Positions 1-64,000 of a DNA stretch of 64,000 nt are shown here, piece by piece. A program made the translations under genes and the position numbers. Positions within the stretch are counted from its first letter, which is position 1, and every line of letters begins with the position of its first letter. Where the stretch lies: assembly GCF_010731775.1 (NCBI RefSeq), contig NZ_AP022590.1:1984001-2048000 (forward strand). Reading direction: 5' to 3'. The DNA is from Mycobacterium mantenii (GTDB lineage: Bacteria; Actinomycetota; Actinomycetes; Mycobacteriales; Mycobacteriaceae). The notes under the pieces were generated by a model that was not told the origin of the DNA, did no database searches, and worked only from the letters and a program-made list of their open reading frames with translations.

Positions 1-219
1 CTCCTGACAATGAGCGCCCAATCTGGCACACGCAATTCCGCCTACCCTGAATGGACAACACCAAACGACGGATTAAAGTGTTCTGGTAGGAAATCCGACA
101 CGCGTGGCGTCGGTCCGATCGCGGCGACGGCGCCGCTATCCACCGCCGGTCGCCGCGCCCGGTATCCGGGAAAACATCACGCAATAGTTGGCAAGTTGAC
201 AGTTTGGGAGGGGACTTGC

Positions 220-981
220 ATGGGCATTTTGGACGCCACGATTGCACGTCACATCGTTCGTTCCCTTGGTCCTGCAGTAGTTATCGCAGCCTCGGGCGTG
301 GCCGCTTCTGCCGTGACTACTTCCGTTATTCCCTCCGCCTCGGCTCAGTGTCCGGACGTGCAAGTGGTGTTCGCCCGCGGCACCGGTGAAGCACCGGGTG
401 TAGGCCCCACCGGTCAGGCCTTCGTCGACTCGTTGCGCCAACGCGTGGGCTCACGGTCGTTCGACGTCTATCCGGTCAACTACCCCGCAACCGACCAGTG
501 GGACACCGGCATCGACGGCGTCAGAGACGCGGGCGCCCACGTGGTTTCGATGGCCCGCGACTGCCCCAACACCAAGATGGTGCTCGGCGGCTACTCCCAG
601 GGCGCGGCCGTGATGGGCTTTGTCACCTCGGCCGCTGTACCCGACGGCATCGACCCCAACACCGTCCCCAAACCCTTGGACCCCTCGGTGGCCAGCCATG
701 TCTCCTCGGTCGTGCTGTTCGGCATGCCCAACGTGCGGGCCATGAACTTCCTCGGGGAGCCGCCGGTCGTCATCGGACCCAACTTCCAGGACAAGACCGT
801 CAAGGTCTGCGCCACCGAAGACCCGGTCTGCTCCGACGGGATGAACTTCGCCGCCCACGACACCTACGCCGACGACGGCGCCATGATCGACAAGGGCGTC
901 GCCTTCGCCTCCAGCCACCTGGGCATGGGCGGCCCCGGCGCGACGTCGGTCGCGTCGCCGGCAGCCGGCTTTGGCGGCTGA
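220..981 (+). CDS. Secreted cutinase / Culp-family serine esterase
   Basis: Predicted 253-aa secreted alpha/beta hydrolase of the mycobacterial cutinase-like (Culp) family, which hydrolyse ester bonds of lipids at or outside the cell envelope. The start at 220 was chosen over an upstream in-frame ATG at 10 because a GGGAGGGG ribosome site lies just before it and the protein then begins with a signal peptide ending near ASAQC. Visible family motifs are VVFARGT near the mature N-terminus, the nucleophile elbow GGYSQG, a CATEDPVCSDG segment carrying the catalytic Asp, and HDTY with the catalytic His. Four cysteines fit the two cutinase disulfides. It is convergent with the long minus-strand operon, 12 nt away. 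Confidence 0.9.
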   Translation: MGILDATIARHIVRSLGPAVVIAASGVAASAVTTSVIPSASAQCPDVQVVFARGTGEAPGVGPTGQAFVDSLRQRVGSRSFDVYPVNYPATDQWDTGIDGVRDAGAHVVSMARDCPNTKMVLGGYSQGAAVMGFVTSAAVPDGIDPNTVPKPLDPSVASHVSSVVLFGMPNVRAMNFLGEPPVVIGPNFQDKTVKVCATEDPVCSDGMNFAAHDTYADDGAMIDKGVAFASSHLGMGGPGATSVASPAAGFGG

Positions 982-993
982 GCAGCCGCTCGG

Positions 994-1992
994 CTAGCCG
1001 GGGATCCGGCCGAGAATCAGGTTAGCGACGGCCAGAGCGGCTTGCCGGCTGCGGTCGGCGGTCTTGGTGGAACATGCTTCCAGGTCGATGGTCACGTTGG
1101 CCTTGGCGGCGAACGCGTGCACGCAGAAGATGTGGATCGGCGTCTGCGGCACCAACTCCATGGTGCTGATGCCGTTGCCGGCATCGACGGGCGGCTTCAT
1201 CACGACCGGGTAGGTTTTCCCGTTGGGCCAGGTCGCATGCAGGGTAGAGCCGCCGCATTGACGCATGACTGACTGCAGCCTGGTGAACTGCGCCTGTGCC
1301 GTCGCCGAGTCGTGGAATGCCGCGACGGCCTGGGCGGTGACCCACTGGTTGTAGGGGTCGTGGGTATCGGCAAATTCCGACGCGGAGAACCCGAGGATGG
1401 CCGGGACGTCGTAGCCCTCCGGGGCGCCGGCCTCCATGACCGGCCAGCAATCCGGGCGGTCGCTGCTGCCCCGCTCAGGGTCGGGCGTGGGTTGGTGTAA
1501 CGCTCGCTGCGCGGTCAGAGCGTGGTCGCCGGTGATGCTCTCGGCGTCCTCGAGGCTGGGCAACAACCCGTCCATATCGGCCGGTGCGACGGTGGGTGGT
1601 GGAGGTGGCGTCGTGGTCGTCGTGGTGGCGGTGCGCGCCGTGGTCGTGGTGGTCGTGGGTGCTGCCATCCGAGTCGTGTCGGTCTTCACCGTTGCGCCGA
1701 CGATCAGGACGACCACCGCCGCGGTGATGAACACGTACGACAGCGTCACCCCCACCAGGGCGCGATCGCGGCCGCGCTGCCCGGTGCGGCGGATCTGCGC
1801 TAAACCCAAGTGCCCCAGGATCAATCCCGCCGGGGCGAAGACGAACGCGAACACCACCGACAACGTCGCCAACACATTGGCCTCATCGCGTGATGGCATC
1901 GGAGGTGGTTGCGGCGGCTGCTGGTGCGGCCCCGGCGGACCCGAACCGAACGGATTGGCCTGAAACGGGCTGGGACCGAAGGGATTCGACAT
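994..1992 (-). CDS. Membrane protein with PknH-like external sensor domain (paralogue 4)
   Basis: 332-aa protein, last gene of the long operon. Order: proline-rich cytoplasmic tail with NPFG repeats (residues 1-35), a two-helix DUF4190-like membrane domain with the loop QIRRTGQRGRDRA, a Thr/Pro linker, then an external domain of about 180 aa resembling the PknH/LpqA-type sensor domain (GLLPSLEDAESITG, RPDCWPVM, CGGST, DAGNGISTME). The start MSNPFG at 1992 matches its paralogues and follows the previous stop by 4 nt; in-frame upstream codons would lie inside that gene. It has four external Cys rather than the two in its sisters, so possibly a second disulfide. Ligand unknown. Confidence 0.85.
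   Translation of the reverse strand: MSNPFGPSPFQANPFGSGPPGPHQQPPQPPPMPSRDEANVLATLSVVFAFVFAPAGLILGHLGLAQIRRTGQRGRDRALVGVTLSYVFITAAVVVLIVGATVKTDTTRMAAPTTTTTTARTATTTTTTPPPPPTVAPADMDGLLPSLEDAESITGDHALTAQRALHQPTPDPERGSSDRPDCWPVMEAGAPEGYDVPAILGFSASEFADTHDPYNQWVTAQAVAAFHDSATAQAQFTRLQSVMRQCGGSTLHATWPNGKTYPVVMKPPVDAGNGISTMELVPQTPIHIFCVHAFAAKANVTIDLEACSTKTADRSRQAALAVANLILGRIPG
1721..1890 (-). repeat. Near-identical block shared with 2691-2860
   Basis: The 170 bases encoding the two-helix membrane domain of paralogue 4 align without gaps to 2691-2860 in paralogue 3, offset 970; I count about 10 mismatches. The flanking sensor domains are far more divergent. This indicates recent duplication or gene conversion confined to the membrane anchor. 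Confidence 0.8.
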
Positions 1993-1996
1993 ACCG

Positions 1997-2962
1997 TCAG
2001 CCGGGGATCTTGTTGAGAATGAAGTTGGCGATTGCCAGGGCGGTTTGGCGGCTGCGGTCGGCGTTGCTGGTGGCCCATACTCCGACGTCGATGACCACAT
2101 TCGTCTTGGCGGCGATGGCACGGACACCGAAGATGCGGATCGGCGTGGCCGACACGTTGTCCATGGTGGTGATGCCATTGCCCGCATCGGCCGACGGCAT
2201 CATGGACAGCGGGTAGGTTTTGCCGTCCTTACGGGTCTCGTTCACCGTCGAACCGCCGCATCGACGCCAGATGGATTGCAGCTTGGCAAGCTGTGCCTGC
2301 GCCGTCGCCGCATCGTGATACGCGGCGACGGCTCCACCGATGCTCCACTGGTCGAAGGGTTCGTTGGTGTCGAGAAAATTCGACTCGGAGTAGCCGCCGA
2401 CATCTGACATGTCGTAGACCGCGGGCTCGCCGAAACCGAACGCGCCCAGGCAGTCCGGTCGGTCGATGGTGCTCGCCTGAGGATCGAGGGTGGGTCGGTG
2501 GTATGTCGCGTATACGGTCAGGGCGGTGTCGCCGGTCATGTTCTTGACGTCGTCCAGGGTTGGCAGCAGCCTGTCCAGATCGGCCGGGGCCACGGTGGGC
2601 GACGGCAGCCTTGGGGTGGTCGTCGCAGGCGCGGCCCGAGTCGGACTGGAGTCGGGCATGACCGTCCCCACGATCAGCGCGACCACCACCGCGGTGATGA
2701 ACACGTACGACAGCGTCACCCCGACGAGCGCACGATCGCGACCACGCTGCCCGGTGTGGCGGATCTGCGCTAAACCCAAGTGCCCCAGAATCAAACCCGC
2801 CGGGGCGAAGACGAACGCGAACACCACCGACAACGTCGCCAACACATTGGCCTCATCACGCGACGAGGCGGGTTGTGGCTGCGGCGGCGGCTGGTGTGGC
2901 CCCGGTGGGCCTGAACCGAACGGATTCGGCTGAAACGGACTGGCACCAAACGGATTCGTCAT
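1997..2962 (-). CDS. Membrane protein with PknH-like external sensor domain (paralogue 3)
   Basis: 321-aa paralogue of its neighbours: N-terminal MTNPFGASPF-type tail with NPFG motifs, DUF4190-like two-helix anchor beginning NVLATLSVVFAF, short Pro/Thr linker, external sensor domain with LLPTLDDVKNMTG, RPDCLGAF and CGGST. Start at 2962 is fixed by the conserved N-terminus and the 4-nt gap from the preceding stop. Two external Cys predict one disulfide. The external part is predicted to face the periplasm or cell wall; no ligand can be named. Confidence 0.85.
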   Translation of the reverse strand: MTNPFGASPFQPNPFGSGPPGPHQPPPQPQPASSRDEANVLATLSVVFAFVFAPAGLILGHLGLAQIRHTGQRGRDRALVGVTLSYVFITAVVVALIVGTVMPDSSPTRAAPATTTPRLPSPTVAPADLDRLLPTLDDVKNMTGDTALTVYATYHRPTLDPQASTIDRPDCLGAFGFGEPAVYDMSDVGGYSESNFLDTNEPFDQWSIGGAVAAYHDAATAQAQLAKLQSIWRRCGGSTVNETRKDGKTYPLSMMPSADAGNGITTMDNVSATPIRIFGVRAIAAKTNVVIDVGVWATSNADRSRQTALAIANFILNKIPG

Positions 2963-2966
2963 CGGC

Positions 2967-3974
2967 TCAACCCGGGATCTTATTAAGGATGTAGTTGGCG
3001 ATGTCCAGCGCGGCTTGCTGGCCCCTGTCGGTGTCCACCAGCACGACGTTGATGTCCACCAGCACATTGTTCTTGGCGACCAGCGCACGATCGTTGCGCG
3101 ACCGCAGCACGGGACCTTGCGCGGTCAAGACCATGGCGGTGATTCCGTTTCCGGCGTCTGAGGGGACACCCATCGACACCGCGATCGGCGCCGACTGCTT
3201 GCCCGGAGGCGGCAGGATATTCATCGTCGACCCTCCACATTTACGCCATATCGACACCAGGTTCGCCAACTGCCGTTGCGCGGCCGGCGGGTCCCGAAAG
3301 GCCATGAGCACCTGGCCCGCTTCCTTGAGGGCGGGTATGTCGTGGTCGTCGATCAGCACCAACCCGTAGTAACCAACGAGGGCTTGCGTATCGGTGTTCG
3401 GGGCGCCGCCGCCCATGACCGGCCAGCATTCGGGGCGATCTACGGATGCGCTGTCGGAGTCCGGGCCGGGCTTGAATGTCGGCGGCAGGGCAACCAGACT
3501 GGGGTCTCCCATGAACCGCTTGACGTCCTCGGGAGTCGGCAGCAACCCGGGCAGGCCCGTGGGCGTGACCATGGACGAGGGCGGTGCCGAGCTCGCACCG
3601 GTCGAGACCGCCGCACTGGTTCGTGACGCTGTCCGCGACGAACTGCCGTCGGACTGGGTCGCCCACGCCAGCACAGCCACCACCGTAAGCGTGATAACCG
3701 CATACGACAGCATCAATCCCACGATCGCGCGGTCACGGCCGCGCTCGCCGGAGCGGCGTATCTGCGCCAGGCCCAGATGCCCCAGCACCGCCCCGGCGGG
3801 CGCGAAGACGAACGCGAACACCACCGACAACGTCGCGAAGATGTTGGCGCGCGGTTGCCGCGGAGGCGGGGATGTGTACACCGGCGGGCCCGGCGGCATT
3901 CCGCCGTACGGAGCCCCACCATACGGGTTGCCACCGAAGGCATTGGGCCCGAACGGGTTCTGCGGATTGGTCAT
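2967..3974 (-). CDS. Membrane protein with PknH-like external sensor domain (paralogue 2)
   Basis: 335-aa paralogue. The cytoplasmic tail has NPFG, AFGGNPYGG and PYGG variants of the shared aromatic-glycine motif, followed by the DUF4190-like anchor (NIFATLSVVFAF, QIRRSGERGRDRA) and a Ser-rich linker. The external sensor domain (GLLPTPEDVKRFMG, RPECWPVM, CGGST) is the most divergent of the four and contains an insertion around the IDDHDIPALKEAG segment. Spacing is 3 nt from the upstream gene and 4 nt to the downstream one, so translation is probably coupled. Confidence 0.85.
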   Translation of the reverse strand: MTNPQNPFGPNAFGGNPYGGAPYGGMPPGPPVYTSPPPRQPRANIFATLSVVFAFVFAPAGAVLGHLGLAQIRRSGERGRDRAIVGLMLSYAVITLTVVAVLAWATQSDGSSSRTASRTSAAVSTGASSAPPSSMVTPTGLPGLLPTPEDVKRFMGDPSLVALPPTFKPGPDSDSASVDRPECWPVMGGGAPNTDTQALVGYYGLVLIDDHDIPALKEAGQVLMAFRDPPAAQRQLANLVSIWRKCGGSTMNILPPPGKQSAPIAVSMGVPSDAGNGITAMVLTAQGPVLRSRNDRALVAKNNVLVDINVVLVDTDRGQQAALDIANYILNKIPG

Positions 3975-3977
3975 GGC

Positions 3978-4946
3978 TCAGCCCGGAATCTTGTTGAGTA
4001 TCTGGTTGGCGACGTCCACCGCGGCTTGCCGGGCGCGGTCCACGCCGTTTCCGGTGTAGGACACCAACAAGTCGATAACGACGTTGGCCTTGGTCGCGAC
4101 GGCATGCACGGACATCTCGGTTTCGGTCACGAATTCCATCGTGGAAACCCCGTTGCCCGTCGAATTCGGGCCCTTCACTTGAAACGTGAACGGTCGCCCG
4201 TCCGGAAAGGTCACTTGCACCGACGGGCTCGCGCCGCATTTGCTCCATGTCGAAAGCATCTTCGCCTGTTGGGCCTGCGCGGTGGCCGAGTCGAGGAATG
4301 CCGTGATCGCCGAGCCGACCGCGACGGTGTTGTAGGGGTCGCCCCGGTCGATGAACGCCGGCATGTAGAACCCCAGCATCACTCCGGTGTCGTAAGAGTC
4401 CGGAATCCCGGCGTCGATCGCGACCTTGCACTCCGGGCGGTCGAGGGTCTGTCCCATGGCGTTGCCAATGTTGGGTCGGTGCAAGGTGGTGCCCGCTATC
4501 AGAAGTTGGTCGCCGGTAATGGTTTTGACGTCGTCGAGGCTGGGCTCCATGTTCGCCAAGTCGGAGGCCGCCACGGTGGGCGGGCGCGCTGTGGTGCTGG
4601 GCGTGGCGGTGCGGGCGGCGGGGCTGTCGGACCGGTTGACCACCGCCAAAACGCCTACCACGACGACGATTACCGCATACGACAGCACAATCCCGACCAA
4701 GGCGCGGTCCCGACCGCGCTGCCCGGTGCGCCGGACCTGCCGAAGACCCAAGTGCCCCAGGATCGCCCCGACGGGGGCGAACACGAACGCGAACACCACC
4801 GACAACGTCGCCAAGGTGTTGACCGGCCGCCGATCCGGTGGCGGCGTAGGCGGCGCCGAATACACCGGCGGTCCGGGAGGGGCGCTGCCGAACGGGGTAT
4901 CGCCAAACGGGTTGTGCTGAAATGGGTTCTGTGTGGGTTCGGTCAT
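3978..4946 (-). CDS. Membrane protein with PknH-like external sensor domain (paralogue 1)
   Basis: 322-aa protein, first of the four tandem sensor paralogues downstream of the GTPase gene. It has the tail MTEPTQNPFQHNPFGDTPFG, a DUF4190-like two-helix anchor (NTLATLSVVFAF, QVRRTGQRGRDRA) and an external domain with MEPSLDDVKTITG, RPECKVAI, SKCGAS and STGNGVSTME. Two external Cys. Start ATG at 4946 gives the conserved family N-terminus. Eighteen bases separate it from the GTPase stop, the only real gap in this stretch. Confidence 0.85.
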   Translation of the reverse strand: MTEPTQNPFQHNPFGDTPFGSAPPGPPVYSAPPTPPPDRRPVNTLATLSVVFAFVFAPVGAILGHLGLRQVRRTGQRGRDRALVGIVLSYAVIVVVVGVLAVVNRSDSPAARTATPSTTARPPTVAASDLANMEPSLDDVKTITGDQLLIAGTTLHRPNIGNAMGQTLDRPECKVAIDAGIPDSYDTGVMLGFYMPAFIDRGDPYNTVAVGSAITAFLDSATAQAQQAKMLSTWSKCGASPSVQVTFPDGRPFTFQVKGPNSTGNGVSTMEFVTETEMSVHAVATKANVVIDLLVSYTGNGVDRARQAAVDVANQILNKIPG

Positions 4947-4964
4947 GTTCGTCGCACCGAAGAC

Positions 4965-6146
4965 CTAGAGCACGCCGAAACTCGAGGTGACCCAGCGGAC
5001 CGGGTCAACACAGCGAAACGGGGCGATGCCGCGGGCGTGGAGCCGCTGACCACTGGGTGGCTGCCCGAGCGCGGACACCACGAAGAACCGGTGCCTCAAT
5101 CGCCTGGGCGTGGAAGGGTTTTCCACGCCGGCGATGATCGATCCGGCGTTGAGACGGGTCAGCAGGCTGCGCACCTCTTCGTGCAGCAGTTGACCGTCGT
5201 TGTCGTCGTAGAGAACGGAGTCGGAGGGATCGCGCAGATAGGCGGCGCCGGCGTTGGACATCACCATGCTCCACTCGGAGCCGTCGACATCCCGCAGCGC
5301 CCGCAGGGCGTCGAACTTCGACAGGATGACCGCCAGGCGCGGTTCGCCGGAGCCGATTGCCATCATCACGTTGTTGAGCACGCCGCGCGGGTCTCCCCCG
5401 CTGACCATCTGCGGGGGCAGCAGGTCCTGCAACTGGTCCCGAATCGATTGCACCCGAAGCGGATCGAACATGAAGAAGACGGCCTCGGCATTGCTGAAGA
5501 ACCGAAACGGCGGAGAATGCAGGTTTCCCGATTCCATGTCCTCGCCGGCGACGTCGCGTAGCACCAGGTAACGCTGCACCCCATGCCAGGTGCCCAGGCT
5601 GAAGATCAGTGGCTCGCGCTGGGTGGACGTCTGGGTCATCATCGTGGGCGTCGGCGGGATCAATCCGCGCTGCACGTACAGCGGTGTCTCGTAATGGGTG
5701 GTGTACGCGACGGCCGTCGAGCGCGTCGCGGGCGCCATCGCGAATCCGAGGTGCTCGCACAGCAGCTGCAGTTGCCGGACCAGCACGGCGATGTAGAGGC
5801 TCTTGCCGGTGGCGCGAGCACCCGCCATCGCGATGCAATAGGCCTGACCTTCGCGCCACCGGTCGGGCAACGTGAAGTGGCAGACCGGGCAGATTTCCAG
5901 GACGGGACCGCGCAAGGCCTGGGCGGCGATGTTCGGTGGCGGTGGACCGTTGTATCCGGGCGGGCGATCCCACCGGAACATCGGTCCGATGTCGGCTTTG
6001 GCGCCCAGGAACGCCGAGCCGACCTCGTCGAGGTAGCGGGGCGCGCCACTGGTGGGCGCCAACGTCCACAGGTGATGGTCGGGATCCAGAAGGGCAAAGC
6101 AGCGTGGACACTTCGTCAATATCGCCTGGGCAGCCGGAGCGCTCAT
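4965..6146 (-). CDS. Zinc-ribbon TRAFAC-type GTPase of a GTPase/GAP1 system
   Basis: 393-aa predicted cytoplasmic GTPase. Two CxxC pairs (CPRC at 13-16, CPVC at 86-89) form a split zinc ribbon. They are followed by a P-loop GARATGKS (109-116), a G3-type DVAG (198-201) after a run of hydrophobics, and SKFD (276-279) in the position of the G4 NKxD motif. This layout resembles the 'double-GTPase/DO-GTPase' families that I recall being found with GAP1-like proteins; assignment to a named family is inference. The start overlaps the upstream stop as ATGA, so translation is coupled. It is the only clear nucleotide switch in the operon apart from the tubulin-like protein and probably controls the complex. 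Confidence 0.8.
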   Translation of the reverse strand: MSAPAAQAILTKCPRCFALLDPDHHLWTLAPTSGAPRYLDEVGSAFLGAKADIGPMFRWDRPPGYNGPPPPNIAAQALRGPVLEICPVCHFTLPDRWREGQAYCIAMAGARATGKSLYIAVLVRQLQLLCEHLGFAMAPATRSTAVAYTTHYETPLYVQRGLIPPTPTMMTQTSTQREPLIFSLGTWHGVQRYLVLRDVAGEDMESGNLHSPPFRFFSNAEAVFFMFDPLRVQSIRDQLQDLLPPQMVSGGDPRGVLNNVMMAIGSGEPRLAVILSKFDALRALRDVDGSEWSMVMSNAGAAYLRDPSDSVLYDDNDGQLLHEEVRSLLTRLNAGSIIAGVENPSTPRRLRHRFFVVSALGQPPSGQRLHARGIAPFRCVDPVRWVTSSFGVL

Positions 6147-7075
6147 GTCAGGGCCCGTACCAGCCCGGCGGTGATCTCGTCGAGCACCTGCGGATGTGCC
6201 AGCAGTTCCGCGGCGGCGTCTTGCCCGGACCGCGGCGCGGGCAGCCGGGGCCCGGCGACACGACGGTCATCGGACAAGGTGATCAACGCGAACCCGCGGT
6301 GCACGCCGCTGGCCGGAAAGTCCGAACAGGCCACGGTGGCGATGTCGGTCCGCAGCCGCGACCAGCGCGCGCCCGCCGACCATCGCGGCTGCACCTTGCG
6401 CACCGCTTCGGCCAGCCCGATGCCCGGCCCGGGACCGTGGCTGTCCACCGAGACCTTGGTGACGTCGGCGCCGACGAGAACCGCGGCAACGTCGCGAATT
6501 CCCAGCGCGTCGGCCACCCCGACCGCCACGTCGGTCGCAGCGGCCGCGCTGCCGTCGGCAAACCAGGGCCGCATCGACGCCGAACTGTTCAGCGCGACAA
6601 CAAGTTCGGCCCGGGCCTGCTTGCGGTCCCGGCCGATCAGACGCCGCGCGGACGTGCGCGCCGCGGCCGCCAGCGGGCTCAGCGCGGTGTCGGCGACCGC
6701 GGTGACGTTGACTTCGATGTGGTGGCCGGCCGGACGCAACGCGGCGAACACCACCGCGGCGTCGCCGCTGACGTCGACCGGATCGAACAACACCTGCACC
6801 GGGTCGGCCTCGTCGGGCACGTCGTGCGCGATCGCCAGATGCACGACGGTGCCCGCACCGAATTGCGTCGTGAACGCGGGCCGGACGGCGATGGTGACGG
6901 GGCCGGTCAGCGAGGGCAGCACGACGTGCTGCGGGCTGGAACGCACCACGGACTGACCCGGTGCGCCCTGGACGTCGAGCGCGGCGTCGTGCACCGCGCC
7001 GGTGATGGAAATCGAAAGCGGCCCAACGGGTATATGCGCGCGCTGATTGCGTGCGGTCAGGGCATAGATCGGCAT
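6143..7075 (-). CDS. VWA-like protein with degenerate metal site
   Basis: 310-aa predicted cytoplasmic protein. An N-terminal beta-rich half is followed by a Rossmann-like half resembling a von Willebrand A domain. The expected MIDAS motif DxSxS appears as N163-S-S165-A-S167 (context VVALNSSASM), so the first metal-binding Asp is Asn. The start at 7075 was preferred to an ATG at 7090: GGAGGG lies 8 nt before 7075 and the ATG overlaps the upstream stop as TGATG. Its 3' end overlaps the GTPase start. The context suggests a scaffold or adaptor for the GTPase and the GAP1-like protein. Confidence 0.7.
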   Translation of the reverse strand: MPIYALTARNQRAHIPVGPLSISITGAVHDAALDVQGAPGQSVVRSSPQHVVLPSLTGPVTIAVRPAFTTQFGAGTVVHLAIAHDVPDEADPVQVLFDPVDVSGDAAVVFAALRPAGHHIEVNVTAVADTALSPLAAAARTSARRLIGRDRKQARAELVVALNSSASMRPWFADGSAAAATDVAVGVADALGIRDVAAVLVGADVTKVSVDSHGPGPGIGLAEAVRKVQPRWSAGARWSRLRTDIATVACSDFPASGVHRGFALITLSDDRRVAGPRLPAPRSGQDAAAELLAHPQVLDEITAGLVRALT

Positions 7076-9564
7076 CAGTGGTCCCTCCACATCTGAGCCG
7101 GCGGGGCCGTCAGCGGTGCTCGCCCGTCACCGCGGCGGGCCAGCATCGTGGCCACCAGCTTCCGGTATCGCCGTGGCGGCGTTCCCTCGTTGCTGCCGGC
7201 CATCCGCATCATCACCGCGAGCACGCCCTCCTGGTCGTCGTCGCTGAATTGCCGGCTCGCGGCAAGCACGGTGGCGGCCGCGGCCAGCACACCATCGACG
7301 GCATCGCCGGGCTCGGCGGCATCGGTGCGTAGTAGGTTGGCCGCCAAAACCTCGGCGGCCGTGACGATGTCGTTGTCTACCAGAGCCAGCACCTGCTCGG
7401 TGGTGGCGCCGGCCACCGCCGGATCGGCGGCCAGTTGGCCCGCCAGGACCGGTCGTGGCTGGCCGGCGATCAGGCCCAGGACCGCCAGCACCGTCACCCG
7501 CACCGCGCAGTCGACGTGCACTCCCCCACGGGCGGTTTCGCCCAATGCCATGTCCCAGAGCCGGGCGTAGGCCTTTTGATGGGTGTTGATGTAGCCGCGC
7601 TGCACCCAAGCCGCCGGGCTGACCATGCGCAGCGCGGCGCATGCCACCGCGAGGTCATCGTGGTTGGCGGCGGTGATCTCGTCGGCGAGCCGGGTCAGCG
7701 ATTCACTATCGGGTGCTGCCAGCAACGTCGGCAACAGCGCCGGGGTGCTCAACGCGGCGCCGCCGGCCGCCGCCAGTTGCGCGGGATCCCAGAGGTGACG
7801 GGCCGCCAGTTCGTCGCGGCGCGGCGATCCAGTGGCCGTCAACCACCACAACTCGGCGAAGCGATTCGCCTCGCCGGGGTTGCGCTCGGCGCGCATGCCG
7901 CACACCGCCGCTCGAGTCCACGTTGCATCCCAGGGTTGTGCGCCCAACAGTTCGCCCGGCGAGGGCATGGTGGACCCGTCGGCGAACCACTCCAGCACGG
8001 CGTCGCTAATCGCCGTGGCGCCTTCGCAACTCAGACGCAGCGTCGCGGCGGCCGCGGCAATGCGTGTTTCGGGAGCAAGCCGGTGCGTCAGCCGTCGGGC
8101 CAGCGTGGGCCCAGTGTGCGGGTCGGCCAGCTGGGCTGCCACCTGGTCGGTGAGCGCCTGAGTCAGGCGGTCATCGTCGATGCCGGCGCGCAGCAGCAGG
8201 TCGACCAGCTTGAGCAGCCGTTGTGGATCACCGCTGGCACTGGCCCGCTGCAGCGCCAGCCCGAGCGCGTCCGCCAGCGCGTCGGGCACCGGTCGGCCGT
8301 GATAGGTGTTGCCGCCTACCGGAATCGGGCCGAGCTGATCCAGCCAGGTGTCGTCGCCGATCGCGCGACACAGGTAGGTCAGCGCGGCGTGTTCACCGGC
8401 AAAGCCGGGCAGGTTTTGTTCGGCCGCCTTCCAGGCGTCGGGCGTGGTGTGGCCGACGAGGGCCGAAAGCGCCTCGTCGACAAGGCGTTCGGTCGGCGAG
8501 CCGGGGATGATGCCGGCCGGCGAGTGCGCGGTGATGATCGCGTTCGCTTCGGGGTGGGCGGCGGCAAAGGCCGCGTCGGCGGCGATCGTGACGGCCAATG
8601 GCCAGGCGGGGTGCAGGTCCCGATCCTGGGTTTGCGCGGCACGGTGGTCGAGTTCGTCGAGCACCGCGAGCGCTGACTGCGGGTCGAGCAGCGCCTCCTG
8701 CGCCATCACCGACCAGGCGGTGACGTCGATCGCCTGACCGGCCGCCGTCCGATGCGGTTCGCCACCCAACTCGCCCAGCGACAGCGTCGCGGTCTCGTCG
8801 ATGACGACGAAACCGGCTGGGACCGTGTCCAAGTCACCGACGGGCACGGCGGCCAGGTGCTGGATGGCGTGCTGCGCGGGGCCGAGCTGGTCGGCGCGGT
8901 CGAAGGTGCTGAAGTTCATGGTCGCCGCGGTTCCCGGCGACATCAGGAAGCTCACCAGGCCGATCCACTGCGCGGCCGAGTCGACGGAGACGACGCCCAG
9001 GGCGACGGGTGCGCCACCATCGAGCGCGGCCGCCACGGCGTCCAGCAGTCCGAGCAGGGTGCCCACCCGCCAGGTGCTGGTGTCCAGCGCGAACGCGATC
9101 GCGCTTTCCCGGGTGACGACCTGCGCCGCGCCCGGCGGGTCGGCCGGCAGGGCGGCGCGCGCGACGGCCGCCGCGCCGAACGGATGCAACCATACCGGCG
9201 AGGCCCACCGCTGGATGGGGCGTATGCGCGGCGCGGAATCCGGTGCGCGGTCAAGCAATACGTGGGCAAACACATTGCCCGGCCGGCCCGTGCTGTCGGC
9301 GCCCGCGGCCACGGTGTGCCAGTAGCCCGCGGCGTCGCCGGCCCAGCGGCGGTACTCGAGGCGTCGTGGCGCCGCGTCCAATTGTTCGGGGGTGGGATAG
9401 TCGGGCAGCGGTGCAACCGGGCGAAACGCGGTGCGGACACCGGACGCCAACCGCTGCGTCTCCTCGGGTGACAGATCACCGGTGGTCTGCTTGACCTGCC
9501 AGCCTCCCCTGCCTCCCGGCTGGTCGAAGCTCGTGTAGGCGAGTTGTCCGTAGCGGGGGGTCAT
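7075..9564 (-). CDS. GTPase-associated protein 1 (GAP1)-like protein
   Basis: 829-aa protein. The N-terminus (YGQLAYTSFD, then SPEETQRLASGV and a domain containing WLHPFG and MNFSTFD) matches my recollection of the type-2 N-terminal domain of GTPase-associated protein 1. The remainder is alpha-helical and Ala/Leu-rich, like the middle and C-terminal GAP1 regions. No transmembrane segment or catalytic motif is apparent. The start at 9564 makes an ATGA overlap with the upstream stop; longer in-frame options run into that gene. Role inferred: partner or effector of the adjacent GTPase. Family call is from memory. Confidence 0.7.
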   Translation of the reverse strand: MTPRYGQLAYTSFDQPGGRGGWQVKQTTGDLSPEETQRLASGVRTAFRPVAPLPDYPTPEQLDAAPRRLEYRRWAGDAAGYWHTVAAGADSTGRPGNVFAHVLLDRAPDSAPRIRPIQRWASPVWLHPFGAAAVARAALPADPPGAAQVVTRESAIAFALDTSTWRVGTLLGLLDAVAAALDGGAPVALGVVSVDSAAQWIGLVSFLMSPGTAATMNFSTFDRADQLGPAQHAIQHLAAVPVGDLDTVPAGFVVIDETATLSLGELGGEPHRTAAGQAIDVTAWSVMAQEALLDPQSALAVLDELDHRAAQTQDRDLHPAWPLAVTIAADAAFAAAHPEANAIITAHSPAGIIPGSPTERLVDEALSALVGHTTPDAWKAAEQNLPGFAGEHAALTYLCRAIGDDTWLDQLGPIPVGGNTYHGRPVPDALADALGLALQRASASGDPQRLLKLVDLLLRAGIDDDRLTQALTDQVAAQLADPHTGPTLARRLTHRLAPETRIAAAAATLRLSCEGATAISDAVLEWFADGSTMPSPGELLGAQPWDATWTRAAVCGMRAERNPGEANRFAELWWLTATGSPRRDELAARHLWDPAQLAAAGGAALSTPALLPTLLAAPDSESLTRLADEITAANHDDLAVACAALRMVSPAAWVQRGYINTHQKAYARLWDMALGETARGGVHVDCAVRVTVLAVLGLIAGQPRPVLAGQLAADPAVAGATTEQVLALVDNDIVTAAEVLAANLLRTDAAEPGDAVDGVLAAAATVLAASRQFSDDDQEGVLAVMMRMAGSNEGTPPRRYRKLVATMLARRGDGRAPLTAPPAQMWRDH

Positions 9565-11579
9565 GGCGCGCCCACGCTCAAGCGAAGGCTGTGCACCGGC
9601 GGGTCCAGCAGTGCGATGGTGCGCAGCCGGGCCGCCGAGGGGGTGTTGACGAACAGCCTGATCCATCCGCGCCGACCCCGCAGGTCGACGGCCCACGGCT
9701 CGGCGGTGCCGGTGGTGGTCAAGGCCGACCACCGCAGTTCCTTGGACGGTGTGGCCGCCAGCCCGCCCTGCGCGTCCAGTGGCGCGGCGTCGAGCGCTTC
9801 ACCGTCCGTGGGCGACAACGGAATTCGGTCGGGGTGATTGACCAGGACGAACGCGGGCGATCCCGGCACTTCGTATTCGGACCGCAGGTAGATGGTCGCG
9901 TGCGAGGGCTGTCCCTGCGGGTCGCGGCTCAGCTGCACCGCGTATTGCAGGCGCAGCAGGCCCGCGTACTCGATGCTGCGCACGGTCCCGATGGCGCGGC
10001 GGCCGGCGGAGAAGGCCACCGGCGCCAGATGCAGGGAGCAACCGCTCACCGGCAGTTTGCCGTTGGGCAGTTGCAGGCCGCCGTACTTCTCGTACTGCTC
10101 GACGGTGATTTCGTAGGAGGTGCCGGTCAAACCGTTGCGCGGGTCGTAGCCCTTGGGCGCGAGGTACACCACGACGACGGCGGCGCCCTGCGGCCAGTCG
10201 AACGTCAGGACCTGCTTGTTGCAGTATTCGGCCAGCTCGACATCCCGGATGACGCCGGTGCGCACCGAGCAGAAAGTCTTGCCCAGCAAGGCACGACCCG
10301 CCAGCATCGTGACCGGCGTGAAGTAGGCGCGGCTCCAGTCGGTCGGCCAGGACACCCCCGACATCATCGAGCGCGGCCGTCCGTCGGGGCCGGGCTGCTC
10401 GGTAATCGGTTGCGTCAGCAGCAAATCCGGAGTGAGCCCAACCTGTTCGAGCGCCGCCGTGGGCAACTCGGTAGCCTCGGCGCCGGCGGCCGGGCCGGTC
10501 TGGCTTCGATAGATCACCACCTCGCCGGCCGGCGGCGCCTTCCACGTGAGCTCGAAGCCCTCGGCGGCGCCCGGCGCGGAGGTCACCATCAAGTCGGTGA
10601 CCGGCGTGAGGACGGCGGCGATTTCGACTTCGGCGTCGACGGGTGCCGCCAGCCGCAGCACACCATCGACCGGGACCGCGGCCCGAATCCGATACACGTA
10701 GCGCCGCCCGGGCGCCGGGTCGGAGTCCACGAATCCGGCACGGTTGTCGCGATCCAGCAAGATCCGGTGCTGGGGCCCTTCACGCCCGGCATCCTCGGCC
10801 AGCATCCGGGACACGAACACGGCGCTGACCGCCGACGGCACCGTCCAGCTGCCGATGACCTTGCCGTTGTCCTGCCGGACCACGCAATCGCGCACCGGGC
10901 TGACCGCCACGCCCTCGGCGTGTTTGATCGGTTGTGCGGCAAGCGCTTCGGTGCGGGTGGCACCGGCATTGGCCCACACCTGGTAGTAGCGCACCGCCGA
11001 GGTGGTGGGCGTGTGGTCGGCCGCGGTGGTCGCGGTGGTGGCCGCCACCAATCGGGCCCGATCCGGCGAGTACGGTGCGTTGTCCTCCTGGGCGACCAGC
11101 CGGTAGATCACCACGGCGTCGCCGCCCGGCAGGTACGGGGTCCAGGTCAGCTCGCAACCACCGTCGTCGTCGCGCGATGGTCTGACGGTGACGGCGGCCA
11201 GCGGGCCGGACTGTTCGGCGAAGGTGTATGTGGCGAAATCGCTCGTGCTCAGCGGTGATTGGTCGACGGTCGCGGTCGGTTCACCGTCGGGTTCCACCGC
11301 CGACAGGGGCGCCGAGCGGTGACGCCGGCCCGGCGATAGCTCCGAATCCACTTCCGCCAGAACGGCCGCCAGCTCCTCGGCGTGCTCGGCGACCGAACCG
11401 GGCAGCATCGCGCGAATCTGCTCCACGTCAGTGCGCCCGGACCGCAGTATCAATCGCAGGTGCGTTTCCTTGAAGCCCGCCTTGGACACCGTCCCGGAGT
11501 CGATCAGGCGCTGGCGCCAAGCGATCAGGGCGTTCAGGCGGGGGTCGTCGGCGTCGCCGGTGTGTTGCGGATCGGGCAT
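9561..11579 (-). CDS. Helical-domain and FN3-repeat protein of the GTPase operon
   Basis: 672-aa protein without signal peptide or membrane segment, so probably cytoplasmic. Residues 1-70 are a charged helical domain (LNALIAWRQRLIDSG, ...RLILRSGRTDVEQIR) of a type seen at the start of proteins in GTPase-associated systems. Then come at least three fibronectin-III-like beta domains, each showing a W-x-P type core (ELTWTPYLPGGDAVVIYR, GSWTVPSAVSAVFVSR, ELTWKAPPAGEVVIYR), and a further beta-rich C-terminus. FN3 arrays generally mediate protein contacts; a scaffold role is inferred. The stop overlaps the GAP1-like start and the gene follows the 883-aa gene by 2 nt. Confidence 0.65.
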   Translation of the reverse strand: MPDPQHTGDADDPRLNALIAWRQRLIDSGTVSKAGFKETHLRLILRSGRTDVEQIRAMLPGSVAEHAEELAAVLAEVDSELSPGRRHRSAPLSAVEPDGEPTATVDQSPLSTSDFATYTFAEQSGPLAAVTVRPSRDDDGGCELTWTPYLPGGDAVVIYRLVAQEDNAPYSPDRARLVAATTATTAADHTPTTSAVRYYQVWANAGATRTEALAAQPIKHAEGVAVSPVRDCVVRQDNGKVIGSWTVPSAVSAVFVSRMLAEDAGREGPQHRILLDRDNRAGFVDSDPAPGRRYVYRIRAAVPVDGVLRLAAPVDAEVEIAAVLTPVTDLMVTSAPGAAEGFELTWKAPPAGEVVIYRSQTGPAAGAEATELPTAALEQVGLTPDLLLTQPITEQPGPDGRPRSMMSGVSWPTDWSRAYFTPVTMLAGRALLGKTFCSVRTGVIRDVELAEYCNKQVLTFDWPQGAAVVVVYLAPKGYDPRNGLTGTSYEITVEQYEKYGGLQLPNGKLPVSGCSLHLAPVAFSAGRRAIGTVRSIEYAGLLRLQYAVQLSRDPQGQPSHATIYLRSEYEVPGSPAFVLVNHPDRIPLSPTDGEALDAAPLDAQGGLAATPSKELRWSALTTTGTAEPWAVDLRGRRGWIRLFVNTPSAARLRTIALLDPPVHSLRLSVGAP

Positions 11580-11581
11580 GC

Positions 11582-14233
11582 CTAGAACACCAAATCCCCG
11601 CCGGGCGGCGTGTCGCGGTGCTCGGTGTGGGTGATCACCGCGGTCTTTTCCATTTCCAATCCCGATGCGGCCGCCAACGGCACCTCGAACAGGGTGAAGT
11701 CGTAGGGCGCCAGGCCGTCACTGGCCTGCACCACCGCGGCGCGAAATCCCAGACCGGGCCGCGCGAGCGTGGCCGTGTCGATGGCCACCGCGCTCCGGCC
11801 CGCGGTCATCGCCGCGTCGGTGAACACCGAGCCCTCGAAGGGGGCGGCGTGTCCCGGCCGATGGTCCACGACACCCGCGGCGAATTGCTCGGAGGCGACA
11901 TGCGGTCCCATCGCCGGCGCCAGCACTGAACCGGTCAGCGCGGTGCCCACGCGGTCGTCCTCGGCGAACATCTGCTCGACGCGTTGCCACAGCGCCTCCG
12001 CGCCGGTGGAGTGCACCTGCCCGGACGCCACCGCCGCCGACCACTGATCCAGACCCGAGCCGGTCCGGAAACCCGGCATTCGATAGAGCATCTCGGGCTC
12101 CTCCCGGAGCCGGCCCGCGGCGTGGGCGACCATCTCCTGCCACGGCTTGGTCAGCCAGCCGAGCGCATACAGGCGGCGCTGAATGGCGTGCGCCGCGTCG
12201 TCGGCTCGCTCGGCGCCGGGATCGGCGACCCCGACCTGGGCGCAGCGCGGCAGCCCGTCGGAAATCAGCGGCGCCGCCGAGCGCCCCGCGGGAGCGGGCC
12301 CGAAGGGCGCGCGCAGCACCGGCCCCAGCACGCGACACCAGGACAGGTACTGGCCGTACGCGGTGGACAGGCGGCTGACGTCCTGCAGCGCGGTCTGCAG
12401 ATTCGCCTGCATCATCTCGAGCTGATTCTGTTGCGATTTGCGCAGATTCATCAGGGTGAACATGTCGCGCTGGGCGAACAGGAACAGCGTCAGCGACACC
12501 AGAATGTAGAGACCGAGCAGCACGCCGCCGGTGATCAACGAGTATTTCCAGCCGGTGAAGCCGGTTACCGCGAGGCCGGCCAGCACGACGAGGACTCCCA
12601 GCGTTCCCCAGGTCAGGGTGGCCAGGATGGTGCCGATGGCTTGCTGGCGGGCGCGCACCCGTTCGTCAATTGAGATCTCGCTGGCCGCCCGCTGAATCTG
12701 TTCGGCGATCTGGGCCACCTCGGTGCGGGCGCGGCCCAGGAAGTCGGCCAGGATCGATCCCGCCTGCCAGGCATAGCTTTTCGACGCGTGCTGCTGCCAC
12801 CGCTCCAGTTCGGTCGACGCCCCGCGCGCCTCGACGCCGGCCGCCGGATCGGAATAGGCGCGTTGCAGCCGCTGGCGCAGGTCGGCCGCGCCCAGCACGT
12901 CGGCCGGCTCCAGGTCGCTGACCCCGATCACCGCGGCCAGCGACGTCGGGATGGCCGTGAACCGGTCCGCGCGGCTGGGGACGACGTCTGCGGCGCTGGC
13001 CAATACCCCGACACCGGCGCCCACCTGGATCGGGTCGAGCCCCTTGGCGCGGCGTCCGCCGTCGGCGAGGGTGAGTGCACCGTTGACGAAGTCGGTCCAC
13101 AACGGGCTGAGGTCCTGCTGGGCCAGCTGCCCGTTGGCCGCCGGTCCGCCGATGGCCGCGTTGAGCGTGTCGGCGCTGCGGCCGAGGTCCTGCCAGTCGG
13201 CGAGCTGACTGCTGGTGACCACCGAGAACGCCGATTCGCGACCGCCGAACACGGTGCCCTGCACGGTCGAGGCCAGCACCGCCGATACCGATCCCTTGAC
13301 CGCCGACAACCAGGCCGACGGCGCGTTGCGCAGCGCCCCACCCATGAAGCGCAGGAACATCTTCAGCGCGGCCCAGATCGAAATGGCCTGCGTGGCAACA
13401 TCGTCGGCGCCCAGGCGCGGGCCGCGCAACACGTCGCGATGTTTGGTCCACAACGCCCGGGCCATCGTCTGAGCGGCCGCCGAGACGTCCTCGACAAAGA
13501 GCACCGGCACCTGGCCGCCATGCGGCAGCGGCAGGCGTCCGGCCGGATCGAACAGTCGCGCCCGCAGCCGTCGTTCCACCTCGGCGGTGTCCAGGCTGCG
13601 GTAGAACGCGCGCACCGCGCGCAGCGTCTGGCCGGGCAGGATCTCCACGCTGTCGAAGGGGGTCTGCTGCACGTCGGCCCACAAACCCGCAACGGCAGCG
13701 ACCACCGGCGCTGCGCGCTGGGCCAGATCCAGCGGCTCGGCCAGATGTCCCCACGGCACCGCACCCAACCCGGGCGCCGGCGAATCCTCCGGTGCGACAA
13801 GCAGGTTGTGCCAGCCCTCCACCACGGCCGACGAGCTGAGCTGACTGGCGCCGGCCCGCCCGCTGGTGAGCAGCATCCGCAGCAGCGTGATCCCCGCTCC
13901 CCTGGCGGTGCTGCGCACCACCTGTTCGACGAACTGCTCGGCGTCCAGCGGCGCCCGTTCGCCGGCCGGAACATCGAGCGGAACCAGGACCGCCACCCGG
14001 ACCCGGTCATAGTGCTTCGTCGTCAGCACCTGTTGCAGCACAACACTTTCCGACCTGCCCTCGCGGACCATCGTCGCTGGCGTGGAAGGTCCCCGCGCAT
14101 CGCCGGCATCCACCCAGACGAAGACGCCCAGCAGCCCCGCGGCGGAGTAGTCGCACAGCACACCCAGGAGTTCGTCGGTATGCAGGTGGGGTGCCACGAC
14201 CACGGTGAGGGCGGTGTCGCTCCTTACAGCCAT
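11582..14233 (-). CDS. Large two-pass membrane protein of the GTPase operon, function unknown
   Basis: 883-aa protein of no family I can name. The N-terminal third looks alpha/beta (TVVVAPHLHTDELLG, VRVAVLVPLDVPAGE). The middle is helical, including a coiled-coil-like stretch before two adjacent transmembrane helices at about residues 535-595 (LGVLVVLAGLAVTGFTG and GGVLLGLYILVSLTLFLF). A second helical stretch (NLRKSQQNQLEMMQANLQ) follows, then an Ala-rich C-terminal part. Two helices with a short turn imply both large ends are cytoplasmic, which could tether the soluble complex to the membrane. It lies 2 nt from each neighbour. Confidence 0.7.
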   Translation of the reverse strand: MAVRSDTALTVVVAPHLHTDELLGVLCDYSAAGLLGVFVWVDAGDARGPSTPATMVREGRSESVVLQQVLTTKHYDRVRVAVLVPLDVPAGERAPLDAEQFVEQVVRSTARGAGITLLRMLLTSGRAGASQLSSSAVVEGWHNLLVAPEDSPAPGLGAVPWGHLAEPLDLAQRAAPVVAAVAGLWADVQQTPFDSVEILPGQTLRAVRAFYRSLDTAEVERRLRARLFDPAGRLPLPHGGQVPVLFVEDVSAAAQTMARALWTKHRDVLRGPRLGADDVATQAISIWAALKMFLRFMGGALRNAPSAWLSAVKGSVSAVLASTVQGTVFGGRESAFSVVTSSQLADWQDLGRSADTLNAAIGGPAANGQLAQQDLSPLWTDFVNGALTLADGGRRAKGLDPIQVGAGVGVLASAADVVPSRADRFTAIPTSLAAVIGVSDLEPADVLGAADLRQRLQRAYSDPAAGVEARGASTELERWQQHASKSYAWQAGSILADFLGRARTEVAQIAEQIQRAASEISIDERVRARQQAIGTILATLTWGTLGVLVVLAGLAVTGFTGWKYSLITGGVLLGLYILVSLTLFLFAQRDMFTLMNLRKSQQNQLEMMQANLQTALQDVSRLSTAYGQYLSWCRVLGPVLRAPFGPAPAGRSAAPLISDGLPRCAQVGVADPGAERADDAAHAIQRRLYALGWLTKPWQEMVAHAAGRLREEPEMLYRMPGFRTGSGLDQWSAAVASGQVHSTGAEALWQRVEQMFAEDDRVGTALTGSVLAPAMGPHVASEQFAAGVVDHRPGHAAPFEGSVFTDAAMTAGRSAVAIDTATLARPGLGFRAAVVQASDGLAPYDFTLFEVPLAAASGLEMEKTAVITHTEHRDTPPGGDLVF

Positions 14234-14235
14234 GG

Positions 14236-17200
14236 TCAGAACGTCCCGCCCTCGGGGATCACCACGGGTGCAACGCCATCGAGCACCGGTCCACCCGCCG
14301 CGGCGCCGGCCGCCAGCGCCTCGGCCTCACGCTGGATCAGGTCGATCAGCGCGCCGGTGGCCGCATACACGTCGGGCGCCAGGTCGCGGAAGATGGGCGT
14401 GTTCGACGCCGTGGTGCGGGTCGGCACCGTCGTGAACGCCCCGCCCGGGGCGGCCCCGGCCATGTCCGCCGGAAGATATTGCGCCGCAACATCACGGATG
14501 GTCGTCAGCCACTCGACCGCCGCCGCGGCCCGGACGTCGGCGGTCTGGGCCTCGGCGATCCCCGGTACCCGGGACTGGACGCCCGGTGTGGTCGTGCCCA
14601 CCCGCAGGAATTCGCGCAGCAGTCCCTGCGCGGACAACGCGACGATGCCGCTGCGTGGGTCTTGCGAGTGCGCGTCGTAGAGCTCACGCAGCACGCTGTA
14701 GGGCCGCAGCGAGCGCATCACCGGCGGCTCGTGCGACTGCGCGATGGCCAGCAGGATCGATTCCAGCACCGCCGGCAACCAGTCGTAGGACGCCGTGAAC
14801 GCCGACGGTGGCGTCAGCAGCGGATTCGGGAAGTTCAGCCACTGTCCGCTGTCGGCGTCGTAGATCCGCACCGGCTCGGTGAACGGTGACGCGGGGATCT
14901 GGATGCGGCCCAGCAGTTGACCGACGAACCAGCCGGCCGTCATGGCGCGGCGCTCCTCGTCGGTCATCGGCAGCGACGCCGGCAACGGGCGCGAACGTCT
15001 GAACCGCCAGAAGGCGCCGCGCCCGGGCCCCGCGGTCTGAGCCCACTGCTGGGCGGCGGGCTTGAGCACCGAGTCGAACGCGAGCGGCGAATAGTTGGGA
15101 TACGAGCCGAAGATGTCGATGCGCGTCACGCTGTCCTCGTCGGACAGCGAACGCCCGTAGTTGTCCTTCGTCGCCTGGTCGATGCGTGGATTGTTGCGGA
15201 TGACCTCGAACAGTTCCCGGTCGACCGGTTGACCGGCGAACGGAATCTCGGAGAACTTGTAGCGGTACTCGGTCTGCTGGCCGGGGTGAACCCGCTGCAG
15301 CGCCTGGTCGTTCACGCTGGCCAGCGGTCGCGCCAACGACAACGCCTCGGCGAACTTGGTGGCGATGTCGCGACGGCGCGCCACCAACTCCGACTCCGAG
15401 GCTCCCGCACCCTGCACGTAGTCGCGCAGCGACACCTTGCAGAACTCCGCGAACGACTCCCCGGGCCGCTCGACGTAGAACCGGGCCCGGCGCAGCAATT
15501 CCACTGGGCGGGTGTGGATGTCGAACTGCGCGATCGAGGGCACCCGCGCGCGGCCGGTCTCCGGGTCGGTGCCCAGCGCCCGGGTGACCCAGGTGGCGGT
15601 GCGTTCGATCAGCCCGCCGGGTGCGGCGACACCGCCGGTGGTCTGCCACACCCCCAGGATCACCCGCGTGGTCGCCTCCTCGATGGCCGACTGCAAGGGG
15701 ATCATCGCGTTGGCACCGGCCACCGCCTTGGGCAGATCGGCCTCGTATCGTCCCTTGAAGGCCGTCGAATTGATCAGCAGCACTTCGTTGTTCGCCTCCG
15801 CGAACCGGCTGGGCACCAGTTCGTCGGCGTCGGCCGGCCAGGCCGCGTACTGATCGGTGGCCAGGCGGGCCAGCCCGACATCGGTCGGCGGCTCCGAACG
15901 GGCGATCTCCAGCTGAATCATCGCCTCGCTGAGGCGATCCCGCAGCGGCACCAGCAGTTCCACGCCCAGCACCCGCATCACGTCGGCGATGCGCGCGGCC
16001 GCGTCGGCGAACAGCTGACGGCGCACCGTCGCGCGGAACCCGTCCACCACGGCCGCCACGACCTGGTCGGTGTTGGTCATCACGCCGTGCAGGGATTTCA
16101 GCCCGGCGTCCACCTGCGGGGAGATCGCGACGATGTCGGGCGGCCCCATGGCGCCCAGCTGGGCAACCCCGGCAGTGAGTTGATCATCGATGTGGCGGCG
16201 CAGCTGGTCGACGACTTCGCGCGCAAAAGGCAGTCCCAGCGAGGCGATGGCCGCGCCGATCACCTTTTCGAGCTTATTGGCGAAATCCTGGTGCCACTGA
16301 AAAGCCATGGCGTAGGCAGCATCAGCGCACGCCCGCGTCAGCTCGGCCCGCCGGTTGTGCACGGCCTGTCGCATCGTCGGCACCCACTGTTCGGCCGTAA
16401 CGCCTTCCGGGTTGGGCAGGTGGTTGCGCAGCTGGCGGTCGATGAGGCCGTTGACCGTGGCGGCGACGGTGTCGGCCGTGAAGGCCTCGGTGCCGATCCA
16501 GCGGCCCAGCTGGCTCACCCGGGTCTGCTCGTCACCGGCGCTGGCCGGCAACCCCAGTTCGCCGCAGAGCGCGCCCCATTGGCTGGATAGCAGCGAATCC
16601 AATTGCTCGGTGCTCGACGCCGGATTGCCCTTTTGCATGTGACCCTCGAGCAGCTTGTCCACGCAGCTGCGGGCCAGCCGCTGGGCGGCGTATTCGGCGT
16701 AACGGTCGCGACCCATGCTCAGGCTGGAGAAACCGTAAGTGCCCCAGGGCAACACATCCCACGACGAGATGCCCCAGCCCAACAGGTCGCGGTCGCCCAC
16801 CGGCGACGCGGTGTTGCCCAGGTCGTAGGCGACGAACTGGTCGCTGGCCCGCCCGCTCATCATCAGCCCGGCCAGCCCGCGCGCCAGTCCCCGGTACACC
16901 GCGTACTGCGACCCGTCGCCGAACAGGGTGCGGTCAGCACCGATGTAGCGGCCTACGGGGAAGACCCGCGCGAACGGAATCGGTTCGCCCTCACCGTGGT
17001 GGTGCCCGAGTGCGCGCAGGATACGTACGTCGTGTTCGCGGGCCGCACCGGATTGACTGGCCACGATCTCGCCGAGCATCGCCAGCGCGTTGGCGCGCAC
17101 GCCGATGATGGCGCTCTGCGGCAGCGAGTCGAAAATGTCTGGGGTCACCATGAATACACCCATCAACCGGGGATCCAGTCCGGTGACCAGGGTCAGCAGC

Positions 17201-17781
17201 CGGCACACGTCCAGCGCCATCGACGCGCCCGCACCGCCGGCCATCGACGACACCACCAGCACCAGCGGCGGTTCGTTGGGGTCGAAGCGACCCATGCCCG
17301 GCACATCGACCGTCGACATCTCCGACACGGTTTCGACGCGAAACAGCGCGTCCCACGCGGCTTGCAGCCGGGCGTGGATTTCGGCGGCCTTGCTCAGGGT
17401 GATCATGCGCCCGATCGCCCGGTACTGCCCCGCGCCGGCGGAGATAGGGATCGACACCTCTTGCGGGCTGCGCGGCGCCCAGGTGGCGATGGTGTCCAGC
17501 GCCGATTCGGCCGCCAACCGCTGCGACAGCGCACCATCGAGAACGGCGTAACTGCTGCCCTGCGGTCCGCACCCGACGTAGCTGCCGCCCTGGGCGGGGA
17601 CGTTCGCCAGCCCCTCCGGGCCCGACTCCGCGGCGCTGGGCACGTCGATGTGGACGAATTGCCAACCGGCCAAAAGCTTTTCGATCCCAGCGGTGTGCAG
17701 TTCGGAGCGCAGCTGGTCCATCATCAGGGACAGCGTGGCGCCGCCGGAACCGCCGCAGCCCACTACCAGGAATCGTCGCAT
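14236..17781 (-). CDS. Tubulin/FtsZ-like GTP-binding protein (Tubulin_2 type)
   Basis: 1181-aa protein. The N-terminus has FLVVGCGGSGG (residues 4-14), a nucleotide-binding T1-like loop. Residues 178-189 (SSMAGGAGASMA) correspond to the tubulin/FtsZ signature G-box (GGGTGSG-like), preceded by a hydrophobic strand LVLVV. Spacing and the long helical C-terminus fit the bacterial 'tubulin-like' family rather than FtsZ itself, which is under 400 aa. It may assemble with, or be regulated by, the GTPase/GAP1 proteins of the operon. Start ATG at 17781 overlaps the stop of the VWA gene by one base. Confidence 0.75.
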   Translation of the reverse strand: MRRFLVVGCGGSGGATLSLMMDQLRSELHTAGIEKLLAGWQFVHIDVPSAAESGPEGLANVPAQGGSYVGCGPQGSSYAVLDGALSQRLAAESALDTIATWAPRSPQEVSIPISAGAGQYRAIGRMITLSKAAEIHARLQAAWDALFRVETVSEMSTVDVPGMGRFDPNEPPLVLVVSSMAGGAGASMALDVCRLLTLVTGLDPRLMGVFMVTPDIFDSLPQSAIIGVRANALAMLGEIVASQSGAAREHDVRILRALGHHHGEGEPIPFARVFPVGRYIGADRTLFGDGSQYAVYRGLARGLAGLMMSGRASDQFVAYDLGNTASPVGDRDLLGWGISSWDVLPWGTYGFSSLSMGRDRYAEYAAQRLARSCVDKLLEGHMQKGNPASSTEQLDSLLSSQWGALCGELGLPASAGDEQTRVSQLGRWIGTEAFTADTVAATVNGLIDRQLRNHLPNPEGVTAEQWVPTMRQAVHNRRAELTRACADAAYAMAFQWHQDFANKLEKVIGAAIASLGLPFAREVVDQLRRHIDDQLTAGVAQLGAMGPPDIVAISPQVDAGLKSLHGVMTNTDQVVAAVVDGFRATVRRQLFADAAARIADVMRVLGVELLVPLRDRLSEAMIQLEIARSEPPTDVGLARLATDQYAAWPADADELVPSRFAEANNEVLLINSTAFKGRYEADLPKAVAGANAMIPLQSAIEEATTRVILGVWQTTGGVAAPGGLIERTATWVTRALGTDPETGRARVPSIAQFDIHTRPVELLRRARFYVERPGESFAEFCKVSLRDYVQGAGASESELVARRRDIATKFAEALSLARPLASVNDQALQRVHPGQQTEYRYKFSEIPFAGQPVDRELFEVIRNNPRIDQATKDNYGRSLSDEDSVTRIDIFGSYPNYSPLAFDSVLKPAAQQWAQTAGPGRGAFWRFRRSRPLPASLPMTDEERRAMTAGWFVGQLLGRIQIPASPFTEPVRIYDADSGQWLNFPNPLLTPPSAFTASYDWLPAVLESILLAIAQSHEPPVMRSLRPYSVLRELYDAHSQDPRSGIVALSAQGLLREFLRVGTTTPGVQSRVPGIAEAQTADVRAAAAVEWLTTIRDVAAQYLPADMAGAAPGGAFTTVPTRTTASNTPIFRDLAPDVYAATGALIDLIQREAEALAAGAAAGGPVLDGVAPVVIPEGGTF

Positions 17782-20700
17782 CAGGTGCCCTCTCCGAACG
17801 GGTCGAATGGTTCTGGGTCAAATCGATAGGAGGGCTGCGTCGCCTCGGTCGGCGGGAGCCCGGGCGGCCCGCTTTCGTCGCGCTCATCGCCCTGTTGGCG
17901 CTCGCCGCGCTCCTCGCCGTACGGGTAGCCCGCCGCCATCGTGTCGTCTTGGCGGGGAATGGGTTCGGGGATCGGCCGTTCTTGCGTCTCCGCCTCATTG
18001 AAGCCCGGCGGCACCGGCCCGGTCGCGGGGGGCGGCGGCGCGAAGGGCGGCGGTGCAAAGGATTTCGGAGCCGGCGGCGCCGAAGGTGGCGCTGGGGCGG
18101 GCGCTCCCCCGAACGGCGAATCGCCGCCACCGAAGGGATCGTCTCCGACCGGTCCGGCCACGACGTCGGCGGGAGTGTCACCGAACGGTGAGGCCGTCTC
18201 GCCCGGCGCCGCGAACGGTGCCGTCATGCCGGCCTGCACGGCCCGCAGCCGCAACCCGGTGAGCAGGTCGGGCAGCCGTTGGGCGATGTCCTCGTAAATC
18301 CGCTCACGCGCGGTCGTGTCGGTGGTGCCGGCCACCAACAGCAGCACCTCGGCGGCGTTCTCGGGGCCGTACGGGTTGTGCAGCAGCACCCAGGTGTTGT
18401 GCACCGCCAGCGGCAGCACCCCGCGCAGGCCGGTCTTGTCCGATCCGGGCAGCTTCGACCCGGCGCTGACCAGGCCCTCGGCGTCGACGACGACATGGCC
18501 GGAACCGAATGGGCTGCGCCCCATCACAACCGAGAGAGTCACGCCGGTCACCGACAGTTGGCGGGTGCCGCCCGGCGGCAGCCCGGTCACCGGTTGCACC
18601 AGGTCGGTGTCGGCCATCGCGAACGGTTCTCCGCCGCGCAGCACCGCGTCGTGCTCGACCTGCACCGGGATGCGTTCGGCGAGCAGCGGATTGTCGGGGA
18701 TCTTGCTGACCCACCACTTGGACGCATACAGCAGCGCCAGCGGGATCCCGGGGCCCAGCAGCAGCGCGGCGATGAGCACCAGGACGAAGTTGATGGTGTT
18801 GAGCGGGTTGATCATCGACGCCGTGAAGGCCACCGGCACGGTCTGGGCGTCGTCGGGATTGTCGAGCGTCGAAACATGTACGGGCACAGTGCCGTTGAGG
18901 CCGCCATGGCCGTTGTGATCGGTGTGCAGGGTGACCGATAGCGGTGCGGTCTCCCCGGCCTGCACCTTCAGGCAGTGCTGGCCCGAATTCGTCGGTGACC
19001 CCAGGTGCGGCATGCCGATGCCGTCGGGTGCGCCCGAGACCGTCGCGGTGTCGGCGTCGCTGATCCAGGCGCAGCCCGGGCCAGTGATGTTCAAGCTCGC
19101 GGTCGCGCCCTTGGCTCCCTCCACGGTGCCGAAATCGATGCGCTCACCCGGGGTGGGCAGGCCGACCTTGGGCAGAATCTGCACCGGCACATCGACTTCC
19201 TGCGGTGACAACTGGGTGCCGGCGATGGGCCCGCCGTTCAAATCGGTGGTGGACGCGGTGGTGATCACCAACGACATCCGCAGCGTCGCGTGCCCGGGCG
19301 TGACTTTGGTCAGGTCGGCGTCGACGGGTTTGGCGATGTCATCCTTGCCCGCCGCCGTCAGCAGCGGAATCGGTGCGGCGCCGTCGGGACCCAAGGATGC
19401 TGACATGGTGGCCGAGCCGGCTAAGTCCGCCGGTGCTATCGGCTTGCCGTGGCCGTCAACCAGACCGAACACCAGGCCCTTGAGGGTCTGGCCGCTGTGC
19501 CAGGCGACTTTGTCGGCGCCCGTCAGGGCCGGGAAGATGTCGGTGGTGATGTGAATGCTGACCTTGGACACCGCGTCCGGGTGCTGGCCGGTGGTGTCGA
19601 CGTAGACGATCGCCCACTGCCCGCTCCAGTGCGGGGCGTTGCCGTTCTGCAGCGAGATCGTCTGCGCCGATTCGGATTGCCATTGATAGTTCACCGAGAC
19701 GCCGTCGACGTTGACGTTTTGGGCGCCGTCGTTCTTGGGCAGGGGCAGGGTCTGCCCGGTCGGGGAGACGAGGTAGGGCTCGACCCCGGGCACGCCGCCG
19801 GAGCCCAGGATGTTGACCTCTTTGATGGACCGGTCCAGCACGAAGTTGTGCCGCGCCTCGGGGCACACCTTGATCTGGCACACCCCGCCCTGGTCGGTCA
19901 CGCCGGGATCGGGGTTGAGGGCGTCGAACGCGAACAGCATGTCGTCGATATTGGCGACGGGAAAGAAATCACCGGGCACTGGATCGGTGATGGCGCCGCA
20001 CGCCATGCCCTGCAGCCCCTTGCCGGTGCTGATCGCCGACATCACGTTGAAGTCACCTGGAGTCTGCTTGGCGCCCAGCCCGATTCCCAGCATGATGATG
20101 TTGCTCGACCGCAGCTGGTCGGCCAGACCGCTGGGTCGGCAGATGGATTGCACGGCCTTCTGGGTGGTGTCGGGGATGCCGTTGGGTGAGTCCAGCTTGA
20201 CCCCGTCGGCGTAGGGTTTGGCGACCGGGCGGGCGGTGAAATCGATCATCCCGTCGGAGAACCAGGCAATGGCCTGGCAGCGCTGACCTTTGTCGGCCGT
20301 GCCGCCGTGCGCGGTCAACGCCTGCCGGGCACCGTCGAGGGCCAGCCAGTAGTCGGTGTCGATGCCGGTGTTCTTCTTGGCGATGGGATCCAGCGACGCG
20401 CCAACGCTGTCGGCGGTCGAGCCGGTGAGCTGGGTCCAATCATGTTCGGGGACATATGTGTCGGAGAACCCGGCAACCGCGACGTCGAGCTTGGCGCTCA
20501 CCCGGTCGGCGTACTTGCCCAGCGTCTGCACCAGGTAGCGGGCGGCTTGCACGCGCGCGGCCTGCGGGTCGGTCTGTTGCAGGCTGCTCGACTCGTCGAA
20601 CAACAGCAGCAGATCGCCGGCCTTCTGCGAGGCCAGGCACGCCCCGAATCGGCTCGCCCCGGGCGAGCCGGTCGCCGACGCCACCGGCGCCCAGCCGACC

Positions 20701-20795
20701 AGGTTCAGCACCACGACTAAGGAAGCGGCCGCGAGCACGCGCGCCAGCATCGCAATGCCGTTGCGGCCGCGTGGTATTCGGGACGAGTGGGCCAC
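17781..20795 (-). CDS. Membrane-anchored VWA-domain protein with external beta domains and NPF-like tail
   Basis: 1004-aa type I membrane protein. A GTG start at 20795 (TAGTG overlap with the upstream stop) is chosen; ATG at 20750 is the alternative. A signal peptide ends near ASATG. An external VWA domain has an intact MIDAS (D67-E-S69-S-S71) and a later FSDG. Several Ig-like beta regions follow, then one transmembrane helix at about 668-690 (INFVLVLIAALLLGPGIPL). The C-terminal cytoplasmic region of about 310 aa is proline-rich and carries ASPFGD, DDPFGG, DSPFGG and DPFGEG. The layout suggests an external ligand or matrix receptor linked to the cytoplasmic GTPase/tubulin machinery. Confidence 0.8.
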   Translation of the reverse strand: MAHSSRIPRGRNGIAMLARVLAAASLVVVLNLVGWAPVASATGSPGASRFGACLASQKAGDLLLLFDESSSLQQTDPQAARVQAARYLVQTLGKYADRVSAKLDVAVAGFSDTYVPEHDWTQLTGSTADSVGASLDPIAKKNTGIDTDYWLALDGARQALTAHGGTADKGQRCQAIAWFSDGMIDFTARPVAKPYADGVKLDSPNGIPDTTQKAVQSICRPSGLADQLRSSNIIMLGIGLGAKQTPGDFNVMSAISTGKGLQGMACGAITDPVPGDFFPVANIDDMLFAFDALNPDPGVTDQGGVCQIKVCPEARHNFVLDRSIKEVNILGSGGVPGVEPYLVSPTGQTLPLPKNDGAQNVNVDGVSVNYQWQSESAQTISLQNGNAPHWSGQWAIVYVDTTGQHPDAVSKVSIHITTDIFPALTGADKVAWHSGQTLKGLVFGLVDGHGKPIAPADLAGSATMSASLGPDGAAPIPLLTAAGKDDIAKPVDADLTKVTPGHATLRMSLVITTASTTDLNGGPIAGTQLSPQEVDVPVQILPKVGLPTPGERIDFGTVEGAKGATASLNITGPGCAWISDADTATVSGAPDGIGMPHLGSPTNSGQHCLKVQAGETAPLSVTLHTDHNGHGGLNGTVPVHVSTLDNPDDAQTVPVAFTASMINPLNTINFVLVLIAALLLGPGIPLALLYASKWWVSKIPDNPLLAERIPVQVEHDAVLRGGEPFAMADTDLVQPVTGLPPGGTRQLSVTGVTLSVVMGRSPFGSGHVVVDAEGLVSAGSKLPGSDKTGLRGVLPLAVHNTWVLLHNPYGPENAAEVLLLVAGTTDTTARERIYEDIAQRLPDLLTGLRLRAVQAGMTAPFAAPGETASPFGDTPADVVAGPVGDDPFGGGDSPFGGAPAPAPPSAPPAPKSFAPPPFAPPPPATGPVPPGFNEAETQERPIPEPIPRQDDTMAAGYPYGEERGERQQGDERDESGPPGLPPTEATQPSYRFDPEPFDPFGEGT

Positions 20796-21358
20796 TACAG
20801 CGTCCCCGCCCACAGCGCGATCTGCCAGGCCCCCACTGCGATCCCGACCAGGCAGACGACCAGCACTACCCAGTACAGCGTGGACGTCCAGGTGGGCGCC
20901 GAATAGATGGCCTCGGTGCGGCGCCTGGTGTCGACCCGGCTGAACACCGCCAGCGCACCGATGGCCAGCGGCCCGGCCAACAGCCATCCCGAGACCGCGG
21001 CCGCAATCATCGGGCCGCCCAACGCGCTCGCGGCGGCCAGGGCCACACCGACGAGCGCCAGCGCCAGGGCCACCGCGAACCACACCAGCGGCGGGCCCGC
21101 CGTCGTCAGCGTGCCGGCGCCCGCCGGGCTCGCGGTGAGTTGCCCGAACGCGTCACGCCCACCCGTCGGGTCGAACGCCGGTGCACCGGCCGGACCGCCA
21201 AACGCGTCGGGCCGCGCCGGCCCCTGGTTGGCCCACGGATCGAATCCCCCCGAATGACCCCCACCCGGCTGCCCCTGCACCGGCGGCTGAGCGCCACCCG
21301 CCGGGGCCTGCCTGCCGGGGCCGAAGTCGCTGAAGTCAAAGGGGTTGGGTGCGTTCAT
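20795..21358 (-). CDS. Proline-rich three-pass membrane protein of the GTPase operon
   Basis: 187-aa protein. The cytoplasmic N-terminal 85 residues are Pro/Gly-rich with NPFDFSDFG, FDPW and DAFGG, the same aromatic-glycine style as the other membrane proteins here. Three hydrophobic segments follow (VWFAVALALALVGVALA; AAAVSGWLLAGPLAIGALAVF; LYWVVLVVCLVGIAVGAW). No external domain, so it may act as a membrane platform. It lies 10 nt after the preceding gene and overlaps the VWA start. No recognised family. Confidence 0.7.
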   Translation of the reverse strand: MNAPNPFDFSDFGPGRQAPAGGAQPPVQGQPGGGHSGGFDPWANQGPARPDAFGGPAGAPAFDPTGGRDAFGQLTASPAGAGTLTTAGPPLVWFAVALALALVGVALAAASALGGPMIAAAVSGWLLAGPLAIGALAVFSRVDTRRRTEAIYSAPTWTSTLYWVVLVVCLVGIAVGAWQIALWAGTL

Positions 21359-21368
21359 TTTTCGTATC

Positions 21369-22055
21369 TCAATACGGATTCAGGCATAGGGCAAAGGAAC
21401 GGTCGGGGGGCGCGGCCACGTACACCGAATTGCATTGGTTGCTCGAGCCCACCCGGGCGGCAACCGTGTACACCCCGTCGCGGTGTTCGCAGTCGACGCC
21501 GAACAGGTCCAGCGCGTCATTGCCCGTGCTGTTGCGCAGCTGAAGCTCCACGCAGGTGCCGATCGGCACGGTCGCGAGGTCGAGCTTGGGGCCGCGCGGC
21601 ACCGTGGTCGGGGGCGCGACCGACGTGATGGTTCGGGGCGGCATTGGCGGGGGCAGAGCGGAACTGGACGCGGTCGCCGGCGTCGAAGTGCTCGGGCGGG
21701 TTCCCCAATAGACGCCGCCGAGGATCAGCAGCACACACATCAGGTAGCCGATCACCAGGCCGGCGATCGCGGCCGGGCGTCCTCTCTCGCCGCTGCGATT
21801 GATCTGCGGCAATGCGAGATGGCCCATCACGATGCCAGCGGGCGGAACGATCACCCCGAAGATGGGCGAGAGCACCGCGAGCGTGTTGTAGTCCGCGCGC
21901 GGCGGCTGCCCACCGAAAGGCGGCCGCCCGCCGAACGGTGCGCCCGGGTATCCGACCGGGGTCGTCGGCGCACCGCCGTACGACACGGTGGGCGGCGGTC
22001 CGCCGAACGGGTCGCCGGACTGCGGCGCAAACGGATCTTCGTTGGGATACATCAA
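21369..22055 (-). CDS. DUF4190-like membrane protein with septum-formation-like external domain (copy 2)
   Basis: 228-aa protein: cytoplasmic Pro-rich tail with EDPFAP and GDPFGG, a two-helix DUF4190-like anchor (NTLAVLSPIFGV, QINRSGERGRPAA), a Pro/Thr linker, and a small external domain of about 75 aa with four Cys (GTCVELQ, VDCEHRDG, NQCNSVY, FALCLN). This Cys spacing resembles the mycobacterial 'septum formation' domain found in lipoproteins and kinases. Ligand unknown. Start ATG at 22055 (a second ATG follows directly). Confidence 0.75.
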   Translation of the reverse strand: MMYPNEDPFAPQSGDPFGGPPPTVSYGGAPTTPVGYPGAPFGGRPPFGGQPPRADYNTLAVLSPIFGVIVPPAGIVMGHLALPQINRSGERGRPAAIAGLVIGYLMCVLLILGGVYWGTRPSTSTPATASSSALPPPMPPRTITSVAPPTTVPRGPKLDLATVPIGTCVELQLRNSTGNDALDLFGVDCEHRDGVYTVAARVGSSNQCNSVYVAAPPDRSFALCLNPY

Positions 22056-22124
22056 TTCGCCCCACCGGCCATAGCGGCGAACCGCTGTGTTGTGCGACGA
22101 GAGACGTTTCGGTGCGGCCCCATC

Positions 22125-22805
22125 TCAACCCTTGAAGTCGACGATGCAGGCGTACACGGTCTTGGTGTGGTTCCACAGTGTCGTGGGGGTCTTGCAGGAG
22201 TCGTTCGACAGCAGCTGGGTCACTTGCAGAACGCCTTCGCGCACCTCGCACCTGACCGGATAGATGGTGATGAAATCCGCCTTCTCCGACGGGTCCGGCT
22301 TGTTCTGCTGGACCTCGATGCAGTCACCCACCCGAAGGTCGCTGACGGAGACGCTAGGGCGCTGCGCGGGCGGGGGCGTGATCACCGTCGTGCGCGGCGG
22401 CGTCGGCGGCACGTACGGGCTGGGGGCCGCCGTCTTCACCGTGTTCGAACCGGATCCGCCGCTGGTCGCCAACCAGACCGCGAGCGCGCCGACGGCCAGC
22501 ACGATGATCAGGTACGAGGCCGTCAGCCCGAAGATGGCGCGGTCGCGACCGCGCTGGTGGCGCTGGCGTATCTGGGACAGCGCCACGTGGCCCAGCGCCG
22601 CGCCGGCCGGCGCGAAGACGAACGCGAAGATGGCCGACAGCGTGGCCAACGTGTTGACCTCGGGTTTCGGCCCCGACGGAAAGCCCCCGGGGCCCGCGGG
22701 CGAATGCCCGGGCTGGCTCGGACCGAATGCCGGCCCCTGGCCACCGGGCTGCCCCCCGAAAGGGTCGGCGCCGAACGGATCTTGATAACCACCGCTATAT
22801 GTCAT
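22125..22805 (-). CDS. DUF4190-like membrane protein with septum-formation-like external domain (copy 1, first gene of operon)
   Basis: 226-aa protein and the promoter-proximal gene of the operon. The tail carries QDPFGADPFGG; the anchor is NTLATLSAIFAF with QIRQRHQRGRDRA; the external domain has four Cys (GDCIEVQ, VRCEVREG, DSCKTP, YACIVD), parallel to the following gene. GAGGGG lies 5 nt before the ATG at 22805. A gap of 69 nt to the next gene is the largest within the operon's upstream half. Confidence 0.78.
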   Translation of the reverse strand: MTYSGGYQDPFGADPFGGQPGGQGPAFGPSQPGHSPAGPGGFPSGPKPEVNTLATLSAIFAFVFAPAGAALGHVALSQIRQRHQRGRDRAIFGLTASYLIIVLAVGALAVWLATSGGSGSNTVKTAAPSPYVPPTPPRTTVITPPPAQRPSVSVSDLRVGDCIEVQQNKPDPSEKADFITIYPVRCEVREGVLQVTQLLSNDSCKTPTTLWNHTKTVYACIVDFKG

Positions 22806-23172
22806 CGGTGCCCCTCGATGCAGGGCCGGAGCTGGTCACCCATCCCCCTCATCAACCGCCATCCCATTCCCCGTCAACGCCAGTCGGCGGCGTGCACCAT
22901 CACCACCTGCCCAGAAACTTGTGACGTCCAACCGCAACAAATCAAGATAGTCGGTGCAGCCACGACGCACTCTTTTTCCACCAGAAGCACCTCTCGGTAC
23001 TGCTACATATAGTGCTGCGCCGCGCACGCGCGCAATTTAGGTCGCGGCCCAGCATTCGCCATCCGGTCTGCTCCGACGTTAACTGCAGTGTCGGATAGCC
23101 GAGTTGAACCGAATGCAAACGTTAGCTAACCAGCACCCGAGGCGGCCCGGGCAATTAGCTCATCCGCGCACG
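22806..23172. other. 367-nt gene-free region upstream of the GTPase operon
   Basis: No convincing ORF on either strand. It must carry the promoter of the 14-gene operon transcribed leftward. Towards the operon it holds an A/T-richer stretch (22940-23015) with minus-strand TATATG and TATCTTGAT elements that could be -10 boxes, but no clear -35 partner. The right half follows the stop of the amidase gene, also leftward. A separate promoter is likely given the distance, yet read-through cannot be excluded. Confidence 0.4.
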
Positions 23173-23952
23173 TCAGCCGGTCGCGGCTTTGGCGTTCAGA
23201 AAGGCGACTATCCCCTGGGTGACCGCGGCGGCGTATTTCGCCCGGCCGTCCGGACTTTCCATTCGCGCGAAGTCACCGGCGTTTTTCATGTTGCCCAGTT
23301 CGACCAGGACCGCGGGGTACTGGGCCAGGTTCAGCCCGGCGAGGTCGTCGCGACCGTACAGGCCGTCCGAGCCGATGTAGTTGGCCGGCTGTAAACCGGA
23401 CTGGACCAAGGCATCCCGCATCGCGTGCGCCAGCTGCACGGCGAGCCCGGCTTGGACGTCGTTCAGCGGCGGGCTGGAGTAGTTGACGTGGAATCCGCTG
23501 CCGGAGGGGGGCCCGCCGTCGGCGTGGATGCTCACGATCGCGTCCGGGTGCATGGCGTTGGCCGCCGCGGCGCGTTGGTCGATGCACGGGCCGACGCCGC
23601 CGTCGCTGTCGCGCGACAGCTGGGTGCGAACGCCCAGCTGGCTCAGTGAATCGTTGATCAATCCGACCACCGCCCAGGTAAACGCGTGCTCCGGATAGCC
23701 GTCGTCGGCGGCGGCGCCCGAGGTCTGGCACGGCTTGGTGCCGCCGCGGCCGTTGGGGACCTGCTGGTTGATCGACGCGTCGTTCACGGCGTTGTGGCCC
23801 GGGTCGAGGAAGACCGACATCCCGGCCACTCCCGCCGTCGCGCGCGGGGCGGGCAGCAACGCGCCGGCGGTGAAGATCGCCGGCATGACACCGGCGATCT
23901 TCAGGACGTCGCGGCGTGCAATGGATCGCAGCCCACCGGGGCGAGCACTCAC
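23173..23952 (-). CDS. ami1: Zn-dependent N-acetylmuramoyl-L-alanine amidase (Rv3717/Ami1 type)
   Basis: 259-aa peptidoglycan amidase (Amidase_3 fold) cleaving the bond between MurNAc and L-Ala of the stem peptide outside the membrane. The N-terminus has RRDVLKIAG followed by a hydrophobic stretch and APRATA, a signal of Tat-like appearance. Zn ligands are visible as DPGHN, the Glu of YPEH and VSIHADG; catalytic Glu in VELGNMKN. Cysteines at PCQT and PCID match the disulfide known in Rv3717. The start is GTG at 23952, with a poor ribosome site. It lies 16 nt downstream of the acyltransferase gene and is probably co-transcribed. Confidence 0.88.
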   Translation of the reverse strand: MSARPGGLRSIARRDVLKIAGVMPAIFTAGALLPAPRATAGVAGMSVFLDPGHNAVNDASINQQVPNGRGGTKPCQTSGAAADDGYPEHAFTWAVVGLINDSLSQLGVRTQLSRDSDGGVGPCIDQRAAAANAMHPDAIVSIHADGGPPSGSGFHVNYSSPPLNDVQAGLAVQLAHAMRDALVQSGLQPANYIGSDGLYGRDDLAGLNLAQYPAVLVELGNMKNAGDFARMESPDGRAKYAAAVTQGIVAFLNAKAATG

Positions 23953-23968
23953 CGCGCGATGGTAGCAA

Positions 23969-25225
23969 TCAGGATTCGTCGAGGGCGGCCAGCACGGCTT
24001 CGCCCACGCTCTTCAAGAAGGTGGCCGGCACGCTGTAGCCACACGTCACCATCCTCAGCCCGCCTTCGTAGGTGGTGATCCCGGTGACGTGCTCGCCCTC
24101 GGTCTGGCTTTGCACCACCGGCCCCCATACTGCCGTGGGCCGCAGCGACCCGGCGCCCTCGAGGTTCTGCACACCGAGGTTTGTCGCGAGCATGTCGAAC
24201 GGGCACACCCGGCTGAAAAGTTCTTCGGCGTGGCCGACTTCCGCGTCGATGGTGATTGCTTGCTCGACGGCCAGCGACGCGGTGCGAATCCCGCGCGCCG
24301 ATCTGGCGATGTCGAGGTGTGCGGTCGTCGCGCGGGCCTGCTCCCAGAATCGCGCACCGTCCCACGGTGACAACCCCGTCCAGGTCGACTGGATGTAGAG
24401 CCCGCAGTCGCCGCCCACTCCGACCAGCGCCCGAAAGTTGATCGGGTTCAGCACGCGCACAAAGTCGTCGCCTCGTTCCGTGGCGCGCACCCGGCACATC
24501 GCAACCACCATCGCCGCGTGCACGGTGGTGCGTTCGGCGCGGCATCGCTGCGCCAACCTCGCGGTGTCCGCTTCGGACATCACCAGGGTGTGCACATTCG
24601 TCAAAGCGCCGTCGAAGGGCCGGATGTCGCTTGGCGTAAGCATTCTCGGGTCGTCGGGCAGCTCTGCGGGATTCAACGGTTCGATTGCCTCGAGCGCGCC
24701 GGCGATCAGGTCCTCCTGTGCTTGTGGCACAGGCAAATTCGATAAGGTCTCGCCGTTGAGCGCGGCGATCACGTCGTTGAGTACGACGACCGAGCTGATT
24801 CCGTCGGCGATGGTGTGGTCGAAGGTGAGCAACAGCGCGCTGTGTGCGGGGCCCTGCAGCAACGTCGCGCGCATCAGCGGGGCACGCGAACGGTCGAACG
24901 GCCGGCTGAGCTCCTCGGCCGCGGCGGCGGGCCAAGCCACCTCCGGATCGCGGCGCACGGTCAGCTCGATGGGCGGCACGGTCGACGCGCGATAAAAGCC
25001 GAGGCGGGTTGCGGCGTGGTCCTCGACGTACACCGACAGCAAGGGATGACGCCGCTGGGCGGCGGCTAACGCGGTCCGCAACTTGTCGGCGGCCAGCACT
25101 TCGCCGAACTCCGCCACGATCGAGAAATGAGCCGGGTTGCGCTCGCTGTAGCGGTAGAAGAGCCGCTCCATGGCGCCGAGGGCACGGACGAACGTTGTGG
25201 GTTGGTCGTGGTTGTTGACGATCAC
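23969..25225 (-). CDS. Condensation-domain / PapA-like acyltransferase
   Basis: 418-aa protein of the condensation/CoA-dependent acyltransferase superfamily. The active-site motif appears as FDHTIADG (HxxxD), and the two-lobe layout resembles phthiocerol-mycocerosyl transferase PapA5 and wax-ester/polyketide acyl transferases. Substrate cannot be told. The start is GTG at 25225: GGAGG lies 6 nt before it, whereas an in-frame ATG at 25261 has no ribosome site. Divergent from the flavoprotein gene at 25509, with a 283-nt shared control region in which I see no gene. Confidence 0.75.
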   Translation of the reverse strand: MIVNNHDQPTTFVRALGAMERLFYRYSERNPAHFSIVAEFGEVLAADKLRTALAAAQRRHPLLSVYVEDHAATRLGFYRASTVPPIELTVRRDPEVAWPAAAAEELSRPFDRSRAPLMRATLLQGPAHSALLLTFDHTIADGISSVVVLNDVIAALNGETLSNLPVPQAQEDLIAGALEAIEPLNPAELPDDPRMLTPSDIRPFDGALTNVHTLVMSEADTARLAQRCRAERTTVHAAMVVAMCRVRATERGDDFVRVLNPINFRALVGVGGDCGLYIQSTWTGLSPWDGARFWEQARATTAHLDIARSARGIRTASLAVEQAITIDAEVGHAEELFSRVCPFDMLATNLGVQNLEGAGSLRPTAVWGPVVQSQTEGEHVTGITTYEGGLRMVTCGYSVPATFLKSVGEAVLAALDES

Positions 25226-25508
25226 CGAACCTCCAGAAGCCGGTAGAGCACTGCGACACAAGGCATATGGGCCTCGGGGCGATGTGGTTCATGCGAACGA
25301 GACGAATTCATCTGACGTTCGGCCAATCCGACGCTCGATGCCCATGCGATCAGTTTGCTGCGGCCCCGGTTGCGCCGGCTCCCGACGTTGAGTCACGTTT
25401 CCCACAGATTGCGACATGCCATGCGAAATGTCTCCGTGCGCAACGGGTCTTATGCAACCCGGGCGACCGACTATCGCACCATACTAAAAGGTCTGTTACG
25501 GTCGGGGC

Positions 25509-26678
25509 ATGTCCGTGGTCGAAAGCCGCCCGCTGCACGGCGTCACCGACGAATTCGTTGCGCGGCTGGCCGATCGCGCCGAGGAAGCCGAACGGCTGCG
25601 ACGGTTACCCGCGGCGACGATCAGCGATTTCAGGCAGACCGACCTGTTTCGGTTGCTGCTGCCGGCCCGGTTCGGCGGCATTCAAGCGTCGTTTCCCGAA
25701 CTGCTGCAACCGATTCGACGGATGGCGCACGGCTGCGCATCGAGCGCCTGGACGCTGGGTTTCTACGCGCTGCACAACTGGATGCTGTCGCTGTTCGATC
25801 CGCGCGTTCAGGACGAGGTCTTCGCGTCGGGCCCTGTGCTGGCGCCGGCTCCCCTGGCCCCCACCGGCCGCGGTGTGCCGGCCGACGGCGGGGTGCGCCT
25901 GACCGGCCGGTGGGCGTGGGCGACGGGTGCGATGGATGCCGACTGGGTGATGCTCGGCGCGCTCATCGAACGTCAGGACCGGATCGATCCCGCGCTGGCC
26001 GTGCTGCCCGCCGAGCAGGTCGTGGTCGTCGACACCTGGCACACGGCCGGCATGCGCGCCACCGGTTCGCACGATCTCGTCGTCACCGACGTTTTCGTCC
26101 CGGACCATCGATTGGTTGCCGTGGCCGACATCTACGGCGGGACGGCACCGGGCGCGCGGGAGCACGGGGTTGCGACCTACCGGTGGCCGATGGTTCCGGC
26201 GCTGGCACTGACGGCGTCGATGCCCGTGCTCGGGACAGCGGAACGAGTGACCGAACTCTTCGCCGAACGGCTCGGCGGGCGCGTGCTGGCGTACAGCGGG
26301 GTGGCGCAAAAAGATCAGCCCGCCGCGCAGATCAGGCTGGGCGACGCCCGGGTGCGGCTGAGTTCACTGCGGGCGTTGGTCGATAAGACCGCCGACGACA
26401 TCGAGGCGATCGTGGTAAGCGGCGAGCGGGTGAGCCGATCGGTGCGGGCCGACGCGCGACTGGCGGCCGCGCGCGTCGTGCACGAAAGCCGGTCGATCAT
26501 CGCCGATCTGATGGAGGCGTCCGGCGCCAGCGCCCACTTCTTGTCCAGCCCCATGCAGCGCGCCAAGCGCGATGTGGACATCGCCGCGGGGCATGTCGTG
26601 TTCGATTACGACACGAGCCGAGAGTTAGCCGGGGCGTTGGCGATTGGCGCGAAGATCTCACCCATCGCCATGGTCTGA
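25509..26678 (+). CDS. Acyl-CoA dehydrogenase-fold flavin monooxygenase (HsaA/HpaB-like)
   Basis: 389-aa protein with the acyl-CoA dehydrogenase fold. SSAWTLGFYALHNW near residue 80, GRWAWATGAMDADW (central beta domain) and the C-terminal four-helix bundle (ARLAAARVVHESRSIIADLMEASGA region) fit the group D two-component flavin monooxygenases more than a true dehydrogenase, because the catalytic Glu and CoA-binding motifs are not evident. It would need a separate flavin reductase, which is not nearby. Its last 21 nt overlap tail-to-tail with the TetR gene, suggesting regulation by that protein. Confidence 0.72.
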   Translation: MSVVESRPLHGVTDEFVARLADRAEEAERLRRLPAATISDFRQTDLFRLLLPARFGGIQASFPELLQPIRRMAHGCASSAWTLGFYALHNWMLSLFDPRVQDEVFASGPVLAPAPLAPTGRGVPADGGVRLTGRWAWATGAMDADWVMLGALIERQDRIDPALAVLPAEQVVVVDTWHTAGMRATGSHDLVVTDVFVPDHRLVAVADIYGGTAPGAREHGVATYRWPMVPALALTASMPVLGTAERVTELFAERLGGRVLAYSGVAQKDQPAAQIRLGDARVRLSSLRALVDKTADDIEAIVVSGERVSRSVRADARLAAARVVHESRSIIADLMEASGASAHFLSSPMQRAKRDVDIAAGHVVFDYDTSRELAGALAIGAKISPIAMV

Positions 26679-27314
26679 GCGGGCAGTGCCCGCCTCCTCG
26701 AGCATCAGGGCCAGGAATCGTTCGCGTTGTGCCACCGATTGGGCCTGCTCAGCCGAGCTGGTGAGGTGCAGCAGTCCGATGCCCGCGGCGAAAGTCAACT
26801 CGGCGCGCAACCTAGCGTCCTCGGAACTGAAACCGTAGTCGCTGTAGGCCTTTATCACGGTGCGCAGCAGCAGCCGGTCGGCGGCGCGGACGTTCTCGGC
26901 GGCCACCGGGTCCAGGCGGGCCCATTCGCGCATCGCCCGCTCCAGCATCCAGTACTGGGGGCTGACCAGGGTGCCCGTCAGGGCCGACAAGCGTTCCCGC
27001 GGTGGCAGCGCATCGAGCTCGGACAGCGCCTGGCGGTCGCGTTCGAGGAATTTGTTCCATGAGTCGATGAGTGCAGCCCGGTACTTTTCGATGTCCTCGA
27101 AGTGCCAGTAGAAGCTGCCGCGGGTGACACCTGCCTCCTGGCAGAGGCGTTCGACTTTGAGGGCGCGCACTCCCTCGTTGGCAAGAACGGTGTAGCCCAC
27201 CTCGAGCCAGTCCTCGGCTGACAGCCGGGTCGACGGTTGCCCTCGCACCACAACATGGACGTTACGGGAAGCGTTCTCACCTCGTCGGCGGAATGGGAAG
27301 TCTCGCGGTGTCAT
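26658..27314 (-). CDS. TetR/AcrR-family transcriptional regulator
   Basis: 218-aa DNA-binding regulator. The N-terminal HTH is clear (VRALKVERLCQEAGVTRGSFYWHF), with a ligand domain of about 140 aa. ATG at 27314 overlaps the preceding CMD gene by 38 nt and has no good ribosome site; GTG codons at 27251/27248 (VVRGQPSTRLSAEDW) are plausible shorter starts. Third gene of the operon after two CMD-like genes, convergent with the flavoprotein gene, which are its likely targets. Confidence 0.8.
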   Translation of the reverse strand: MTPRDFPFRRRGENASRNVHVVVRGQPSTRLSAEDWLEVGYTVLANEGVRALKVERLCQEAGVTRGSFYWHFEDIEKYRAALIDSWNKFLERDRQALSELDALPPRERLSALTGTLVSPQYWMLERAMREWARLDPVAAENVRAADRLLLRTVIKAYSDYGFSSEDARLRAELTFAAGIGLLHLTSSAEQAQSVAQRERFLALMLEEAGTARSDHGDG

Positions 27315-27822
27315 CGAGGTCCACGTCGAGGGCGTTGAGCATCAGCGCCAGGCCGGCATAGCGACCGATGACCATCAACGCCTCGACGGTGGCCTCCGAA
27401 CCGAGAGCCGTGTGCACCTGGTCGAAAAGCGTTGCCGCAACCCGACGTGTCGTGACCAGCTCGGTCGTCAGGCGCAGCAACGCCAGCTCGGTGGGATCGA
27501 ATTGCCCTGCCTGCCAATCGGGCTCGGAGGTGATGGCGTCGATGCTGTCGGTGTCGACTCCGACCGTCTGTGCGACGTCTTTGTGTTGGCCGAGTTCGTA
27601 CGCGCAGTCCATCAGATAGGCGGTGCGCAGCACGATCAGTTCGCGGAGCCGTCTCGGCAGCACCGGGCTGCTCAGGGCGGCGTCGCCGGCCACCATCCAG
27701 CCGGTGAATACCTTCTCGGCGTTGGCCAGTGCGCGGTAGACGTTGAGATTACCCCGCCGCGCGGTCAATTCGCGGGCGAGTTCGGTCATCTCTTCGGGCC
27801 GGCGATACGGGATTCGGGTCAC
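27277..27822 (-). CDS. Carboxymuconolactone decarboxylase (CMD/AhpD-like) protein 2
   Basis: 181-aa all-helical CMD-fold protein: PRRLRELIVLRTAYLMDCAYELGQH is the characteristic core with an internal Glu/His pair. No CxxC redox motif, so not a true AhpD peroxidase partner. GTG at 27822 overlaps the previous stop as GTGA and has GAGGGA upstream; longer frames run through the sister gene. Paralogue of the next gene upstream; members of this family often act in lactone or aromatic catabolism. Substrate not inferable. Confidence 0.75.
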   Translation of the reverse strand: MTRIPYRRPEEMTELARELTARRGNLNVYRALANAEKVFTGWMVAGDAALSSPVLPRRLRELIVLRTAYLMDCAYELGQHKDVAQTVGVDTDSIDAITSEPDWQAGQFDPTELALLRLTTELVTTRRVAATLFDQVHTALGSEATVEALMVIGRYAGLALMLNALDVDLDDTARLPIPPTR

Positions 27823-28370
27823 TTCGCCAGTCCCTCGTCGGGGCTGGAGAAGCTCGGGGTGTCGATCTCGAGGTCGACGGCGTTGAGCACCAGCGCCAGG
27901 CCGTAGTAGCAGCTGACGATCATCAGCAACTCGGTGAGCGCCTCGTCGCCGAGCAGCGTGTGGGCCGTGGCGAAGGTGTCGTCGCCGAGCCGGCGGGTGG
28001 TGCACAACTCGGTGACGGTGTCGATGACGGTGCGCTCGTCGCCGCTGAAGCCGGCCGAGTCCAGGTCCCCCTTGTCCAGCAGGGCGTCGATCTGTTGATC
28101 GGTGAGCCCCGCGGTGCGGGCGAAGATCACGTGCTGGGCGAGTTCGTAGGGCGAGTCCTGCAGATGTCCCACCCGCAGGACGACCACCTCGCGCATCCGC
28201 GGGGTGAAGGTGGGGCTTTCGAAGAGCTGGCCGGCCATCTGGGCCCATCCGTCAAAGATGTTGGGGGCGTTGGCGGGCAGTCGCAGCACGTTGAGCGTGT
28301 CGGGTCGTGCGATGAACTGCTGGATCCGCTCGGGTTGCCGGTCGGTGCTGACCAGAGGCATACGCGTCAT
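27819..28370 (-). CDS. Carboxymuconolactone decarboxylase (CMD/AhpD-like) protein 1
   Basis: 183-aa CMD-fold protein with PRMREVVVLRVGHLQDSPYELAQH. The start at 28370 (MTRMPLVS) is fixed by AAAGGAG 7 nt upstream; the in-frame extension to 28535 lacks a ribosome site. First gene of a CMD-CMD-TetR operon. A possible promoter lies upstream (minus-strand TTGCAA at 28509-28514 and TATCAC at 28487-28492, 16 nt apart), seen only as a pattern. Confidence 0.75.
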   Translation of the reverse strand: MTRMPLVSTDRQPERIQQFIARPDTLNVLRLPANAPNIFDGWAQMAGQLFESPTFTPRMREVVVLRVGHLQDSPYELAQHVIFARTAGLTDQQIDALLDKGDLDSAGFSGDERTVIDTVTELCTTRRLGDDTFATAHTLLGDEALTELLMIVSCYYGLALVLNAVDLEIDTPSFSSPDEGLAK

Positions 28371-28737
28371 CGCCGACTCCTTTCTCCTCTTAAGGGACGC
28401 TAGAGCACGCCGGTCTCGGCGGTCCTGTGTGGTCTTGCCGGTCCCGCCTCTCCCGCTGGTCCCGCCGGTGGAGAGCGTTGCGCAAAGTGATAGCTCCGGT
28501 GCTAGCTGTTGCAAGGTCCGAGTCATCACCGGCAACCGTCGGCCAGCGGGGCGACCACTCCAATGCTTTCAATGGTCGCCGGGGCGCCGCCCCTGCTCGT
28601 CCTCGGTGAACTTCTGCCCAACACGCGGCGAACCTGGGGATCCGGCCAGGGCAGGCGTGTAGTGTCCCGGTTTGCTAGCCGACAAATTCCTGTTAACTCT
28701 TGGCTGCCTGCTGGAAGCCGAAGGATCAGGGGGTGCC
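28371..28737. other. 367-nt divergent region between the CMD operon and the kinase island
   Basis: No supported gene. Contains the leftward promoter candidate for the CMD operon and must contain the rightward promoter for the gene at 28738. An imperfect inverted repeat CTCTCC...GGAGAG is seen around 28448-28475. This is the left edge of the lower-GC accessory segment. Confidence 0.35.
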
Positions 28738-29991
28738 GTGAGCACAGCCGAGGTGTCCGACGTGTCGGCAGGCATCGGCGATGACGAGGTCGTGGTGTCG
28801 TTCCACGACGAGTCCCTGTTGCTGGGCGGTGACCCCGCCGCCGTCGAGTCCTATCTGACGCGGTTGCGGGCGGTCGCCGGGCAGGGCATCCAGGTCGCCG
28901 GGATCGACAGAGCCTCGCTCGCGAACGCGGCAAGCGGGCTCGTCGGGCTGGCCGCCCTGCTGGCGGACTGCGGCAAGTACGTTCAGCTGCACCGCGACTG
29001 CCTGGACGCGTTGAAGGACGGCAATCTGGTTCCCGTCGGCGAGGGCATCTTTCGCATGACGACAGGCATTGATACCGGCCCGCTCCTCGCGCAACTTCAG
29101 TGGCAACCCGCAGTGCTCGGTGCAGAAGCCATGATGTCCGCGCAGTTGGTGGCGGTGCAGGTGGCGTTGAAGTCGGCCGTTGCCCAGGTGGAAGACGCCG
29201 TCCGCCGCGTGGAGGACAAAGTCGAGTCGGTGCTCGAAGTCACCCGGGCACAGCGGGCCGGCGACGTGCTGGGGAACAACGTGACGATTTCGCGCATGGT
29301 TGAGTCGTTGGAGAAGTACGGGTCGCTGCCCGATGCTGACTGGGATTCGGTGGCCGCCCTGGGTCCGGCGCTGAACGTCACCGTCGAGCAGCTACGCAAT
29401 CATGTGAGCCGCATCCTGGCGTCCCTCGACCACAAGCTGCCCGTCCAGGCGCGCGCCGAGAAGCTACGAAATGCGATTACCGACAACCGATTTGGCGAAA
29501 CCCTGAGTCTCTTGGTGGTCGCGGAACAAGCGCTCTACAAATGGCAGCGAGTGAGACTCGCACGCATCGAGTCCACGCAACCGGAGCAGCTGCTGCGGGC
29601 GATCGACGAAGCTCGCGAGCTCGTCGAGCACCATCGCCACGAAGATGTCCATATCTACCAGAACGCGAAGGAGATACTCGACCGGTTCGCGAAGACGTCG
29701 GCCATTGACGGCTTCCGATTCTGGGCGGTGCGGGAGCTGGCCAAACATCGATCGGCCCTCGGCGAGGAGCTCGACCACTTCGCGGAAGCCCGCCGCCACC
29801 AAGTCGAAGCCTGGGAAGACTTCAACATTCCGAGCTTTCTGGATGCCGCCGGCGCGGTCGTCGGCGTCGCCTGGACTTCCACCGCCCGCATACTTGCGGC
29901 CGCAGGCCAAGAACTCGCCCGGTTCGGTGCACGGCTGGGTAACTCGTCGGCGGATGAGCATCCCGAAGAACCACTGAGCCAATCAGTCTGA
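28738..29991 (+). CDS. Protein of unknown function, paralogue A flanking the kinase
   Basis: 417-aa protein without signal or membrane segment. Residues 1-110 look alpha/beta (VVVSFHDESLLLGGDPAAVESYL). The middle is strongly helical with a likely coiled coil (SAVAQVEDAVRRVEDKVESVLEV), and the C-terminal 200 residues are charged helices (RARAEKLRNAITDNR, LYKWQRVRLARIE, AEARRHQVEAWEDFNIP). GTG at 28738 was chosen over ATG 28672 because it follows a G-run and aligns with the start of paralogue B at 31969. No family recognised. Its genetic partner appears to be the receptor kinase that follows. Confidence 0.7.
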   Translation: MSTAEVSDVSAGIGDDEVVVSFHDESLLLGGDPAAVESYLTRLRAVAGQGIQVAGIDRASLANAASGLVGLAALLADCGKYVQLHRDCLDALKDGNLVPVGEGIFRMTTGIDTGPLLAQLQWQPAVLGAEAMMSAQLVAVQVALKSAVAQVEDAVRRVEDKVESVLEVTRAQRAGDVLGNNVTISRMVESLEKYGSLPDADWDSVAALGPALNVTVEQLRNHVSRILASLDHKLPVQARAEKLRNAITDNRFGETLSLLVVAEQALYKWQRVRLARIESTQPEQLLRAIDEARELVEHHRHEDVHIYQNAKEILDRFAKTSAIDGFRFWAVRELAKHRSALGEELDHFAEARRHQVEAWEDFNIPSFLDAAGAVVGVAWTSTARILAAAGQELARFGARLGNSSADEHPEEPLSQSV

Positions 29992-30260
29992 CAAGTGACA
30001 ACGTCCGATCTTGAGCGCTGCGGCAATGACGTAACCGTCTGTTAGTCATTGTGGAGGAAGCCACCGGGATCTCCGGCTAGCAGCCAACGTCCCTCTCCCC
30101 CGGCTGGACGTGTCGGATGGTTCAGAGGTCGCCCGTTCGCGTCAAGTTTCGAGGCACTCGCCAACACCACCTAAATACGAAGCTTTCTCGGCAAAACCCC
30201 TGCGCAGCCCCACCCCCTCAGCCGATACTGGCCGCGGCACATGGAACGAAGGGGGGTGCC

Positions 30261-31931
30261 GTGTCGCTCGTCGGCAGCAAGTTCGGCAAATACGAAATCA
30301 AACGGCTGCTCGGCGAGGGCGGCATGGGTGAGGTCTATGCGGCTTACGACGCCGCTAAGGGCCGGACCGTCGCGTTGAAGGTCCTCACCGATCGGTACGC
30401 CCACGATGAAGAGTTTCGTATGCGGTTCCTACGGGAGTGCCGGGTCGCGGCCACGCTCGAGGAACCACACGTCGTCCCGATCCACGACTGGGGCGAGATC
30501 GACGGCAACCTGTACATCGACATGCGACTGGTCAAGGGCGAGACGCTCCACGACCTTTTGCAGAAGGGCGCCCTCGAACCGCAACGCGCCGCGGACATCG
30601 TCGGGCAGGTCGCGTCGGCGCTAGACGCCGCCCACGCATTGGGGCTCATCCATCGCGACGTCAAGCCGCAGAACATCCTCATTACGCCGGATGATTTCGC
30701 CTATCTGCTGGACTTCGGGATCGCCGCGGCCGCTGGGGAGTCACAACTGACGAATGTGGGCTACCACATCGGCAGTTTCGAATACATGGCTCCGGAACGA
30801 TTCGACGACGATGACGCCGCGCCTGCCGCAGACGTGTACTCGCTGGCATGTGTGCTCTACCAGATGCTTACGGGCGCCATACCGTTTCCAGTCCGCACTG
30901 CACAGCAAGCCGTCAAGGCGCACACGCTCACACCCCCTCCCCGGCCCAGCGACGTCAATACATTCGTTCCTCGGTCATTTGACGAAGTCATCGCACGCGG
31001 CATGGCGAAGCACCCCGACGACCGGTATGGCAGCGCCGGAGCATTGGGACGCGCCGCGAAGCGCGCCCTTTCGGAGCCGCACGCGGCACCTGCTCCCGCG
31101 CCTGCCCCCGCACCTGGGGCTGTACCTAGTACTGCGGATGCCGCGGCGACAACACGGTTCAACCTCTTGAACGAGCCTCCGCCCGTGCTCAGCAACGAGA
31201 CCTTTGAGGCCCAAAACGCCCCTCCCCCGGTAACTCCCACCGTCGCGACTGAGGCACAGGACCGAAGCTCACGGCACCTGGCACTTGTGGCCGCAATCGC
31301 AATTGCAGTGGCGTTGCTAGTGGTGGGTGTGGGTGTGGGCGTCGGCCTCGTTGTCACTCGAAGTTCCAGCCCGCAGCCCTCGCCGCCCACGGAAGCTGCC
31401 CCACCCGGCGGCGCGACGAACTATCAGGAACCGTCGTCACCGGCGACACAGCAGTACCCGACGCAGCCCGCCCAGGTTCCCTCCACCGTGACACTTCAGG
31501 TGCCCACGACCGTCACCGCCGCACCGCCGTCGCCCGTGCCGCCCGCCACGCTGGACCCGGTAATGCAACTGCGCCAGATCGCCAATGACGACCGGTCATT
31601 CGTGTACAGCCAACTCGCCGACTGGTGGGTTCCCCAACTCAGCTCGAAGCGCCCCGGTGTCCACGACGACGGCATGGTCTGGGACAACGCTTCGACGCTG
31701 CAGGAACACCTGCAGCTCAGGCAGCGCTACCCCGATGTGAGACTGCTCTGGTCGGGCGACTGGTCAACGTTCTCGGCGCCGGACTTCTGGGTCACCATCG
31801 CCGGGATCAGGTTCCCCGACTCCGCGGGGGCGCTGGCGTGGTGCCGATACCAAGGATTCGACCGCGGCCACTGCGCCGCCAAGCTCGTCAGCACGACGCA
31901 CCGCGAACCGGGGAGTACGGCATACAACTGA
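30261..31931 (+). CDS. Transmembrane Ser/Thr protein kinase with external Cys-pair domain
   Basis: 556-aa receptor-type Hanks kinase. Glycine loop LGEGGMGEVY, VALK lysine, HRDVKPQN catalytic loop, DFG, and APER are all intact. Then come a Pro/Ala juxtamembrane region, one transmembrane helix at about residues 342-366 (VAAIAIAVALLVVGVGVGVG), a Pro/Thr linker and an external domain of about 110 aa ending WCRYQGFDRGHCAAKL, whose Cys pair and A-K-L strand resemble SPOR-like sensor ends of actinobacterial kinases. GTG at 30261 follows AAGGGGGG; the in-frame ATG at 30117 adds unrelated sequence. It sits between two paralogues, 269 nt after A and 37 nt before B. Confidence 0.88.
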   Translation: MSLVGSKFGKYEIKRLLGEGGMGEVYAAYDAAKGRTVALKVLTDRYAHDEEFRMRFLRECRVAATLEEPHVVPIHDWGEIDGNLYIDMRLVKGETLHDLLQKGALEPQRAADIVGQVASALDAAHALGLIHRDVKPQNILITPDDFAYLLDFGIAAAAGESQLTNVGYHIGSFEYMAPERFDDDDAAPAADVYSLACVLYQMLTGAIPFPVRTAQQAVKAHTLTPPPRPSDVNTFVPRSFDEVIARGMAKHPDDRYGSAGALGRAAKRALSEPHAAPAPAPAPAPGAVPSTADAAATTRFNLLNEPPPVLSNETFEAQNAPPPVTPTVATEAQDRSSRHLALVAAIAIAVALLVVGVGVGVGLVVTRSSSPQPSPPTEAAPPGGATNYQEPSSPATQQYPTQPAQVPSTVTLQVPTTVTAAPPSPVPPATLDPVMQLRQIANDDRSFVYSQLADWWVPQLSSKRPGVHDDGMVWDNASTLQEHLQLRQRYPDVRLLWSGDWSTFSAPDFWVTIAGIRFPDSAGALAWCRYQGFDRGHCAAKLVSTTHREPGSTAYN

Positions 31932-31968
31932 TTCAATGGCTTGATAGGAGGAACCACGGGGGTGTGTT

Positions 31969-33240
31969 ATGAGCAGCGGTGATGTTTCGAAATCTCTGGC
32001 GGGCACTAACAACGACCAGATCGTTGTTTCCTACCACGACGAGGGTCTTCTCGTCGGCGGCGATCCTGCCGCGGTCGAGTCCTATCTGACGCAGCTTCGG
32101 GCGGCCGCCGGGCGAGCCATACACGTCGCTGAGATCGATGCCACGACGATCGGAAATGTGACGGGGGTGGCCGCTGGGCTGGCGTCAATATTCCTTGACT
32201 CGGGTAGGTACGTCCAACTGCATCCCGGCAGCATCGAAGCGTTGAAGAACGGCCGTCGAGTTCCGGGAACCGACGGGTTCTTTCGCATGATGACACGGGG
32301 CGACGATGGTCAGTTCCTTGCGCAACTTCAGTGGCGACCGGCAGCACTGGGCCCAGAGGCGATGATGTCGGCACAAATGGTCGCCGTACAGCTGGCGTTG
32401 AAGTCGGCGATTGCTCAGGTGGAAGAGGCCGTTCGGCGGGTAGAGGGCAAAGTCGAGTCGGTCCTCGAACTCGCTAAAGCAAGCCGGGCCGGTGACGTTC
32501 TCGGCAATCACCTGACGATTTCACGGATGGTTGATTCCCTGGAACGGTATGGGTCACTGCCCGATGCGTATTGGGATTCTGTGGCCGGCCTTGGGCCAAC
32601 GCTCAACGTCACCGTCGAGCAACTACGCGACCATGTCAGGCGCATTCTCGCGTCTTTTGAGCCACTCTTGCCTGTGCACGACCGGGCCGAGAGACTGCGA
32701 AATGCAATCAACGACAACCGGCTTGGTGAAACCCTGAGCCTCTTGGTAGTCGCCGAAGAATCACTGTACAAATGGCAGCGCCTCAATCTTGCCCGCATCG
32801 AATCAACACAACCAGAACAACTGCTACGAGCGATCGATGAGGCTCGTGAGCTTATCGCCCTTCAGCTTCGCGAAGACGCTGACATCTACCGAAACGCTAA
32901 GGAAGCGCTCGACCGGTTCGCTAAGCCAGAAGCTATTGAAGGCATTCGATTCAAATCGGTGCGGGTGTTGGTCAAGCAGCGCTCGGCGCTTGGCGAGGAG
33001 CTCGACCGCTTCGCGAAAGCCCGCCGCCACCAAGTCGAAGCCTGGGAGGACTTCAACATTCCGAAGTTCTTGGATGCTGCTAGCGCGGCCGTCGACGCCG
33101 CCAGGACTTCCACTGGCCGCATACTTCAGGCCGCAGGCCAAGGACTTGCCCAATTCGGTGCACGTCTTGCCGACTCGTCGACGGTGGACCACCCTGGAGA
33201 ATCACTAAATCCAAAGAGCACCAATGAGTCTGTCGAATGA
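31969..33240 (+). CDS. Protein of unknown function, paralogue B flanking the kinase
   Basis: 423-aa paralogue of the product at 28738, colinear over the whole length and about 70% identical by eye (shared blocks GGDPAAVESYL, EAMMSAQ, GDVLGN, ESTQPEQLLRAIDEAREL, RRHQVEAWEDFNIP). Same plan: alpha/beta N-terminus, coiled-coil middle, charged helical C-terminus. ATG at 31969 is 37 nt after the kinase stop with AGGAGG upstream, so it is probably in the kinase operon. The N-terminal 25 and C-terminal 30 residues are the least conserved parts. Confidence 0.75.
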   Translation: MSSGDVSKSLAGTNNDQIVVSYHDEGLLVGGDPAAVESYLTQLRAAAGRAIHVAEIDATTIGNVTGVAAGLASIFLDSGRYVQLHPGSIEALKNGRRVPGTDGFFRMMTRGDDGQFLAQLQWRPAALGPEAMMSAQMVAVQLALKSAIAQVEEAVRRVEGKVESVLELAKASRAGDVLGNHLTISRMVDSLERYGSLPDAYWDSVAGLGPTLNVTVEQLRDHVRRILASFEPLLPVHDRAERLRNAINDNRLGETLSLLVVAEESLYKWQRLNLARIESTQPEQLLRAIDEARELIALQLREDADIYRNAKEALDRFAKPEAIEGIRFKSVRVLVKQRSALGEELDRFAKARRHQVEAWEDFNIPKFLDAASAAVDAARTSTGRILQAAGQGLAQFGARLADSSTVDHPGESLNPKSTNESVE

Positions 33241-33410
33241 CGATGCTCCAACTCGAGCACTGCAGTGGAGACGTGGAAGGAAGTGCTCTTCAACAAAGGT
33301 AGGCGAAGCGGGATTATGCGATGAGAAAGTTGCCTGCGCGGACGCTCGGGCGCTTAACGTTTGCCATACCTGCAGACAATCGACCATCCGTCGAGTGCGG
33401 CAGTAGGCGT

Positions 33411-35741
33411 TCACAAGTCGGGACGGAAGCCGTAGTCAGCCAGACGGCGCCTGGCAGTCGCCAGCTCGTCTTCGCTGAAGAGTGAGCGAAATTCCGGCTC
33501 TAATACGACGTTTTCGACAGTCAGGTCAAGGCGGTTCTTACCCCAAAGAGCAGTAAAGCCATCCGATACAGAGTGGCTGGCAAGAAGCCGGCGCGCGGTT
33601 TCGAGCCCGCCGTCCCGATGCAGCATCTCCAGGTAATAGGTCGCTGTATAGCCTGCTTCGCGCTTGGCCCGGACGTAGACGTCCAACATTGCTTTGTTGA
33701 AGTCACGAAGGAGATCTCCATCCGAGGTGAGTTGATCGACGTCAGTGGTTTCGACCGCTTCGTTCGGTAGCGCCTCGGATGAAGACGCCGTGGCCGACGA
33801 GTCTTCGACGTCATACCTGCCATCGCGTTTGTCGGCGCCATCCGCTATCGGCCGCCTGTCATCATCGCCCGTGTTCGAGTAAGACGTCGGACCAGGCCAT
33901 ACTTCGCAAATCGCATTCGCGATGTACTTAGAACGGGCAAAGATGTCTGCATCAGTCCATGATTCACCGTTTTTGATGACCTCTTTGTTCAGCACAAGCA
34001 GGCTGAATTCGTCCAACAGACTCCGCTTGCCCATGCCGGGCTTACCTCCCTCTTTAAGCCCCACCGCCTCGGAGTCAGTCCACGGGCGATTCGAAAGCGA
34101 GATGTTGAGAGACTTGGTGACCAGAGTGAGATTCCCGATCGTGTTCACGTTCTTGTCTCGCGCCGCCGCATCCTCCGGCGACATCGGGGGATCGGTGTTC
34201 CAATGCGTGCGCCAGCCACGGGGCATTACGTGCTCGATTTCCAACCCCGTCGGTAGCTGCACCGCTTCATACATCTGGCTCTTGCTGCGCAGGTGCTGCT
34301 CCACGGCGCCGAGCACCACGCGCAGGCGGCCTTGCCGAATATTGCCGTACAGCTTGGCCGTCGGTAGGAACGTGACCAGCTCCGCATCGCTTGGCCACAC
34401 TCGTGTTTCCGCGGTCTGTTCGGAGAGATAGCGACGGATCTCGAGGCCGGCCTTCTCTGCGCTGACACGGTCGAGCGCCTTGAGGATCGCGACCATGAAC
34501 TTATTGACATCCTTGGTGGTGGCGCGGAGCAAAGTACGACGGATAACCCAGCTTTCAATAGCTTCCAGTCCAACTCGGATCTGGGTTTTCGGTACGCCGT
34601 GGTTCTCCGACAGGAGCCACAAAAACACAGGTGTGACAGCGGCGAGCTCCATGGTCTCGACGACACGTGAGTAGAACCGGCCTTCGGTGGTGGTCTCGTC
34701 GAGCTGCGCGAAATTTCGATACGTCTCGGCATCGTTCCGCAGTTCACCCAGCAGGGCGTTGGCTGTGGTCACGGAGTCCATGTCCCGTGCCGCATACTCG
34801 GTGAACACGCGAAATGTGTGTTCACCCTTGACTTCATCCTGTGATCGCATAGTGAGCCAGTACTGCAGAAAGATGTCGACACGCGGCCGAACTTGACGGC
34901 CCTGCTTGATCTCTTCCCGCCACCAGACGTCATCGAAATCAGCCCAATAGATAACCGACCACTTTTCGACGTCGGCGCCAATGGCTTCACCTCTCCGGAA
35001 GACCCAATTTTTGATGAGGTCCGCTTTGAGTAGAGGGGTCCCGCGATCGTTCAGTGTCTCGAAGATGAGCTGCGCGTCATCATGTCCGGACAGATCTATT
35101 GCCACGAGGGTCAGGCGATCCTGCAACGTCGAGCCGAGCGCCTCCGCTCGCAGCTGCTCTGTACCAGGCGGAACCGCACCATCGTCATCGGGTTTTCCGA
35201 TCAGCCAACGCTCTACTTCCTGTAGAAAAAAGGCGTGCGCCTCGAGGATTCGGTGCTCCCCATGCCAGCTACCTTCCGGATCCATCACGAAGGCAAAAGC
35301 CGACCGGTCCGCTTGCGACGGCCAGAGCTTGAACCGCTTACGTGTGCCGGCGAACGCCTTCGACTTATTGCGGATCAGGTCCTCCAGCGCCTCGGCGAGC
35401 AGCTCATATCCACGCTCCTCAATCGCTCGACGGGCTGCGTCGAGCAGTAATTGCAAGGTGGTCATTCGCTGCTGGCCGTCGATGACCTCATGGTGCGTCA
35501 CATCACCGGCGACAGGTGGCTTCGTCTCGTAGACCACGGCACCCAGGAAATGCTGTGCGATCTTCGGTTCGATGCCTGCTTCCTTGGCGACGACATAGCT
35601 GTGGGCAACCCGAGCGACGTCGTCCCACAAAGGTGCCCATTGATCTTCCTCATTCCAGACGTAAGGGCGCTGGAAAGCCGGGATCTCGTAATGCTCCTTG
35701 CCTTCAAATAGCTCGCGTGGACTGCGCGGATGTGCTTCCAT
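33411..35741 (-). CDS. DUF262-DUF1524 (GmrSD-type) putative modification-dependent nuclease
   Basis: 776-aa protein. The N-terminal DUF262 domain shows FQRPYVW (residues 19-25) and IDGQQRMTTLQLLLDA, the DGQQR motif of the ParB/Srx-like NTPase-nuclease fold. Near residue 500 is IEHVMPRGW with a later NTIGNLTLV, the HNH-like DUF1524 half. GmrS and GmrD fused in one chain are known as type IV restriction enzymes attacking modified phage DNA. A C-terminal domain of about 90 aa (GYTATYYLEML, ARRRLADYGF) is additional and unrecognised. Start ATG at 35741 follows GGGGGAGGA. Base composition is visibly less GC-rich than the flanking core genes, supporting acquisition by transfer. Confidence 0.75.
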   Translation of the reverse strand: MEAHPRSPRELFEGKEHYEIPAFQRPYVWNEEDQWAPLWDDVARVAHSYVVAKEAGIEPKIAQHFLGAVVYETKPPVAGDVTHHEVIDGQQRMTTLQLLLDAARRAIEERGYELLAEALEDLIRNKSKAFAGTRKRFKLWPSQADRSAFAFVMDPEGSWHGEHRILEAHAFFLQEVERWLIGKPDDDGAVPPGTEQLRAEALGSTLQDRLTLVAIDLSGHDDAQLIFETLNDRGTPLLKADLIKNWVFRRGEAIGADVEKWSVIYWADFDDVWWREEIKQGRQVRPRVDIFLQYWLTMRSQDEVKGEHTFRVFTEYAARDMDSVTTANALLGELRNDAETYRNFAQLDETTTEGRFYSRVVETMELAAVTPVFLWLLSENHGVPKTQIRVGLEAIESWVIRRTLLRATTKDVNKFMVAILKALDRVSAEKAGLEIRRYLSEQTAETRVWPSDAELVTFLPTAKLYGNIRQGRLRVVLGAVEQHLRSKSQMYEAVQLPTGLEIEHVMPRGWRTHWNTDPPMSPEDAAARDKNVNTIGNLTLVTKSLNISLSNRPWTDSEAVGLKEGGKPGMGKRSLLDEFSLLVLNKEVIKNGESWTDADIFARSKYIANAICEVWPGPTSYSNTGDDDRRPIADGADKRDGRYDVEDSSATASSSEALPNEAVETTDVDQLTSDGDLLRDFNKAMLDVYVRAKREAGYTATYYLEMLHRDGGLETARRLLASHSVSDGFTALWGKNRLDLTVENVVLEPEFRSLFSEDELATARRRLADYGFRPDL

Positions 35742-35925
35742 TCCTCCCCCTGGTCTAGCTCATGGCACTCAAGTCAGAGCCGGTCTCGCTCTCGTTGGAT
35801 GCGTTGATTCTGAGGTTAGAGCAGGTCGCTGGCGAATGGCGCAAGTCTCATCACAAGATAGGCCGACGGTATCTGCGTTTCCGGCCGCAACCGATTGGCT
35901 ATCCGACTTTGCGGAGGCTACCTAC

Positions 35926-36696
35926 ATGAGCTACTCGCAGTTACCCGACCTCGAATGTTGCGGTGGCGATGACGACTGCCTTCTTCACCGGCTCCGAATC
36001 ATCCTGGAGAAAGCCACCGGGGTCTCTGGCCAGCTGTACCCCGGCGGGCAAATCTTCCCGTCGGGACGGGCTTTGGCGCCTGGGGCTGGTGTCAGGTTTC
36101 CAAGCCAGCAGTTCGTCACGGTGGAACGTGTCTGTATGTGGGTCGACAGCGGGGATGTGTGTCTGGCTATGTGGCCTGGCGAGCTACAACCCCAGTACAG
36201 GCGCGTGTACTCCGATCCGAAGGCTGTGGAAGCACTCATCGCGCTCACCCACGCTGCCGGCTGGGAAGTCCACCCCAATTTTCACCTCGCATATCGGTTT
36301 GCTAGCCCACAGCAGAGGTGGTACCCCCCGAGGTATCTGCCCGGCCCGGCATACCTGCGGCAATGGATCGACGATCTGCATGACGGACGAGCCGGCGGCC
36401 GAACCCGCGACCAGCTGGCAGACCCCAGCTTCCGCGAGTGGCTCGTGCAACGTGCTTACGCAGATGACGCCGACCTAGCGAGCCTCGACGTTTGGATAAA
36501 CGAACAGTCGCCCAAACGCCAGTTCCACATCCGCCCGAGCGTCCAGATTCAGAGGACCTGGCCGATGGCTGAAGCGATCGGTCTAGATCGAGAGGGCGTG
36601 TTCATCGCTGAAGTGCGTGGAGTGATCAATCAAATCTTCGGCGCGTTAGGCGAGCAACGGCTACCCACATCCGAATCCCTATCGGATGCTCGTTAG
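35926..36696 (+). CDS. Hypothetical protein divergent from the GmrSD-type gene
   Basis: 256-aa protein of no recognised family, with no signal peptide or membrane segment. It starts with MSYSQLPDLECCGGDDDCLLHRLRIILEK and contains aromatic-rich strands (QFVTVERVCMWV, WEVHPNFHLAYRF). The start at 35926 was chosen because GGAGG lies 9 nt upstream; in-frame ATGs at 35836 and 35698 are upstream, and the latter would overlap the divergent gene. Position suggests it belongs to the same accessory island as the nuclease. Confidence 0.55.
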   Translation: MSYSQLPDLECCGGDDDCLLHRLRIILEKATGVSGQLYPGGQIFPSGRALAPGAGVRFPSQQFVTVERVCMWVDSGDVCLAMWPGELQPQYRRVYSDPKAVEALIALTHAAGWEVHPNFHLAYRFASPQQRWYPPRYLPGPAYLRQWIDDLHDGRAGGRTRDQLADPSFREWLVQRAYADDADLASLDVWINEQSPKRQFHIRPSVQIQRTWPMAEAIGLDREGVFIAEVRGVINQIFGALGEQRLPTSESLSDAR

Positions 36697-36816
36697 AACT
36701 CAACATCCGCCAACCGGGGTGCGGCTGGCAGATTGTCGCGTTCTCCCTTGAGCATGGCCGATGTCAGCGATCTGGCCAATCCTGCTTTTGCGCACAGTCA
36801 TCAAGTTCTAGTGAGC

Positions 36817-36897
36817 GGGGAACTCAACTACCGGGTCTGCTGCACGAATGGGTCAAGGTGTCACCAATCCGTGCAGCAGACCCGGCACAAGTTCCCC
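36817..36897. repeat. Long imperfect inverted repeat / stem-loop
   Basis: GGGGAACT (36817-36824) plus CCGGGTCTGCTGCACG (36831-36846) pair with CGTGCAGCAGACCCGG (36870-36885) plus AGTTCCCC (36890-36897), giving 16 and 8 perfect base pairs separated by a small internal bulge, with a 23-nt loop. No T-run follows. It lies between the end of the accessory island and the VOC gene. It could be a transcription barrier, a folded RNA or a remnant of a transposable element end. Nothing else convincing is seen in 36697-36962. Confidence 0.8.
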
Positions 36898-36962
36898 TCT
36901 ACTGCCTGGGCCTCAACCTATCGCACGCGAAATCAATAACCGATCTGTCGACGGAACCCGCG

Positions 36963-37415
36963 CTACGGCCTCGCCGGCAACGCCTTCAACCACCCATCCG
37001 AAAGCAACTCCAACAACTGCCCATCCGGATCCCGAATCATCGCCATCGCCTCACCCACGGTCCCGTCGACCACCGCACCCCCGAACTCCGCCACCTGAGC
37101 CAACACACCGGGAAGATCCGATACCGAGAACGAGATGTGCGTCAGCCCGATCTGATCCATCACCCGCTCCGAGCCGGCGTGCACGTGCCGCTGCGAGTAG
37201 TCCATCAATTCGAGAACGAACCCATCCCGCACTAGATACGTCGCATGCACCCCGAGCGGCTCGGGCAGCCCCACCAGCTGGGAGGTTGGGCCGTCGGGTG
37301 GATCAAGCTCCCACCAGAACTGGAACCCCAGCAAGCCCTCGTAGAAGCGGCGGGACCGCTCGCGATCCGTGACGCATAACCCAACATGATTGAAAACCGT
37401 CCGATGGCTCGTCAT
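36963..37415 (-). CDS. VOC-superfamily (glyoxalase/dioxygenase-like) protein
   Basis: 150-aa protein with two beta-alpha-beta-beta-beta repeats. Four metal-ligand positions are visible: His in FNHVGLCV, Glu in FVLELMDY, His in GLTHISFSV and Glu in QLLELLSD, i.e. the glyoxalase-I ligand set. Reaction unknown. The start at 37415 is preferred to 37580: GGAAAGG is 5-6 nt upstream and the family fold begins immediately. Divergent from the P450 gene (157-nt gap), with which it may share control. Confidence 0.8.
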   Translation of the reverse strand: MTSHRTVFNHVGLCVTDRERSRRFYEGLLGFQFWWELDPPDGPTSQLVGLPEPLGVHATYLVRDGFVLELMDYSQRHVHAGSERVMDQIGLTHISFSVSDLPGVLAQVAEFGGAVVDGTVGEAMAMIRDPDGQLLELLSDGWLKALPARP

Positions 37416-37572
37416 GACAACCTTTCCGCAGCAAATCGAGCCTCCGCGGCCATGCCGAGCGACCTCGAAGCCGCTTCCGCCACGCAGCTCAAACGCGTAA
37501 TAATGCAAAGATAACGCAATAAGCGACCGCCACCGCCAAATAAGCAGACCGCTTTGCTTGGAGGGCTTTTCG

Positions 37573-38841
37573 ATGGCCACACGTCCGAACGTCAGCGCCG
37601 ACGCGATCGTTGACTTCGACCATCATTCCGACGCGTTCAACCTCAACGAGCTGGCCGTCAACGCCGACTTGCGGCAGCGATGTCCGGTGGCGTGGAACGA
37701 GAACTACGGCGGGTTCTGGTTCCTCAGCAGCTACGACGCTGTGAGTCAAACCGCCCGCGACGGCGGCACTTTCGCCCACAAGTACGAGCCCAACGCCGCA
37801 GACGGCGTCGACTATCAGGGCGAGATGGGCGTCCCGCGCCCCGACGGCCAACCGGCCCTGGGCATCGGCGAGGTCGACGGCCCCTACCACCAAGCCCTAC
37901 GGCACGCGCTGGCCCCGTTCTTCTCCCCCGGCGCCGTCGAGAAACTCAAGCCATTCATGGAGCAATCCACCCACTGGTTCCTCGACCGAAAAATGAACGA
38001 CGGACAGATGGACCTGGTGCTCGACTACGCCAGCCCGGTCCCGGCCATCCTGACCATGAAGCTGATGGGCCTGCCCTACGACAACTGGCACCTGTACGCC
38101 AACCTCTTTCACTCCGTCATGGCCGTCTCCCAGGACAGCGACGAGTACGCCACCGCGATCGCCAAAGTGCCCGCCATGATGCAAGAAGTGATCGAGTTCG
38201 CGACGGCCCGACGCAGCAACCCGAAGGACGACCTGACCAGCTTCCTCCTGCAATTCGAATTCGACGGTCGGCGCCTCACCGACGAACAGCTGCTCAACAT
38301 CCTGTGGAACCTCATCGGCGGCGGCGTCGACACCACCACCTCCCAGACCGCGCTGACCCTGCTGCATCTGGGCACGCACCCCGACATCCGGCAGCAGCTC
38401 ATCGACCACCCCGAGCTGTACCGCACCGCCACCGACGAATTCCTGCGCTACTTCTCGGTCAACCAAACCCTCAGCCGCACAGTCACTCACGACATCGTCC
38501 TCGCCGGCCAGCACCTACGCAAAAACGACAAAGTCGTCATCAGCTGGCTGTCCGCCAACCACGACGAAAACGAGTTCGACCGGCCCGACGAGGTCATCCT
38601 CGACCGTGCACCCAACCGCCACGTCGCCTTCGGGCTGGGGCCGCACCGCTGCATCGGATCGCACCTGGCGCGGCTGATGTCCGGCGTGCTGGTCAAGGCC
38701 GTCCTCGACCGCATCCCCGACTACGAGGTCGACGTCGCCAACGTCCACCAATACCTGGGCAATCCGAGCATGACCGGGCTGGGTAAGCTCCCGGTCACCT
38801 TCACCCCCGCAGCCAGCCGGGTAACGTCACGGCCGTGGTGA
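37573..38841 (+). CDS. Cytochrome P450
   Basis: 422-aa soluble bacterial P450. The heme-binding Cys is in FGLGPHRCIGSHLAR, the ExxR is EFLR in the K-helix, and the I-helix oxygen-activation motif is GGGVDTTT. Requires ferredoxin and reductase partners, not adjacent. ATG at 37573 follows TTGGAGGGC; an in-frame TTG 15 nt earlier is less likely. Its stop is 4 nt from that of the convergent TetR gene. The CYP family number cannot be set without alignment. Confidence 0.9.
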   Translation: MATRPNVSADAIVDFDHHSDAFNLNELAVNADLRQRCPVAWNENYGGFWFLSSYDAVSQTARDGGTFAHKYEPNAADGVDYQGEMGVPRPDGQPALGIGEVDGPYHQALRHALAPFFSPGAVEKLKPFMEQSTHWFLDRKMNDGQMDLVLDYASPVPAILTMKLMGLPYDNWHLYANLFHSVMAVSQDSDEYATAIAKVPAMMQEVIEFATARRSNPKDDLTSFLLQFEFDGRRLTDEQLLNILWNLIGGGVDTTTSQTALTLLHLGTHPDIRQQLIDHPELYRTATDEFLRYFSVNQTLSRTVTHDIVLAGQHLRKNDKVVISWLSANHDENEFDRPDEVILDRAPNRHVAFGLGPHRCIGSHLARLMSGVLVKAVLDRIPDYEVDVANVHQYLGNPSMTGLGKLPVTFTPAASRVTSRPW

Positions 38842-38845
38842 TCGC

Positions 38846-39454
38846 TCAAAGCACTTGAGCCACAACACCCGTCACCAAGTCGTCGGGAGCCTGGTCGATG
38901 CCGACGGCCTGCAGGTGGCCACCGATGGCCAGCGAGGCGACGCCGTGCACCAGCGACCACAGCGGGCCGGCGATCTCGCGAGGATCCTGACCCCCGGCGA
39001 TGCCCGCCTCCTGGCATCGGGTGATCGCGTCGAGTAAGTCGCCGAACGCCTCCAAGCCGGCCACCGCCACGCCCGGCTGCTCCGCCTTCAGCGACTCCGC
39101 CCCGAACATCACCTGATAGTGATCGGGATGGGCAACCGCCCACCGCACATAGACACGGCCGAGCTCCATCACCCGCTCCCGGGGATCCGATACGCGATCG
39201 GCCGCCGCGGCGAGGTCGGTGTGCAATTCGTGGAATCCCTGTTCGGCGACGGCGGCCAGCAGCTCGGCCTTGTCGGCGAAATGCCGGTACGGCGCCGCGG
39301 CGCTGACCCCGGCGCGCCGGGCCGCCTCGGTGAGGGTGAACCCCTTCGGCCCCTGCTCGGCCACCAACGAGAGCGCGGCGCTGGTCAGCGCGCGCTTGAG
39401 ATCGCCATGGTGATAGCTCTCCCGCCGCCTGACGGTCGACCGCTGCACTGACAT
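38846..39454 (-). CDS. TetR/AcrR-family regulator
   Basis: 202-aa regulator: HTH at FTLTEAARRAGVSAAAPYRHFADKAEL and a C-terminal ligand domain with WAVAHPDHYQVMFG, typical of the TetR_C_33-like group. The start at 39454 (MSVQRSTVRRRE) is preferred over ATG 39508 because the intervening 54 nt contain a perfect operator-like inverted repeat (39465-39486), giving an unnatural peptide rich in NV. It probably represses itself and the divergent DUF1707 gene. Confidence 0.82.
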   Translation of the reverse strand: MSVQRSTVRRRESYHHGDLKRALTSAALSLVAEQGPKGFTLTEAARRAGVSAAAPYRHFADKAELLAAVAEQGFHELHTDLAAAADRVSDPRERVMELGRVYVRWAVAHPDHYQVMFGAESLKAEQPGVAVAGLEAFGDLLDAITRCQEAGIAGGQDPREIAGPLWSLVHGVASLAIGGHLQAVGIDQAPDDLVTGVVAQVL

Positions 39455-39464
39455 GTTGACGACA

Positions 39465-39486
39465 TTAACATTGGGGTCTATGTTAA
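39465..39486. promoter_or_regulatory. Probable TetR operator, TTAACAT-N8-ATGTTAA
   Basis: Perfect 7-bp arms at 39465-39471 and 39480-39486 around an 8-bp spacer, lying between the divergent TetR and DUF1707 genes. Position and symmetry suit autoregulation by the adjacent TetR protein. Confidence 0.65.
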
Positions 39487-39517
39487 CGCTATTCACATCG
39501 GCGACCAAGGAGACGAC

Positions 39518-39946
39518 ATGACGAATCTGCTTGAAACCACATCCACACTCGCCGGCACCCGCGACCGGGAGACGACGGCCGACCTACTCGGCCAGGCGCT
39601 CGCCCAGGGCTACCTGCAGATCGACGAGTACGACCGACGGCTGCAAAGCGTCTTCCAGACGCACACCGCCCAGGAACTGCGCGAACTGCTCGCCGGCCTG
39701 CCGCTCGACCGCATCCGGCGTCACGACCCCCGCCGGCGCGCCGCTCGCGTGGCCGCGGCCCGACGGGGCGTGCGCGCGCACCTCGCCGCGTACCTCGCCA
39801 TGGTCGTCATCGTGCTCACCGTCTGGGCAGCCGTCGCCCTGACGACCGACGCCACCTACTTCTGGCCGATCTGGCCCATCCTGGGCGCGGGAACCGGGCT
39901 CGTCAGCCACGCGATGTCGATATCGCAACTCAAGCAAAGCCGTTAG
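39518..39946 (+). CDS. DUF1707 domain / 2TM membrane protein
   Basis: 142-aa protein. Residues 10-65 are a DUF1707 (SHOCT-like) module: RDRETTADLLGQALAQGYL and EYDRRLQSVFQTHTAQELRELLAGLP. A basic linker then leads to two transmembrane helices (AYLAMVVIVLTVWAAVAL and WPIWPILGAGTGLVSHAM). AAGGAG precedes the ATG. Divergent from and probably controlled by the TetR gene. Function of the family is unknown. Confidence 0.82.
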   Translation: MTNLLETTSTLAGTRDRETTADLLGQALAQGYLQIDEYDRRLQSVFQTHTAQELRELLAGLPLDRIRRHDPRRRAARVAAARRGVRAHLAAYLAMVVIVLTVWAAVALTTDATYFWPIWPILGAGTGLVSHAMSISQLKQSR

Positions 39947-39974
39947 CAATCAACACTTTTCGTCAGGAGCAGCC

Positions 39975-40491
39975 ATGAACACGGCAGTAGTCACCGGCGC
40001 CAGCTCTGGGCTGGGCGCAATCTTCGCCGAGCAACTGGCGCAGCGCGGCCACCCGTTGGTGCTGGCCGGGCGTGATCAGGCCCGGCTCGAGCAGGTCAAG
40101 CGGCGGATCGGAAGCAGCACTCAGGTCGAACTGGTCGTCAGCGACCTCGGCGCCGACGGCGGCGTCGAGGAGCTGATCGCTCGTCTGAACGGCCGGACGA
40201 TCGACGTGCTGGTCAACAACGCCGGATTCGGCACCTACGGCCCCTTCGCCGACATCGACGGCCGCCGGGCTGCGCGGCCTGGACCGGGGCCGCGCGGTGG
40301 TCGTCCCCGGATGGCGCAACAAGGTGATGACAACGGGCGGACGGCTCGGACCCGGTTGGCTCTCGGCCCTCATGAGCGGGCGGATGCTGCGGCCCGGTGA
40401 TGCATTAGCGAACTGCAGCGCCGCGTTACGAGCGCGACGTGCCGGTGCCGGACCGATAAGCGACTTTCGAAGGCGCTATCACATCCGCTAG
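39975..40491 (+). pseudogene. Short-chain dehydrogenase/reductase with internal deletion
   Basis: The N-terminal part is an intact SDR start (TGASSGLG cofactor loop; VNNAG at about residue 87) and stays in frame to GPFADIDG. From about 40264 a different frame continues with AGLRGLDRGRAVVVPGWRNKVMTTG, the usual C-terminus of SDRs of this kind. The region holding the catalytic Ser and YxxxK is missing, so roughly 100 residues are lost and the join is out of frame. The reading frame as it stands would end at 40400 as a 141-aa product with a nonsense tail. No enzyme activity is expected. Confidence 0.75.
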
Positions 40492-40581
40492 CAGGTTCGT
40501 GAGTCGTCTAATGGTCGGCACACCGTTACGCATGTGACACATGGGTCCGATGTGAACTGAAAGATATTGGGCCCGTTGCGC

Positions 40582-42057
40582 TTACGACGCAGTGGCGAAC
40601 TGCAGCACGGGTTCCGACGAATCGACGTGCCCGAAGCTGATGATCCGCAGCCGGTACGGACGTACCTCGTAGACCACGCCGTCGACCGGATTGGTGACGT
40701 CGAATCCGTCCTCGGCCCGCTCAGCGTTGGAGAGCTCGATGTGGGCGCCGTCGCGGATCCGCTCGCCGCGGTAGTAGTAACTCCCGCTGAGGTTTTGGCA
40801 CACCACCGCCAGCGACTTCGCGGTGCGCACCACCGCGGCCGGCGGATTGCCCGGATCGCAGCGGGCCGTCTCGCCGACGAACCCCAACCCGTCGGCGCCC
40901 TTCACCGGCCGTGACAGCGTCGGCGTCAGCGGTGGCGGCGGGGTGGTCGGGGCCGGGGGTGCCGCCGCCTTCACCGTCTGGGACGGCCGTGACGCGTTGT
41001 GATGAGTGCCGCCAACCAGATTCACCGACAGCACCAACCCGGCGATCAGCATCACCACCGCGACGGCGGTCACCACGAGCGGTGTGGTGCCGATCGCCGG
41101 CCAGCGCCGCGGGCCCCCGGAGACGGGGGGCGGCTCGGGGGCGTCACGGGGCTCGTCGGGTTCGACGGGAGCGAGCACCGGCAGCGGGCGCGTCTTCGGC
41201 GGTCCGCTGCGGCCGGCCGCGACGCCCACCGGCTCGTATGCGGCGAACACCGCCTCGCTGGCGGCCCGGGCGAGTTCGCCCGCGGAACCGAATCGCGCGG
41301 CGCGCTGCTTGGCCATGCCCTGGGTGATGATGTCGTCGTACTCCCGGCCGACGCCGCGGCGCATGATGCTGGGCCGGGGCGCCGGAGCCAACATGTGCGC
41401 GCGCTTCAGCTCCCCCGCGTCCTCGCTGTCGAACGGCGGCTGGCCGGTGAGGCACTCATACAGCACGCACGTCAGCGAGTAGATGTCGGTCTGCGGCCCG
41501 ACGCGTCCGGTGGTGAATCGCTCGGGCGCCATATAGGTGCGCGACAGATTGTCGTCGCCGGCGGCCTGGGCGATCCCGAAGTCGGCCAGATAGGTGAAGT
41601 GGTCGTGGGTGAGCAGGATGTTCTCGGGCTTGACGTCGAGGTGCACCAGCCCGGCGGCGTGCGCGGCGTCCAGGGCACGCGCCACCTGCGCGGTGATCGA
41701 TGCCGCACGCGATGGCTCCAGTGCGCCCTGCTCGCGCAGCAGGTCCTTGAGGCTGCCCCCGTCGTCGACCAGGTGCATGTCGATGAAGGGCACCCCGTCG
41801 ATCTCGCCGAAGTCATGCAGCGGGATGACATGCGGGTCCCGTAGCCCCGTCACCTTGCGGCACTCACGCCAAAGACGTTGCTGGAAGCCAGGGTCCGCGG
41901 CCGTCTCGCCACGTAATAGCTTGAGCGCGACCATCCGGTCCTTAACCGTGTCGTACGCGCGGTAGACCTCGCCCATCCCCCCGGTGCCGATCAGTGATCG
42001 CAGCTCGTACGGCCCGAACCGGGTACCGAGCCGCGAACTGCGGGACGAGGAGGTCAA
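40582..42057 (-). CDS. Transmembrane Ser/Thr protein kinase, non-RD type
   Basis: 491-aa receptor kinase: IGTGGMGEVYRAYD, VALKLL, DFG, APER and a C-lobe typical of mycobacterial Pkn proteins. The catalytic loop reads HLDVKPEN instead of HRDVKPEN, so the Arg that normally couples to the activation loop is Leu. A Pro-rich segment, one transmembrane helix (VVTAVAVVMLIAGLVLSV, about residues 330-350) and an external domain of about 110 aa with two Cys (ARCDPGN, VVCQNL) follow. Monocistronic by appearance. Confidence 0.87.
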   Translation of the reverse strand: MTSSSRSSRLGTRFGPYELRSLIGTGGMGEVYRAYDTVKDRMVALKLLRGETAADPGFQQRLWRECRKVTGLRDPHVIPLHDFGEIDGVPFIDMHLVDDGGSLKDLLREQGALEPSRAASITAQVARALDAAHAAGLVHLDVKPENILLTHDHFTYLADFGIAQAAGDDNLSRTYMAPERFTTGRVGPQTDIYSLTCVLYECLTGQPPFDSEDAGELKRAHMLAPAPRPSIMRRGVGREYDDIITQGMAKQRAARFGSAGELARAASEAVFAAYEPVGVAAGRSGPPKTRPLPVLAPVEPDEPRDAPEPPPVSGGPRRWPAIGTTPLVVTAVAVVMLIAGLVLSVNLVGGTHHNASRPSQTVKAAAPPAPTTPPPPLTPTLSRPVKGADGLGFVGETARCDPGNPPAAVVRTAKSLAVVCQNLSGSYYYRGERIRDGAHIELSNAERAEDGFDVTNPVDGVVYEVRPYRLRIISFGHVDSSEPVLQFATAS

Positions 42058-42430
42058 TGGGCAATCCTTCCTTGCGTAAGACAGTCCAGCCCGCGGGTTC
42101 CCGAATCGGGCGACGACATAACGTGCGGAGCCTCACGCGTGTCGCTACTCCGGGACGCCGCTGATGGCCGCTATTGTTCGCCGACCGGCTACCACTCGCA
42201 TGACGAACAGCACCGGCCTGCGCGAAACCGCGCCGCCCCTACCCTAGCGGCAACGCGCCATCCCAGTCCCGACGGTATGACGGCGCGCGGTTTGCGGGTG
42301 GCACCGGTATTATTGACGCAGTAGTCGATTCCGTTGGGCGACGCAGCCCCACCAAGTGCCGGTCATGGATCGTCTCTGCTCTCAGCCGGCGAATTATCCA
42401 CTCTTACTCCATCTTTCAAGAGGCTTAGTT
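42058..42430. other. 373-nt gene-poor region upstream of the kinase
   Basis: No supported ORF above 60 codons with a ribosome site. It should contain the leftward promoter of the kinase gene (start 42057) and possibly a rightward promoter for the small ORF at 42431. No clear repeats seen. Confidence 0.35.
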
Positions 42431-42616
42431 ATGCGTGACGAACTATTTTCCGGCTTCAGTGACGCCGGGTGGGATGAAGCGCCCTGGGACGTCGAACCAA
42501 CATTCACTGCGGAAGAGATGCAGATCCTGCTCAACCCGGCGTTGTCGGCCATTGAGGCCGCCGATCAAGTGGGTTGCGTCGTACACGACGTTCTACGGTT
42601 GCGCCGAACGGGCTGA
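42431..42616 (+). CDS. Small acidic hypothetical protein
   Basis: 61-aa ORF with AAGAGG 8 nt before the ATG. The product is acidic and Trp-containing (MRDELFSGFSDAGWDEAPWD) with an amphipathic C-terminal helix. No family recognised. Codon third positions are moderately GC-rich. It could be a genuine small gene or chance ORF. Confidence 0.35.
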   Translation: MRDELFSGFSDAGWDEAPWDVEPTFTAEEMQILLNPALSAIEAADQVGCVVHDVLRLRRTG

Positions 42617-42649
42617 ACACTCGCGCTGGACACCCCGGCCGCCCAGCGG

Positions 42650-43081
42650 CTAGACCGGCGGTTCAGTTGTCGTCTGACTCTTCAACGACTCGGCTAGGCG
42701 TTCACCCTCAGGTGTCAGTTGAAGCCAGATCGTCAAATCCCACAGCGTGGGTTCGTCGTAGTGGCCGACAAAAAGGTCGTGGACGCGATCCATCGCGTCG
42801 TCGATCGAAAGATCCCAAGGCACCACTCGTTCGTCGGAAGCGCCGAGTATGTCTCCGATCTTCATCAGCCCATCCTCAAGCAACGACCGGATTGTGCGCA
42901 GCACCAGATTTTGTTCAGCCACAACGGTATCAGCGAGGTGGTTGCGTTTGGTGACGGACGTGACCTGCGCCATCGGGACACACATTGCCAGCCCATCGAG
43001 CAGCAATTCGTTGCGCAGGAACTCTTTGGCGTCAGTCCCCGGCTTGTCGTTTTCTAGATGCTGCTCATCGGGTTGAGTCAT
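42650..43081 (-). CDS. Hypothetical protein, possible immunity partner of the WXG-type protein
   Basis: 143-aa cytoplasmic protein. Residues 20-80 look like a winged-helix-type region (LLLDGLAM, VLRTIRSLLEDGLMKIGDI), and the C-terminus has LWDLTIWLQLTPEGERLAESL. GGAG lies 7 nt before the ATG. It follows the toxin-like gene by 45 nt in the same direction, the usual place for a polymorphic-toxin immunity gene. The role is inferred from position only. Confidence 0.55.
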   Translation of the reverse strand: MTQPDEQHLENDKPGTDAKEFLRNELLLDGLAMCVPMAQVTSVTKRNHLADTVVAEQNLVLRTIRSLLEDGLMKIGDILGASDERVVPWDLSIDDAMDRVHDLFVGHYDEPTLWDLTIWLQLTPEGERLAESLKSQTTTEPPV

Positions 43082-43126
43082 CGTTTTCTCCGGTGTCGCA
43101 TTTGGTAGCTTGATCAGCTTCGGTCT

Positions 43127-44337
43127 TCATTCTTGTGGACCTTCGAATTCTTCGGGGATCTCACCTAGTAGCGGCCATTTGTGGTCCAAGGTGTGCGGAA
43201 TGTGGATGGGATGAGGGCCTGTAGCAGGTGAATTGGGAGGCAGCCCTCCGAAACCTGGCAACGCGCCACCACCTTCTACCGCGCCGGGGGCGGGTTTAAC
43301 CGGCGGCGGCGCTTCGACTGGCGCACGCACCGGCGCTTGGGGAGCGACAGCAGGTTGCCCGGACGCTGGCGGGCCTACGGCCCGCGGTGCGGCGGGCGCC
43401 GGTATTTCCGGTACGCCACCTCGCGGGTTGATGTGAACTTTGGTATAGCCGCCTTGGTCGGGGCTATTGATGTCAAGGACCGGCTTTCCGTCGGACTCGG
43501 CGGTCCAGCGCTGCCCGATCGTCGTGCCGTCGGGTAGCCGGTTCGAGTCCCTTTGCTGGGGTCGCCGTACCCATTCGGCATTTCGACACCGTGTTGTTTG
43601 GCCCACTTCCACAGATTCTCCAGGTCTTGTGCAGAACGCACTTCCTTGACGTCTAGTCGATCGCCGACAGGCAGTTTCCCAAGTCCCCCGCGGATATCGT
43701 CCCCGGTGGGCCCGGGATTAGCTTCGCCGTTCCCACCATCTTGTTTCCAGGTGCGGTCCACAGCTTGGATACGGCCGTTACGCGCCGGCAGAGGCGCGGC
43801 AGGGGCGGGGTTTGGCGGGAATGTATCGCGGATTCCAGCTACGGCGGCGGTGATCTTGCCGGCCACTTGTTGATCCAGGCCGACCAGCTGCGCTGCACGT
43901 TGACGAAGGTCACCGGCGAAGGCCTGTCTACAGCTTGCCGCGCGGCCCGCTGCGCGCCTGATTTGCCCGCCCGTCCGGTCGGTGACCGAAAGATCTTCAC
44001 CCACTGCGAATCCCGCATTGCGCGCATCCTCTACGGTGTAGCGGACTCGGGAGCGGGCCGCATACAGATCCGAGGCGCCGCTGCGCGCGACGCGGGCTGC
44101 CGCCCGTAATTGGTCGACTGCTGCGCTCGCTGTTTGCAGGTCGGCATGGGTCGCGCTACGCAACGCGTCGGAGGCTTCGCCGTGCCAATCGACCGACGCA
44201 GCGTCTCGCCAAACCTGGTGGGCCACCCCATAACTACGCTCGCCCACGATCTCCCAGTGAGCGGCCGCCTCCGTGAGATGGTCTGTGGGCCAGGCCAACA
44301 GCGCCGACAGGCCAGGAAGTTCTGCAACCGCGGCCAT
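43127..44337 (-). pseudogene. WXG-type secreted toxin-like protein, frameshifted
   Basis: The N-terminal about 200 residues are helical with a W-x-G turn (VDWHGEASDALR) as in WXG100/ESX substrates, followed by a Pro-rich linker and LENLWKWAKQHGVEMPNGYGDPSKG. The frame then changes at 43549-43551: adding one G restores DSNRLPDGTTIGQRW...DGKPVLDINSP...TKVHINPRGG and a long Pro-rich tail ending EEFEGPQE. As read, the first frame ends at 43375 (320 aa) and the second is open from 43612 to 43127. This is one gene of about 404 codons broken by a single-base loss in a G-run, real or an assembly error. Confidence 0.7.
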
Positions 44338-44339
44338 GG

Positions 44340-44627
44340 CTACACGCTGGTCACCGACTGAGTCATCGTAGCCAGGTCGGTGGTCGATTCAACTTCGTTG
44401 GCGGTATAACGCGTATCGGCTTGGCCGACACTGGTGGCGCGTGCACCCACCTGTGCGGCCATCCCCGCGGTGAATGCCGTGACGTCAATGTGGGCGCCGT
44501 TGACGGCGGCCGCGCTCAGCTGACACGCCAACCCCAGCCCCGTCGGCACGGCCGTGTGGTTTAGACCGTCCACCAAGGCACCCCAGCGGGCCGCCATGGC
44601 TTGGATGCCCGCGCCATCCACACGCAT
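44340..44627 (-). CDS. EspC-like ESX/type VII secretion-associated protein
   Basis: 95-aa helical-hairpin protein. MRVDGAGIQAMAARWGALV and the C-terminal HIDVTAFTAGMAAQVGARATSVGQADTRY match the EspC-like (DUF2580) family, small partners of ESX substrates. The start at 44627 is chosen because the family normally begins here; ATG at 44738 would add 37 residues. It stops 2 nt before the toxin-like gene, so the two are probably co-translated and co-secreted. Confidence 0.65.
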   Translation of the reverse strand: MRVDGAGIQAMAARWGALVDGLNHTAVPTGLGLACQLSAAAVNGAHIDVTAFTAGMAAQVGARATSVGQADTRYTANEVESTTDLATMTQSVTSV

Positions 44628-44804
44628 CGTTTGCCGCACAAGCGGAAGCGTAGGCTGCACGTCACGCGCTTGCCACTCACTGAGACGCCCCAGATACCCC
44701 GCCACGTCGATCCACCGAATGTGGCGATTACCCGCCATTGGATGAAGAGTAAAAATGGTTCACAGCTCTTGTCTCGCACCGTGGATAAGAAGGTGAGGCC
44801 TTCG

Positions 44805-46190
44805 ATGACCGACATGACGGCGCGGTTCGCGCAGATCGTCGGCGAGCACAACTTGCTCACGGGCGACGCCATTTCCGAGGACTATTCGCACGACGAGGTG
44901 CTGACCAAGCCGCCGCAGAAACCGGCGTACCTGGCCAAGCCCGCGACCGCCGAAGAGGTCGCGCAACTGCTCGAGGCCGCCACGGAAAACCAGGTGCCGG
45001 TGACGGCCCGCGGCTCGGGAACCGGCTTGTCGGGCGCGGCCATTCCGCGAGCGGACGGGCTGCTGATCTCCTTCGAACGCATGAACGCCGTGCTGGAGGT
45101 CGACGTCACCAACCAGGTCGCCGTCGTCCAACCCGGGGTGACGCTCACCGCGCTGGACGACGCGACCGCCGGCACCGGGCTGCGGTACATGGTGCACCCC
45201 GGCGAGCTGTCCTCCAGCGTCGGCGGCAACGTCGGCACCAACGCCGGCGGCATGCGCGCGGTCAAGTACGGCATCGCCCGCAACAACGTGCTCGGTCTGC
45301 AGGCGGCGCTGCCCACCGGCGAGCTCATCCGCACCGGCGGCAAGATCGCCAAGGTCTCCACCGGCTACGACCTGACCCAGCTCATCGTCGGCTCCGAAGG
45401 CACCCTGGCCCTGGCCACCGAGGTGATCGTCAAGCTGCATCCGCGCCTCGACCACAGCGCCACCGTGCTCGCCCCGTTCACCGACTTCGACCAGGTGATG
45501 GAGGCGGTGCCCAAGATCCTCGCCAGCGGCCTGGCGCCCTACATCCTGGAGTACATCGACAACGTGACGATGGCCGCGCTCGTCCACACCCAGAACCTCG
45601 AGCTCGGCGTGCCGGACGCCGTCCGCGACAGCTGTCAGGCGTATCTGGTTGTGGCCCTTGAGAATCGGACCGCGGACCGGCTGGACGAGGACGTCGAGAA
45701 GACTGGAGAACTGCTCGCCGAGCTGGGTGCGGTGGACGCCTACGTGCTCGAGGGCGGCTCGGCGCGCAAGCTGATCGAGGCGCGCGAGAAGGCGTTTTGG
45801 ACGCTCAAGGCGCTCAACGCCGACGACCTCATCGACACCGTCGTGCCGCGCGGCGCGATGCCGAAGTTCCTTTCCGGCGCAAGGGGTCTGGCCGCGGCGG
45901 CCGGCGCTGCCGCGGCGGGCTGCGGTCACGCCGGTGACGGCAATGTGCACCTGGCCATCTTCTGCCCCGACCCCGGGATACGAAAGAAGTTGTTGACCGA
46001 CATCTTCGCGCTGGCAATGGAATTGGGTGGTGCGATCTCCGGCGAACACGGCCTCGGTCGCGCTAAGGCCCCGTATTTCATCGAGCTCGAGGACCCGGTC
46101 AAGGTTGACCTGATGCGCCGCATCAAGGCGGGCTTCGACCCGGTCGGCATCCTCAACCCGGACGTCGCCTTAGCGGCACCAGACTCCTAG
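44805..46190 (+). CDS. FAD-linked oxidase (GlcD/D-lactate dehydrogenase type, Rv2280-like)
   Basis: 461-aa flavoenzyme. The FAD-binding type-4 domain has TARGSGTGLSGAAIP and HPGELSSSVGGNVGTNAGG. The C-terminal oxidase domain ends with GCGHAGDGNVHLAIFCPD (metal/substrate His) and GAISGEHGLGRAK. Acts on a 2-hydroxy acid such as D-lactate or glycolate; substrate not inferable. ATG at 44805 begins the family N-terminus after GTGAGG; the frame is open upstream to 44601 but without support. Overlaps the convergent acyltransferase by 4 nt (shared CTAG). Confidence 0.87.
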   Translation: MTDMTARFAQIVGEHNLLTGDAISEDYSHDEVLTKPPQKPAYLAKPATAEEVAQLLEAATENQVPVTARGSGTGLSGAAIPRADGLLISFERMNAVLEVDVTNQVAVVQPGVTLTALDDATAGTGLRYMVHPGELSSSVGGNVGTNAGGMRAVKYGIARNNVLGLQAALPTGELIRTGGKIAKVSTGYDLTQLIVGSEGTLALATEVIVKLHPRLDHSATVLAPFTDFDQVMEAVPKILASGLAPYILEYIDNVTMAALVHTQNLELGVPDAVRDSCQAYLVVALENRTADRLDEDVEKTGELLAELGAVDAYVLEGGSARKLIEAREKAFWTLKALNADDLIDTVVPRGAMPKFLSGARGLAAAAGAAAAGCGHAGDGNVHLAIFCPDPGIRKKLLTDIFALAMELGGAISGEHGLGRAKAPYFIELEDPVKVDLMRRIKAGFDPVGILNPDVALAAPDS

Positions 46191-47005
46191 CCGATGATAG
46201 GGAAGCGGCGCTGAGCGGCCAGGGCCTTGAGCCCCTTTTGCATGACCCCGCGCACGTGGGCATCGAGTTTCTTGATGTCGGCAGCCTCACCGATCTTGGC
46301 GGCCAGGTTGATCGGCGGCAGCACCTCGGTGACGATCTTGGTGGGCAGCGGCAGGTTGACCGGCGCGAGGACGCTCAGCCCGAACGGGAATCCGATCGTT
46401 ATCGGCAAGATGTTGGTGCGGAGGAACTTTCGCTCGAATTTGGTGAGCCCGAGGGCCCGCGACAGCCATTTGCCCCGGGTCAGAAACAGTTGTTCTTCCT
46501 GCCCGCCGATGGAGACGGCAGGAACGATCGGAACGCCGGCCTCCATGGCCGTGGTGATGTAGCCGGTTCGGCCTTCGAAGTCGATGACGTTCTCCCGCAG
46601 GGTCGGTCGGTAGACGTCGTAGTCACCGCCCGGGAAATCCAACACGACGGCACCGGCGGCCAGCGCCTTGGCGGCGTTCTCGCGCGTCGCCCGGATCACC
46701 CCGGTCCGCCGGAAAAACTCGGCCGCCGGTCCGAAAAAAAGTGTGTCGAAGCCAAGCGCATACAGCGGGCGGTCGTACCCGAAGGTGTCGTAATAGGCGA
46801 CGGCGAACACCGACAGGTCGAACGTGAGTATGCCGCCAGAATGATTGCCCACCACCAGGGATGCGCCCTCCGGAAGGTTGTCCAGGCCGCGAACCTCGGA
46901 ACGGAAATATTGCTTCACGATCGGCCGGGTGAGACCGACGACATGCTCAGTCAGACCGCGGTCCCACTTGTCGACGTCGGTCAGGTCTTTGCGTGTGTCG
47001 CTCAT
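46187..47005 (-). CDS. PlsC-like phospholipid/glycerolipid acyltransferase
   Basis: 272-aa acyltransferase-fold protein. The catalytic block reads VVGNHSGGILTFD, the NHSGG...D variant used by a mycobacterial subgroup instead of NHxSxxD. FPGGDYD and a GVPIVPAVSIGG strand are the other conserved blocks. It probably transfers acyl groups to a lysophospholipid or glycerol phosphate at the membrane. ATG at 47005 has AAAGG 6 nt upstream; GTG at 47023 is an alternative. Confidence 0.78.
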   Translation of the reverse strand: MSDTRKDLTDVDKWDRGLTEHVVGLTRPIVKQYFRSEVRGLDNLPEGASLVVGNHSGGILTFDLSVFAVAYYDTFGYDRPLYALGFDTLFFGPAAEFFRRTGVIRATRENAAKALAAGAVVLDFPGGDYDVYRPTLRENVIDFEGRTGYITTAMEAGVPIVPAVSIGGQEEQLFLTRGKWLSRALGLTKFERKFLRTNILPITIGFPFGLSVLAPVNLPLPTKIVTEVLPPINLAAKIGEAADIKKLDAHVRGVMQKGLKALAAQRRFPIIG

Positions 47006-47041
47006 GCGCCTTTGCCAGCTCACCGATCCCTGAGGAAGCTG

Positions 47042-47257
47042 ATGCTACGCCGCGGTGCCGTCGATGACGGACGCTTTTGCCCGCCTCCCGGCGACACATT
47101 TGGCGCGACCGCGCTGCGGGCACTCTTCGAAAGCTTCCCCGATCTGCGCCTCACCGCTCCCCCGCAGCGGCGCGGTCTGATCAACTTGCACGGATACACT
47201 TGGCTGCCGGCCCAACTCGGCCACCGCAGAACGACTTGCGCCACACTGCCCGTCTAA
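47042..47257 (+). pseudogene. Cytochrome P450 C-terminal remnant
   Basis: A 71-aa frame whose middle (ALRALFESFPDLRLTAPPQRRG, then LHGYTWLPAQLG) reads like the last 45 residues of an actinobacterial P450 after the heme loop. The heme Cys region is degenerate (DGRFCPPPGDTFGA) and nothing of the rest remains upstream. A GAGGAAG precedes the ATG, so a short peptide could be made, but no P450 function is possible. Confidence 0.45.
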
Positions 47258-47272
47258 AGCTCAGGAGTCGTC

Positions 47273-47683
47273 ATGTCCCCCAAGGATCATCCCAACAGCG
47301 CCCCGGGCCTGCCAATGCTGTTTCCCGCCTGGATCGACCGGCTGCAGATGAAATACATGAACCCGGTTATGCGCCGGGTGGCCCGCTTTCTGCCGACGTT
47401 CGTGGTGGTCAACCATCGCGGCCGCAAATTGGGCAAGCCCTATCGCACCGTAGTGAACGCCTACCGTAAAGGCGACGTCGTCGCAATCCTGTTGGGCCAC
47501 GGCAAGACCGACTGGGTCAAGAACCTGCTGGCCGCCGGCGAGGCGGATCTAGAGATGCGCAACCGCGACGTGCACATCAGCAACCTGCGGGTGCTGCCCA
47601 CCGGCGCCGAGGGCGACGGGCTGCCGTTCGTCGCGCGTCTGGGTCTACGCCGGATGGGCGTCCTGGTCGCCGACGTGGCCTGA
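47273..47683 (+). CDS. Deazaflavin (F420)-dependent nitroreductase-family protein (Ddn-like)
   Basis: 136-aa split-barrel protein: VVNHRGRKLGKPYRTVVNAYRKGD, LLGHGKTDWVKNLLAAGEADL, and RNRDVHISNLRVL are the F420-binding family blocks. Members reduce quinones or nitro compounds with F420H2 at the membrane. Ten bases separate its ATG from an AGG-rich ribosome site (TCAGGAG). Convergent with trxB. Confidence 0.82.
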   Translation: MSPKDHPNSAPGLPMLFPAWIDRLQMKYMNPVMRRVARFLPTFVVVNHRGRKLGKPYRTVVNAYRKGDVVAILLGHGKTDWVKNLLAAGEADLEMRNRDVHISNLRVLPTGAEGDGLPFVARLGLRRMGVLVADVA

Positions 47684-47688
47684 GAACC

Positions 47689-48678
47689 TCAGCTAGGCAA
47701 CGACTCTCGGCCGATCGCCGGTGTGAGGGAGGCATCGACCTCGGTTTCTTCGTGGTCGGCGAGCCAGCGTTCGGCGTCGATGGCGGCCGAGCAGCCGCTG
47801 CCGGCGGCGGTGACGGCCTGCCGGTAAGTGCGATCCACCAGGTCCCCGGCGGCGAACACCCCATCGATCGAGGTGGCCGTGGTGTGCCCGCGCACCAGCA
47901 CATAGCCCTCAGGGTCGGTCTCGAGCACCTCGCGCACCAACTCCGAACGCGGGTCATGCCCGATCGCCACGAACACCCCGGTGACCGCCAACGTGGACAC
48001 CTCACCGCTGACGGTGTCGCGCAGCCGCAACCCCGTCACCGTCTGCTCACCCTCAACGGCCTCCACGGCCTTGTTCGTCACGATGGTGATCTTGTCACTG
48101 GCCTTCGCGCGTTCCAGCATGATCCGGCTGGCGCGAAACTCCTCCCGCCGATGCACCAGCGTCACGCTGCGGGCAAAGCGGGTCAAAAAGGTGGCCTCCT
48201 CCATCGCCGAGTCCCCACCACCGATCACCGCGATGTCTTGATCCCTAAAAAAGAACCCATCACAGGTCGCACACGAGCTCACCCGCGGCCCAGCAACTCC
48301 TGCTCCCCGGGCACCCCAAATAGCGCGCCGCCGCCCCATCGCCAAGATCACCGACCGCGCCCGATGCGTCTGGCCCTCAGACGTGGTCACCGTCTTGACC
48401 CGACCCTGCAGCGACACCGACTCGACGTCTTCCATCCGCAGATCCGCACCAAAACGCAACGCCTGCTCACGCATCTGATCCATCAACTCCGGACCCGTGA
48501 TCCCATCACGAAAACCCGGGAAATTCTCCACCTCGGTGGTCGTCATCAACGCCCCACCAAACGACGTCCCCTCAAACACCACCGGCGCCAACTGCGCCCG
48601 CGCCGTATACAACGCCGCGGTATACCCAGCAGGACCCGAACCAATAACGATCACGTCGTGGATGTCGGTGGAACTCAT
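47689..48678 (-). CDS. trxB: Thioredoxin reductase with a locally frame-shuffled segment
   Basis: 329-aa NADPH:thioredoxin reductase. FAD motif [16 protein letters not shown], redox CATC in [16 protein letters not shown] motif [10 protein letters not shown] and C-terminal [10 protein letters not shown] are intact. Start at 48678 (MSSTDIHD) is the family N-terminus. Just before the CATC motif, the expected [20 protein letters not shown] reads [17 protein letters not shown] because one G is absent from each of three runs (48334-48337, 48314-48317, 48282-48284); the three losses restore the frame. No thioredoxin gene is adjacent. Confidence 0.87.
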
Positions 48679-48798
48679 AACCGGCCACACTACTGCGAAT
48701 CCCAAAAGTGCCGCGTCCAATCCTTCTGGCCGGCAAGGCGGAAACGTGAACCCGCGCACACAACGGCCGGTTGTGCCCTCACAACATCCCGACCTCTA

Positions 48799-48820
48799 CT
48801 GACGCCCCCGTCAGGGGGGC
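48799..48820. promoter_or_regulatory. Inverted repeat CTGACG-N4-CGTCAG in the nirA leader, overlapping a GC hairpin
   Basis: Arms CTGACG (48799-48804) and CGTCAG (48809-48814) are perfectly symmetrical; an overlapping hairpin GCCCCC/GGGGGC uses 48804-48809 and 48815-48820. It sits about 160 nt upstream of nirA in a 297-nt gene-free stretch (48679-48975). It may be an operator for sulfur control or an RNA structure; the binding factor is unknown. Confidence 0.45.
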
Positions 48821-48975
48821 ACTATGGAAATCGCGACCCGTGGGTCCAACGACGAACTTACGGGTGCCTACAGACCCAACATCATCGCGATGCCGCGGCC
48901 CGCCAGCCCGCCCTGAGGCCGCATGACGGTCCGCTCTAAGCCCGCTCTGCGCCGCCGCGAGGAATGAGAAGCCAC

Positions 48976-50643
48976 ATGACCACCGCACGTCCCGCCAAGA
49001 CCCGCAACGACGGTCAGTGGGCACTGGGCGATCGCGAACCGCTCAACCACGCCGAGCAGTTCAAGACCGACGACGCGCCGCTGAACGTGCGCGACCGCAT
49101 CATCAACGTCTACGCCAAAGAGGGCTTCGACAGCATCGCCAAGGACGATCTGCGCGGGCGGTTCCGCTGGATGGGCCTCTACACGCAGCGCGAGCAGGGC
49201 TACGACGGCAGCTGGACCGGCGACGAGAACACCGACAAGATCGAAGCCAAGTACTTCATGATGCGGGTCCGTTCGGACGGCAAGGCCATGACCGCGCACA
49301 CGATGCGCACCCTGGGCCAGATTTCCACCGAATTCGCCCGCGACACCGCCGACATCAGCGACCGGGAAAACCTGCAGCTGCACTGGATTCGCATCGAGGA
49401 CGTCCCCGAGATCTGGCGGCGGCTCGATTCGGTGGGACTGCAGACCACCGAGGCCTGCGGTGACTGCCCGCGCGGCATCCACGGTTCGCCGCTGGCCGGC
49501 GATTCGCTCGACGAGGTGCTCGACCCGTCGCCCGCGATCGACGAGATCGTCCGGCGCTCGCTGAACAATCCCGAGTACGCCAACCTGCCGCGCAAGTACA
49601 AGACCGCGGTCTCCGGTTTGCAAGACGTCTCGCACGAGACGCATGACGTCGCGTTCGTCGGCGTCATCCACCCCGAACACGGGCCCGGCCTGGACCTGTG
49701 GGTGGGTGGCGGCCTGTCGACCAACCCGATGCTGGCCCAGCGGCTCGGCGTGTGGGTTCCGCTGGACGAGGTCGCCGACGTCTGGGAGGGCGTCACCCAG
49801 CTCTTCCGCGACTACGGCTACCGCCGGCTGCGCGCCAAGGCCCGGCTGAAGTTCCTGGTCAAGGACTGGGGCGTGGAGAAATTCCGCGAGGTTCTCGAGA
49901 ACGAATACCTCAACCGCCGGTTGATCGATGGACCGGCGCCCGCGCCGGTCAAGCACACCATCGACCACGTCGGGGTGCAGAGGATCAAGAACGGCCTCAA
50001 CGCCGTCGGCGTCGCCCCGATCGTCGGGCGCGTGTCGGGCAGCACCCTGTCGGCGGTGGCCGACCTGATGGAGAAGGCCGGCTCCGACCGAGCGCGGTGG
50101 ACCCCGTTCCAGAAGCTGGTCATTCTCGACGTTCCCGACGACAAGGTCGACGAACTGGTCGCGGGTCTGGAGGCGCTGGGCCTGCCGTCGCGGCCCTCGT
50201 CGTGGCGCAAGAACACCATGGCGTGCACCGGAATCGAGTACTGCAAGCTGTCGTTCGCCGAAACCCGGGTTCGCGCGCAGACGTTGGTGCCCGAGCTGGA
50301 ACAGCGCCTGGCCGACGTCGATTCCAGGCTCAACCTGCCGATCAGCGTGCACCTCAACGGATGCCCGAACTCGTGCGCGCGAATTCAGGTGGCCGACATC
50401 GGTTTCAAGGGACAGTGGATCGACGACGGCGAGGGTAATTCGGTCGAGGGCTTCCAGGTTCACCTCGGCGGCGGCCTGGGCGAGCAGAGCGGCTTTGGCC
50501 GAAAGCTGCGCCAGCACAAGGTCACCAGCGCCGAACTGGGCGACTACATCGACCGGGTGACGCGCAAATACCTCGACGGCCGCCAGGACGGTGAGACTTT
50601 CGCTTCCTGGGCGCTGCGCGCCGACGAAGACGAATTGCGCTGA
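48976..50643 (+). CDS. nirA: Ferredoxin-dependent sulfite reductase
   Basis: 555-aa siroheme/[4Fe-4S] enzyme reducing sulfite to sulfide with ferredoxin electrons; clearly NirA/SirA (Rv2391) by N-terminus MTTARPAK and overall sequence. Cluster/siroheme cysteines are MACTGIEYCKLSF (C-x5-C) and NGCPNSCARIQ (C-x3-C). TEACGDCP and the Tyr of GLYTQREQGYDG match the Tyr-Cys pair known near the NirA active site. ATG at 48964 (MRSH) is an alternative with a ribosome site that is too close. First gene of the operon nirA-cysH-chelatase. Confidence 0.93.
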   Translation: MTTARPAKTRNDGQWALGDREPLNHAEQFKTDDAPLNVRDRIINVYAKEGFDSIAKDDLRGRFRWMGLYTQREQGYDGSWTGDENTDKIEAKYFMMRVRSDGKAMTAHTMRTLGQISTEFARDTADISDRENLQLHWIRIEDVPEIWRRLDSVGLQTTEACGDCPRGIHGSPLAGDSLDEVLDPSPAIDEIVRRSLNNPEYANLPRKYKTAVSGLQDVSHETHDVAFVGVIHPEHGPGLDLWVGGGLSTNPMLAQRLGVWVPLDEVADVWEGVTQLFRDYGYRRLRAKARLKFLVKDWGVEKFREVLENEYLNRRLIDGPAPAPVKHTIDHVGVQRIKNGLNAVGVAPIVGRVSGSTLSAVADLMEKAGSDRARWTPFQKLVILDVPDDKVDELVAGLEALGLPSRPSSWRKNTMACTGIEYCKLSFAETRVRAQTLVPELEQRLADVDSRLNLPISVHLNGCPNSCARIQVADIGFKGQWIDDGEGNSVEGFQVHLGGGLGEQSGFGRKLRQHKVTSAELGDYIDRVTRKYLDGRQDGETFASWALRADEDELR

Positions 50644-50650
50644 GGCCGAC

Positions 50651-51388
50651 ATGGTGGCGATGAATTTCACCGAAGAACAGCTGCGCGAGCTGGCCGCGCG
50701 CGGCGCGTCAGAGATGGAAGGCGCCAGCGCAGTCGACGTATTGCGTTGGACTGACGAACATTTCGGCGGCACCGACGGACCCCGCGACGGAGCCAACTGC
50801 AAGTTCGTGGTGGCCTGCAACATGCAGGACGCGGTGATGGTTTCGCTGGCGGCCGACGTGCACCCGGGAGTGCCCGTGCTATTCCTGGACACCGGCTATC
50901 ACTTCGCCGAAACCATCGGCACCCGCGACGCGGTCGACTCCGTCTACGACATCCACCTGCTCAACGTCGAGCCCGAGCACACCGTGGCCGAGCAAGACGA
51001 GCAGCTGGGCAAGGACCTGTTCGCCCGCGACCCCAACGAATGCTGCCGGCTGCGCAAGGTCGTGCCCCTGCGCCGGGCGCTGCGCGGATACGCGGCCTGG
51101 GTCAGCGGGCTGCGCCGGGTCGAGGCGCCCACCCGCGCCAACGCCCCGCTGATCAGCTTCGACGACTCGTTCAAGGTGGTGAAGGTCAACCCGATCGCGG
51201 CCTGGACCGACGAAGACGTCGACGCCTACATCGAGCAGCACCACGTGCTGGTCAACCCGCTCGTCGACGAGGGCTACCCGTCGATCGGCTGCGCCCCGTG
51301 CACCGTCAAGCCGGCCGAGGGCGAAGACCCACGCAGCGGACGCTGGCGGGGACGAAACAAGGTCGAATGCGGGTTACACGCCTCATGA
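50651..51388 (+). CDS. cysH: Adenosine 5'-phosphosulfate reductase
   Basis: 245-aa thioredoxin-dependent APS reductase, converting APS to sulfite and AMP. The [4Fe-4S] motif is present as NECCRLRK and GCAPCT, which marks APS rather than PAPS specificity, and the catalytic Cys is in the C-terminal ECGLHAS. LDTGYHFAET is the nucleotide-binding segment. ATG at 50651 lies 7 nt after the nirA stop. It supplies sulfite to NirA. Confidence 0.94.
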   Translation: MVAMNFTEEQLRELAARGASEMEGASAVDVLRWTDEHFGGTDGPRDGANCKFVVACNMQDAVMVSLAADVHPGVPVLFLDTGYHFAETIGTRDAVDSVYDIHLLNVEPEHTVAEQDEQLGKDLFARDPNECCRLRKVVPLRRALRGYAAWVSGLRRVEAPTRANAPLISFDDSFKVVKVNPIAAWTDEDVDAYIEQHHVLVNPLVDEGYPSIGCAPCTVKPAEGEDPRSGRWRGRNKVECGLHAS

Positions 51389-52101
51389 GCACCCTCGTCC
51401 TCACCGCGCACGGCAGCCGCGACCCCCGGTCGGGCGCCAACGCCCACGCCGTGGCCGAGCGGCTGGCGATGATGCGGCCCGGCCTCGACGTGCGGCTGGC
51501 GTTCCTCGAGCTCAACACCCCGAACTTCGGCGACGTGCTGGCCGGGTTGCCGGACAGCCGCCGCGCGGTGGTCGCCCCGCTACTGCTGGCCAGCGCCTAC
51601 CACGCGCGCCTGGACATCCCCAAGCAGATCGCCGAGGCCCGCGCCCACGGCATCCGCCAAGCCGCCGTGCTCGGTGAAGACGAGCGGCTGGTGTCGGTGC
51701 TGCGCGAAGGCCTTGTCGAGGTAGGGGTTTCCCCGCTCGACGACGGTCTCGGGGTGATGGTGGTGGCGATCGGTTCGTCCAACCTCGCCGCCAATGCGCG
51801 CACCGCGAAGGTGGCGGCCCGGCTGGCCGCCGGCACCCAGTGGGCCGGTACCACAATGGCATTCGCCACCCGGCCCGAAGCCTCGGTGGCCCGCGGCGCC
51901 GAGCTGTTGCGCCGCCGCGGCGCGCGCCGGCTCGTGATCGCACCCTGGTTCTTGGCGCCGGGCCTGATCACCGACGGCGTGTCAAACTTCGCCCGCGACA
52001 ACGACATTCCGATGGCGGCCCCGCTGGGCGCGCACCGGCTGGTGGCCGAGACCGTGCTCGATCGCTACGACGAGGCGATCGCCGACGACGCCGCGGCCTA
52101 G
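51385..52101 (+). CDS. che1: Sirohydrochlorin ferrochelatase / CbiX-type chelatase (Rv2393-like)
   Basis: 238-aa two-domain class II chelatase. N-terminal LTAHGSRDPRSGANAHA carries the metal-binding His, and the second half repeats the fold (VVAIGSSNLAANART). Inserts iron into sirohydrochlorin to make the siroheme of NirA, explaining its place in the operon. Start ATG at 51385 overlaps the cysH stop as ATGA. Confidence 0.88.
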   Translation: MSTLVLTAHGSRDPRSGANAHAVAERLAMMRPGLDVRLAFLELNTPNFGDVLAGLPDSRRAVVAPLLLASAYHARLDIPKQIAEARAHGIRQAAVLGEDERLVSVLREGLVEVGVSPLDDGLGVMVVAIGSSNLAANARTAKVAARLAAGTQWAGTTMAFATRPEASVARGAELLRRRGARRLVIAPWFLAPGLITDGVSNFARDNDIPMAAPLGAHRLVAETVLDRYDEAIADDAAA

Positions 52102-53047
52102 CTTTTCGATGCCGCGCTGCGGCTGATGATGTGGCTGAGCAAGTCGCGGATCGCTCCGGCCGGCGGGTGCGCCCGCCGATCCAGATGGCCCGAAACTTGC
52201 GGCGCAGGTCCAACTTCGGGATGTGCACCGCGTGCAGACGGCCGACCGCCAGGTCGTCGGCCACCGCGAGTCGGCTCATGGTCGCCGGGCCCGCGCCGGC
52301 GAGCACGGCGGCGCGCATCGCCGCCGCGGAGGTCAATTCCAGCACGGGCGCGGCCTGTTGCATCTCCTCGCCGAGCACCTTGCGCAACGCCACCGTCAGC
52401 GAATCGCGGATGCCCGAATGGGGTTCGCGGGCCACCAGCGGTGTCTGCGCGAGTTCGCGCGCGGTCACCACCCGCGACCGTCGCGCCCACTTGTGGTTGG
52501 GCGGGACCACGATCACCAGCTCGTCTCCCCCCACCACACAGCTACCCAAACCCTTTGGTGTACCCGGGTTTTCGACGAACCCAAGATCGGCGCTACCGTC
52601 ACGGACCGAGGCGATGGCGTGTTCGCTGTTGGTGGCGGTCAGAATCACCTGAGGCGCGTTGTCGCCGCGCCGCGTCGCCTCGTTCTGCAGGGACAGCAGC
52701 CAGTGCGGCATGAGTTGTTCGGAGATCGTTTGGCTGGCCGCCACCCTGATGCGTTCGCGGCCTTCTTTGCGCAGCGAACCCAGGCCCGCATCGATTTCGC
52801 CCGCGACGTCGAGCAGCCGGGTCGCCCAATCCGCGACGATCAGGCCCGCGGGCGTCAGTTGGGAGCCGCGCGTCGTGCGGACGGCCAGGGTAACGCCGAT
52901 CTGGGCCTCCATGGTGGCGAGCCGGCGGGATATCGCCTGCTGGGTCAGCCCGAGTTCGCGCGCGGCCCGGCCGAGGCTGCCGGTCTCGGCGATCGCCAAA
53001 AATGCCTCGAACGCGGCGAGTTCGGGCAGCCGAGGGCTAAGTGGCAT
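51968..53047 (-). CDS. LysR-family regulator with shifted C-terminus
   Basis: LysR-type regulator: HTH in SLGRAARELGLTQQAISRRLATMEAQIGVTL, then the periplasmic-binding-like effector domain. As read the frame gives 359 aa, but after AIWIGG it turns into an Arg/Pro-rich tail antisense to the chelatase gene. Adding one G in the G-run at 52172-52174 yields AHPPAGAIRDLLSHIISRSAASKS and a stop at 52098, a normal LysR length of about 317 aa. Resembles Rv2282c by position near the FAD oxidase and LipM genes. Probably controls itself or the sulfur/ferredoxin genes. Confidence 0.8.
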   Translation of the reverse strand: MPLSPRLPELAAFEAFLAIAETGSLGRAARELGLTQQAISRRLATMEAQIGVTLAVRTTRGSQLTPAGLIVADWATRLLDVAGEIDAGLGSLRKEGRERIRVAASQTISEQLMPHWLLSLQNEATRRGDNAPQVILTATNSEHAIASVRDGSADLGFVENPGTPKGLGSCVVGGDELVIVVPPNHKWARRSRVVTARELAQTPLVAREPHSGIRDSLTVALRKVLGEEMQQAAPVLELTSAAAMRAAVLAGAGPATMSRLAVADDLAVGRLHAVHIPKLDLRRKFRAIWIGGRTRRPERSATCSATSSAAARHRKARPRRRRRSPRRSDRARSRPPAGARPAGPPSECRCRGRSLTRRR

Positions 53048-53071
53048 GGGCGGCAGCTCACAATCAAATCG

Positions 53072-53097
53072 TGTGACACAACTATAGCTTGTGACAC
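53072..53097. promoter_or_regulatory. Direct repeat TGTGACAC, candidate LysR site
   Basis: TGTGACAC occurs at 53072-53079 and again at 53090-53097, 18 bp apart, just upstream of the LysR gene and in the 288-nt region shared with the divergent ferredoxin. The spacer is AT-rich (ACTATAGCT). Spacing of nearly two helical turns suits a LysR dimer of dimers; no other structure was seen in 53048-53335. Confidence 0.35.
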
Positions 53098-53335
53098 CAC
53101 AACGCCAAACCTCTACTCACGCCGCGCCCCGGCCGGAACGATGGGACACATGGACCGCGCAGCCGACCAGGTTCAGACCAGGCAGCCTGGGCCTCGCGCT
53201 TTTGCGGGCCGCCCAACGCTTCAACCAAGAGGCCGGTAGCCCGCGCGTACGCCGTCGCGCTAAATTAGCCAGCCAGACCGTGAATTGACGGCTTGCACCC
53301 GGCTGACCCGCTCGCCAGAAGGAAGGACAACACCC

Positions 53336-53662
53336 GTGGCCTACGTGATCGCCGAGCCCTGTGTCGACATCAAAGACAAGGCGTGCATCGAGGAATGCCC
53401 TGTCGACTGCATCTACGAGGGCGCCCGGATGCTCTACATCCACCCCGACGAGTGCGTCGACTGCGGCGCCTGCGAGCCGGTATGCCCGGTCGAGTCCATC
53501 TACTACGAAGACGATCTGCCCGACGAGCACAGCCAATACTTGCAGATCAACGCCGATTTCTTCACCGAACTGGGGTCGCCCGGTGGCGCGTCGAAGGTCG
53601 GGCTGACCGAGAACGACCCCGCCCGGGTGAAAGAGCTGGAGAGCAGAGCAGAGGCGTCCTAG
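53336..53662 (+). CDS. fdxC: 7Fe ferredoxin (FdxC type)
   Basis: 108-aa ferredoxin almost identical in motifs to mycobacterial FdxC: CVDIKDKACIEECPVDCIYEG for the [3Fe-4S]/[4Fe-4S] first half and CVDCGACEPVCPVE for the second cluster. GTG at 53336 is the family N-terminus (AYVIAEPC), with AAGGAAGGA upstream. As a low-potential electron carrier close to nirA it is a plausible donor for sulfite reduction, and could also serve P450s. Confidence 0.92.
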   Translation: MAYVIAEPCVDIKDKACIEECPVDCIYEGARMLYIHPDECVDCGACEPVCPVESIYYEDDLPDEHSQYLQINADFFTELGSPGGASKVGLTENDPARVKELESRAEAS

Positions 53663-53674
53663 CCTCCCGGGTCG

Positions 53675-54031
53675 CTAGTCGAACCCGGAGAGCCCGAACG
53701 TATCGCTTGGCCGTCGTCCCGACAGCTTCTGCACCACCCACTGGTTCATCGAAACCCCTTGCTCGGCCGCCTCTATGGCGAGGCGGCTGTGCAGCTCCGG
53801 GGATGTCCTGACGACGAGCGTGCCGCTGTAGTTGCGGTCGGCCATTGGGGTCGGGGGTGTTTCGCCGGTGTTTAGCATGATTTCGACGTGCCGGTCGACG
53901 GCCGTCTCGATTGCCTCGACGGCCTCTTGTGCCGTCGGCGCTTCTCGCCGCATGAACGGCAATTCGAGGCAGGAGCCGACGTATTGGCCGTGGTACGGCG
54001 ACCACGCGGCGCGGTACGTGTAGTGGTTCAC
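53675..54031 (-). CDS. HicB-family antitoxin-like protein (orphan)
   Basis: 118-aa protein: an N-terminal degraded-RNase-H HicB domain (YRAAWSPYHGQYVGSCLELP, AVEAIETAVDRHVEIML) and a C-terminal ribbon-helix-helix (SGTLVVRTSPELHSRLAIEAAEQGVSMNQWVVQKL). No HicA-like toxin ORF lies on either side, so it is an orphan or a stand-alone regulator. Confidence 0.78.
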   Translation of the reverse strand: MNHYTYRAAWSPYHGQYVGSCLELPFMRREAPTAQEAVEAIETAVDRHVEIMLNTGETPPTPMADRNYSGTLVVRTSPELHSRLAIEAAEQGVSMNQWVVQKLSGRRPSDTFGLSGFD

Positions 54032-54101
54032 GCCGGGTTGATAGCACGGGCGCTAGCGGTTTCGCGAGTCACTTATCCCCAGGGAGAGGCGCGCCGGGAC
54101 T

Positions 54102-54187
54102 GACGACGGGGCGGCGGCCGGGTTCGGCGCTACCCCACCGCCGGGGCCGACGACGGTGCGGCGGCCGGGCCGGCGCGGCCCCACCGC
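54102..54187. repeat. Imperfect tandem repeat of about 40 nt, two copies
   Basis: Copies at 54102-54141 and 54149-54187 both begin GACGACGG, continue GCGGCGGCCGGG and end CCCCACCGC. They lie between the HicB-like gene and lipM. Function unknown; very GC-rich and could fold. Confidence 0.6.
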
Positions 54188-54290
54188 GCCGCACCCCACA
54201 CCTCTCCGGACCCATGTGGCCAATCCCAAATCACCTAGCGCATGCGCTATCGGATCTCAGAGTCATCTACCCGTTTCGTAAGGTGAGGCA

Positions 54291-55583
54291 ATGCGGAGAG
54301 CTCGAATCAGCCACATCATCCGGCAAATAGGGTCATTGGTGGTCACCGCGGTGACCGCGGCGTCCACCCTCAACGGCTACCGGCCGCTGGCACGCCGCGG
54401 ATTCCCGTCGCTGTACTCCTGGATGTTCGGGCTCGTCGTCACCGAATTGCCGTTGCAGACGCTGGTGACCCAGCTCGGCGGACTGGCGTTGACGGCCCGT
54501 CGCCTCAACCGGCCCGTGCGGATAGTCGCGTGGATTGTCGCGGGCATCTCGGCCGCGGGCCTGCTGAATTTCAGCCGCGCCGGACATCGGGCCACCGTGC
54601 CACTGAACGAGGCGTTGGACAGCGGATTGGGAGCCGACCGGCTCACCGACTCGGCGAGCCTGTGGCGCCGGCCGACCGGCAGCGGCACCGCCAAGACCCC
54701 TGGGCTGCTGCGGATGCTGCGCATCTACCGCGACTACGCCCACGACTCCAACATCAGCTACGGCGAATTCGGCAGCGCAAACCACCTGGACATCTGGCGA
54801 CGCCCCGACCTCGACCCGAGCGGCAAGGCGCCGGTCCTCTTCCAGATCCCCGGTGGCGCCTGGACAACGGGAAACAAACGCGGACAGGCTCATCCGTTGA
54901 TGAGCCACCTCGCCGAGCTGGGCTGGATCTGCGTGGCGGTCAACTACCGGCACAGCCCACGCAACACCTGGCCCGACCACATCGTCGACGTCAAGCGCGC
55001 CCTCGCCTGGGTCAAGGAACACATCGCCGAATACGGCGGCGACCCCGAGTTCATCGCCATCACTGGGGGTTCGGCCGGCGGCCACCTGTCGGCCCTGGCC
55101 GCGCTGACGCCCAATGACCCGCAGTTCCAGCCGGGGTTCGAGGACGTCGACACCCGGGTACAGGCGGCGGTGCCGTTCTACGGCATCTACGACTTCACCC
55201 AATTCGACGAGACGCTGCATCCGACGATGCCGGGGCTGCTGGTCAAGTCGATCATCAAGCAAAAGCCCTCGACACACCTGCAGATATTCGAGGCCGCGTC
55301 ACCGGTCAACCATGTCCACTCCGACGCTCCCCCGTTCTTCGTCCTGCACGGCCGCAACGACTCGCTGGCCTACGTCGAGCAAGCGCGCGCGTTCGTCGAG
55401 CAACTCCGGCAGAAGAGCAACCAGCCGGTGTTGTATGCCGAATTACCGTTCACCCAACACGCTTTCGACATCTTCGGCTCCGCTCGAGCCGGGCATACCG
55501 CGGTGGCCGTCGCGCAATTCCTCGCCGAAATTTACGCGGCGCACCTGCGGGCCGACGTCGTCGCAACCCCCGAAGTCTCGTAG
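54291..55583 (+). CDS. lipM: Membrane-associated carboxylesterase LipM
   Basis: 430-aa alpha/beta hydrolase of the hormone-sensitive-lipase-like group, matching LipM (Rv2284) through IRQIGSLVVTAVTA, FQIPGGAWTTGNKRGQAHPLMSHL and NYRHSPRNTWPDH. Nucleophile elbow GGSAGGH, oxyanion GGAW, later FFVLHGRNDS (Asp) and TQHAFD (His). Two or three hydrophobic helices at residues 1-110 place it in the membrane. Esterase substrate unknown. Convergent with the small gene at 55588. Confidence 0.85.
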   Translation: MRRARISHIIRQIGSLVVTAVTAASTLNGYRPLARRGFPSLYSWMFGLVVTELPLQTLVTQLGGLALTARRLNRPVRIVAWIVAGISAAGLLNFSRAGHRATVPLNEALDSGLGADRLTDSASLWRRPTGSGTAKTPGLLRMLRIYRDYAHDSNISYGEFGSANHLDIWRRPDLDPSGKAPVLFQIPGGAWTTGNKRGQAHPLMSHLAELGWICVAVNYRHSPRNTWPDHIVDVKRALAWVKEHIAEYGGDPEFIAITGGSAGGHLSALAALTPNDPQFQPGFEDVDTRVQAAVPFYGIYDFTQFDETLHPTMPGLLVKSIIKQKPSTHLQIFEAASPVNHVHSDAPPFFVLHGRNDSLAYVEQARAFVEQLRQKSNQPVLYAELPFTQHAFDIFGSARAGHTAVAVAQFLAEIYAAHLRADVVATPEVS

Positions 55584-55587
55584 CAAG

Positions 55588-55892
55588 CTAGGACTTCGGA
55601 CGCACGCCGGCGGCGCGGTAAACGAACATCGGGTCCACCGGAAAGCGCAGCGTCGTAGCGGGTAGGGCTTTCAGCACCTCGTCGGAATTGTCTTCTTGTA
55701 GTTGAGCCTCATCGAGCCGCTCAAGGCGGGGTCGACTCCATGAAGGTCGATGTCAATGCGGACGCCCTTGTTGGCGATGGTGTCCCGGCCCGGCCCGTCG
55801 TCGGTGTCCCAGCGGCAGTCGATGGACCGCAGGTTGGCGTCGCCGCGCGCGGGCAAGGTGGCGACGATCCGGGCGGCGCTGAATCCGAACAC
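55588..55892 (-). pseudogene. Small hypothetical gene with one-base frameshift
   Basis: From GTG 55892 one frame reads VFGFSAARIVATLPARGDANLRS... to HGVDP, and from 55728 the next frame reads RLERLDEAQLQEDNSDEV...FPVDPMFVYRAAGVRPKS to a stop at 55588. Adding one C/G to the run at 55728-55731 joins them into a 101-aa protein without other change. As read, the first frame ends at 55671. No family recognised. It follows the chagasin-like lipoprotein gene by about 38 nt. Confidence 0.5.
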
Positions 55893-55930
55893 GCCCAGAC
55901 CGTAGCCCGACGACTGACCGGCCCGCAGCC

Positions 55931-56368
55931 TTATCGCACCGTGACGGTCAGCGTGTAGGTGCAGGCCGGTTTGGCGTCCTTGGACACGAAGCTGGTGTAC
56001 AGCGTGCTGATCGTCGTGGTCCCCGGCTTCAGGGCAGCGAACGTCCATTCCTCTTTGCCCGGCGCGCCCAACGCGTCGGACGTCGGCTGGACGAACTCGT
56101 GATTGAGCTGCTTGATGACCGAGGAATCGCCGATCTTGGTGTCGGGATTCCACCGGTAGGGAGTGGTGTAGTTCGACCCCAACTCCACGACCAGGGTGTT
56201 GCCGACGGCGAGGGTGATGTTCTGCGTGATCTCGCTCTGCGTCAGCACATCGGTCATGGGCACCTGGAGCGTTTTGGTCGACGGCGGGTTCCTGGACGCG
56301 AAGTGACAGCCCACCACTGTCGACAACAAGAGCACGGCGACTGTCACCAGCAGCCTGACCTTCACCAC
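55931..56368 (-). CDS. Lipoprotein with chagasin-type (I42) protease-inhibitor fold
   Basis: 145-aa lipoprotein: hydrophobic signal with lipobox VVGC at about residue 21. The mature part shows chagasin-family loops: NTLVVELGSNYTTPYRW in place of NPTTGYxW, then GAPGKEEWTFAALKPGTTTI. Chagasins inhibit papain-like cysteine proteases; whether this one does is unknown. Surface-anchored. Confidence 0.75.
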   Translation of the reverse strand: MVKVRLLVTVAVLLLSTVVGCHFASRNPPSTKTLQVPMTDVLTQSEITQNITLAVGNTLVVELGSNYTTPYRWNPDTKIGDSSVIKQLNHEFVQPTSDALGAPGKEEWTFAALKPGTTTISTLYTSFVSKDAKPACTYTLTVTVR

Positions 56369-56463
56369 ATCCCCCTTCGATTCCGCTCCGGAGCCTAATA
56401 GGTTCTCAACCCAGACCGAAGATAGGCGACGACGCCGACCGTCGCGTCCGGCAGGATGGGCTG

Positions 56464-58071
56464 GTGTTTGGCCTCGTACTGATCGTTGCCCTGGTGTCCA
56501 CCGTCATCGTGGGGACGGTCATCGGGCGGCGCTATCGCGTGGGTCCCCCGGTGTTGCTCATCTTGCTGGGCGTCCTGCTGGGCCTGGTGCCCCACTTCGG
56601 TCAGATACACGTCAACGGCGAGGTCGTGTTGCTGCTGTTCCTCCCCGCGATCCTGTACTGGGAGGGACTGAATACCAGCTTCCGCGAGATCCGGGCCAAC
56701 GCCCGCATCATCGTGTTCCTCAGCGTCGTCCTGGTGATCGCCACCGCGGTGGCGGTGTCGTGGACGGCGCGGGCGCTGGGCATGGATCCGCACGCGGCCG
56801 GCGTCCTGGGTGCGGTGCTGTCGCCCACTGACGCGGCCGCGGTGGCCGGTCTGGCGAAGAAGCTGCCGCGCCGATCGCTGACCGTGCTCAAGGCCGAGAG
56901 TCTGATCAACGACGGCACCGCCCTGGTCTTGTTCGCCGTCAGCGTCCACGTCGCGATCGGTGGGGCCGCGATCAGCCCGCCCGAGGTGACGGCCCGGTTC
57001 GTCGGCTCCTACCTCGGCGGTATCGCCGCCGGGCTGCTGGTCGGCGGGGCGGTGACGCTGCTGCGCAAGCGACTCGACGCGCCCCAAGAGGAGGGGGCCC
57101 TGAGCCTGGTGACGCCGTTCGCGGCGTTCCTGCTGGCTCAGTCGATGGAGTGCAGCGGAGTGGTCGCGGTGATGGTGTCGGCCCTGGTCCTCGCCTACGC
57201 CGGCCCCGTGGTGATTCGGGCCCGGTCCCGGCTGCAGTCCTCGGCCTTCTGGGATATCGCAACATTCCTGCTCAACGGCTCGCTGTGGGTGTTCGTCGGT
57301 GTGCAGATCCCGGCTGCGCTGCGCGGGATTGCGGGTGTCGACGGCGGCATTCGCCACGCCCTGTTCGTCGCGCTGGTGGTCACCGGCGTGGTGATCGTGT
57401 CGCGCATTTTCTGGGGCGAGATCACCACGCTGCTGATCCGGCTGATCGACCGCCGCCAAGTGCAACGCGAACGTCGGGTCAACTGGCGCCAGCGCTTCGT
57501 CACGGTGTGGGCCGGATTCCGTGGCGCGGTATCGCTTGCCGCGGCCGTCGCCGTGCCCGTGACGACGCTGAGCGGCGCGCCGTTTCCGGACCGCAGCCTG
57601 CTGATCTTCATCGTGGTTGTCGTCATCCTGGTGACCGTCTTGGTGCAGGGCAGCACGCTGCCCGCCGTGGTCCGGTGGGCGCAGATGCCCGAGGACGTCG
57701 CCCACGCCGAGGAACTGCAATTGGCTCGGTGCCGCGGAACGCAAGCCGCCCTCGCCGCGCTGCCGACAGTGGCCGACGAGGTCGGCATCAGCGACGAGCT
57801 GAGGCGCCGGCTGCAAAAGGAATACGAGGAGAAGGCCGCGCTGGTACTGGCCACCGAGGACGGTTCGCCCGACACCCGCATCCTCAAGGGCCGCGAGAAG
57901 GTCCGGCGGGTCCGCCTGGGCGTGCTCGAACACAAGCGCCGGGAAATCACCTCGCTGCGCAACCAGAACCTCATCGACGACATCGTGTTGCGCGAGTTGC
58001 AGAACGAGATGGACCTCGAGGAAGTGCAACTCCTGGCCGCCGCGGTCGACGACGGCGACGAGGACGAATAG
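56464..58071 (+). CDS. yjcE: CPA1-family Na+/H+ antiporter (YjcE/Rv2287-like)
   Basis: 535-aa transporter with 11-12 hydrophobic helices and a cytoplasmic charged tail of about 130 aa. The ion-site motifs are SPTDAAAVAGLAKKLP and ESLINDGTALVLF (Asn-Asp pair), with WAGFRGAVSLAAA near the end of the membrane part. Exchanges protons for Na+ or other cations across the membrane. GTG at 56464 gives the conserved N-terminus FGLVLIVAL. Convincing match to Rv2287. Confidence 0.88.
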   Translation: MFGLVLIVALVSTVIVGTVIGRRYRVGPPVLLILLGVLLGLVPHFGQIHVNGEVVLLLFLPAILYWEGLNTSFREIRANARIIVFLSVVLVIATAVAVSWTARALGMDPHAAGVLGAVLSPTDAAAVAGLAKKLPRRSLTVLKAESLINDGTALVLFAVSVHVAIGGAAISPPEVTARFVGSYLGGIAAGLLVGGAVTLLRKRLDAPQEEGALSLVTPFAAFLLAQSMECSGVVAVMVSALVLAYAGPVVIRARSRLQSSAFWDIATFLLNGSLWVFVGVQIPAALRGIAGVDGGIRHALFVALVVTGVVIVSRIFWGEITTLLIRLIDRRQVQRERRVNWRQRFVTVWAGFRGAVSLAAAVAVPVTTLSGAPFPDRSLLIFIVVVVILVTVLVQGSTLPAVVRWAQMPEDVAHAEELQLARCRGTQAALAALPTVADEVGISDELRRRLQKEYEEKAALVLATEDGSPDTRILKGREKVRRVRLGVLEHKRREITSLRNQNLIDDIVLRELQNEMDLEEVQLLAAAVDDGDEDE

Positions 58072-58104
58072 GGCCCGTCGGTGGCCGACCGTACAGTCGG
58101 CCCC

Positions 58105-59283
58105 ATGCTGCACACCGTCGCGATCCGCGGGTATCGCTCGCTGCGCGAGGTCATCCTGCCCCTGGCTCGTCTGTCGGTGATCACCGGCGCCAACGGCGCC
58201 GGCAAGTCCTCGCTGTATCGCGCGCTGCGCCTGCTGGCCGACTGCGGCCGCGGCGAGGTGATCGGTTCGCTGGCCCGCGAGGGCGGGCTGCAGTCGGTGC
58301 TGTGGGCCGGTCCCGAGCAACCGGCCGGCGCGCGACGCTCCGGCAAGACCGAGGGCACGGTGCGCACCAGGCCCGTGTCACTCGAATTGGGCTTCGCTGC
58401 AGATGATTTCGGCTATCTGGTGGATCTGGGCATTCCGCAGTCTGCCGGGAAGTCGGTGTTCGCCCGCGACCCGGAGATCAAGCGGGAAGTGTTATTCGCC
58501 GGCCCCGTGCTGCGGCCCAGCACGACGCTGGTGCGCCGGTCCCGTGTGTTCGCCGAGGCCTGCGCGGACTTCGGCAGCGGTTTCGATGAGTTGTCCCGGG
58601 CCCTGCCGTCGTACCACAGCGTGCTCGCCGAATACGCCCACCCGCACGCGCTACCCGAGCTTGCGGCCGTACGAGAACGGTTGCGCGGCTGGCGGTTCTA
58701 CGACGGCTTCCGTGTCGACGCGGGGGCTCCGGCGCGGCACCCGCAGGTGGGAACCCGCACCCCGGTGCTCTCCGACGACGGCAGCGACCTGGCGGCCGCG
58801 ATCCAGACGATCCTCGAGTCGGGGTTCGACGACCTGGACCGGGCCGTCGCGGAGGCCTTCGACGGCGCCACCGTCACGGTGGCCATCCACGACGGGCTGT
58901 TCGACCTCCAACTGCGACAGCGCGGCATGCTGCGCGTATTGCGCGCAGCCGAATTATCCGATGGCACACTGCGTTTCCTGCTGTGGGCCGCCGCGCTGTT
59001 GAGCCCGCAGCCGCCGTCGCTGATGGTGCTCAACGAACCGGAAACTTCGCTGCACCCCGACCTGGTGGCGCCGCTGGCGTCGCTGATCCGCACCACCGCG
59101 GCCAAGACTCAGGTCGTGGTGGTCACCCATTCCCGGTCGCTGCTGGAATTCCTGGACACCACGCCGGTCTGCGAGGGCTCCGACGGGGCCGTCGAGATCG
59201 AGCTCTACAAAGACTGGGGCGAAACGCGCATCAGCGGCCAGGCCCTGATCACGACGCCCCGGTGGGATTGGGGCACACGCTAG
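58105..59283 (+). CDS. RecF/OLD-like AAA (ABC-type) ATPase
   Basis: 392-aa ATPase with Walker A GANGAGKSSL, a signature-like LSDGTLRFL, Walker B LMVLNEPETSLHP and switch His in VVVTHSRSLLEF. The short RecF-like arrangement, without TOPRIM nuclease domain, resembles the DUF2813-type stand-alone ATPases. Role unknown; DNA-related or defence functions are known for relatives. ATG at 58105 starts strand 1; GTG at 58081 is an alternative only 9 nt after yjcE. Confidence 0.78.
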   Translation: MLHTVAIRGYRSLREVILPLARLSVITGANGAGKSSLYRALRLLADCGRGEVIGSLAREGGLQSVLWAGPEQPAGARRSGKTEGTVRTRPVSLELGFAADDFGYLVDLGIPQSAGKSVFARDPEIKREVLFAGPVLRPSTTLVRRSRVFAEACADFGSGFDELSRALPSYHSVLAEYAHPHALPELAAVRERLRGWRFYDGFRVDAGAPARHPQVGTRTPVLSDDGSDLAAAIQTILESGFDDLDRAVAEAFDGATVTVAIHDGLFDLQLRQRGMLRVLRAAELSDGTLRFLLWAAALLSPQPPSLMVLNEPETSLHPDLVAPLASLIRTTAAKTQVVVVTHSRSLLEFLDTTPVCEGSDGAVEIELYKDWGETRISGQALITTPRWDWGTR

Positions 59284-59310
59284 GCGGCGGCGCTTTGTCG
59301 CTGGCGTTCA

Positions 59311-59965
59311 GTGTGGATCCCCCGCGGCCCCGCACGTGGCGTGTCGCCGACCAGGATTCACACTCAACGACGTCAATGCACACTCCGTGAGCGCAAGAAG
59401 GCCGACACCCGGCGCGCGCTCAGCGATGCCGCCCTGAAGCTGGCGTTCGAGCGCGGCCTGGAAAACGTCACACGCGAAGACGTCGCGAACCTGGCGGGCG
59501 TCTCGCTGCGCACATTCACCAACTACTTCGGCGGCAAGTACGAGGCACTGGCCTACCGGCAGGCAGAACGCGTGGGCCGCAGTGCCGAACTGCTACGCGA
59601 GCGCCCCGCCGAGGACCGCTGTGGACGGCGCTCACCCATGCCGTGCTCGGACCCCTGGAGGCCGATTTCGGCGACGTCCACGGCGAGGAGAACCGGCTGC
59701 CCAGCCGTCAGGAACTCATCGAGGTACGAAAGCTGCTCATGCACCCGCAGGTCCGAACCTCGGTGCCGCAGAATCTATTCGACGAGACCGCGACCTGTAC
59801 CCACGATTGGTGCTGGCCGTCGTCCGCGCCGTCGGCGACGCCGCTGCCGACGCCTACGTGCGGGCCGATCCGCCGGTAGCCATCACCGAGCTGATCCGCG
59901 AGGGCTTCGCGGCCGTCAGCGCAGGATTGCCCGAACCTCCCGGGAAAGAGGCACACCATGACTGA
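59311..59965 (+). pseudogene. TetR-family regulator broken by at least two frameshifts
   Basis: The first frame carries a normal TetR HTH (FERGLENVTREDVANLAGVSLRTFTNYF). The continuation VLGPLEADFGDVHGEENRLPSRQELIEVRKLL is in a second frame entered near 59616 and the end DRDLYPRLVLAVVRAVGDAAADAYVRADPP in a third, entered near 59785; each switch fits loss of one base. The start is also unclear (GTG 59311 or a frame change near ATG 59377). It overlaps the monooxygenase remnant by 8 nt, the usual regulator-target arrangement. Confidence 0.7.
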
Positions 59966-60446
59966 CGAACGCGCCGACATCGTCTATCGCCGGCGCCGGG
60001 CCAACGGGCTGCTGCTGGCTTGCGAGCTGGCGCTGACCGGTGTCAGGCCCGCATTCGCAGGCCCAGACCGCGTTGGTCTCGCCGGGTGCGGAAGTTGCCG
60101 CGCTGCGCACGCTCGTGGGCGAGTTGTTCACCATTCCCGACGTCGCCGCGCACATGGCGAGACTGCTGGCCGGCAACGACGTTCGGTACGACGTGGGGGA
60201 TGACCATCCGCTGTCGGGGTGGCCGGTTCCCGAACTGACCCTCGATGACGGCCGACGAGTCGCCGAGCTGCTGCACGATGCGCGCCCGGTGCTACTCGAC
60301 CTCGCCGGCGGCGTCGCGGACGCGGCGCGCTGCTGATCCGGCCCGACGGCTACGTCGCGTGGGCCGCCGACGAATTCGGTTCCGCCGAAGAATCGGGCCT
60401 GCATGCGGCGCTACAGCGCTGGTTCGGGCCGCGGACCCGCCGATAG
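59958..60446 (+). pseudogene. FAD-dependent aromatic monooxygenase, only both ends left
   Basis: N-terminus: MTDERADIV then, allowing small indels, IAGAGANGLLLACELALTGVRP, the FAD-binding start of PheA/TfdB-type hydroxylases. At about 60055 it jumps to the C-terminal thioredoxin-like domain (TALVSPGAEVAALRTLVGELF ... VRYDVGDDHPLSGWPVPE), then another break near 60330 before LLIRPDGYVAWAADEFG and WFGPRTRR. Roughly 300 internal residues are absent. AGGCCC flanks the main join on both sides, compatible with deletion between short repeats. Confidence 0.7.
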
Positions 60447-60534
60447 CGCCACCGCAAGCGAAATTCACGGAGTGTTCAGGCACGCGTTGGGCCAGCATTG
60501 GTGAGTGCACACGCGCACCGCGTGTCCTCACGGT

Positions 60535-61680
60535 ATGCGCGTTGTACAGGTCGCCAATTTCTACGGCCCTCGCTCCGGCGGCCTTCGCACCGCGATCGAT
60601 CGGCTGGGCGCGGAATATTGCGCGGGCGGGCATGAGGTCTTCCTGATCGTTCCCGGCCAGCGCGCCGAGCGCGCCCAGCTTTACACCGGCGTGGTACGAA
60701 TTACCCTGCCCGCCCGGCTGATTCCCTTCACCGGCGGATACCGCGCGGTGATGCCGGGCCCGGTCAAGGCGCTCCTGCAAACGTTGCGGCCCGACGCGTT
60801 GGAGGTCTCGGACCGGCTCACCCTGCGGTCGCTGGGCCGCTGGGGCCGTGGCTACGGTGCCACGACGGTGATGATTTCCCATGAACGCCTGGATCGCCTT
60901 GTGGGCCAAGTTCTTCCGGGCCGGGCGGCGCGGAAGTTCGCCGACCTGGCCAACGCACGCACCGCCGCGAATTATGACACCGTGGTGTGCACCACCGGTT
61001 TCGCCCGCGAGGAATTCGACCGGATCGGAGCGGCCAACACCGTCACCGTCCCCCTCGGTGTGGACCTGCAGATGTTCCATCCGAGCCGCCACTCCTATCT
61101 GGTGCGCGAGCGGTGGGCCGCCCCGGCCCAGATGCTGCTGGTCCACTGCGGGCGGCTGTCGGTGGAAAAGCGTGTCGACCGCAGCATCGACGCGCTGGGC
61201 GCGCTGTGCCACGCCGGCGTCGATGCGCGGCTCGTGGTGGTGGGCGAGGGCCCGCTGCGGGCCAGGCTGGAGCGACAGGCCTCGCGGCTACCGATCGACT
61301 TCACCGGTTTCATCTCCGATCGCAACACCGTGGCGCAACTGCTGGCCTCGGCCGATGTGACGTTGGCGCCGGGACCCCACGAGACGTTCGGGCTGGCCGC
61401 GCTGGAGTCGCTGGCGTGTGGCACACCGGCCGTGGTCTCGCGCACGTCGGCGCTGACCGAGATCATCACCCCGGACAGTGGCGCGTCGGCCGACAACGAT
61501 CCGGCCGCCATCGCAAAAGCGGTCCGCGCCATCGCCAGTCTGCCCGAACGGCAACGCCGCGTCTCTGCGCGGCGTCGCGCCGAGGACTTCACCTGGCACC
61601 GCGCCGCGACCGGCATGCTGGCGTCGCTGGGGGCGCCGGCCCTCGACGAACCGCCCGCCGATTCCGAACAGACCGCCTAG
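60535..61680 (+). CDS. GT4-family glycosyltransferase
   Basis: 381-aa GT-B glycosyltransferase. N-terminal VVQVANFYGPRSGGLRTAIDRL, nucleotide-sugar domain with HCGRLSVEKRVDRSIDAL, and the retaining GT4 signature PHETFGLAALESLACGTP. Donor and acceptor unknown; relatives act on mannosylated or glycosylated lipids. ATG at 60535 is chosen as it begins the first strand; the frame is open upstream to 60505. Confidence 0.85.
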   Translation: MRVVQVANFYGPRSGGLRTAIDRLGAEYCAGGHEVFLIVPGQRAERAQLYTGVVRITLPARLIPFTGGYRAVMPGPVKALLQTLRPDALEVSDRLTLRSLGRWGRGYGATTVMISHERLDRLVGQVLPGRAARKFADLANARTAANYDTVVCTTGFAREEFDRIGAANTVTVPLGVDLQMFHPSRHSYLVRERWAAPAQMLLVHCGRLSVEKRVDRSIDALGALCHAGVDARLVVVGEGPLRARLERQASRLPIDFTGFISDRNTVAQLLASADVTLAPGPHETFGLAALESLACGTPAVVSRTSALTEIITPDSGASADNDPAAIAKAVRAIASLPERQRRVSARRRAEDFTWHRAATGMLASLGAPALDEPPADSEQTA

Positions 61681-61692
61681 CGTCCAGCTTCG

Positions 61693-62397
61693 TCAGTAGT
61701 TTCGCGGCAGCGCCGCAACCATCGCCTCGACCTGTGTGCGCGTCAGCGTGGTGACGCTCCCGTCCGGTAGGCCGAGGATGCGGTCGACGGCCAGACCGTG
61801 CAACCTGAATCGTGTTGTCAGGTAGTCGATCGAGCGTTCTCGCGCGGCCTCATCGTCCGCGCGCAGCACCTCCAGGACGGTCGAGTTCGTGCGCGCGGCG
61901 AGGCCGTAGATCATGTCGGCGACGCCTTCGGGGTCGAAGGTGTCGAAGACGCCCTCGGCGACCCCCTCGGAGATCAGGCGCGTCAACAAAGGCAACGACA
62001 ACGCCTCGTCCACAGCCACTATTCGTCCGAACAGATGGGCGTTGTCGGGACGCAGCAATGCCGCCATGGCGGCGAGCTGCTCGGGGACGCCCATCGTCAT
62101 CTTGACGTCAAACCCGGCTTTTAGCAACGCGTTCAGGCGAGCCAGCGCATTTCCGCCGCACGCGGCGACGGCATCCTCGATGACGGCGAAACCCGTGCGC
62201 GCACTGCGTTCGGCCAGCGCGGTTATCAGCGCGTCCTTTGATGGAAACCAGTGGTAGAAAGCGCCTTTGGAGACACCGGCGTCGGCGATCAGATCGTTCA
62301 GGCTGACGTTGTCATAGCCACGCCGCATAAATAATTCGGTCGCTCGATCCAGCAGTTCCGCCCGGCGGATGTCTGGATGCTTAACTACCCTCGGCAC
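61693..62397 (-). CDS. TetR/AcrR-family regulator
   Basis: 234-aa regulator: HTH YDNVSLNDLIADAGVSKGAFYHWFPSKDAL and an all-helical ligand domain. GTG at 62397 overlaps the preceding gene by 17 nt; GTG at 62418 is possible. Second gene of an operon with the membrane protein; the operator-like repeats at 62890-62925 are its likely binding sites. Confidence 0.82.
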   Translation of the reverse strand: MPRVVKHPDIRRAELLDRATELFMRRGYDNVSLNDLIADAGVSKGAFYHWFPSKDALITALAERSARTGFAVIEDAVAACGGNALARLNALLKAGFDVKMTMGVPEQLAAMAALLRPDNAHLFGRIVAVDEALSLPLLTRLISEGVAEGVFDTFDPEGVADMIYGLAARTNSTVLEVLRADDEAARERSIDYLTTRFRLHGLAVDRILGLPDGSVTTLTRTQVEAMVAALPRNY

Positions 62398-62857
62398 CCG
62401 GGCGATCCTGGGTTGCACCCGCCACGGTTTCGGGCGCGCGTTGTTCCGGTTTCCAGCCCACGTATGTCAGATACAGCCCGGCGCAGGCCAGGCCGATGAA
62501 CAACACCCATATCGCGGCGTAAGCACCCGAGTTGTAGATGGCGTTGCCGGCCGCGTCGTAGGCCATGGGAACAGTCAACAGCAGCAGCCCGCGAATGAAG
62601 AAGAACCAGCCGACGGCCGACACGATGATCGCCGCGAGTCCGCGCCAGTATTGGTGAAAAGCGATGATGAACAGGCCGCCCATCAACAGGATGGCGCCAT
62701 ACAGCCACGGCCACATCGGATTTGCCTTGAACTCGGTGAACAGCGTCTGCACGTAGGAGCCGCGTACCGCGATCGTGGTGGGCACGATGGTGAGAAACGG
62801 GCCCATCACGCGGGCGAACATCCGCGTCCGGATCTGCGATTGTGTCGAAGTGCTCAT
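62381..62857 (-). CDS. Four-helix integral membrane protein
   Basis: 158-aa protein with four hydrophobic segments (FLTIVPTTIAV; WLYGAILLMGGLFIIAF; LAAIIVSAVGWFFFIRGLLLL; YAAIWVLFIGLACAGLYLTYVGW). Start at 62857 has GGGAGGTGG just upstream. It is co-transcribed with the TetR regulator. No transporter family recognised. Confidence 0.75.
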   Translation of the reverse strand: MSTSTQSQIRTRMFARVMGPFLTIVPTTIAVRGSYVQTLFTEFKANPMWPWLYGAILLMGGLFIIAFHQYWRGLAAIIVSAVGWFFFIRGLLLLTVPMAYDAAGNAIYNSGAYAAIWVLFIGLACAGLYLTYVGWKPEQRAPETVAGATQDRPGAEGS

Positions 62858-62889
62858 TGCACCACCTCCCTTTGCGTACCGAGCATAAT

Positions 62890-62925
62890 CGACCAGTGGT
62901 CGGTATACCAAACCGCTGGTCGGTA
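62890..62925. promoter_or_regulatory. TetR operator candidate with two half-symmetric repeats
   Basis: CGACCA-G-TGGTCG (62890-62902) is a perfect palindrome; TGGTCGGTA occurs at 62897-62905 and again at 62917-62925, exactly 20 bp apart, and the second lies in ACCG-CTGGT-CGGT. Placed 30-70 nt upstream of the membrane protein/TetR operon, so autoregulation is likely. Confidence 0.65.
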
Positions 62926-62930
62926 AAGCC

Positions 62931-63416
62931 TTAAAAGTCGGACGCGGCCCAAGTCCCCGGCGGATACGGCGGAACCTGTCCGGCGAAAGCGTCGTCGGTG
63001 AGTGTGCACAGGGTGTCGGAGATGGTGCCGGCGTTTGCTAACACCTTCGCGGCACCGCCCGGCACCACGCGTGCGATCACCGCCTGCCACGAGTAACCGA
63101 CGCCGCCGTGCTCGTACCAGATGAACCAGTCGGTGCCGCGGTGACCCGCGCGAATCAGGCGGCGGAACGGCGCGTTTGGGTCGCTGACCGAATCGGTGAA
63201 GTTGAACGGGGCCCCGATATCGGCCATCGGCGGTAGCAACTTGAGGAGCTCCGGCGGCACCTGGGAGACGTGCTGCACCTCCTGCACGGGTGTTTTCAAG
63301 GCGCACTGGGTGTTTGGGGTAGCGGCCGCCGGTGTCGCGGTCGCGCATGACAGCGCGATACTGGCCGCGAACCACGCGGTGACAATGTGCCGCGTGACGG
63401 GCCTTTGCGCCACCAT
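62931..63416 (-). CDS. Secreted hypothetical protein
   Basis: 161-aa protein with a signal peptide (HIVTAWFAASIALSCATATPAAA) and a mature part with two Cys (NTQCAL, DTLCTL) that probably pair. The SIALSC sequence is a weak lipobox, so lipid anchoring is uncertain. Middle region is aromatic (TDWFIWYEHGGVGYSW). No family recognised. It ends immediately before the operator repeats and is divergent from sseB. Confidence 0.7.
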   Translation of the reverse strand: MVAQRPVTRHIVTAWFAASIALSCATATPAAATPNTQCALKTPVQEVQHVSQVPPELLKLLPPMADIGAPFNFTDSVSDPNAPFRRLIRAGHRGTDWFIWYEHGGVGYSWQAVIARVVPGGAAKVLANAGTISDTLCTLTDDAFAGQVPPYPPGTWAASDF

Positions 63417-63526
63417 CTGCTCCTATCGGCGGCCCCGTTCCCGGGACCCTACGCCGCTTCGCTCGGCCAGGGAGCGGTTTGCTCGCAGCGCTGGCTAGGC
63501 TCACTGAAGGCCGATAAGGAGGATCC

Positions 63527-64000
63527 TTGAGCACACGCAACCAGGTACTGGTCACCGCCGCCGAGTTGGCGGACACCCTCTCGGCCGGCGATCCGGTGAC
63601 CATCCTGGACGTGCGGTGGAGAATCGACGATCCCGACGGGCGCGCGGCCTACCTGGACGGCCACATTCCGGGTGCGGTGTACGTCTCGCTCGACGATGAC
63701 CTCAGCGATTACTCGATTGCTGGCCGGGGCCGTCACCCGCTGCCGTCGGGGCGCAGTCTGGAAGCCGCCGCGCGCAACTGGGGAATCCGGCAGGGCGCAC
63801 CGGTCGTGGTGTACGACGACTGGAATCGCGCGGGTTCCGCGCGAGCGTGGTGGGTGCTGACCGCGGCCGGGCTGGACAACGTGCGCATTCTGGACGGCGG
63901 CTTGGCCGCGTGGCGCACGGCCGGACAAGGCCTCGAGGCCGGGCTCGTCGTTCCGGCCCCCGGGAATGTGACTGTGCCGCACGATGATCTGCATGCGGGA
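63527..64000 (+). CDS. sseB: Thiosulfate sulfurtransferase (rhodanese) SseB, cut by the window end
   Basis: The first 158 codons of a two-domain rhodanese matching SseB (Rv2291): ILDVRWRIDDPDG, DGHIPGAVYVSLDDDLSDY, GRGRHPLPSG and VVVYDDWNRAGSARAWWVLTAAG. This is the N-terminal, normally inactive domain; the half with the catalytic Cys lies beyond the window. TTG at 63527 is the start, set by AAGGAGGATCC 5 nt upstream. Would transfer sulfane sulfur, e.g. from thiosulfate to cyanide. Confidence 0.9.
   Translation, partial: MSTRNQVLVTAAELADTLSAGDPVTILDVRWRIDDPDGRAAYLDGHIPGAVYVSLDDDLSDYSIAGRGRHPLPSGRSLEAAARNWGIRQGAPVVVYDDWNRAGSARAWWVLTAAGLDNVRILDGGLAAWRTAGQGLEAGLVVPAPGNVTVPHDDLHAG

Follow-up and report, generated by a model that had tools for sequence, protein, structure and literature searches.

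A tubulin-like/GTPase gene block of Mycobacterium mantenii with a shared, possibly docking, motif in its membrane proteins

The 14 minus-strand open frames at 994–22805 of the Mycobacterium mantenii window (the 64,000-nucleotide stretch of chromosomal contig NZ_AP022590.1 that was analysed) form one block, which we tentatively read as a mobile, membrane-anchored, nucleotide-driven tubulin/GTPase scaffold onto which membrane proteins dock by a [DN]P[FW] motif (probability roughly 0.4). Start codons were chosen by us, and the genes are named g1–g14 in transcription order. The features are as follows:

982..23172, unstranded: entire block, missing at the equivalent site in two relatives (L123 and L124)
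22806..23172, minus strand: upstream region of g1 (367 nt), likely operon promoter region
22125..22805, minus strand: g1, DUF4190 membrane protein (2.3e-10), C-terminal part with four Cys; motifs DPFG twice
21369..22052, minus strand: g2, DUF4190 membrane protein (4.9e-14), C-terminal part with four Cys; motifs DPFA and DPFG
20795..21358, minus strand: g3, membrane tether, core; three hydrophobic stretches; N-terminal tail with NPFD and DPWA; in 72/80 loci
17781..20750, minus strand: g4, exported VWA protein, core; VWA_2 1.6e-4 (below cut-off); tail with DPFG twice
14236..17781, minus strand: g5, tubulin-like protein (Tubulin_2/FtsZl1), core; Tubulin_2 4.7e-46
11582..14233, minus strand: g6, membrane hairpin protein, core; predicted model pLDDT 87.7; in 79/80 loci
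9561..11579, minus strand: g7, possible FN3-type scaffold, core; weak fn3/HRDC matches in few members; in 77/80 loci
7075..9564, minus strand: g8, GAP1 protein, core; GAP1-N2 2.3e-19, GAP1-M 3.4e-9; in 72/80 loci
6143..7075, minus strand: g9, N-terminal domain of no recognised kind plus TerF-like VWA, core; vWA-TerF-like in 12/44 members
4965..6146, minus strand: g10, zinc-ribbon DO-GTPase, core; DO-GTPase2 3.9e-5; 30/34 members
3978..4946, minus strand: g11, DUF4190 (8.1e-13) and PknH_C (5.8e-20) membrane protein; motifs NPFQ and NPFG
2967..3974, minus strand: g12, DUF4190 and PknH_C (2.3e-28) membrane protein; motif NPFG
1997..2962, minus strand: g13, DUF4190 and PknH_C (1.3e-32) membrane protein; motifs NPFG twice
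994..1992, minus strand: g14, DUF4190 and PknH_C (3.2e-31) membrane protein; motifs NPFG twice

The genes had been predicted to run leftward as one unit, mostly less than 20 nt apart, and they do: from g1 to g14 the spacings are 72, 10, 44, -1, 2, 2, -4, -1, -4, 18, 3, 4 and 4 nt (negative values being overlaps), with 11 of the 13 junctions at 18 nt or less. The longest gap adjoining the block, upstream of g1, contains blocks conserved across five related loci, [AG]GYTAA[CT] repeats among them, and is likely the promoter region of all 14 genes. Among loci whose flanks extend at least 5 kb upstream of the tubulin gene and 9.3 kb downstream of it, 59 of 61 contain all of g3–g10 in the same order, which excludes a chance association. 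The block behaves as a unit in its presence and absence: the two relatives that lack it have a clean empty site, flanked by the 3' ends of a cutinase and an amidase gene that converge on it. Tubulin_2 proteins are patchily distributed (39/394 genomes of the genus, 6/150 of the order and 17/396 of the phylum), and the tubulin tree is for the most part arranged by family. Such clusters have been reported as associated with multicellular bacteria; genera that we take to be non-mycelial contribute many of the 80 loci.

Tubulin_2 is matched by residues 5–374 of the 1181 in g5 (158 bits versus a Pfam cut-off of 27), the single such match in the genome, and the conserved T4 loop reads AGGAGAS where FtsZ has GGGTG(S/T)G. 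The predicted model of g5, which 53 related sequences underlie, has helices at residues 390–629, with long ones at 463–543 and 571–629. A profile comparison with 20 FtsZ proteins gave no match, and the T7 loop could not be placed by profile. g8 matches GAP1-N2 (70.3 bits versus a cut-off of 24) as well as GAP1-M; in a few mycobacteria GAP1 is shortened (three loci) or was not found (one block). The DO-GTPase2 match of g10 (23.9 bits) lies under the 27-bit cut-off, and 30 of its 34 relatives match at E <= 0.01. Within the g10 family, Walker A, DxxGE and SKFD motifs and E202, the Walker B Glu, are found in 63/63 members and two CxxC pairs, which would make one zinc ribbon, in 62/63. The tubulin-fold, GAP1-like and zinc-ribbon TRAFAC GTPase proteins of the original prediction are recovered, and the block fits the membrane-spanning system of GTPase/GAP1/tubulin type that it described; the nucleotide-binding residues of g5 and g10, whose loss was to have counted against it, are intact. 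Its two VWA-type proteins are likewise found in g4 and in g9, although for the latter through the family, the window protein having no VWA match of its own. The first MIDAS residue of g9 is Asp in 62/71 members and Asn in 9/71, including the window protein. The FN3 scaffold proposed for g7 fares less well: fn3 is matched by 4/45 family members (best E 0.017) and HRDC by 1/45, all weakly (E > 0.01).

The core membrane proteins are g3, g4 and g6. g4 has an N-terminal hydrophobic signal (residues 1–27) and a membrane stretch (645–677), followed by a presumably inner domain and a disordered tail; its VWA domain, with an intact MIDAS (Asp in 74/75 family members), would lie outside the cell and its tail inside. 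The predicted model of g6 comprises an N-terminal alpha/beta domain, two long helices (487–557 and 562–641), within which hydrophobic stretches lie at 532–563 and 564–589, and a C-terminal domain. A two-pass tether and seven surface-exposed membrane proteins had been listed previously; we amend that list for g3, in which there are three hydrophobic stretches and no outer domain of appreciable size. The Septum_form profile, also suggested previously, matches none of the 14 proteins.

DUF4190 is found in six proteins (g1, g2 and g11–g14), four of which (g11–g14) also match the PknH_C profile, as had been anticipated (5.8e-20 to 1.3e-32). PknH proteins are mycobacterial sensor kinases with a PknH_C domain; g11–g14 share that domain, but by Pfam have DUF4190 in place of a kinase domain. 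DUF4190 genes adjoining the core are seen in mycobacteria only: among 20 core-bearing genomes of other genera, none has DUF4190 on the contig of the tubulin gene at a distance of up to 50 kb, or up to the contig end where that is nearer. In eight mycobacterial blocks (the window and seven fetched), their number varies from 0 to 2 upstream and from 0 to 4 downstream, while g3–g10 are nearly constant. The six DUF4190 proteins are a variable mycobacterial add-on outside the conserved machine. Tandem sensor-domain proteins had been proposed as coupled to a membrane-spanning machine; the membrane-spanning part of that proposal stands, but the sensor-like proteins do not belong to what is conserved.

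The scaffold reading builds on gene content and order, the conservation of nucleotide-binding and MIDAS residues, the distribution of the motif, and presence or absence as a unit. Beneath the membrane there would be the tubulin-like g5, the GTPase g10, partnered by the GAP1 protein g8, the g7 scaffold and g9 as a VWA switch. The helical hairpin of g6 would anchor this core to the membrane, to which g3 and g4 would also join it, the outer VWA domain of g4 reaching outside. The [DN]P[FW] motifs repeated in the g3 and g4 tails, which would lie inside, would dock onto one cytosolic component, and in mycobacteria up to six DUF4190 proteins bearing the same motif, up to four of them with the sensor-type PknH_C domain, would serve as plug-in outer sensors. 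A signal from outside might then alter docking or the GTPase state, and with it the assembly of the tubulin-like protein; the output that we favour is local envelope reorganisation upon outside stress.

In the window, [DN]P[FW] motifs are present in g1–g4 and g11–g14 (eight of the block's nine membrane proteins) and absent from g5–g10. This pattern could mark a membership tag: a short-linear-motif code through which a single cytosolic tubulin/GTPase scaffold recruits differing numbers of otherwise unrelated membrane proteins, with sensors gained by tagging. We consider this possible but less likely than not. Multivalent NPF motifs in the disordered tails of membrane-linked proteins are docked by EH domains in eukaryotic endocytosis; the block resembles that arrangement in the multivalent NPF-type motifs of its membrane-protein tails, a likeness and not a membership. 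Pfam matches of the 14 proteins include no EH domain, remote versions of which may escape Pfam. It is doubtful, but deserves weighing, that the motif is a by-product of low-complexity Gly/Pro/Phe tails that act as self-associating general stickers, with no docking tag. Either F or W occupies the aromatic position, and the g3 and g4 tails of Corynebacteriaceae lack the motif in 4/4 loci, those of Corynebacterium despite Gly/Phe repeats. Against such an origin, motif counts in the g3 and g4 tails are far above those in shuffles of the same tails, and none of 30 DUF4190 proteins taken from system-free genomes, many with Gly/Pro/Tyr-rich tails, has motif clusters. The motif is also missing from 10/72 g3 and 9/72 g4 tails elsewhere, and thus, given the Corynebacteriaceae as well, is not obligatory for the core. 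Across loci, single motifs occur in 30/451 g5–g10 frames (12 of these in g6), and 3/24 DUF4190 frames in the seven fetched mycobacterial blocks are motif-free. No F-to-W covariation between g3 and g4 was observed (of 63 loci, one is W-type in both and eight in only one). In the DUF4190 proteins, the loop between the two hydrophobic stretches has three to six positive residues; by the positive-inside rule, tail and sensor domain would both face outwards, except in the case of a re-entrant first stretch. These tails may therefore be outside the cell, which counts against docking.

A biological-conflict system of antiviral or suicide type, in which the GTPase and GAP1 set a threshold and the tubulin is an effector that assembles once an invader is sensed, is the reading of Kaur et al. 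2020 (PMC7159879, section on this system). The domain set agrees with the actinobacterial theme described there, and the patchy distribution and the clean gain or loss of the block in one piece are in keeping with it. However, no effector domain, whether toxin, nuclease or of another kind, exceeds its Pfam cut-off in the 14 proteins; a PADLOC scan of nine of them (all but g2, g3 and g12–g14) gave no credible match, only a weak partial one for g1 (E 0.0037); variation between mycobacterial blocks concerns sensor-type membrane proteins rather than effectors; and the tubulin tree runs largely by family. We consider this explanation unlikely. Less likely again is a membrane-remodelling or vesicle-forming machine with tubulin-like filaments (Makarova and Koonin 2010; PMC2875224), to which the predicted fold of g5, the g6 hairpin and the VWA and GTPase partners, as in FtsZl1 neighbourhoods, would be suited, but for which filament formation is hypothetical, with the T7 loop of g5 not placeable, and from which the sensor-type add-ons, suggestive of signalling, point away.

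Judged from its domains, the core of our scaffold is known from both publications. The actinobacterial tubulin-type GAP1-N2/DO-GTPase system is a computational prediction (Kaur, Burroughs, Iyer and Aravind, eLife 2020; PMC7159879), and the statement in the original prediction that such clusters had been proposed computationally as conflict systems is correct. As described there, that system shares with the block a zinc-ribbon DO-GTPase, GAP1-N2, a membrane VWA protein, a single tubulin with a C-terminal helical part and a weakly FN3-like second protein. Its DO-GTPases usually have two zinc ribbons, where the Cys pairs of g10 would give one; its second protein is FNIII-HRDC, where the g7 family has the few weak matches given above; and its membrane VWA protein has FNIII and a beta domain, where g4 has a sub-threshold VWA, a membrane stretch and no FNIII match in a Pfam search of the window protein. 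The same section makes no mention of g3 or g6, of DUF4190/PknH_C genes, of the shared motif or of a mobile block. FtsZl1 and its gene neighbourhoods (Makarova and Koonin, Biol Direct 2010; PMC2875224), which we equate with Pfam Tubulin_2 on our own reading, share the FtsZ-like N-terminal domain, the long helical middle, VWA and GTPase neighbours (here g4, g9 and g10) and membrane proteins. The T6-H7 elements and a tubulin-type C-terminal domain were not identifiable in FtsZl1 in 2010, whereas the predicted model of g5 aligns to CetZ and tubulins past the helical middle, up to residues 920 and 1019, an indication that the tubulin fold may be more complete than was then recognised. We found in the literature no experiments on the tubulin/GAP1-N2/DO-GTPase system and no functional study of FtsZl1-type tubulins after 2010. 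What is new here is the conserved eight-gene order, the DUF4190 add-on, presence or absence as a unit, the shared motif and the predicted fuller fold. The eight-gene core g3–g10 offers a minimal machine for reconstitution, and the empty site permits comparisons with and without the block. A reviewer of PMC2875224 asked in what way an FtsZ-like protein of the cytosol could act together with VWA proteins that are exported, and if the parts for filaments are present; the shared tail motif would provide a concrete, testable physical link between the two. Should the tag prove genuine, it would be an uncommon bacterial example of modular recruitment through motifs, a counterpart of NPF-type adaptor docking, and an answer to how FtsZl1 and VWA proteins are linked.

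The genome that carries the block is 6.19 Mb in length and consists of a single contig. The original prediction of 14 leftward genes at 994..22805 is borne out, as 14 minus-strand genes (g1 to g14 in transcription order) occupy 994-22805. The genes around the block are as follows:

10-981, plus strand: cutinase gene, outside the block
23173-23952, minus strand: N-acetylmuramoyl-alanine amidase gene, outside the block
23949-25292: 447-aa protein, upstream of the amidase gene

The 447-aa protein had no match in a Pfam search; it is 51-57% identical in relatives, where the flanking amidase and acyl-CoA dehydrogenase are at least 90% identical. Upstream of g1, positions 22806-23172 contain possible regulator sites: blocks there are conserved across five related loci, among them three spaced [AG]GYTAA[CT]-type repeats and, around CACTATATGTAGCAGTACC, a longer block.

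Eight of the 14 genes form a core: g3 (membrane tether), g4 (exported VWA protein), g5 (tubulin-like), g6 (membrane hairpin), g7 (possible FN3-type scaffold), g8 (GAP1), g9 (TerF-like VWA) and g10 (DO-GTPase). Profiles of the 14 proteins were built from 80 loci, the best 80 of 96 relatives from one scan of named genomes with the tubulin alignment. Each of families g3-g10 was detected in 69 to 80 of these best 80 loci, though many contigs or stretches end early. Gene order was examined in the 61 loci whose sequence reaches 5 kb or more upstream and 9.3 kb or more downstream of the tubulin gene, and g3-g4-g5-g6-g7-g8-g9-g10 was found in that order and strand in 59; within the stretch examined, L056 lacks g10 and L072 lacks g3 and g4. 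Core-bearing families are Mycobacteriaceae, Nocardiaceae, Gordoniaceae, Propionibacteriaceae, Micrococcaceae, Microbacteriaceae, Brevibacteriaceae, Corynebacteriaceae and others.

GAP1 is short in three mycobacterial loci (L024, L025 and L044), since just ~1.1 kb separates g7 from g9, and the rest of the core is kept; no GAP1 match was found in the block of genome G373 (L191/L192), which also keeps the remaining core. Three Rhodococcus loci (L035, L043 and L085) have a second GAP1-profile frame downstream of the g10 GTPase. In the block of genome G368 (L193/L194), g7 is broken into three frames, through either a frameshift in the gene or an error in sequencing.

Most membrane proteins of the block share a short motif, scored in the window as [DN]P[FW] with G, D, A, N, S, E, Q or P as the next residue. 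It is present in 8/8 of g1-g4 and g11-g14 versus 0/6 of g5-g10; the carriers are eight of nine membrane proteins, since g6 is also one. At the DNA level, the window has 12 copies of RAYCCNTTYGG versus 1.16 expected, with 11 of the 12 inside motif-carrying genes. Across 72 loci with both tails, which are related and hence not independent, the g3 tails hold 97 copies of [DN]P[FW] in 62 loci and the g4 tails 161 copies in 63 loci; shuffled tails of the same loci give ~6 occurrences. Both tails show this excess in Mycobacteriaceae, Nocardiaceae, Gordoniaceae, Propionibacteriaceae, Micrococcaceae and Brevibacteriaceae; it is absent from 4/4 Corynebacteriaceae loci and from g4 in 2/2 Microbacteriaceae. 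Clusters (two or more motifs within 40 residues) are found in 19/33 g1/g2, 23/72 g3, 48/74 g4 and 15/27 g11-g14 frames. Among g5-g10 frames there are 0/451 clusters and 30/451 single motifs, and among other frames 5/14473 clusters, which look like two cut g4 tails, the truncated start of a DUF4190 gene and two decayed frames immediately 5' of g3. In seven further mycobacterial blocks, the motif occurs one or more times in 21/24 DUF4190 frames. As a control, 30 DUF4190 proteins (those given loci, of 46 matches) were taken from 12 genomes of the genus that lack Tubulin_2, the family matched by g5, and they contain no clusters and three single motifs; [DN]PFG is absent from all five DUF4190 matches elsewhere in the host genome, one of which has a single NPFD.

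By charge and signal-peptide reasoning, the g3 and g4 tails read as cytosolic, so a cytosolic core protein may be the motif reader and would bind these tails. The DUF4190 proteins have 3 to 6 Lys/Arg in the loop between two hydrophobic stretches, and because of this positive charge we tentatively place their tail outside, on the same side as the sensor domain; this would change if the first stretch, which contains Pro and Gly, is re-entrant. We are thus unsure of a common reader for the DUF4190 proteins and g3/g4: the strong sharing of the motif argues for it, and the loop charge against it.

DUF4190 genes adjoining the core on its strand were found in mycobacterial loci only (among the best 80 loci, where most stretches end near g10). 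Because of these early ends, 20 genomes of other genera were checked by family searches: Tubulin_2 was found in 20/20 and DUF4190 in 19/20, and in none of those 19 does a DUF4190 match share a contig with the tubulin gene at a distance below 50 kb (the closest is ~50 kb away; some contigs are short). Two Williamsia loci have a DUF4190-matching frame upstream on the opposite strand. On the strand of the core, the number of DUF4190 genes in the window and the seven further mycobacterial blocks ranges from 0 to 2 upstream and from 0 to 4 downstream. Just 5' of g3, L016:6149-6532 and L028:6221-6634 each hold a short frame with the motif pair DPFG..NPFG, the rest of the DUF4190 protein being gone; these look as if they were decaying.

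Empty sites were sought through amidase relatives in 40 genomes of the genus, and eight stretches beside good matches were compared. In two (L123 and L124), cutinase and amidase are convergent with ~21 nt between aligned ends, the sequences can be aligned as far as the 3' end of each gene, and no match to the 14 block genes was found. Of the other six, one has both flank genes in a different arrangement and five have no cutinase match there. The window and G368 show the occupied site with both flanks; L007, L010, L011 and L029 show it by the amidase side. None of six flank genes was found around 6/7 of the further mycobacterial blocks, and the block is therefore located elsewhere in those genomes. 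Counting the own genome, Tubulin_2 occurs in 39/394 genomes of the genus, 6/150 of the order and 17/396 of the phylum. The tubulin-like protein of the window is 97% identical to that of M. colombiense strains, which places the host close to this species within Mycobacterium. A tubulin tree made by a quick method from 65 of 81 rows, after removal of near-copies, tracks families on the whole, with the long-branched Mycolicibacterium row L069 grouping with Gordonia. We conclude that the block is gained or lost as a unit, either of which may have happened at the window site, and that descent is mostly vertical with some transfer. Two records are probably mis-binned or mislabelled: L021, titled a Solirubrobacterales MAG, has a tubulin-like protein 82% identical to that of the window and clusters with mycobacteria, and L032, titled Rhodococcus, is labelled a cyanobacterium by the tree tool.

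The block is a variant of an already known type. The description of this type of system in Kaur et al. 2020 fits the window locus (PMC7159879), and Makarova and Koonin 2010 describe a tubulin-like family with VWA and GTPase neighbours, proposing membrane remodelling (PMC2875224); both accounts are predictions. Parts of the core may already be listed in figures or supplements of these two papers; relative to their text, the present analysis adds the shared motif, a core of eight genes, sensors as add-ons and an empty site.
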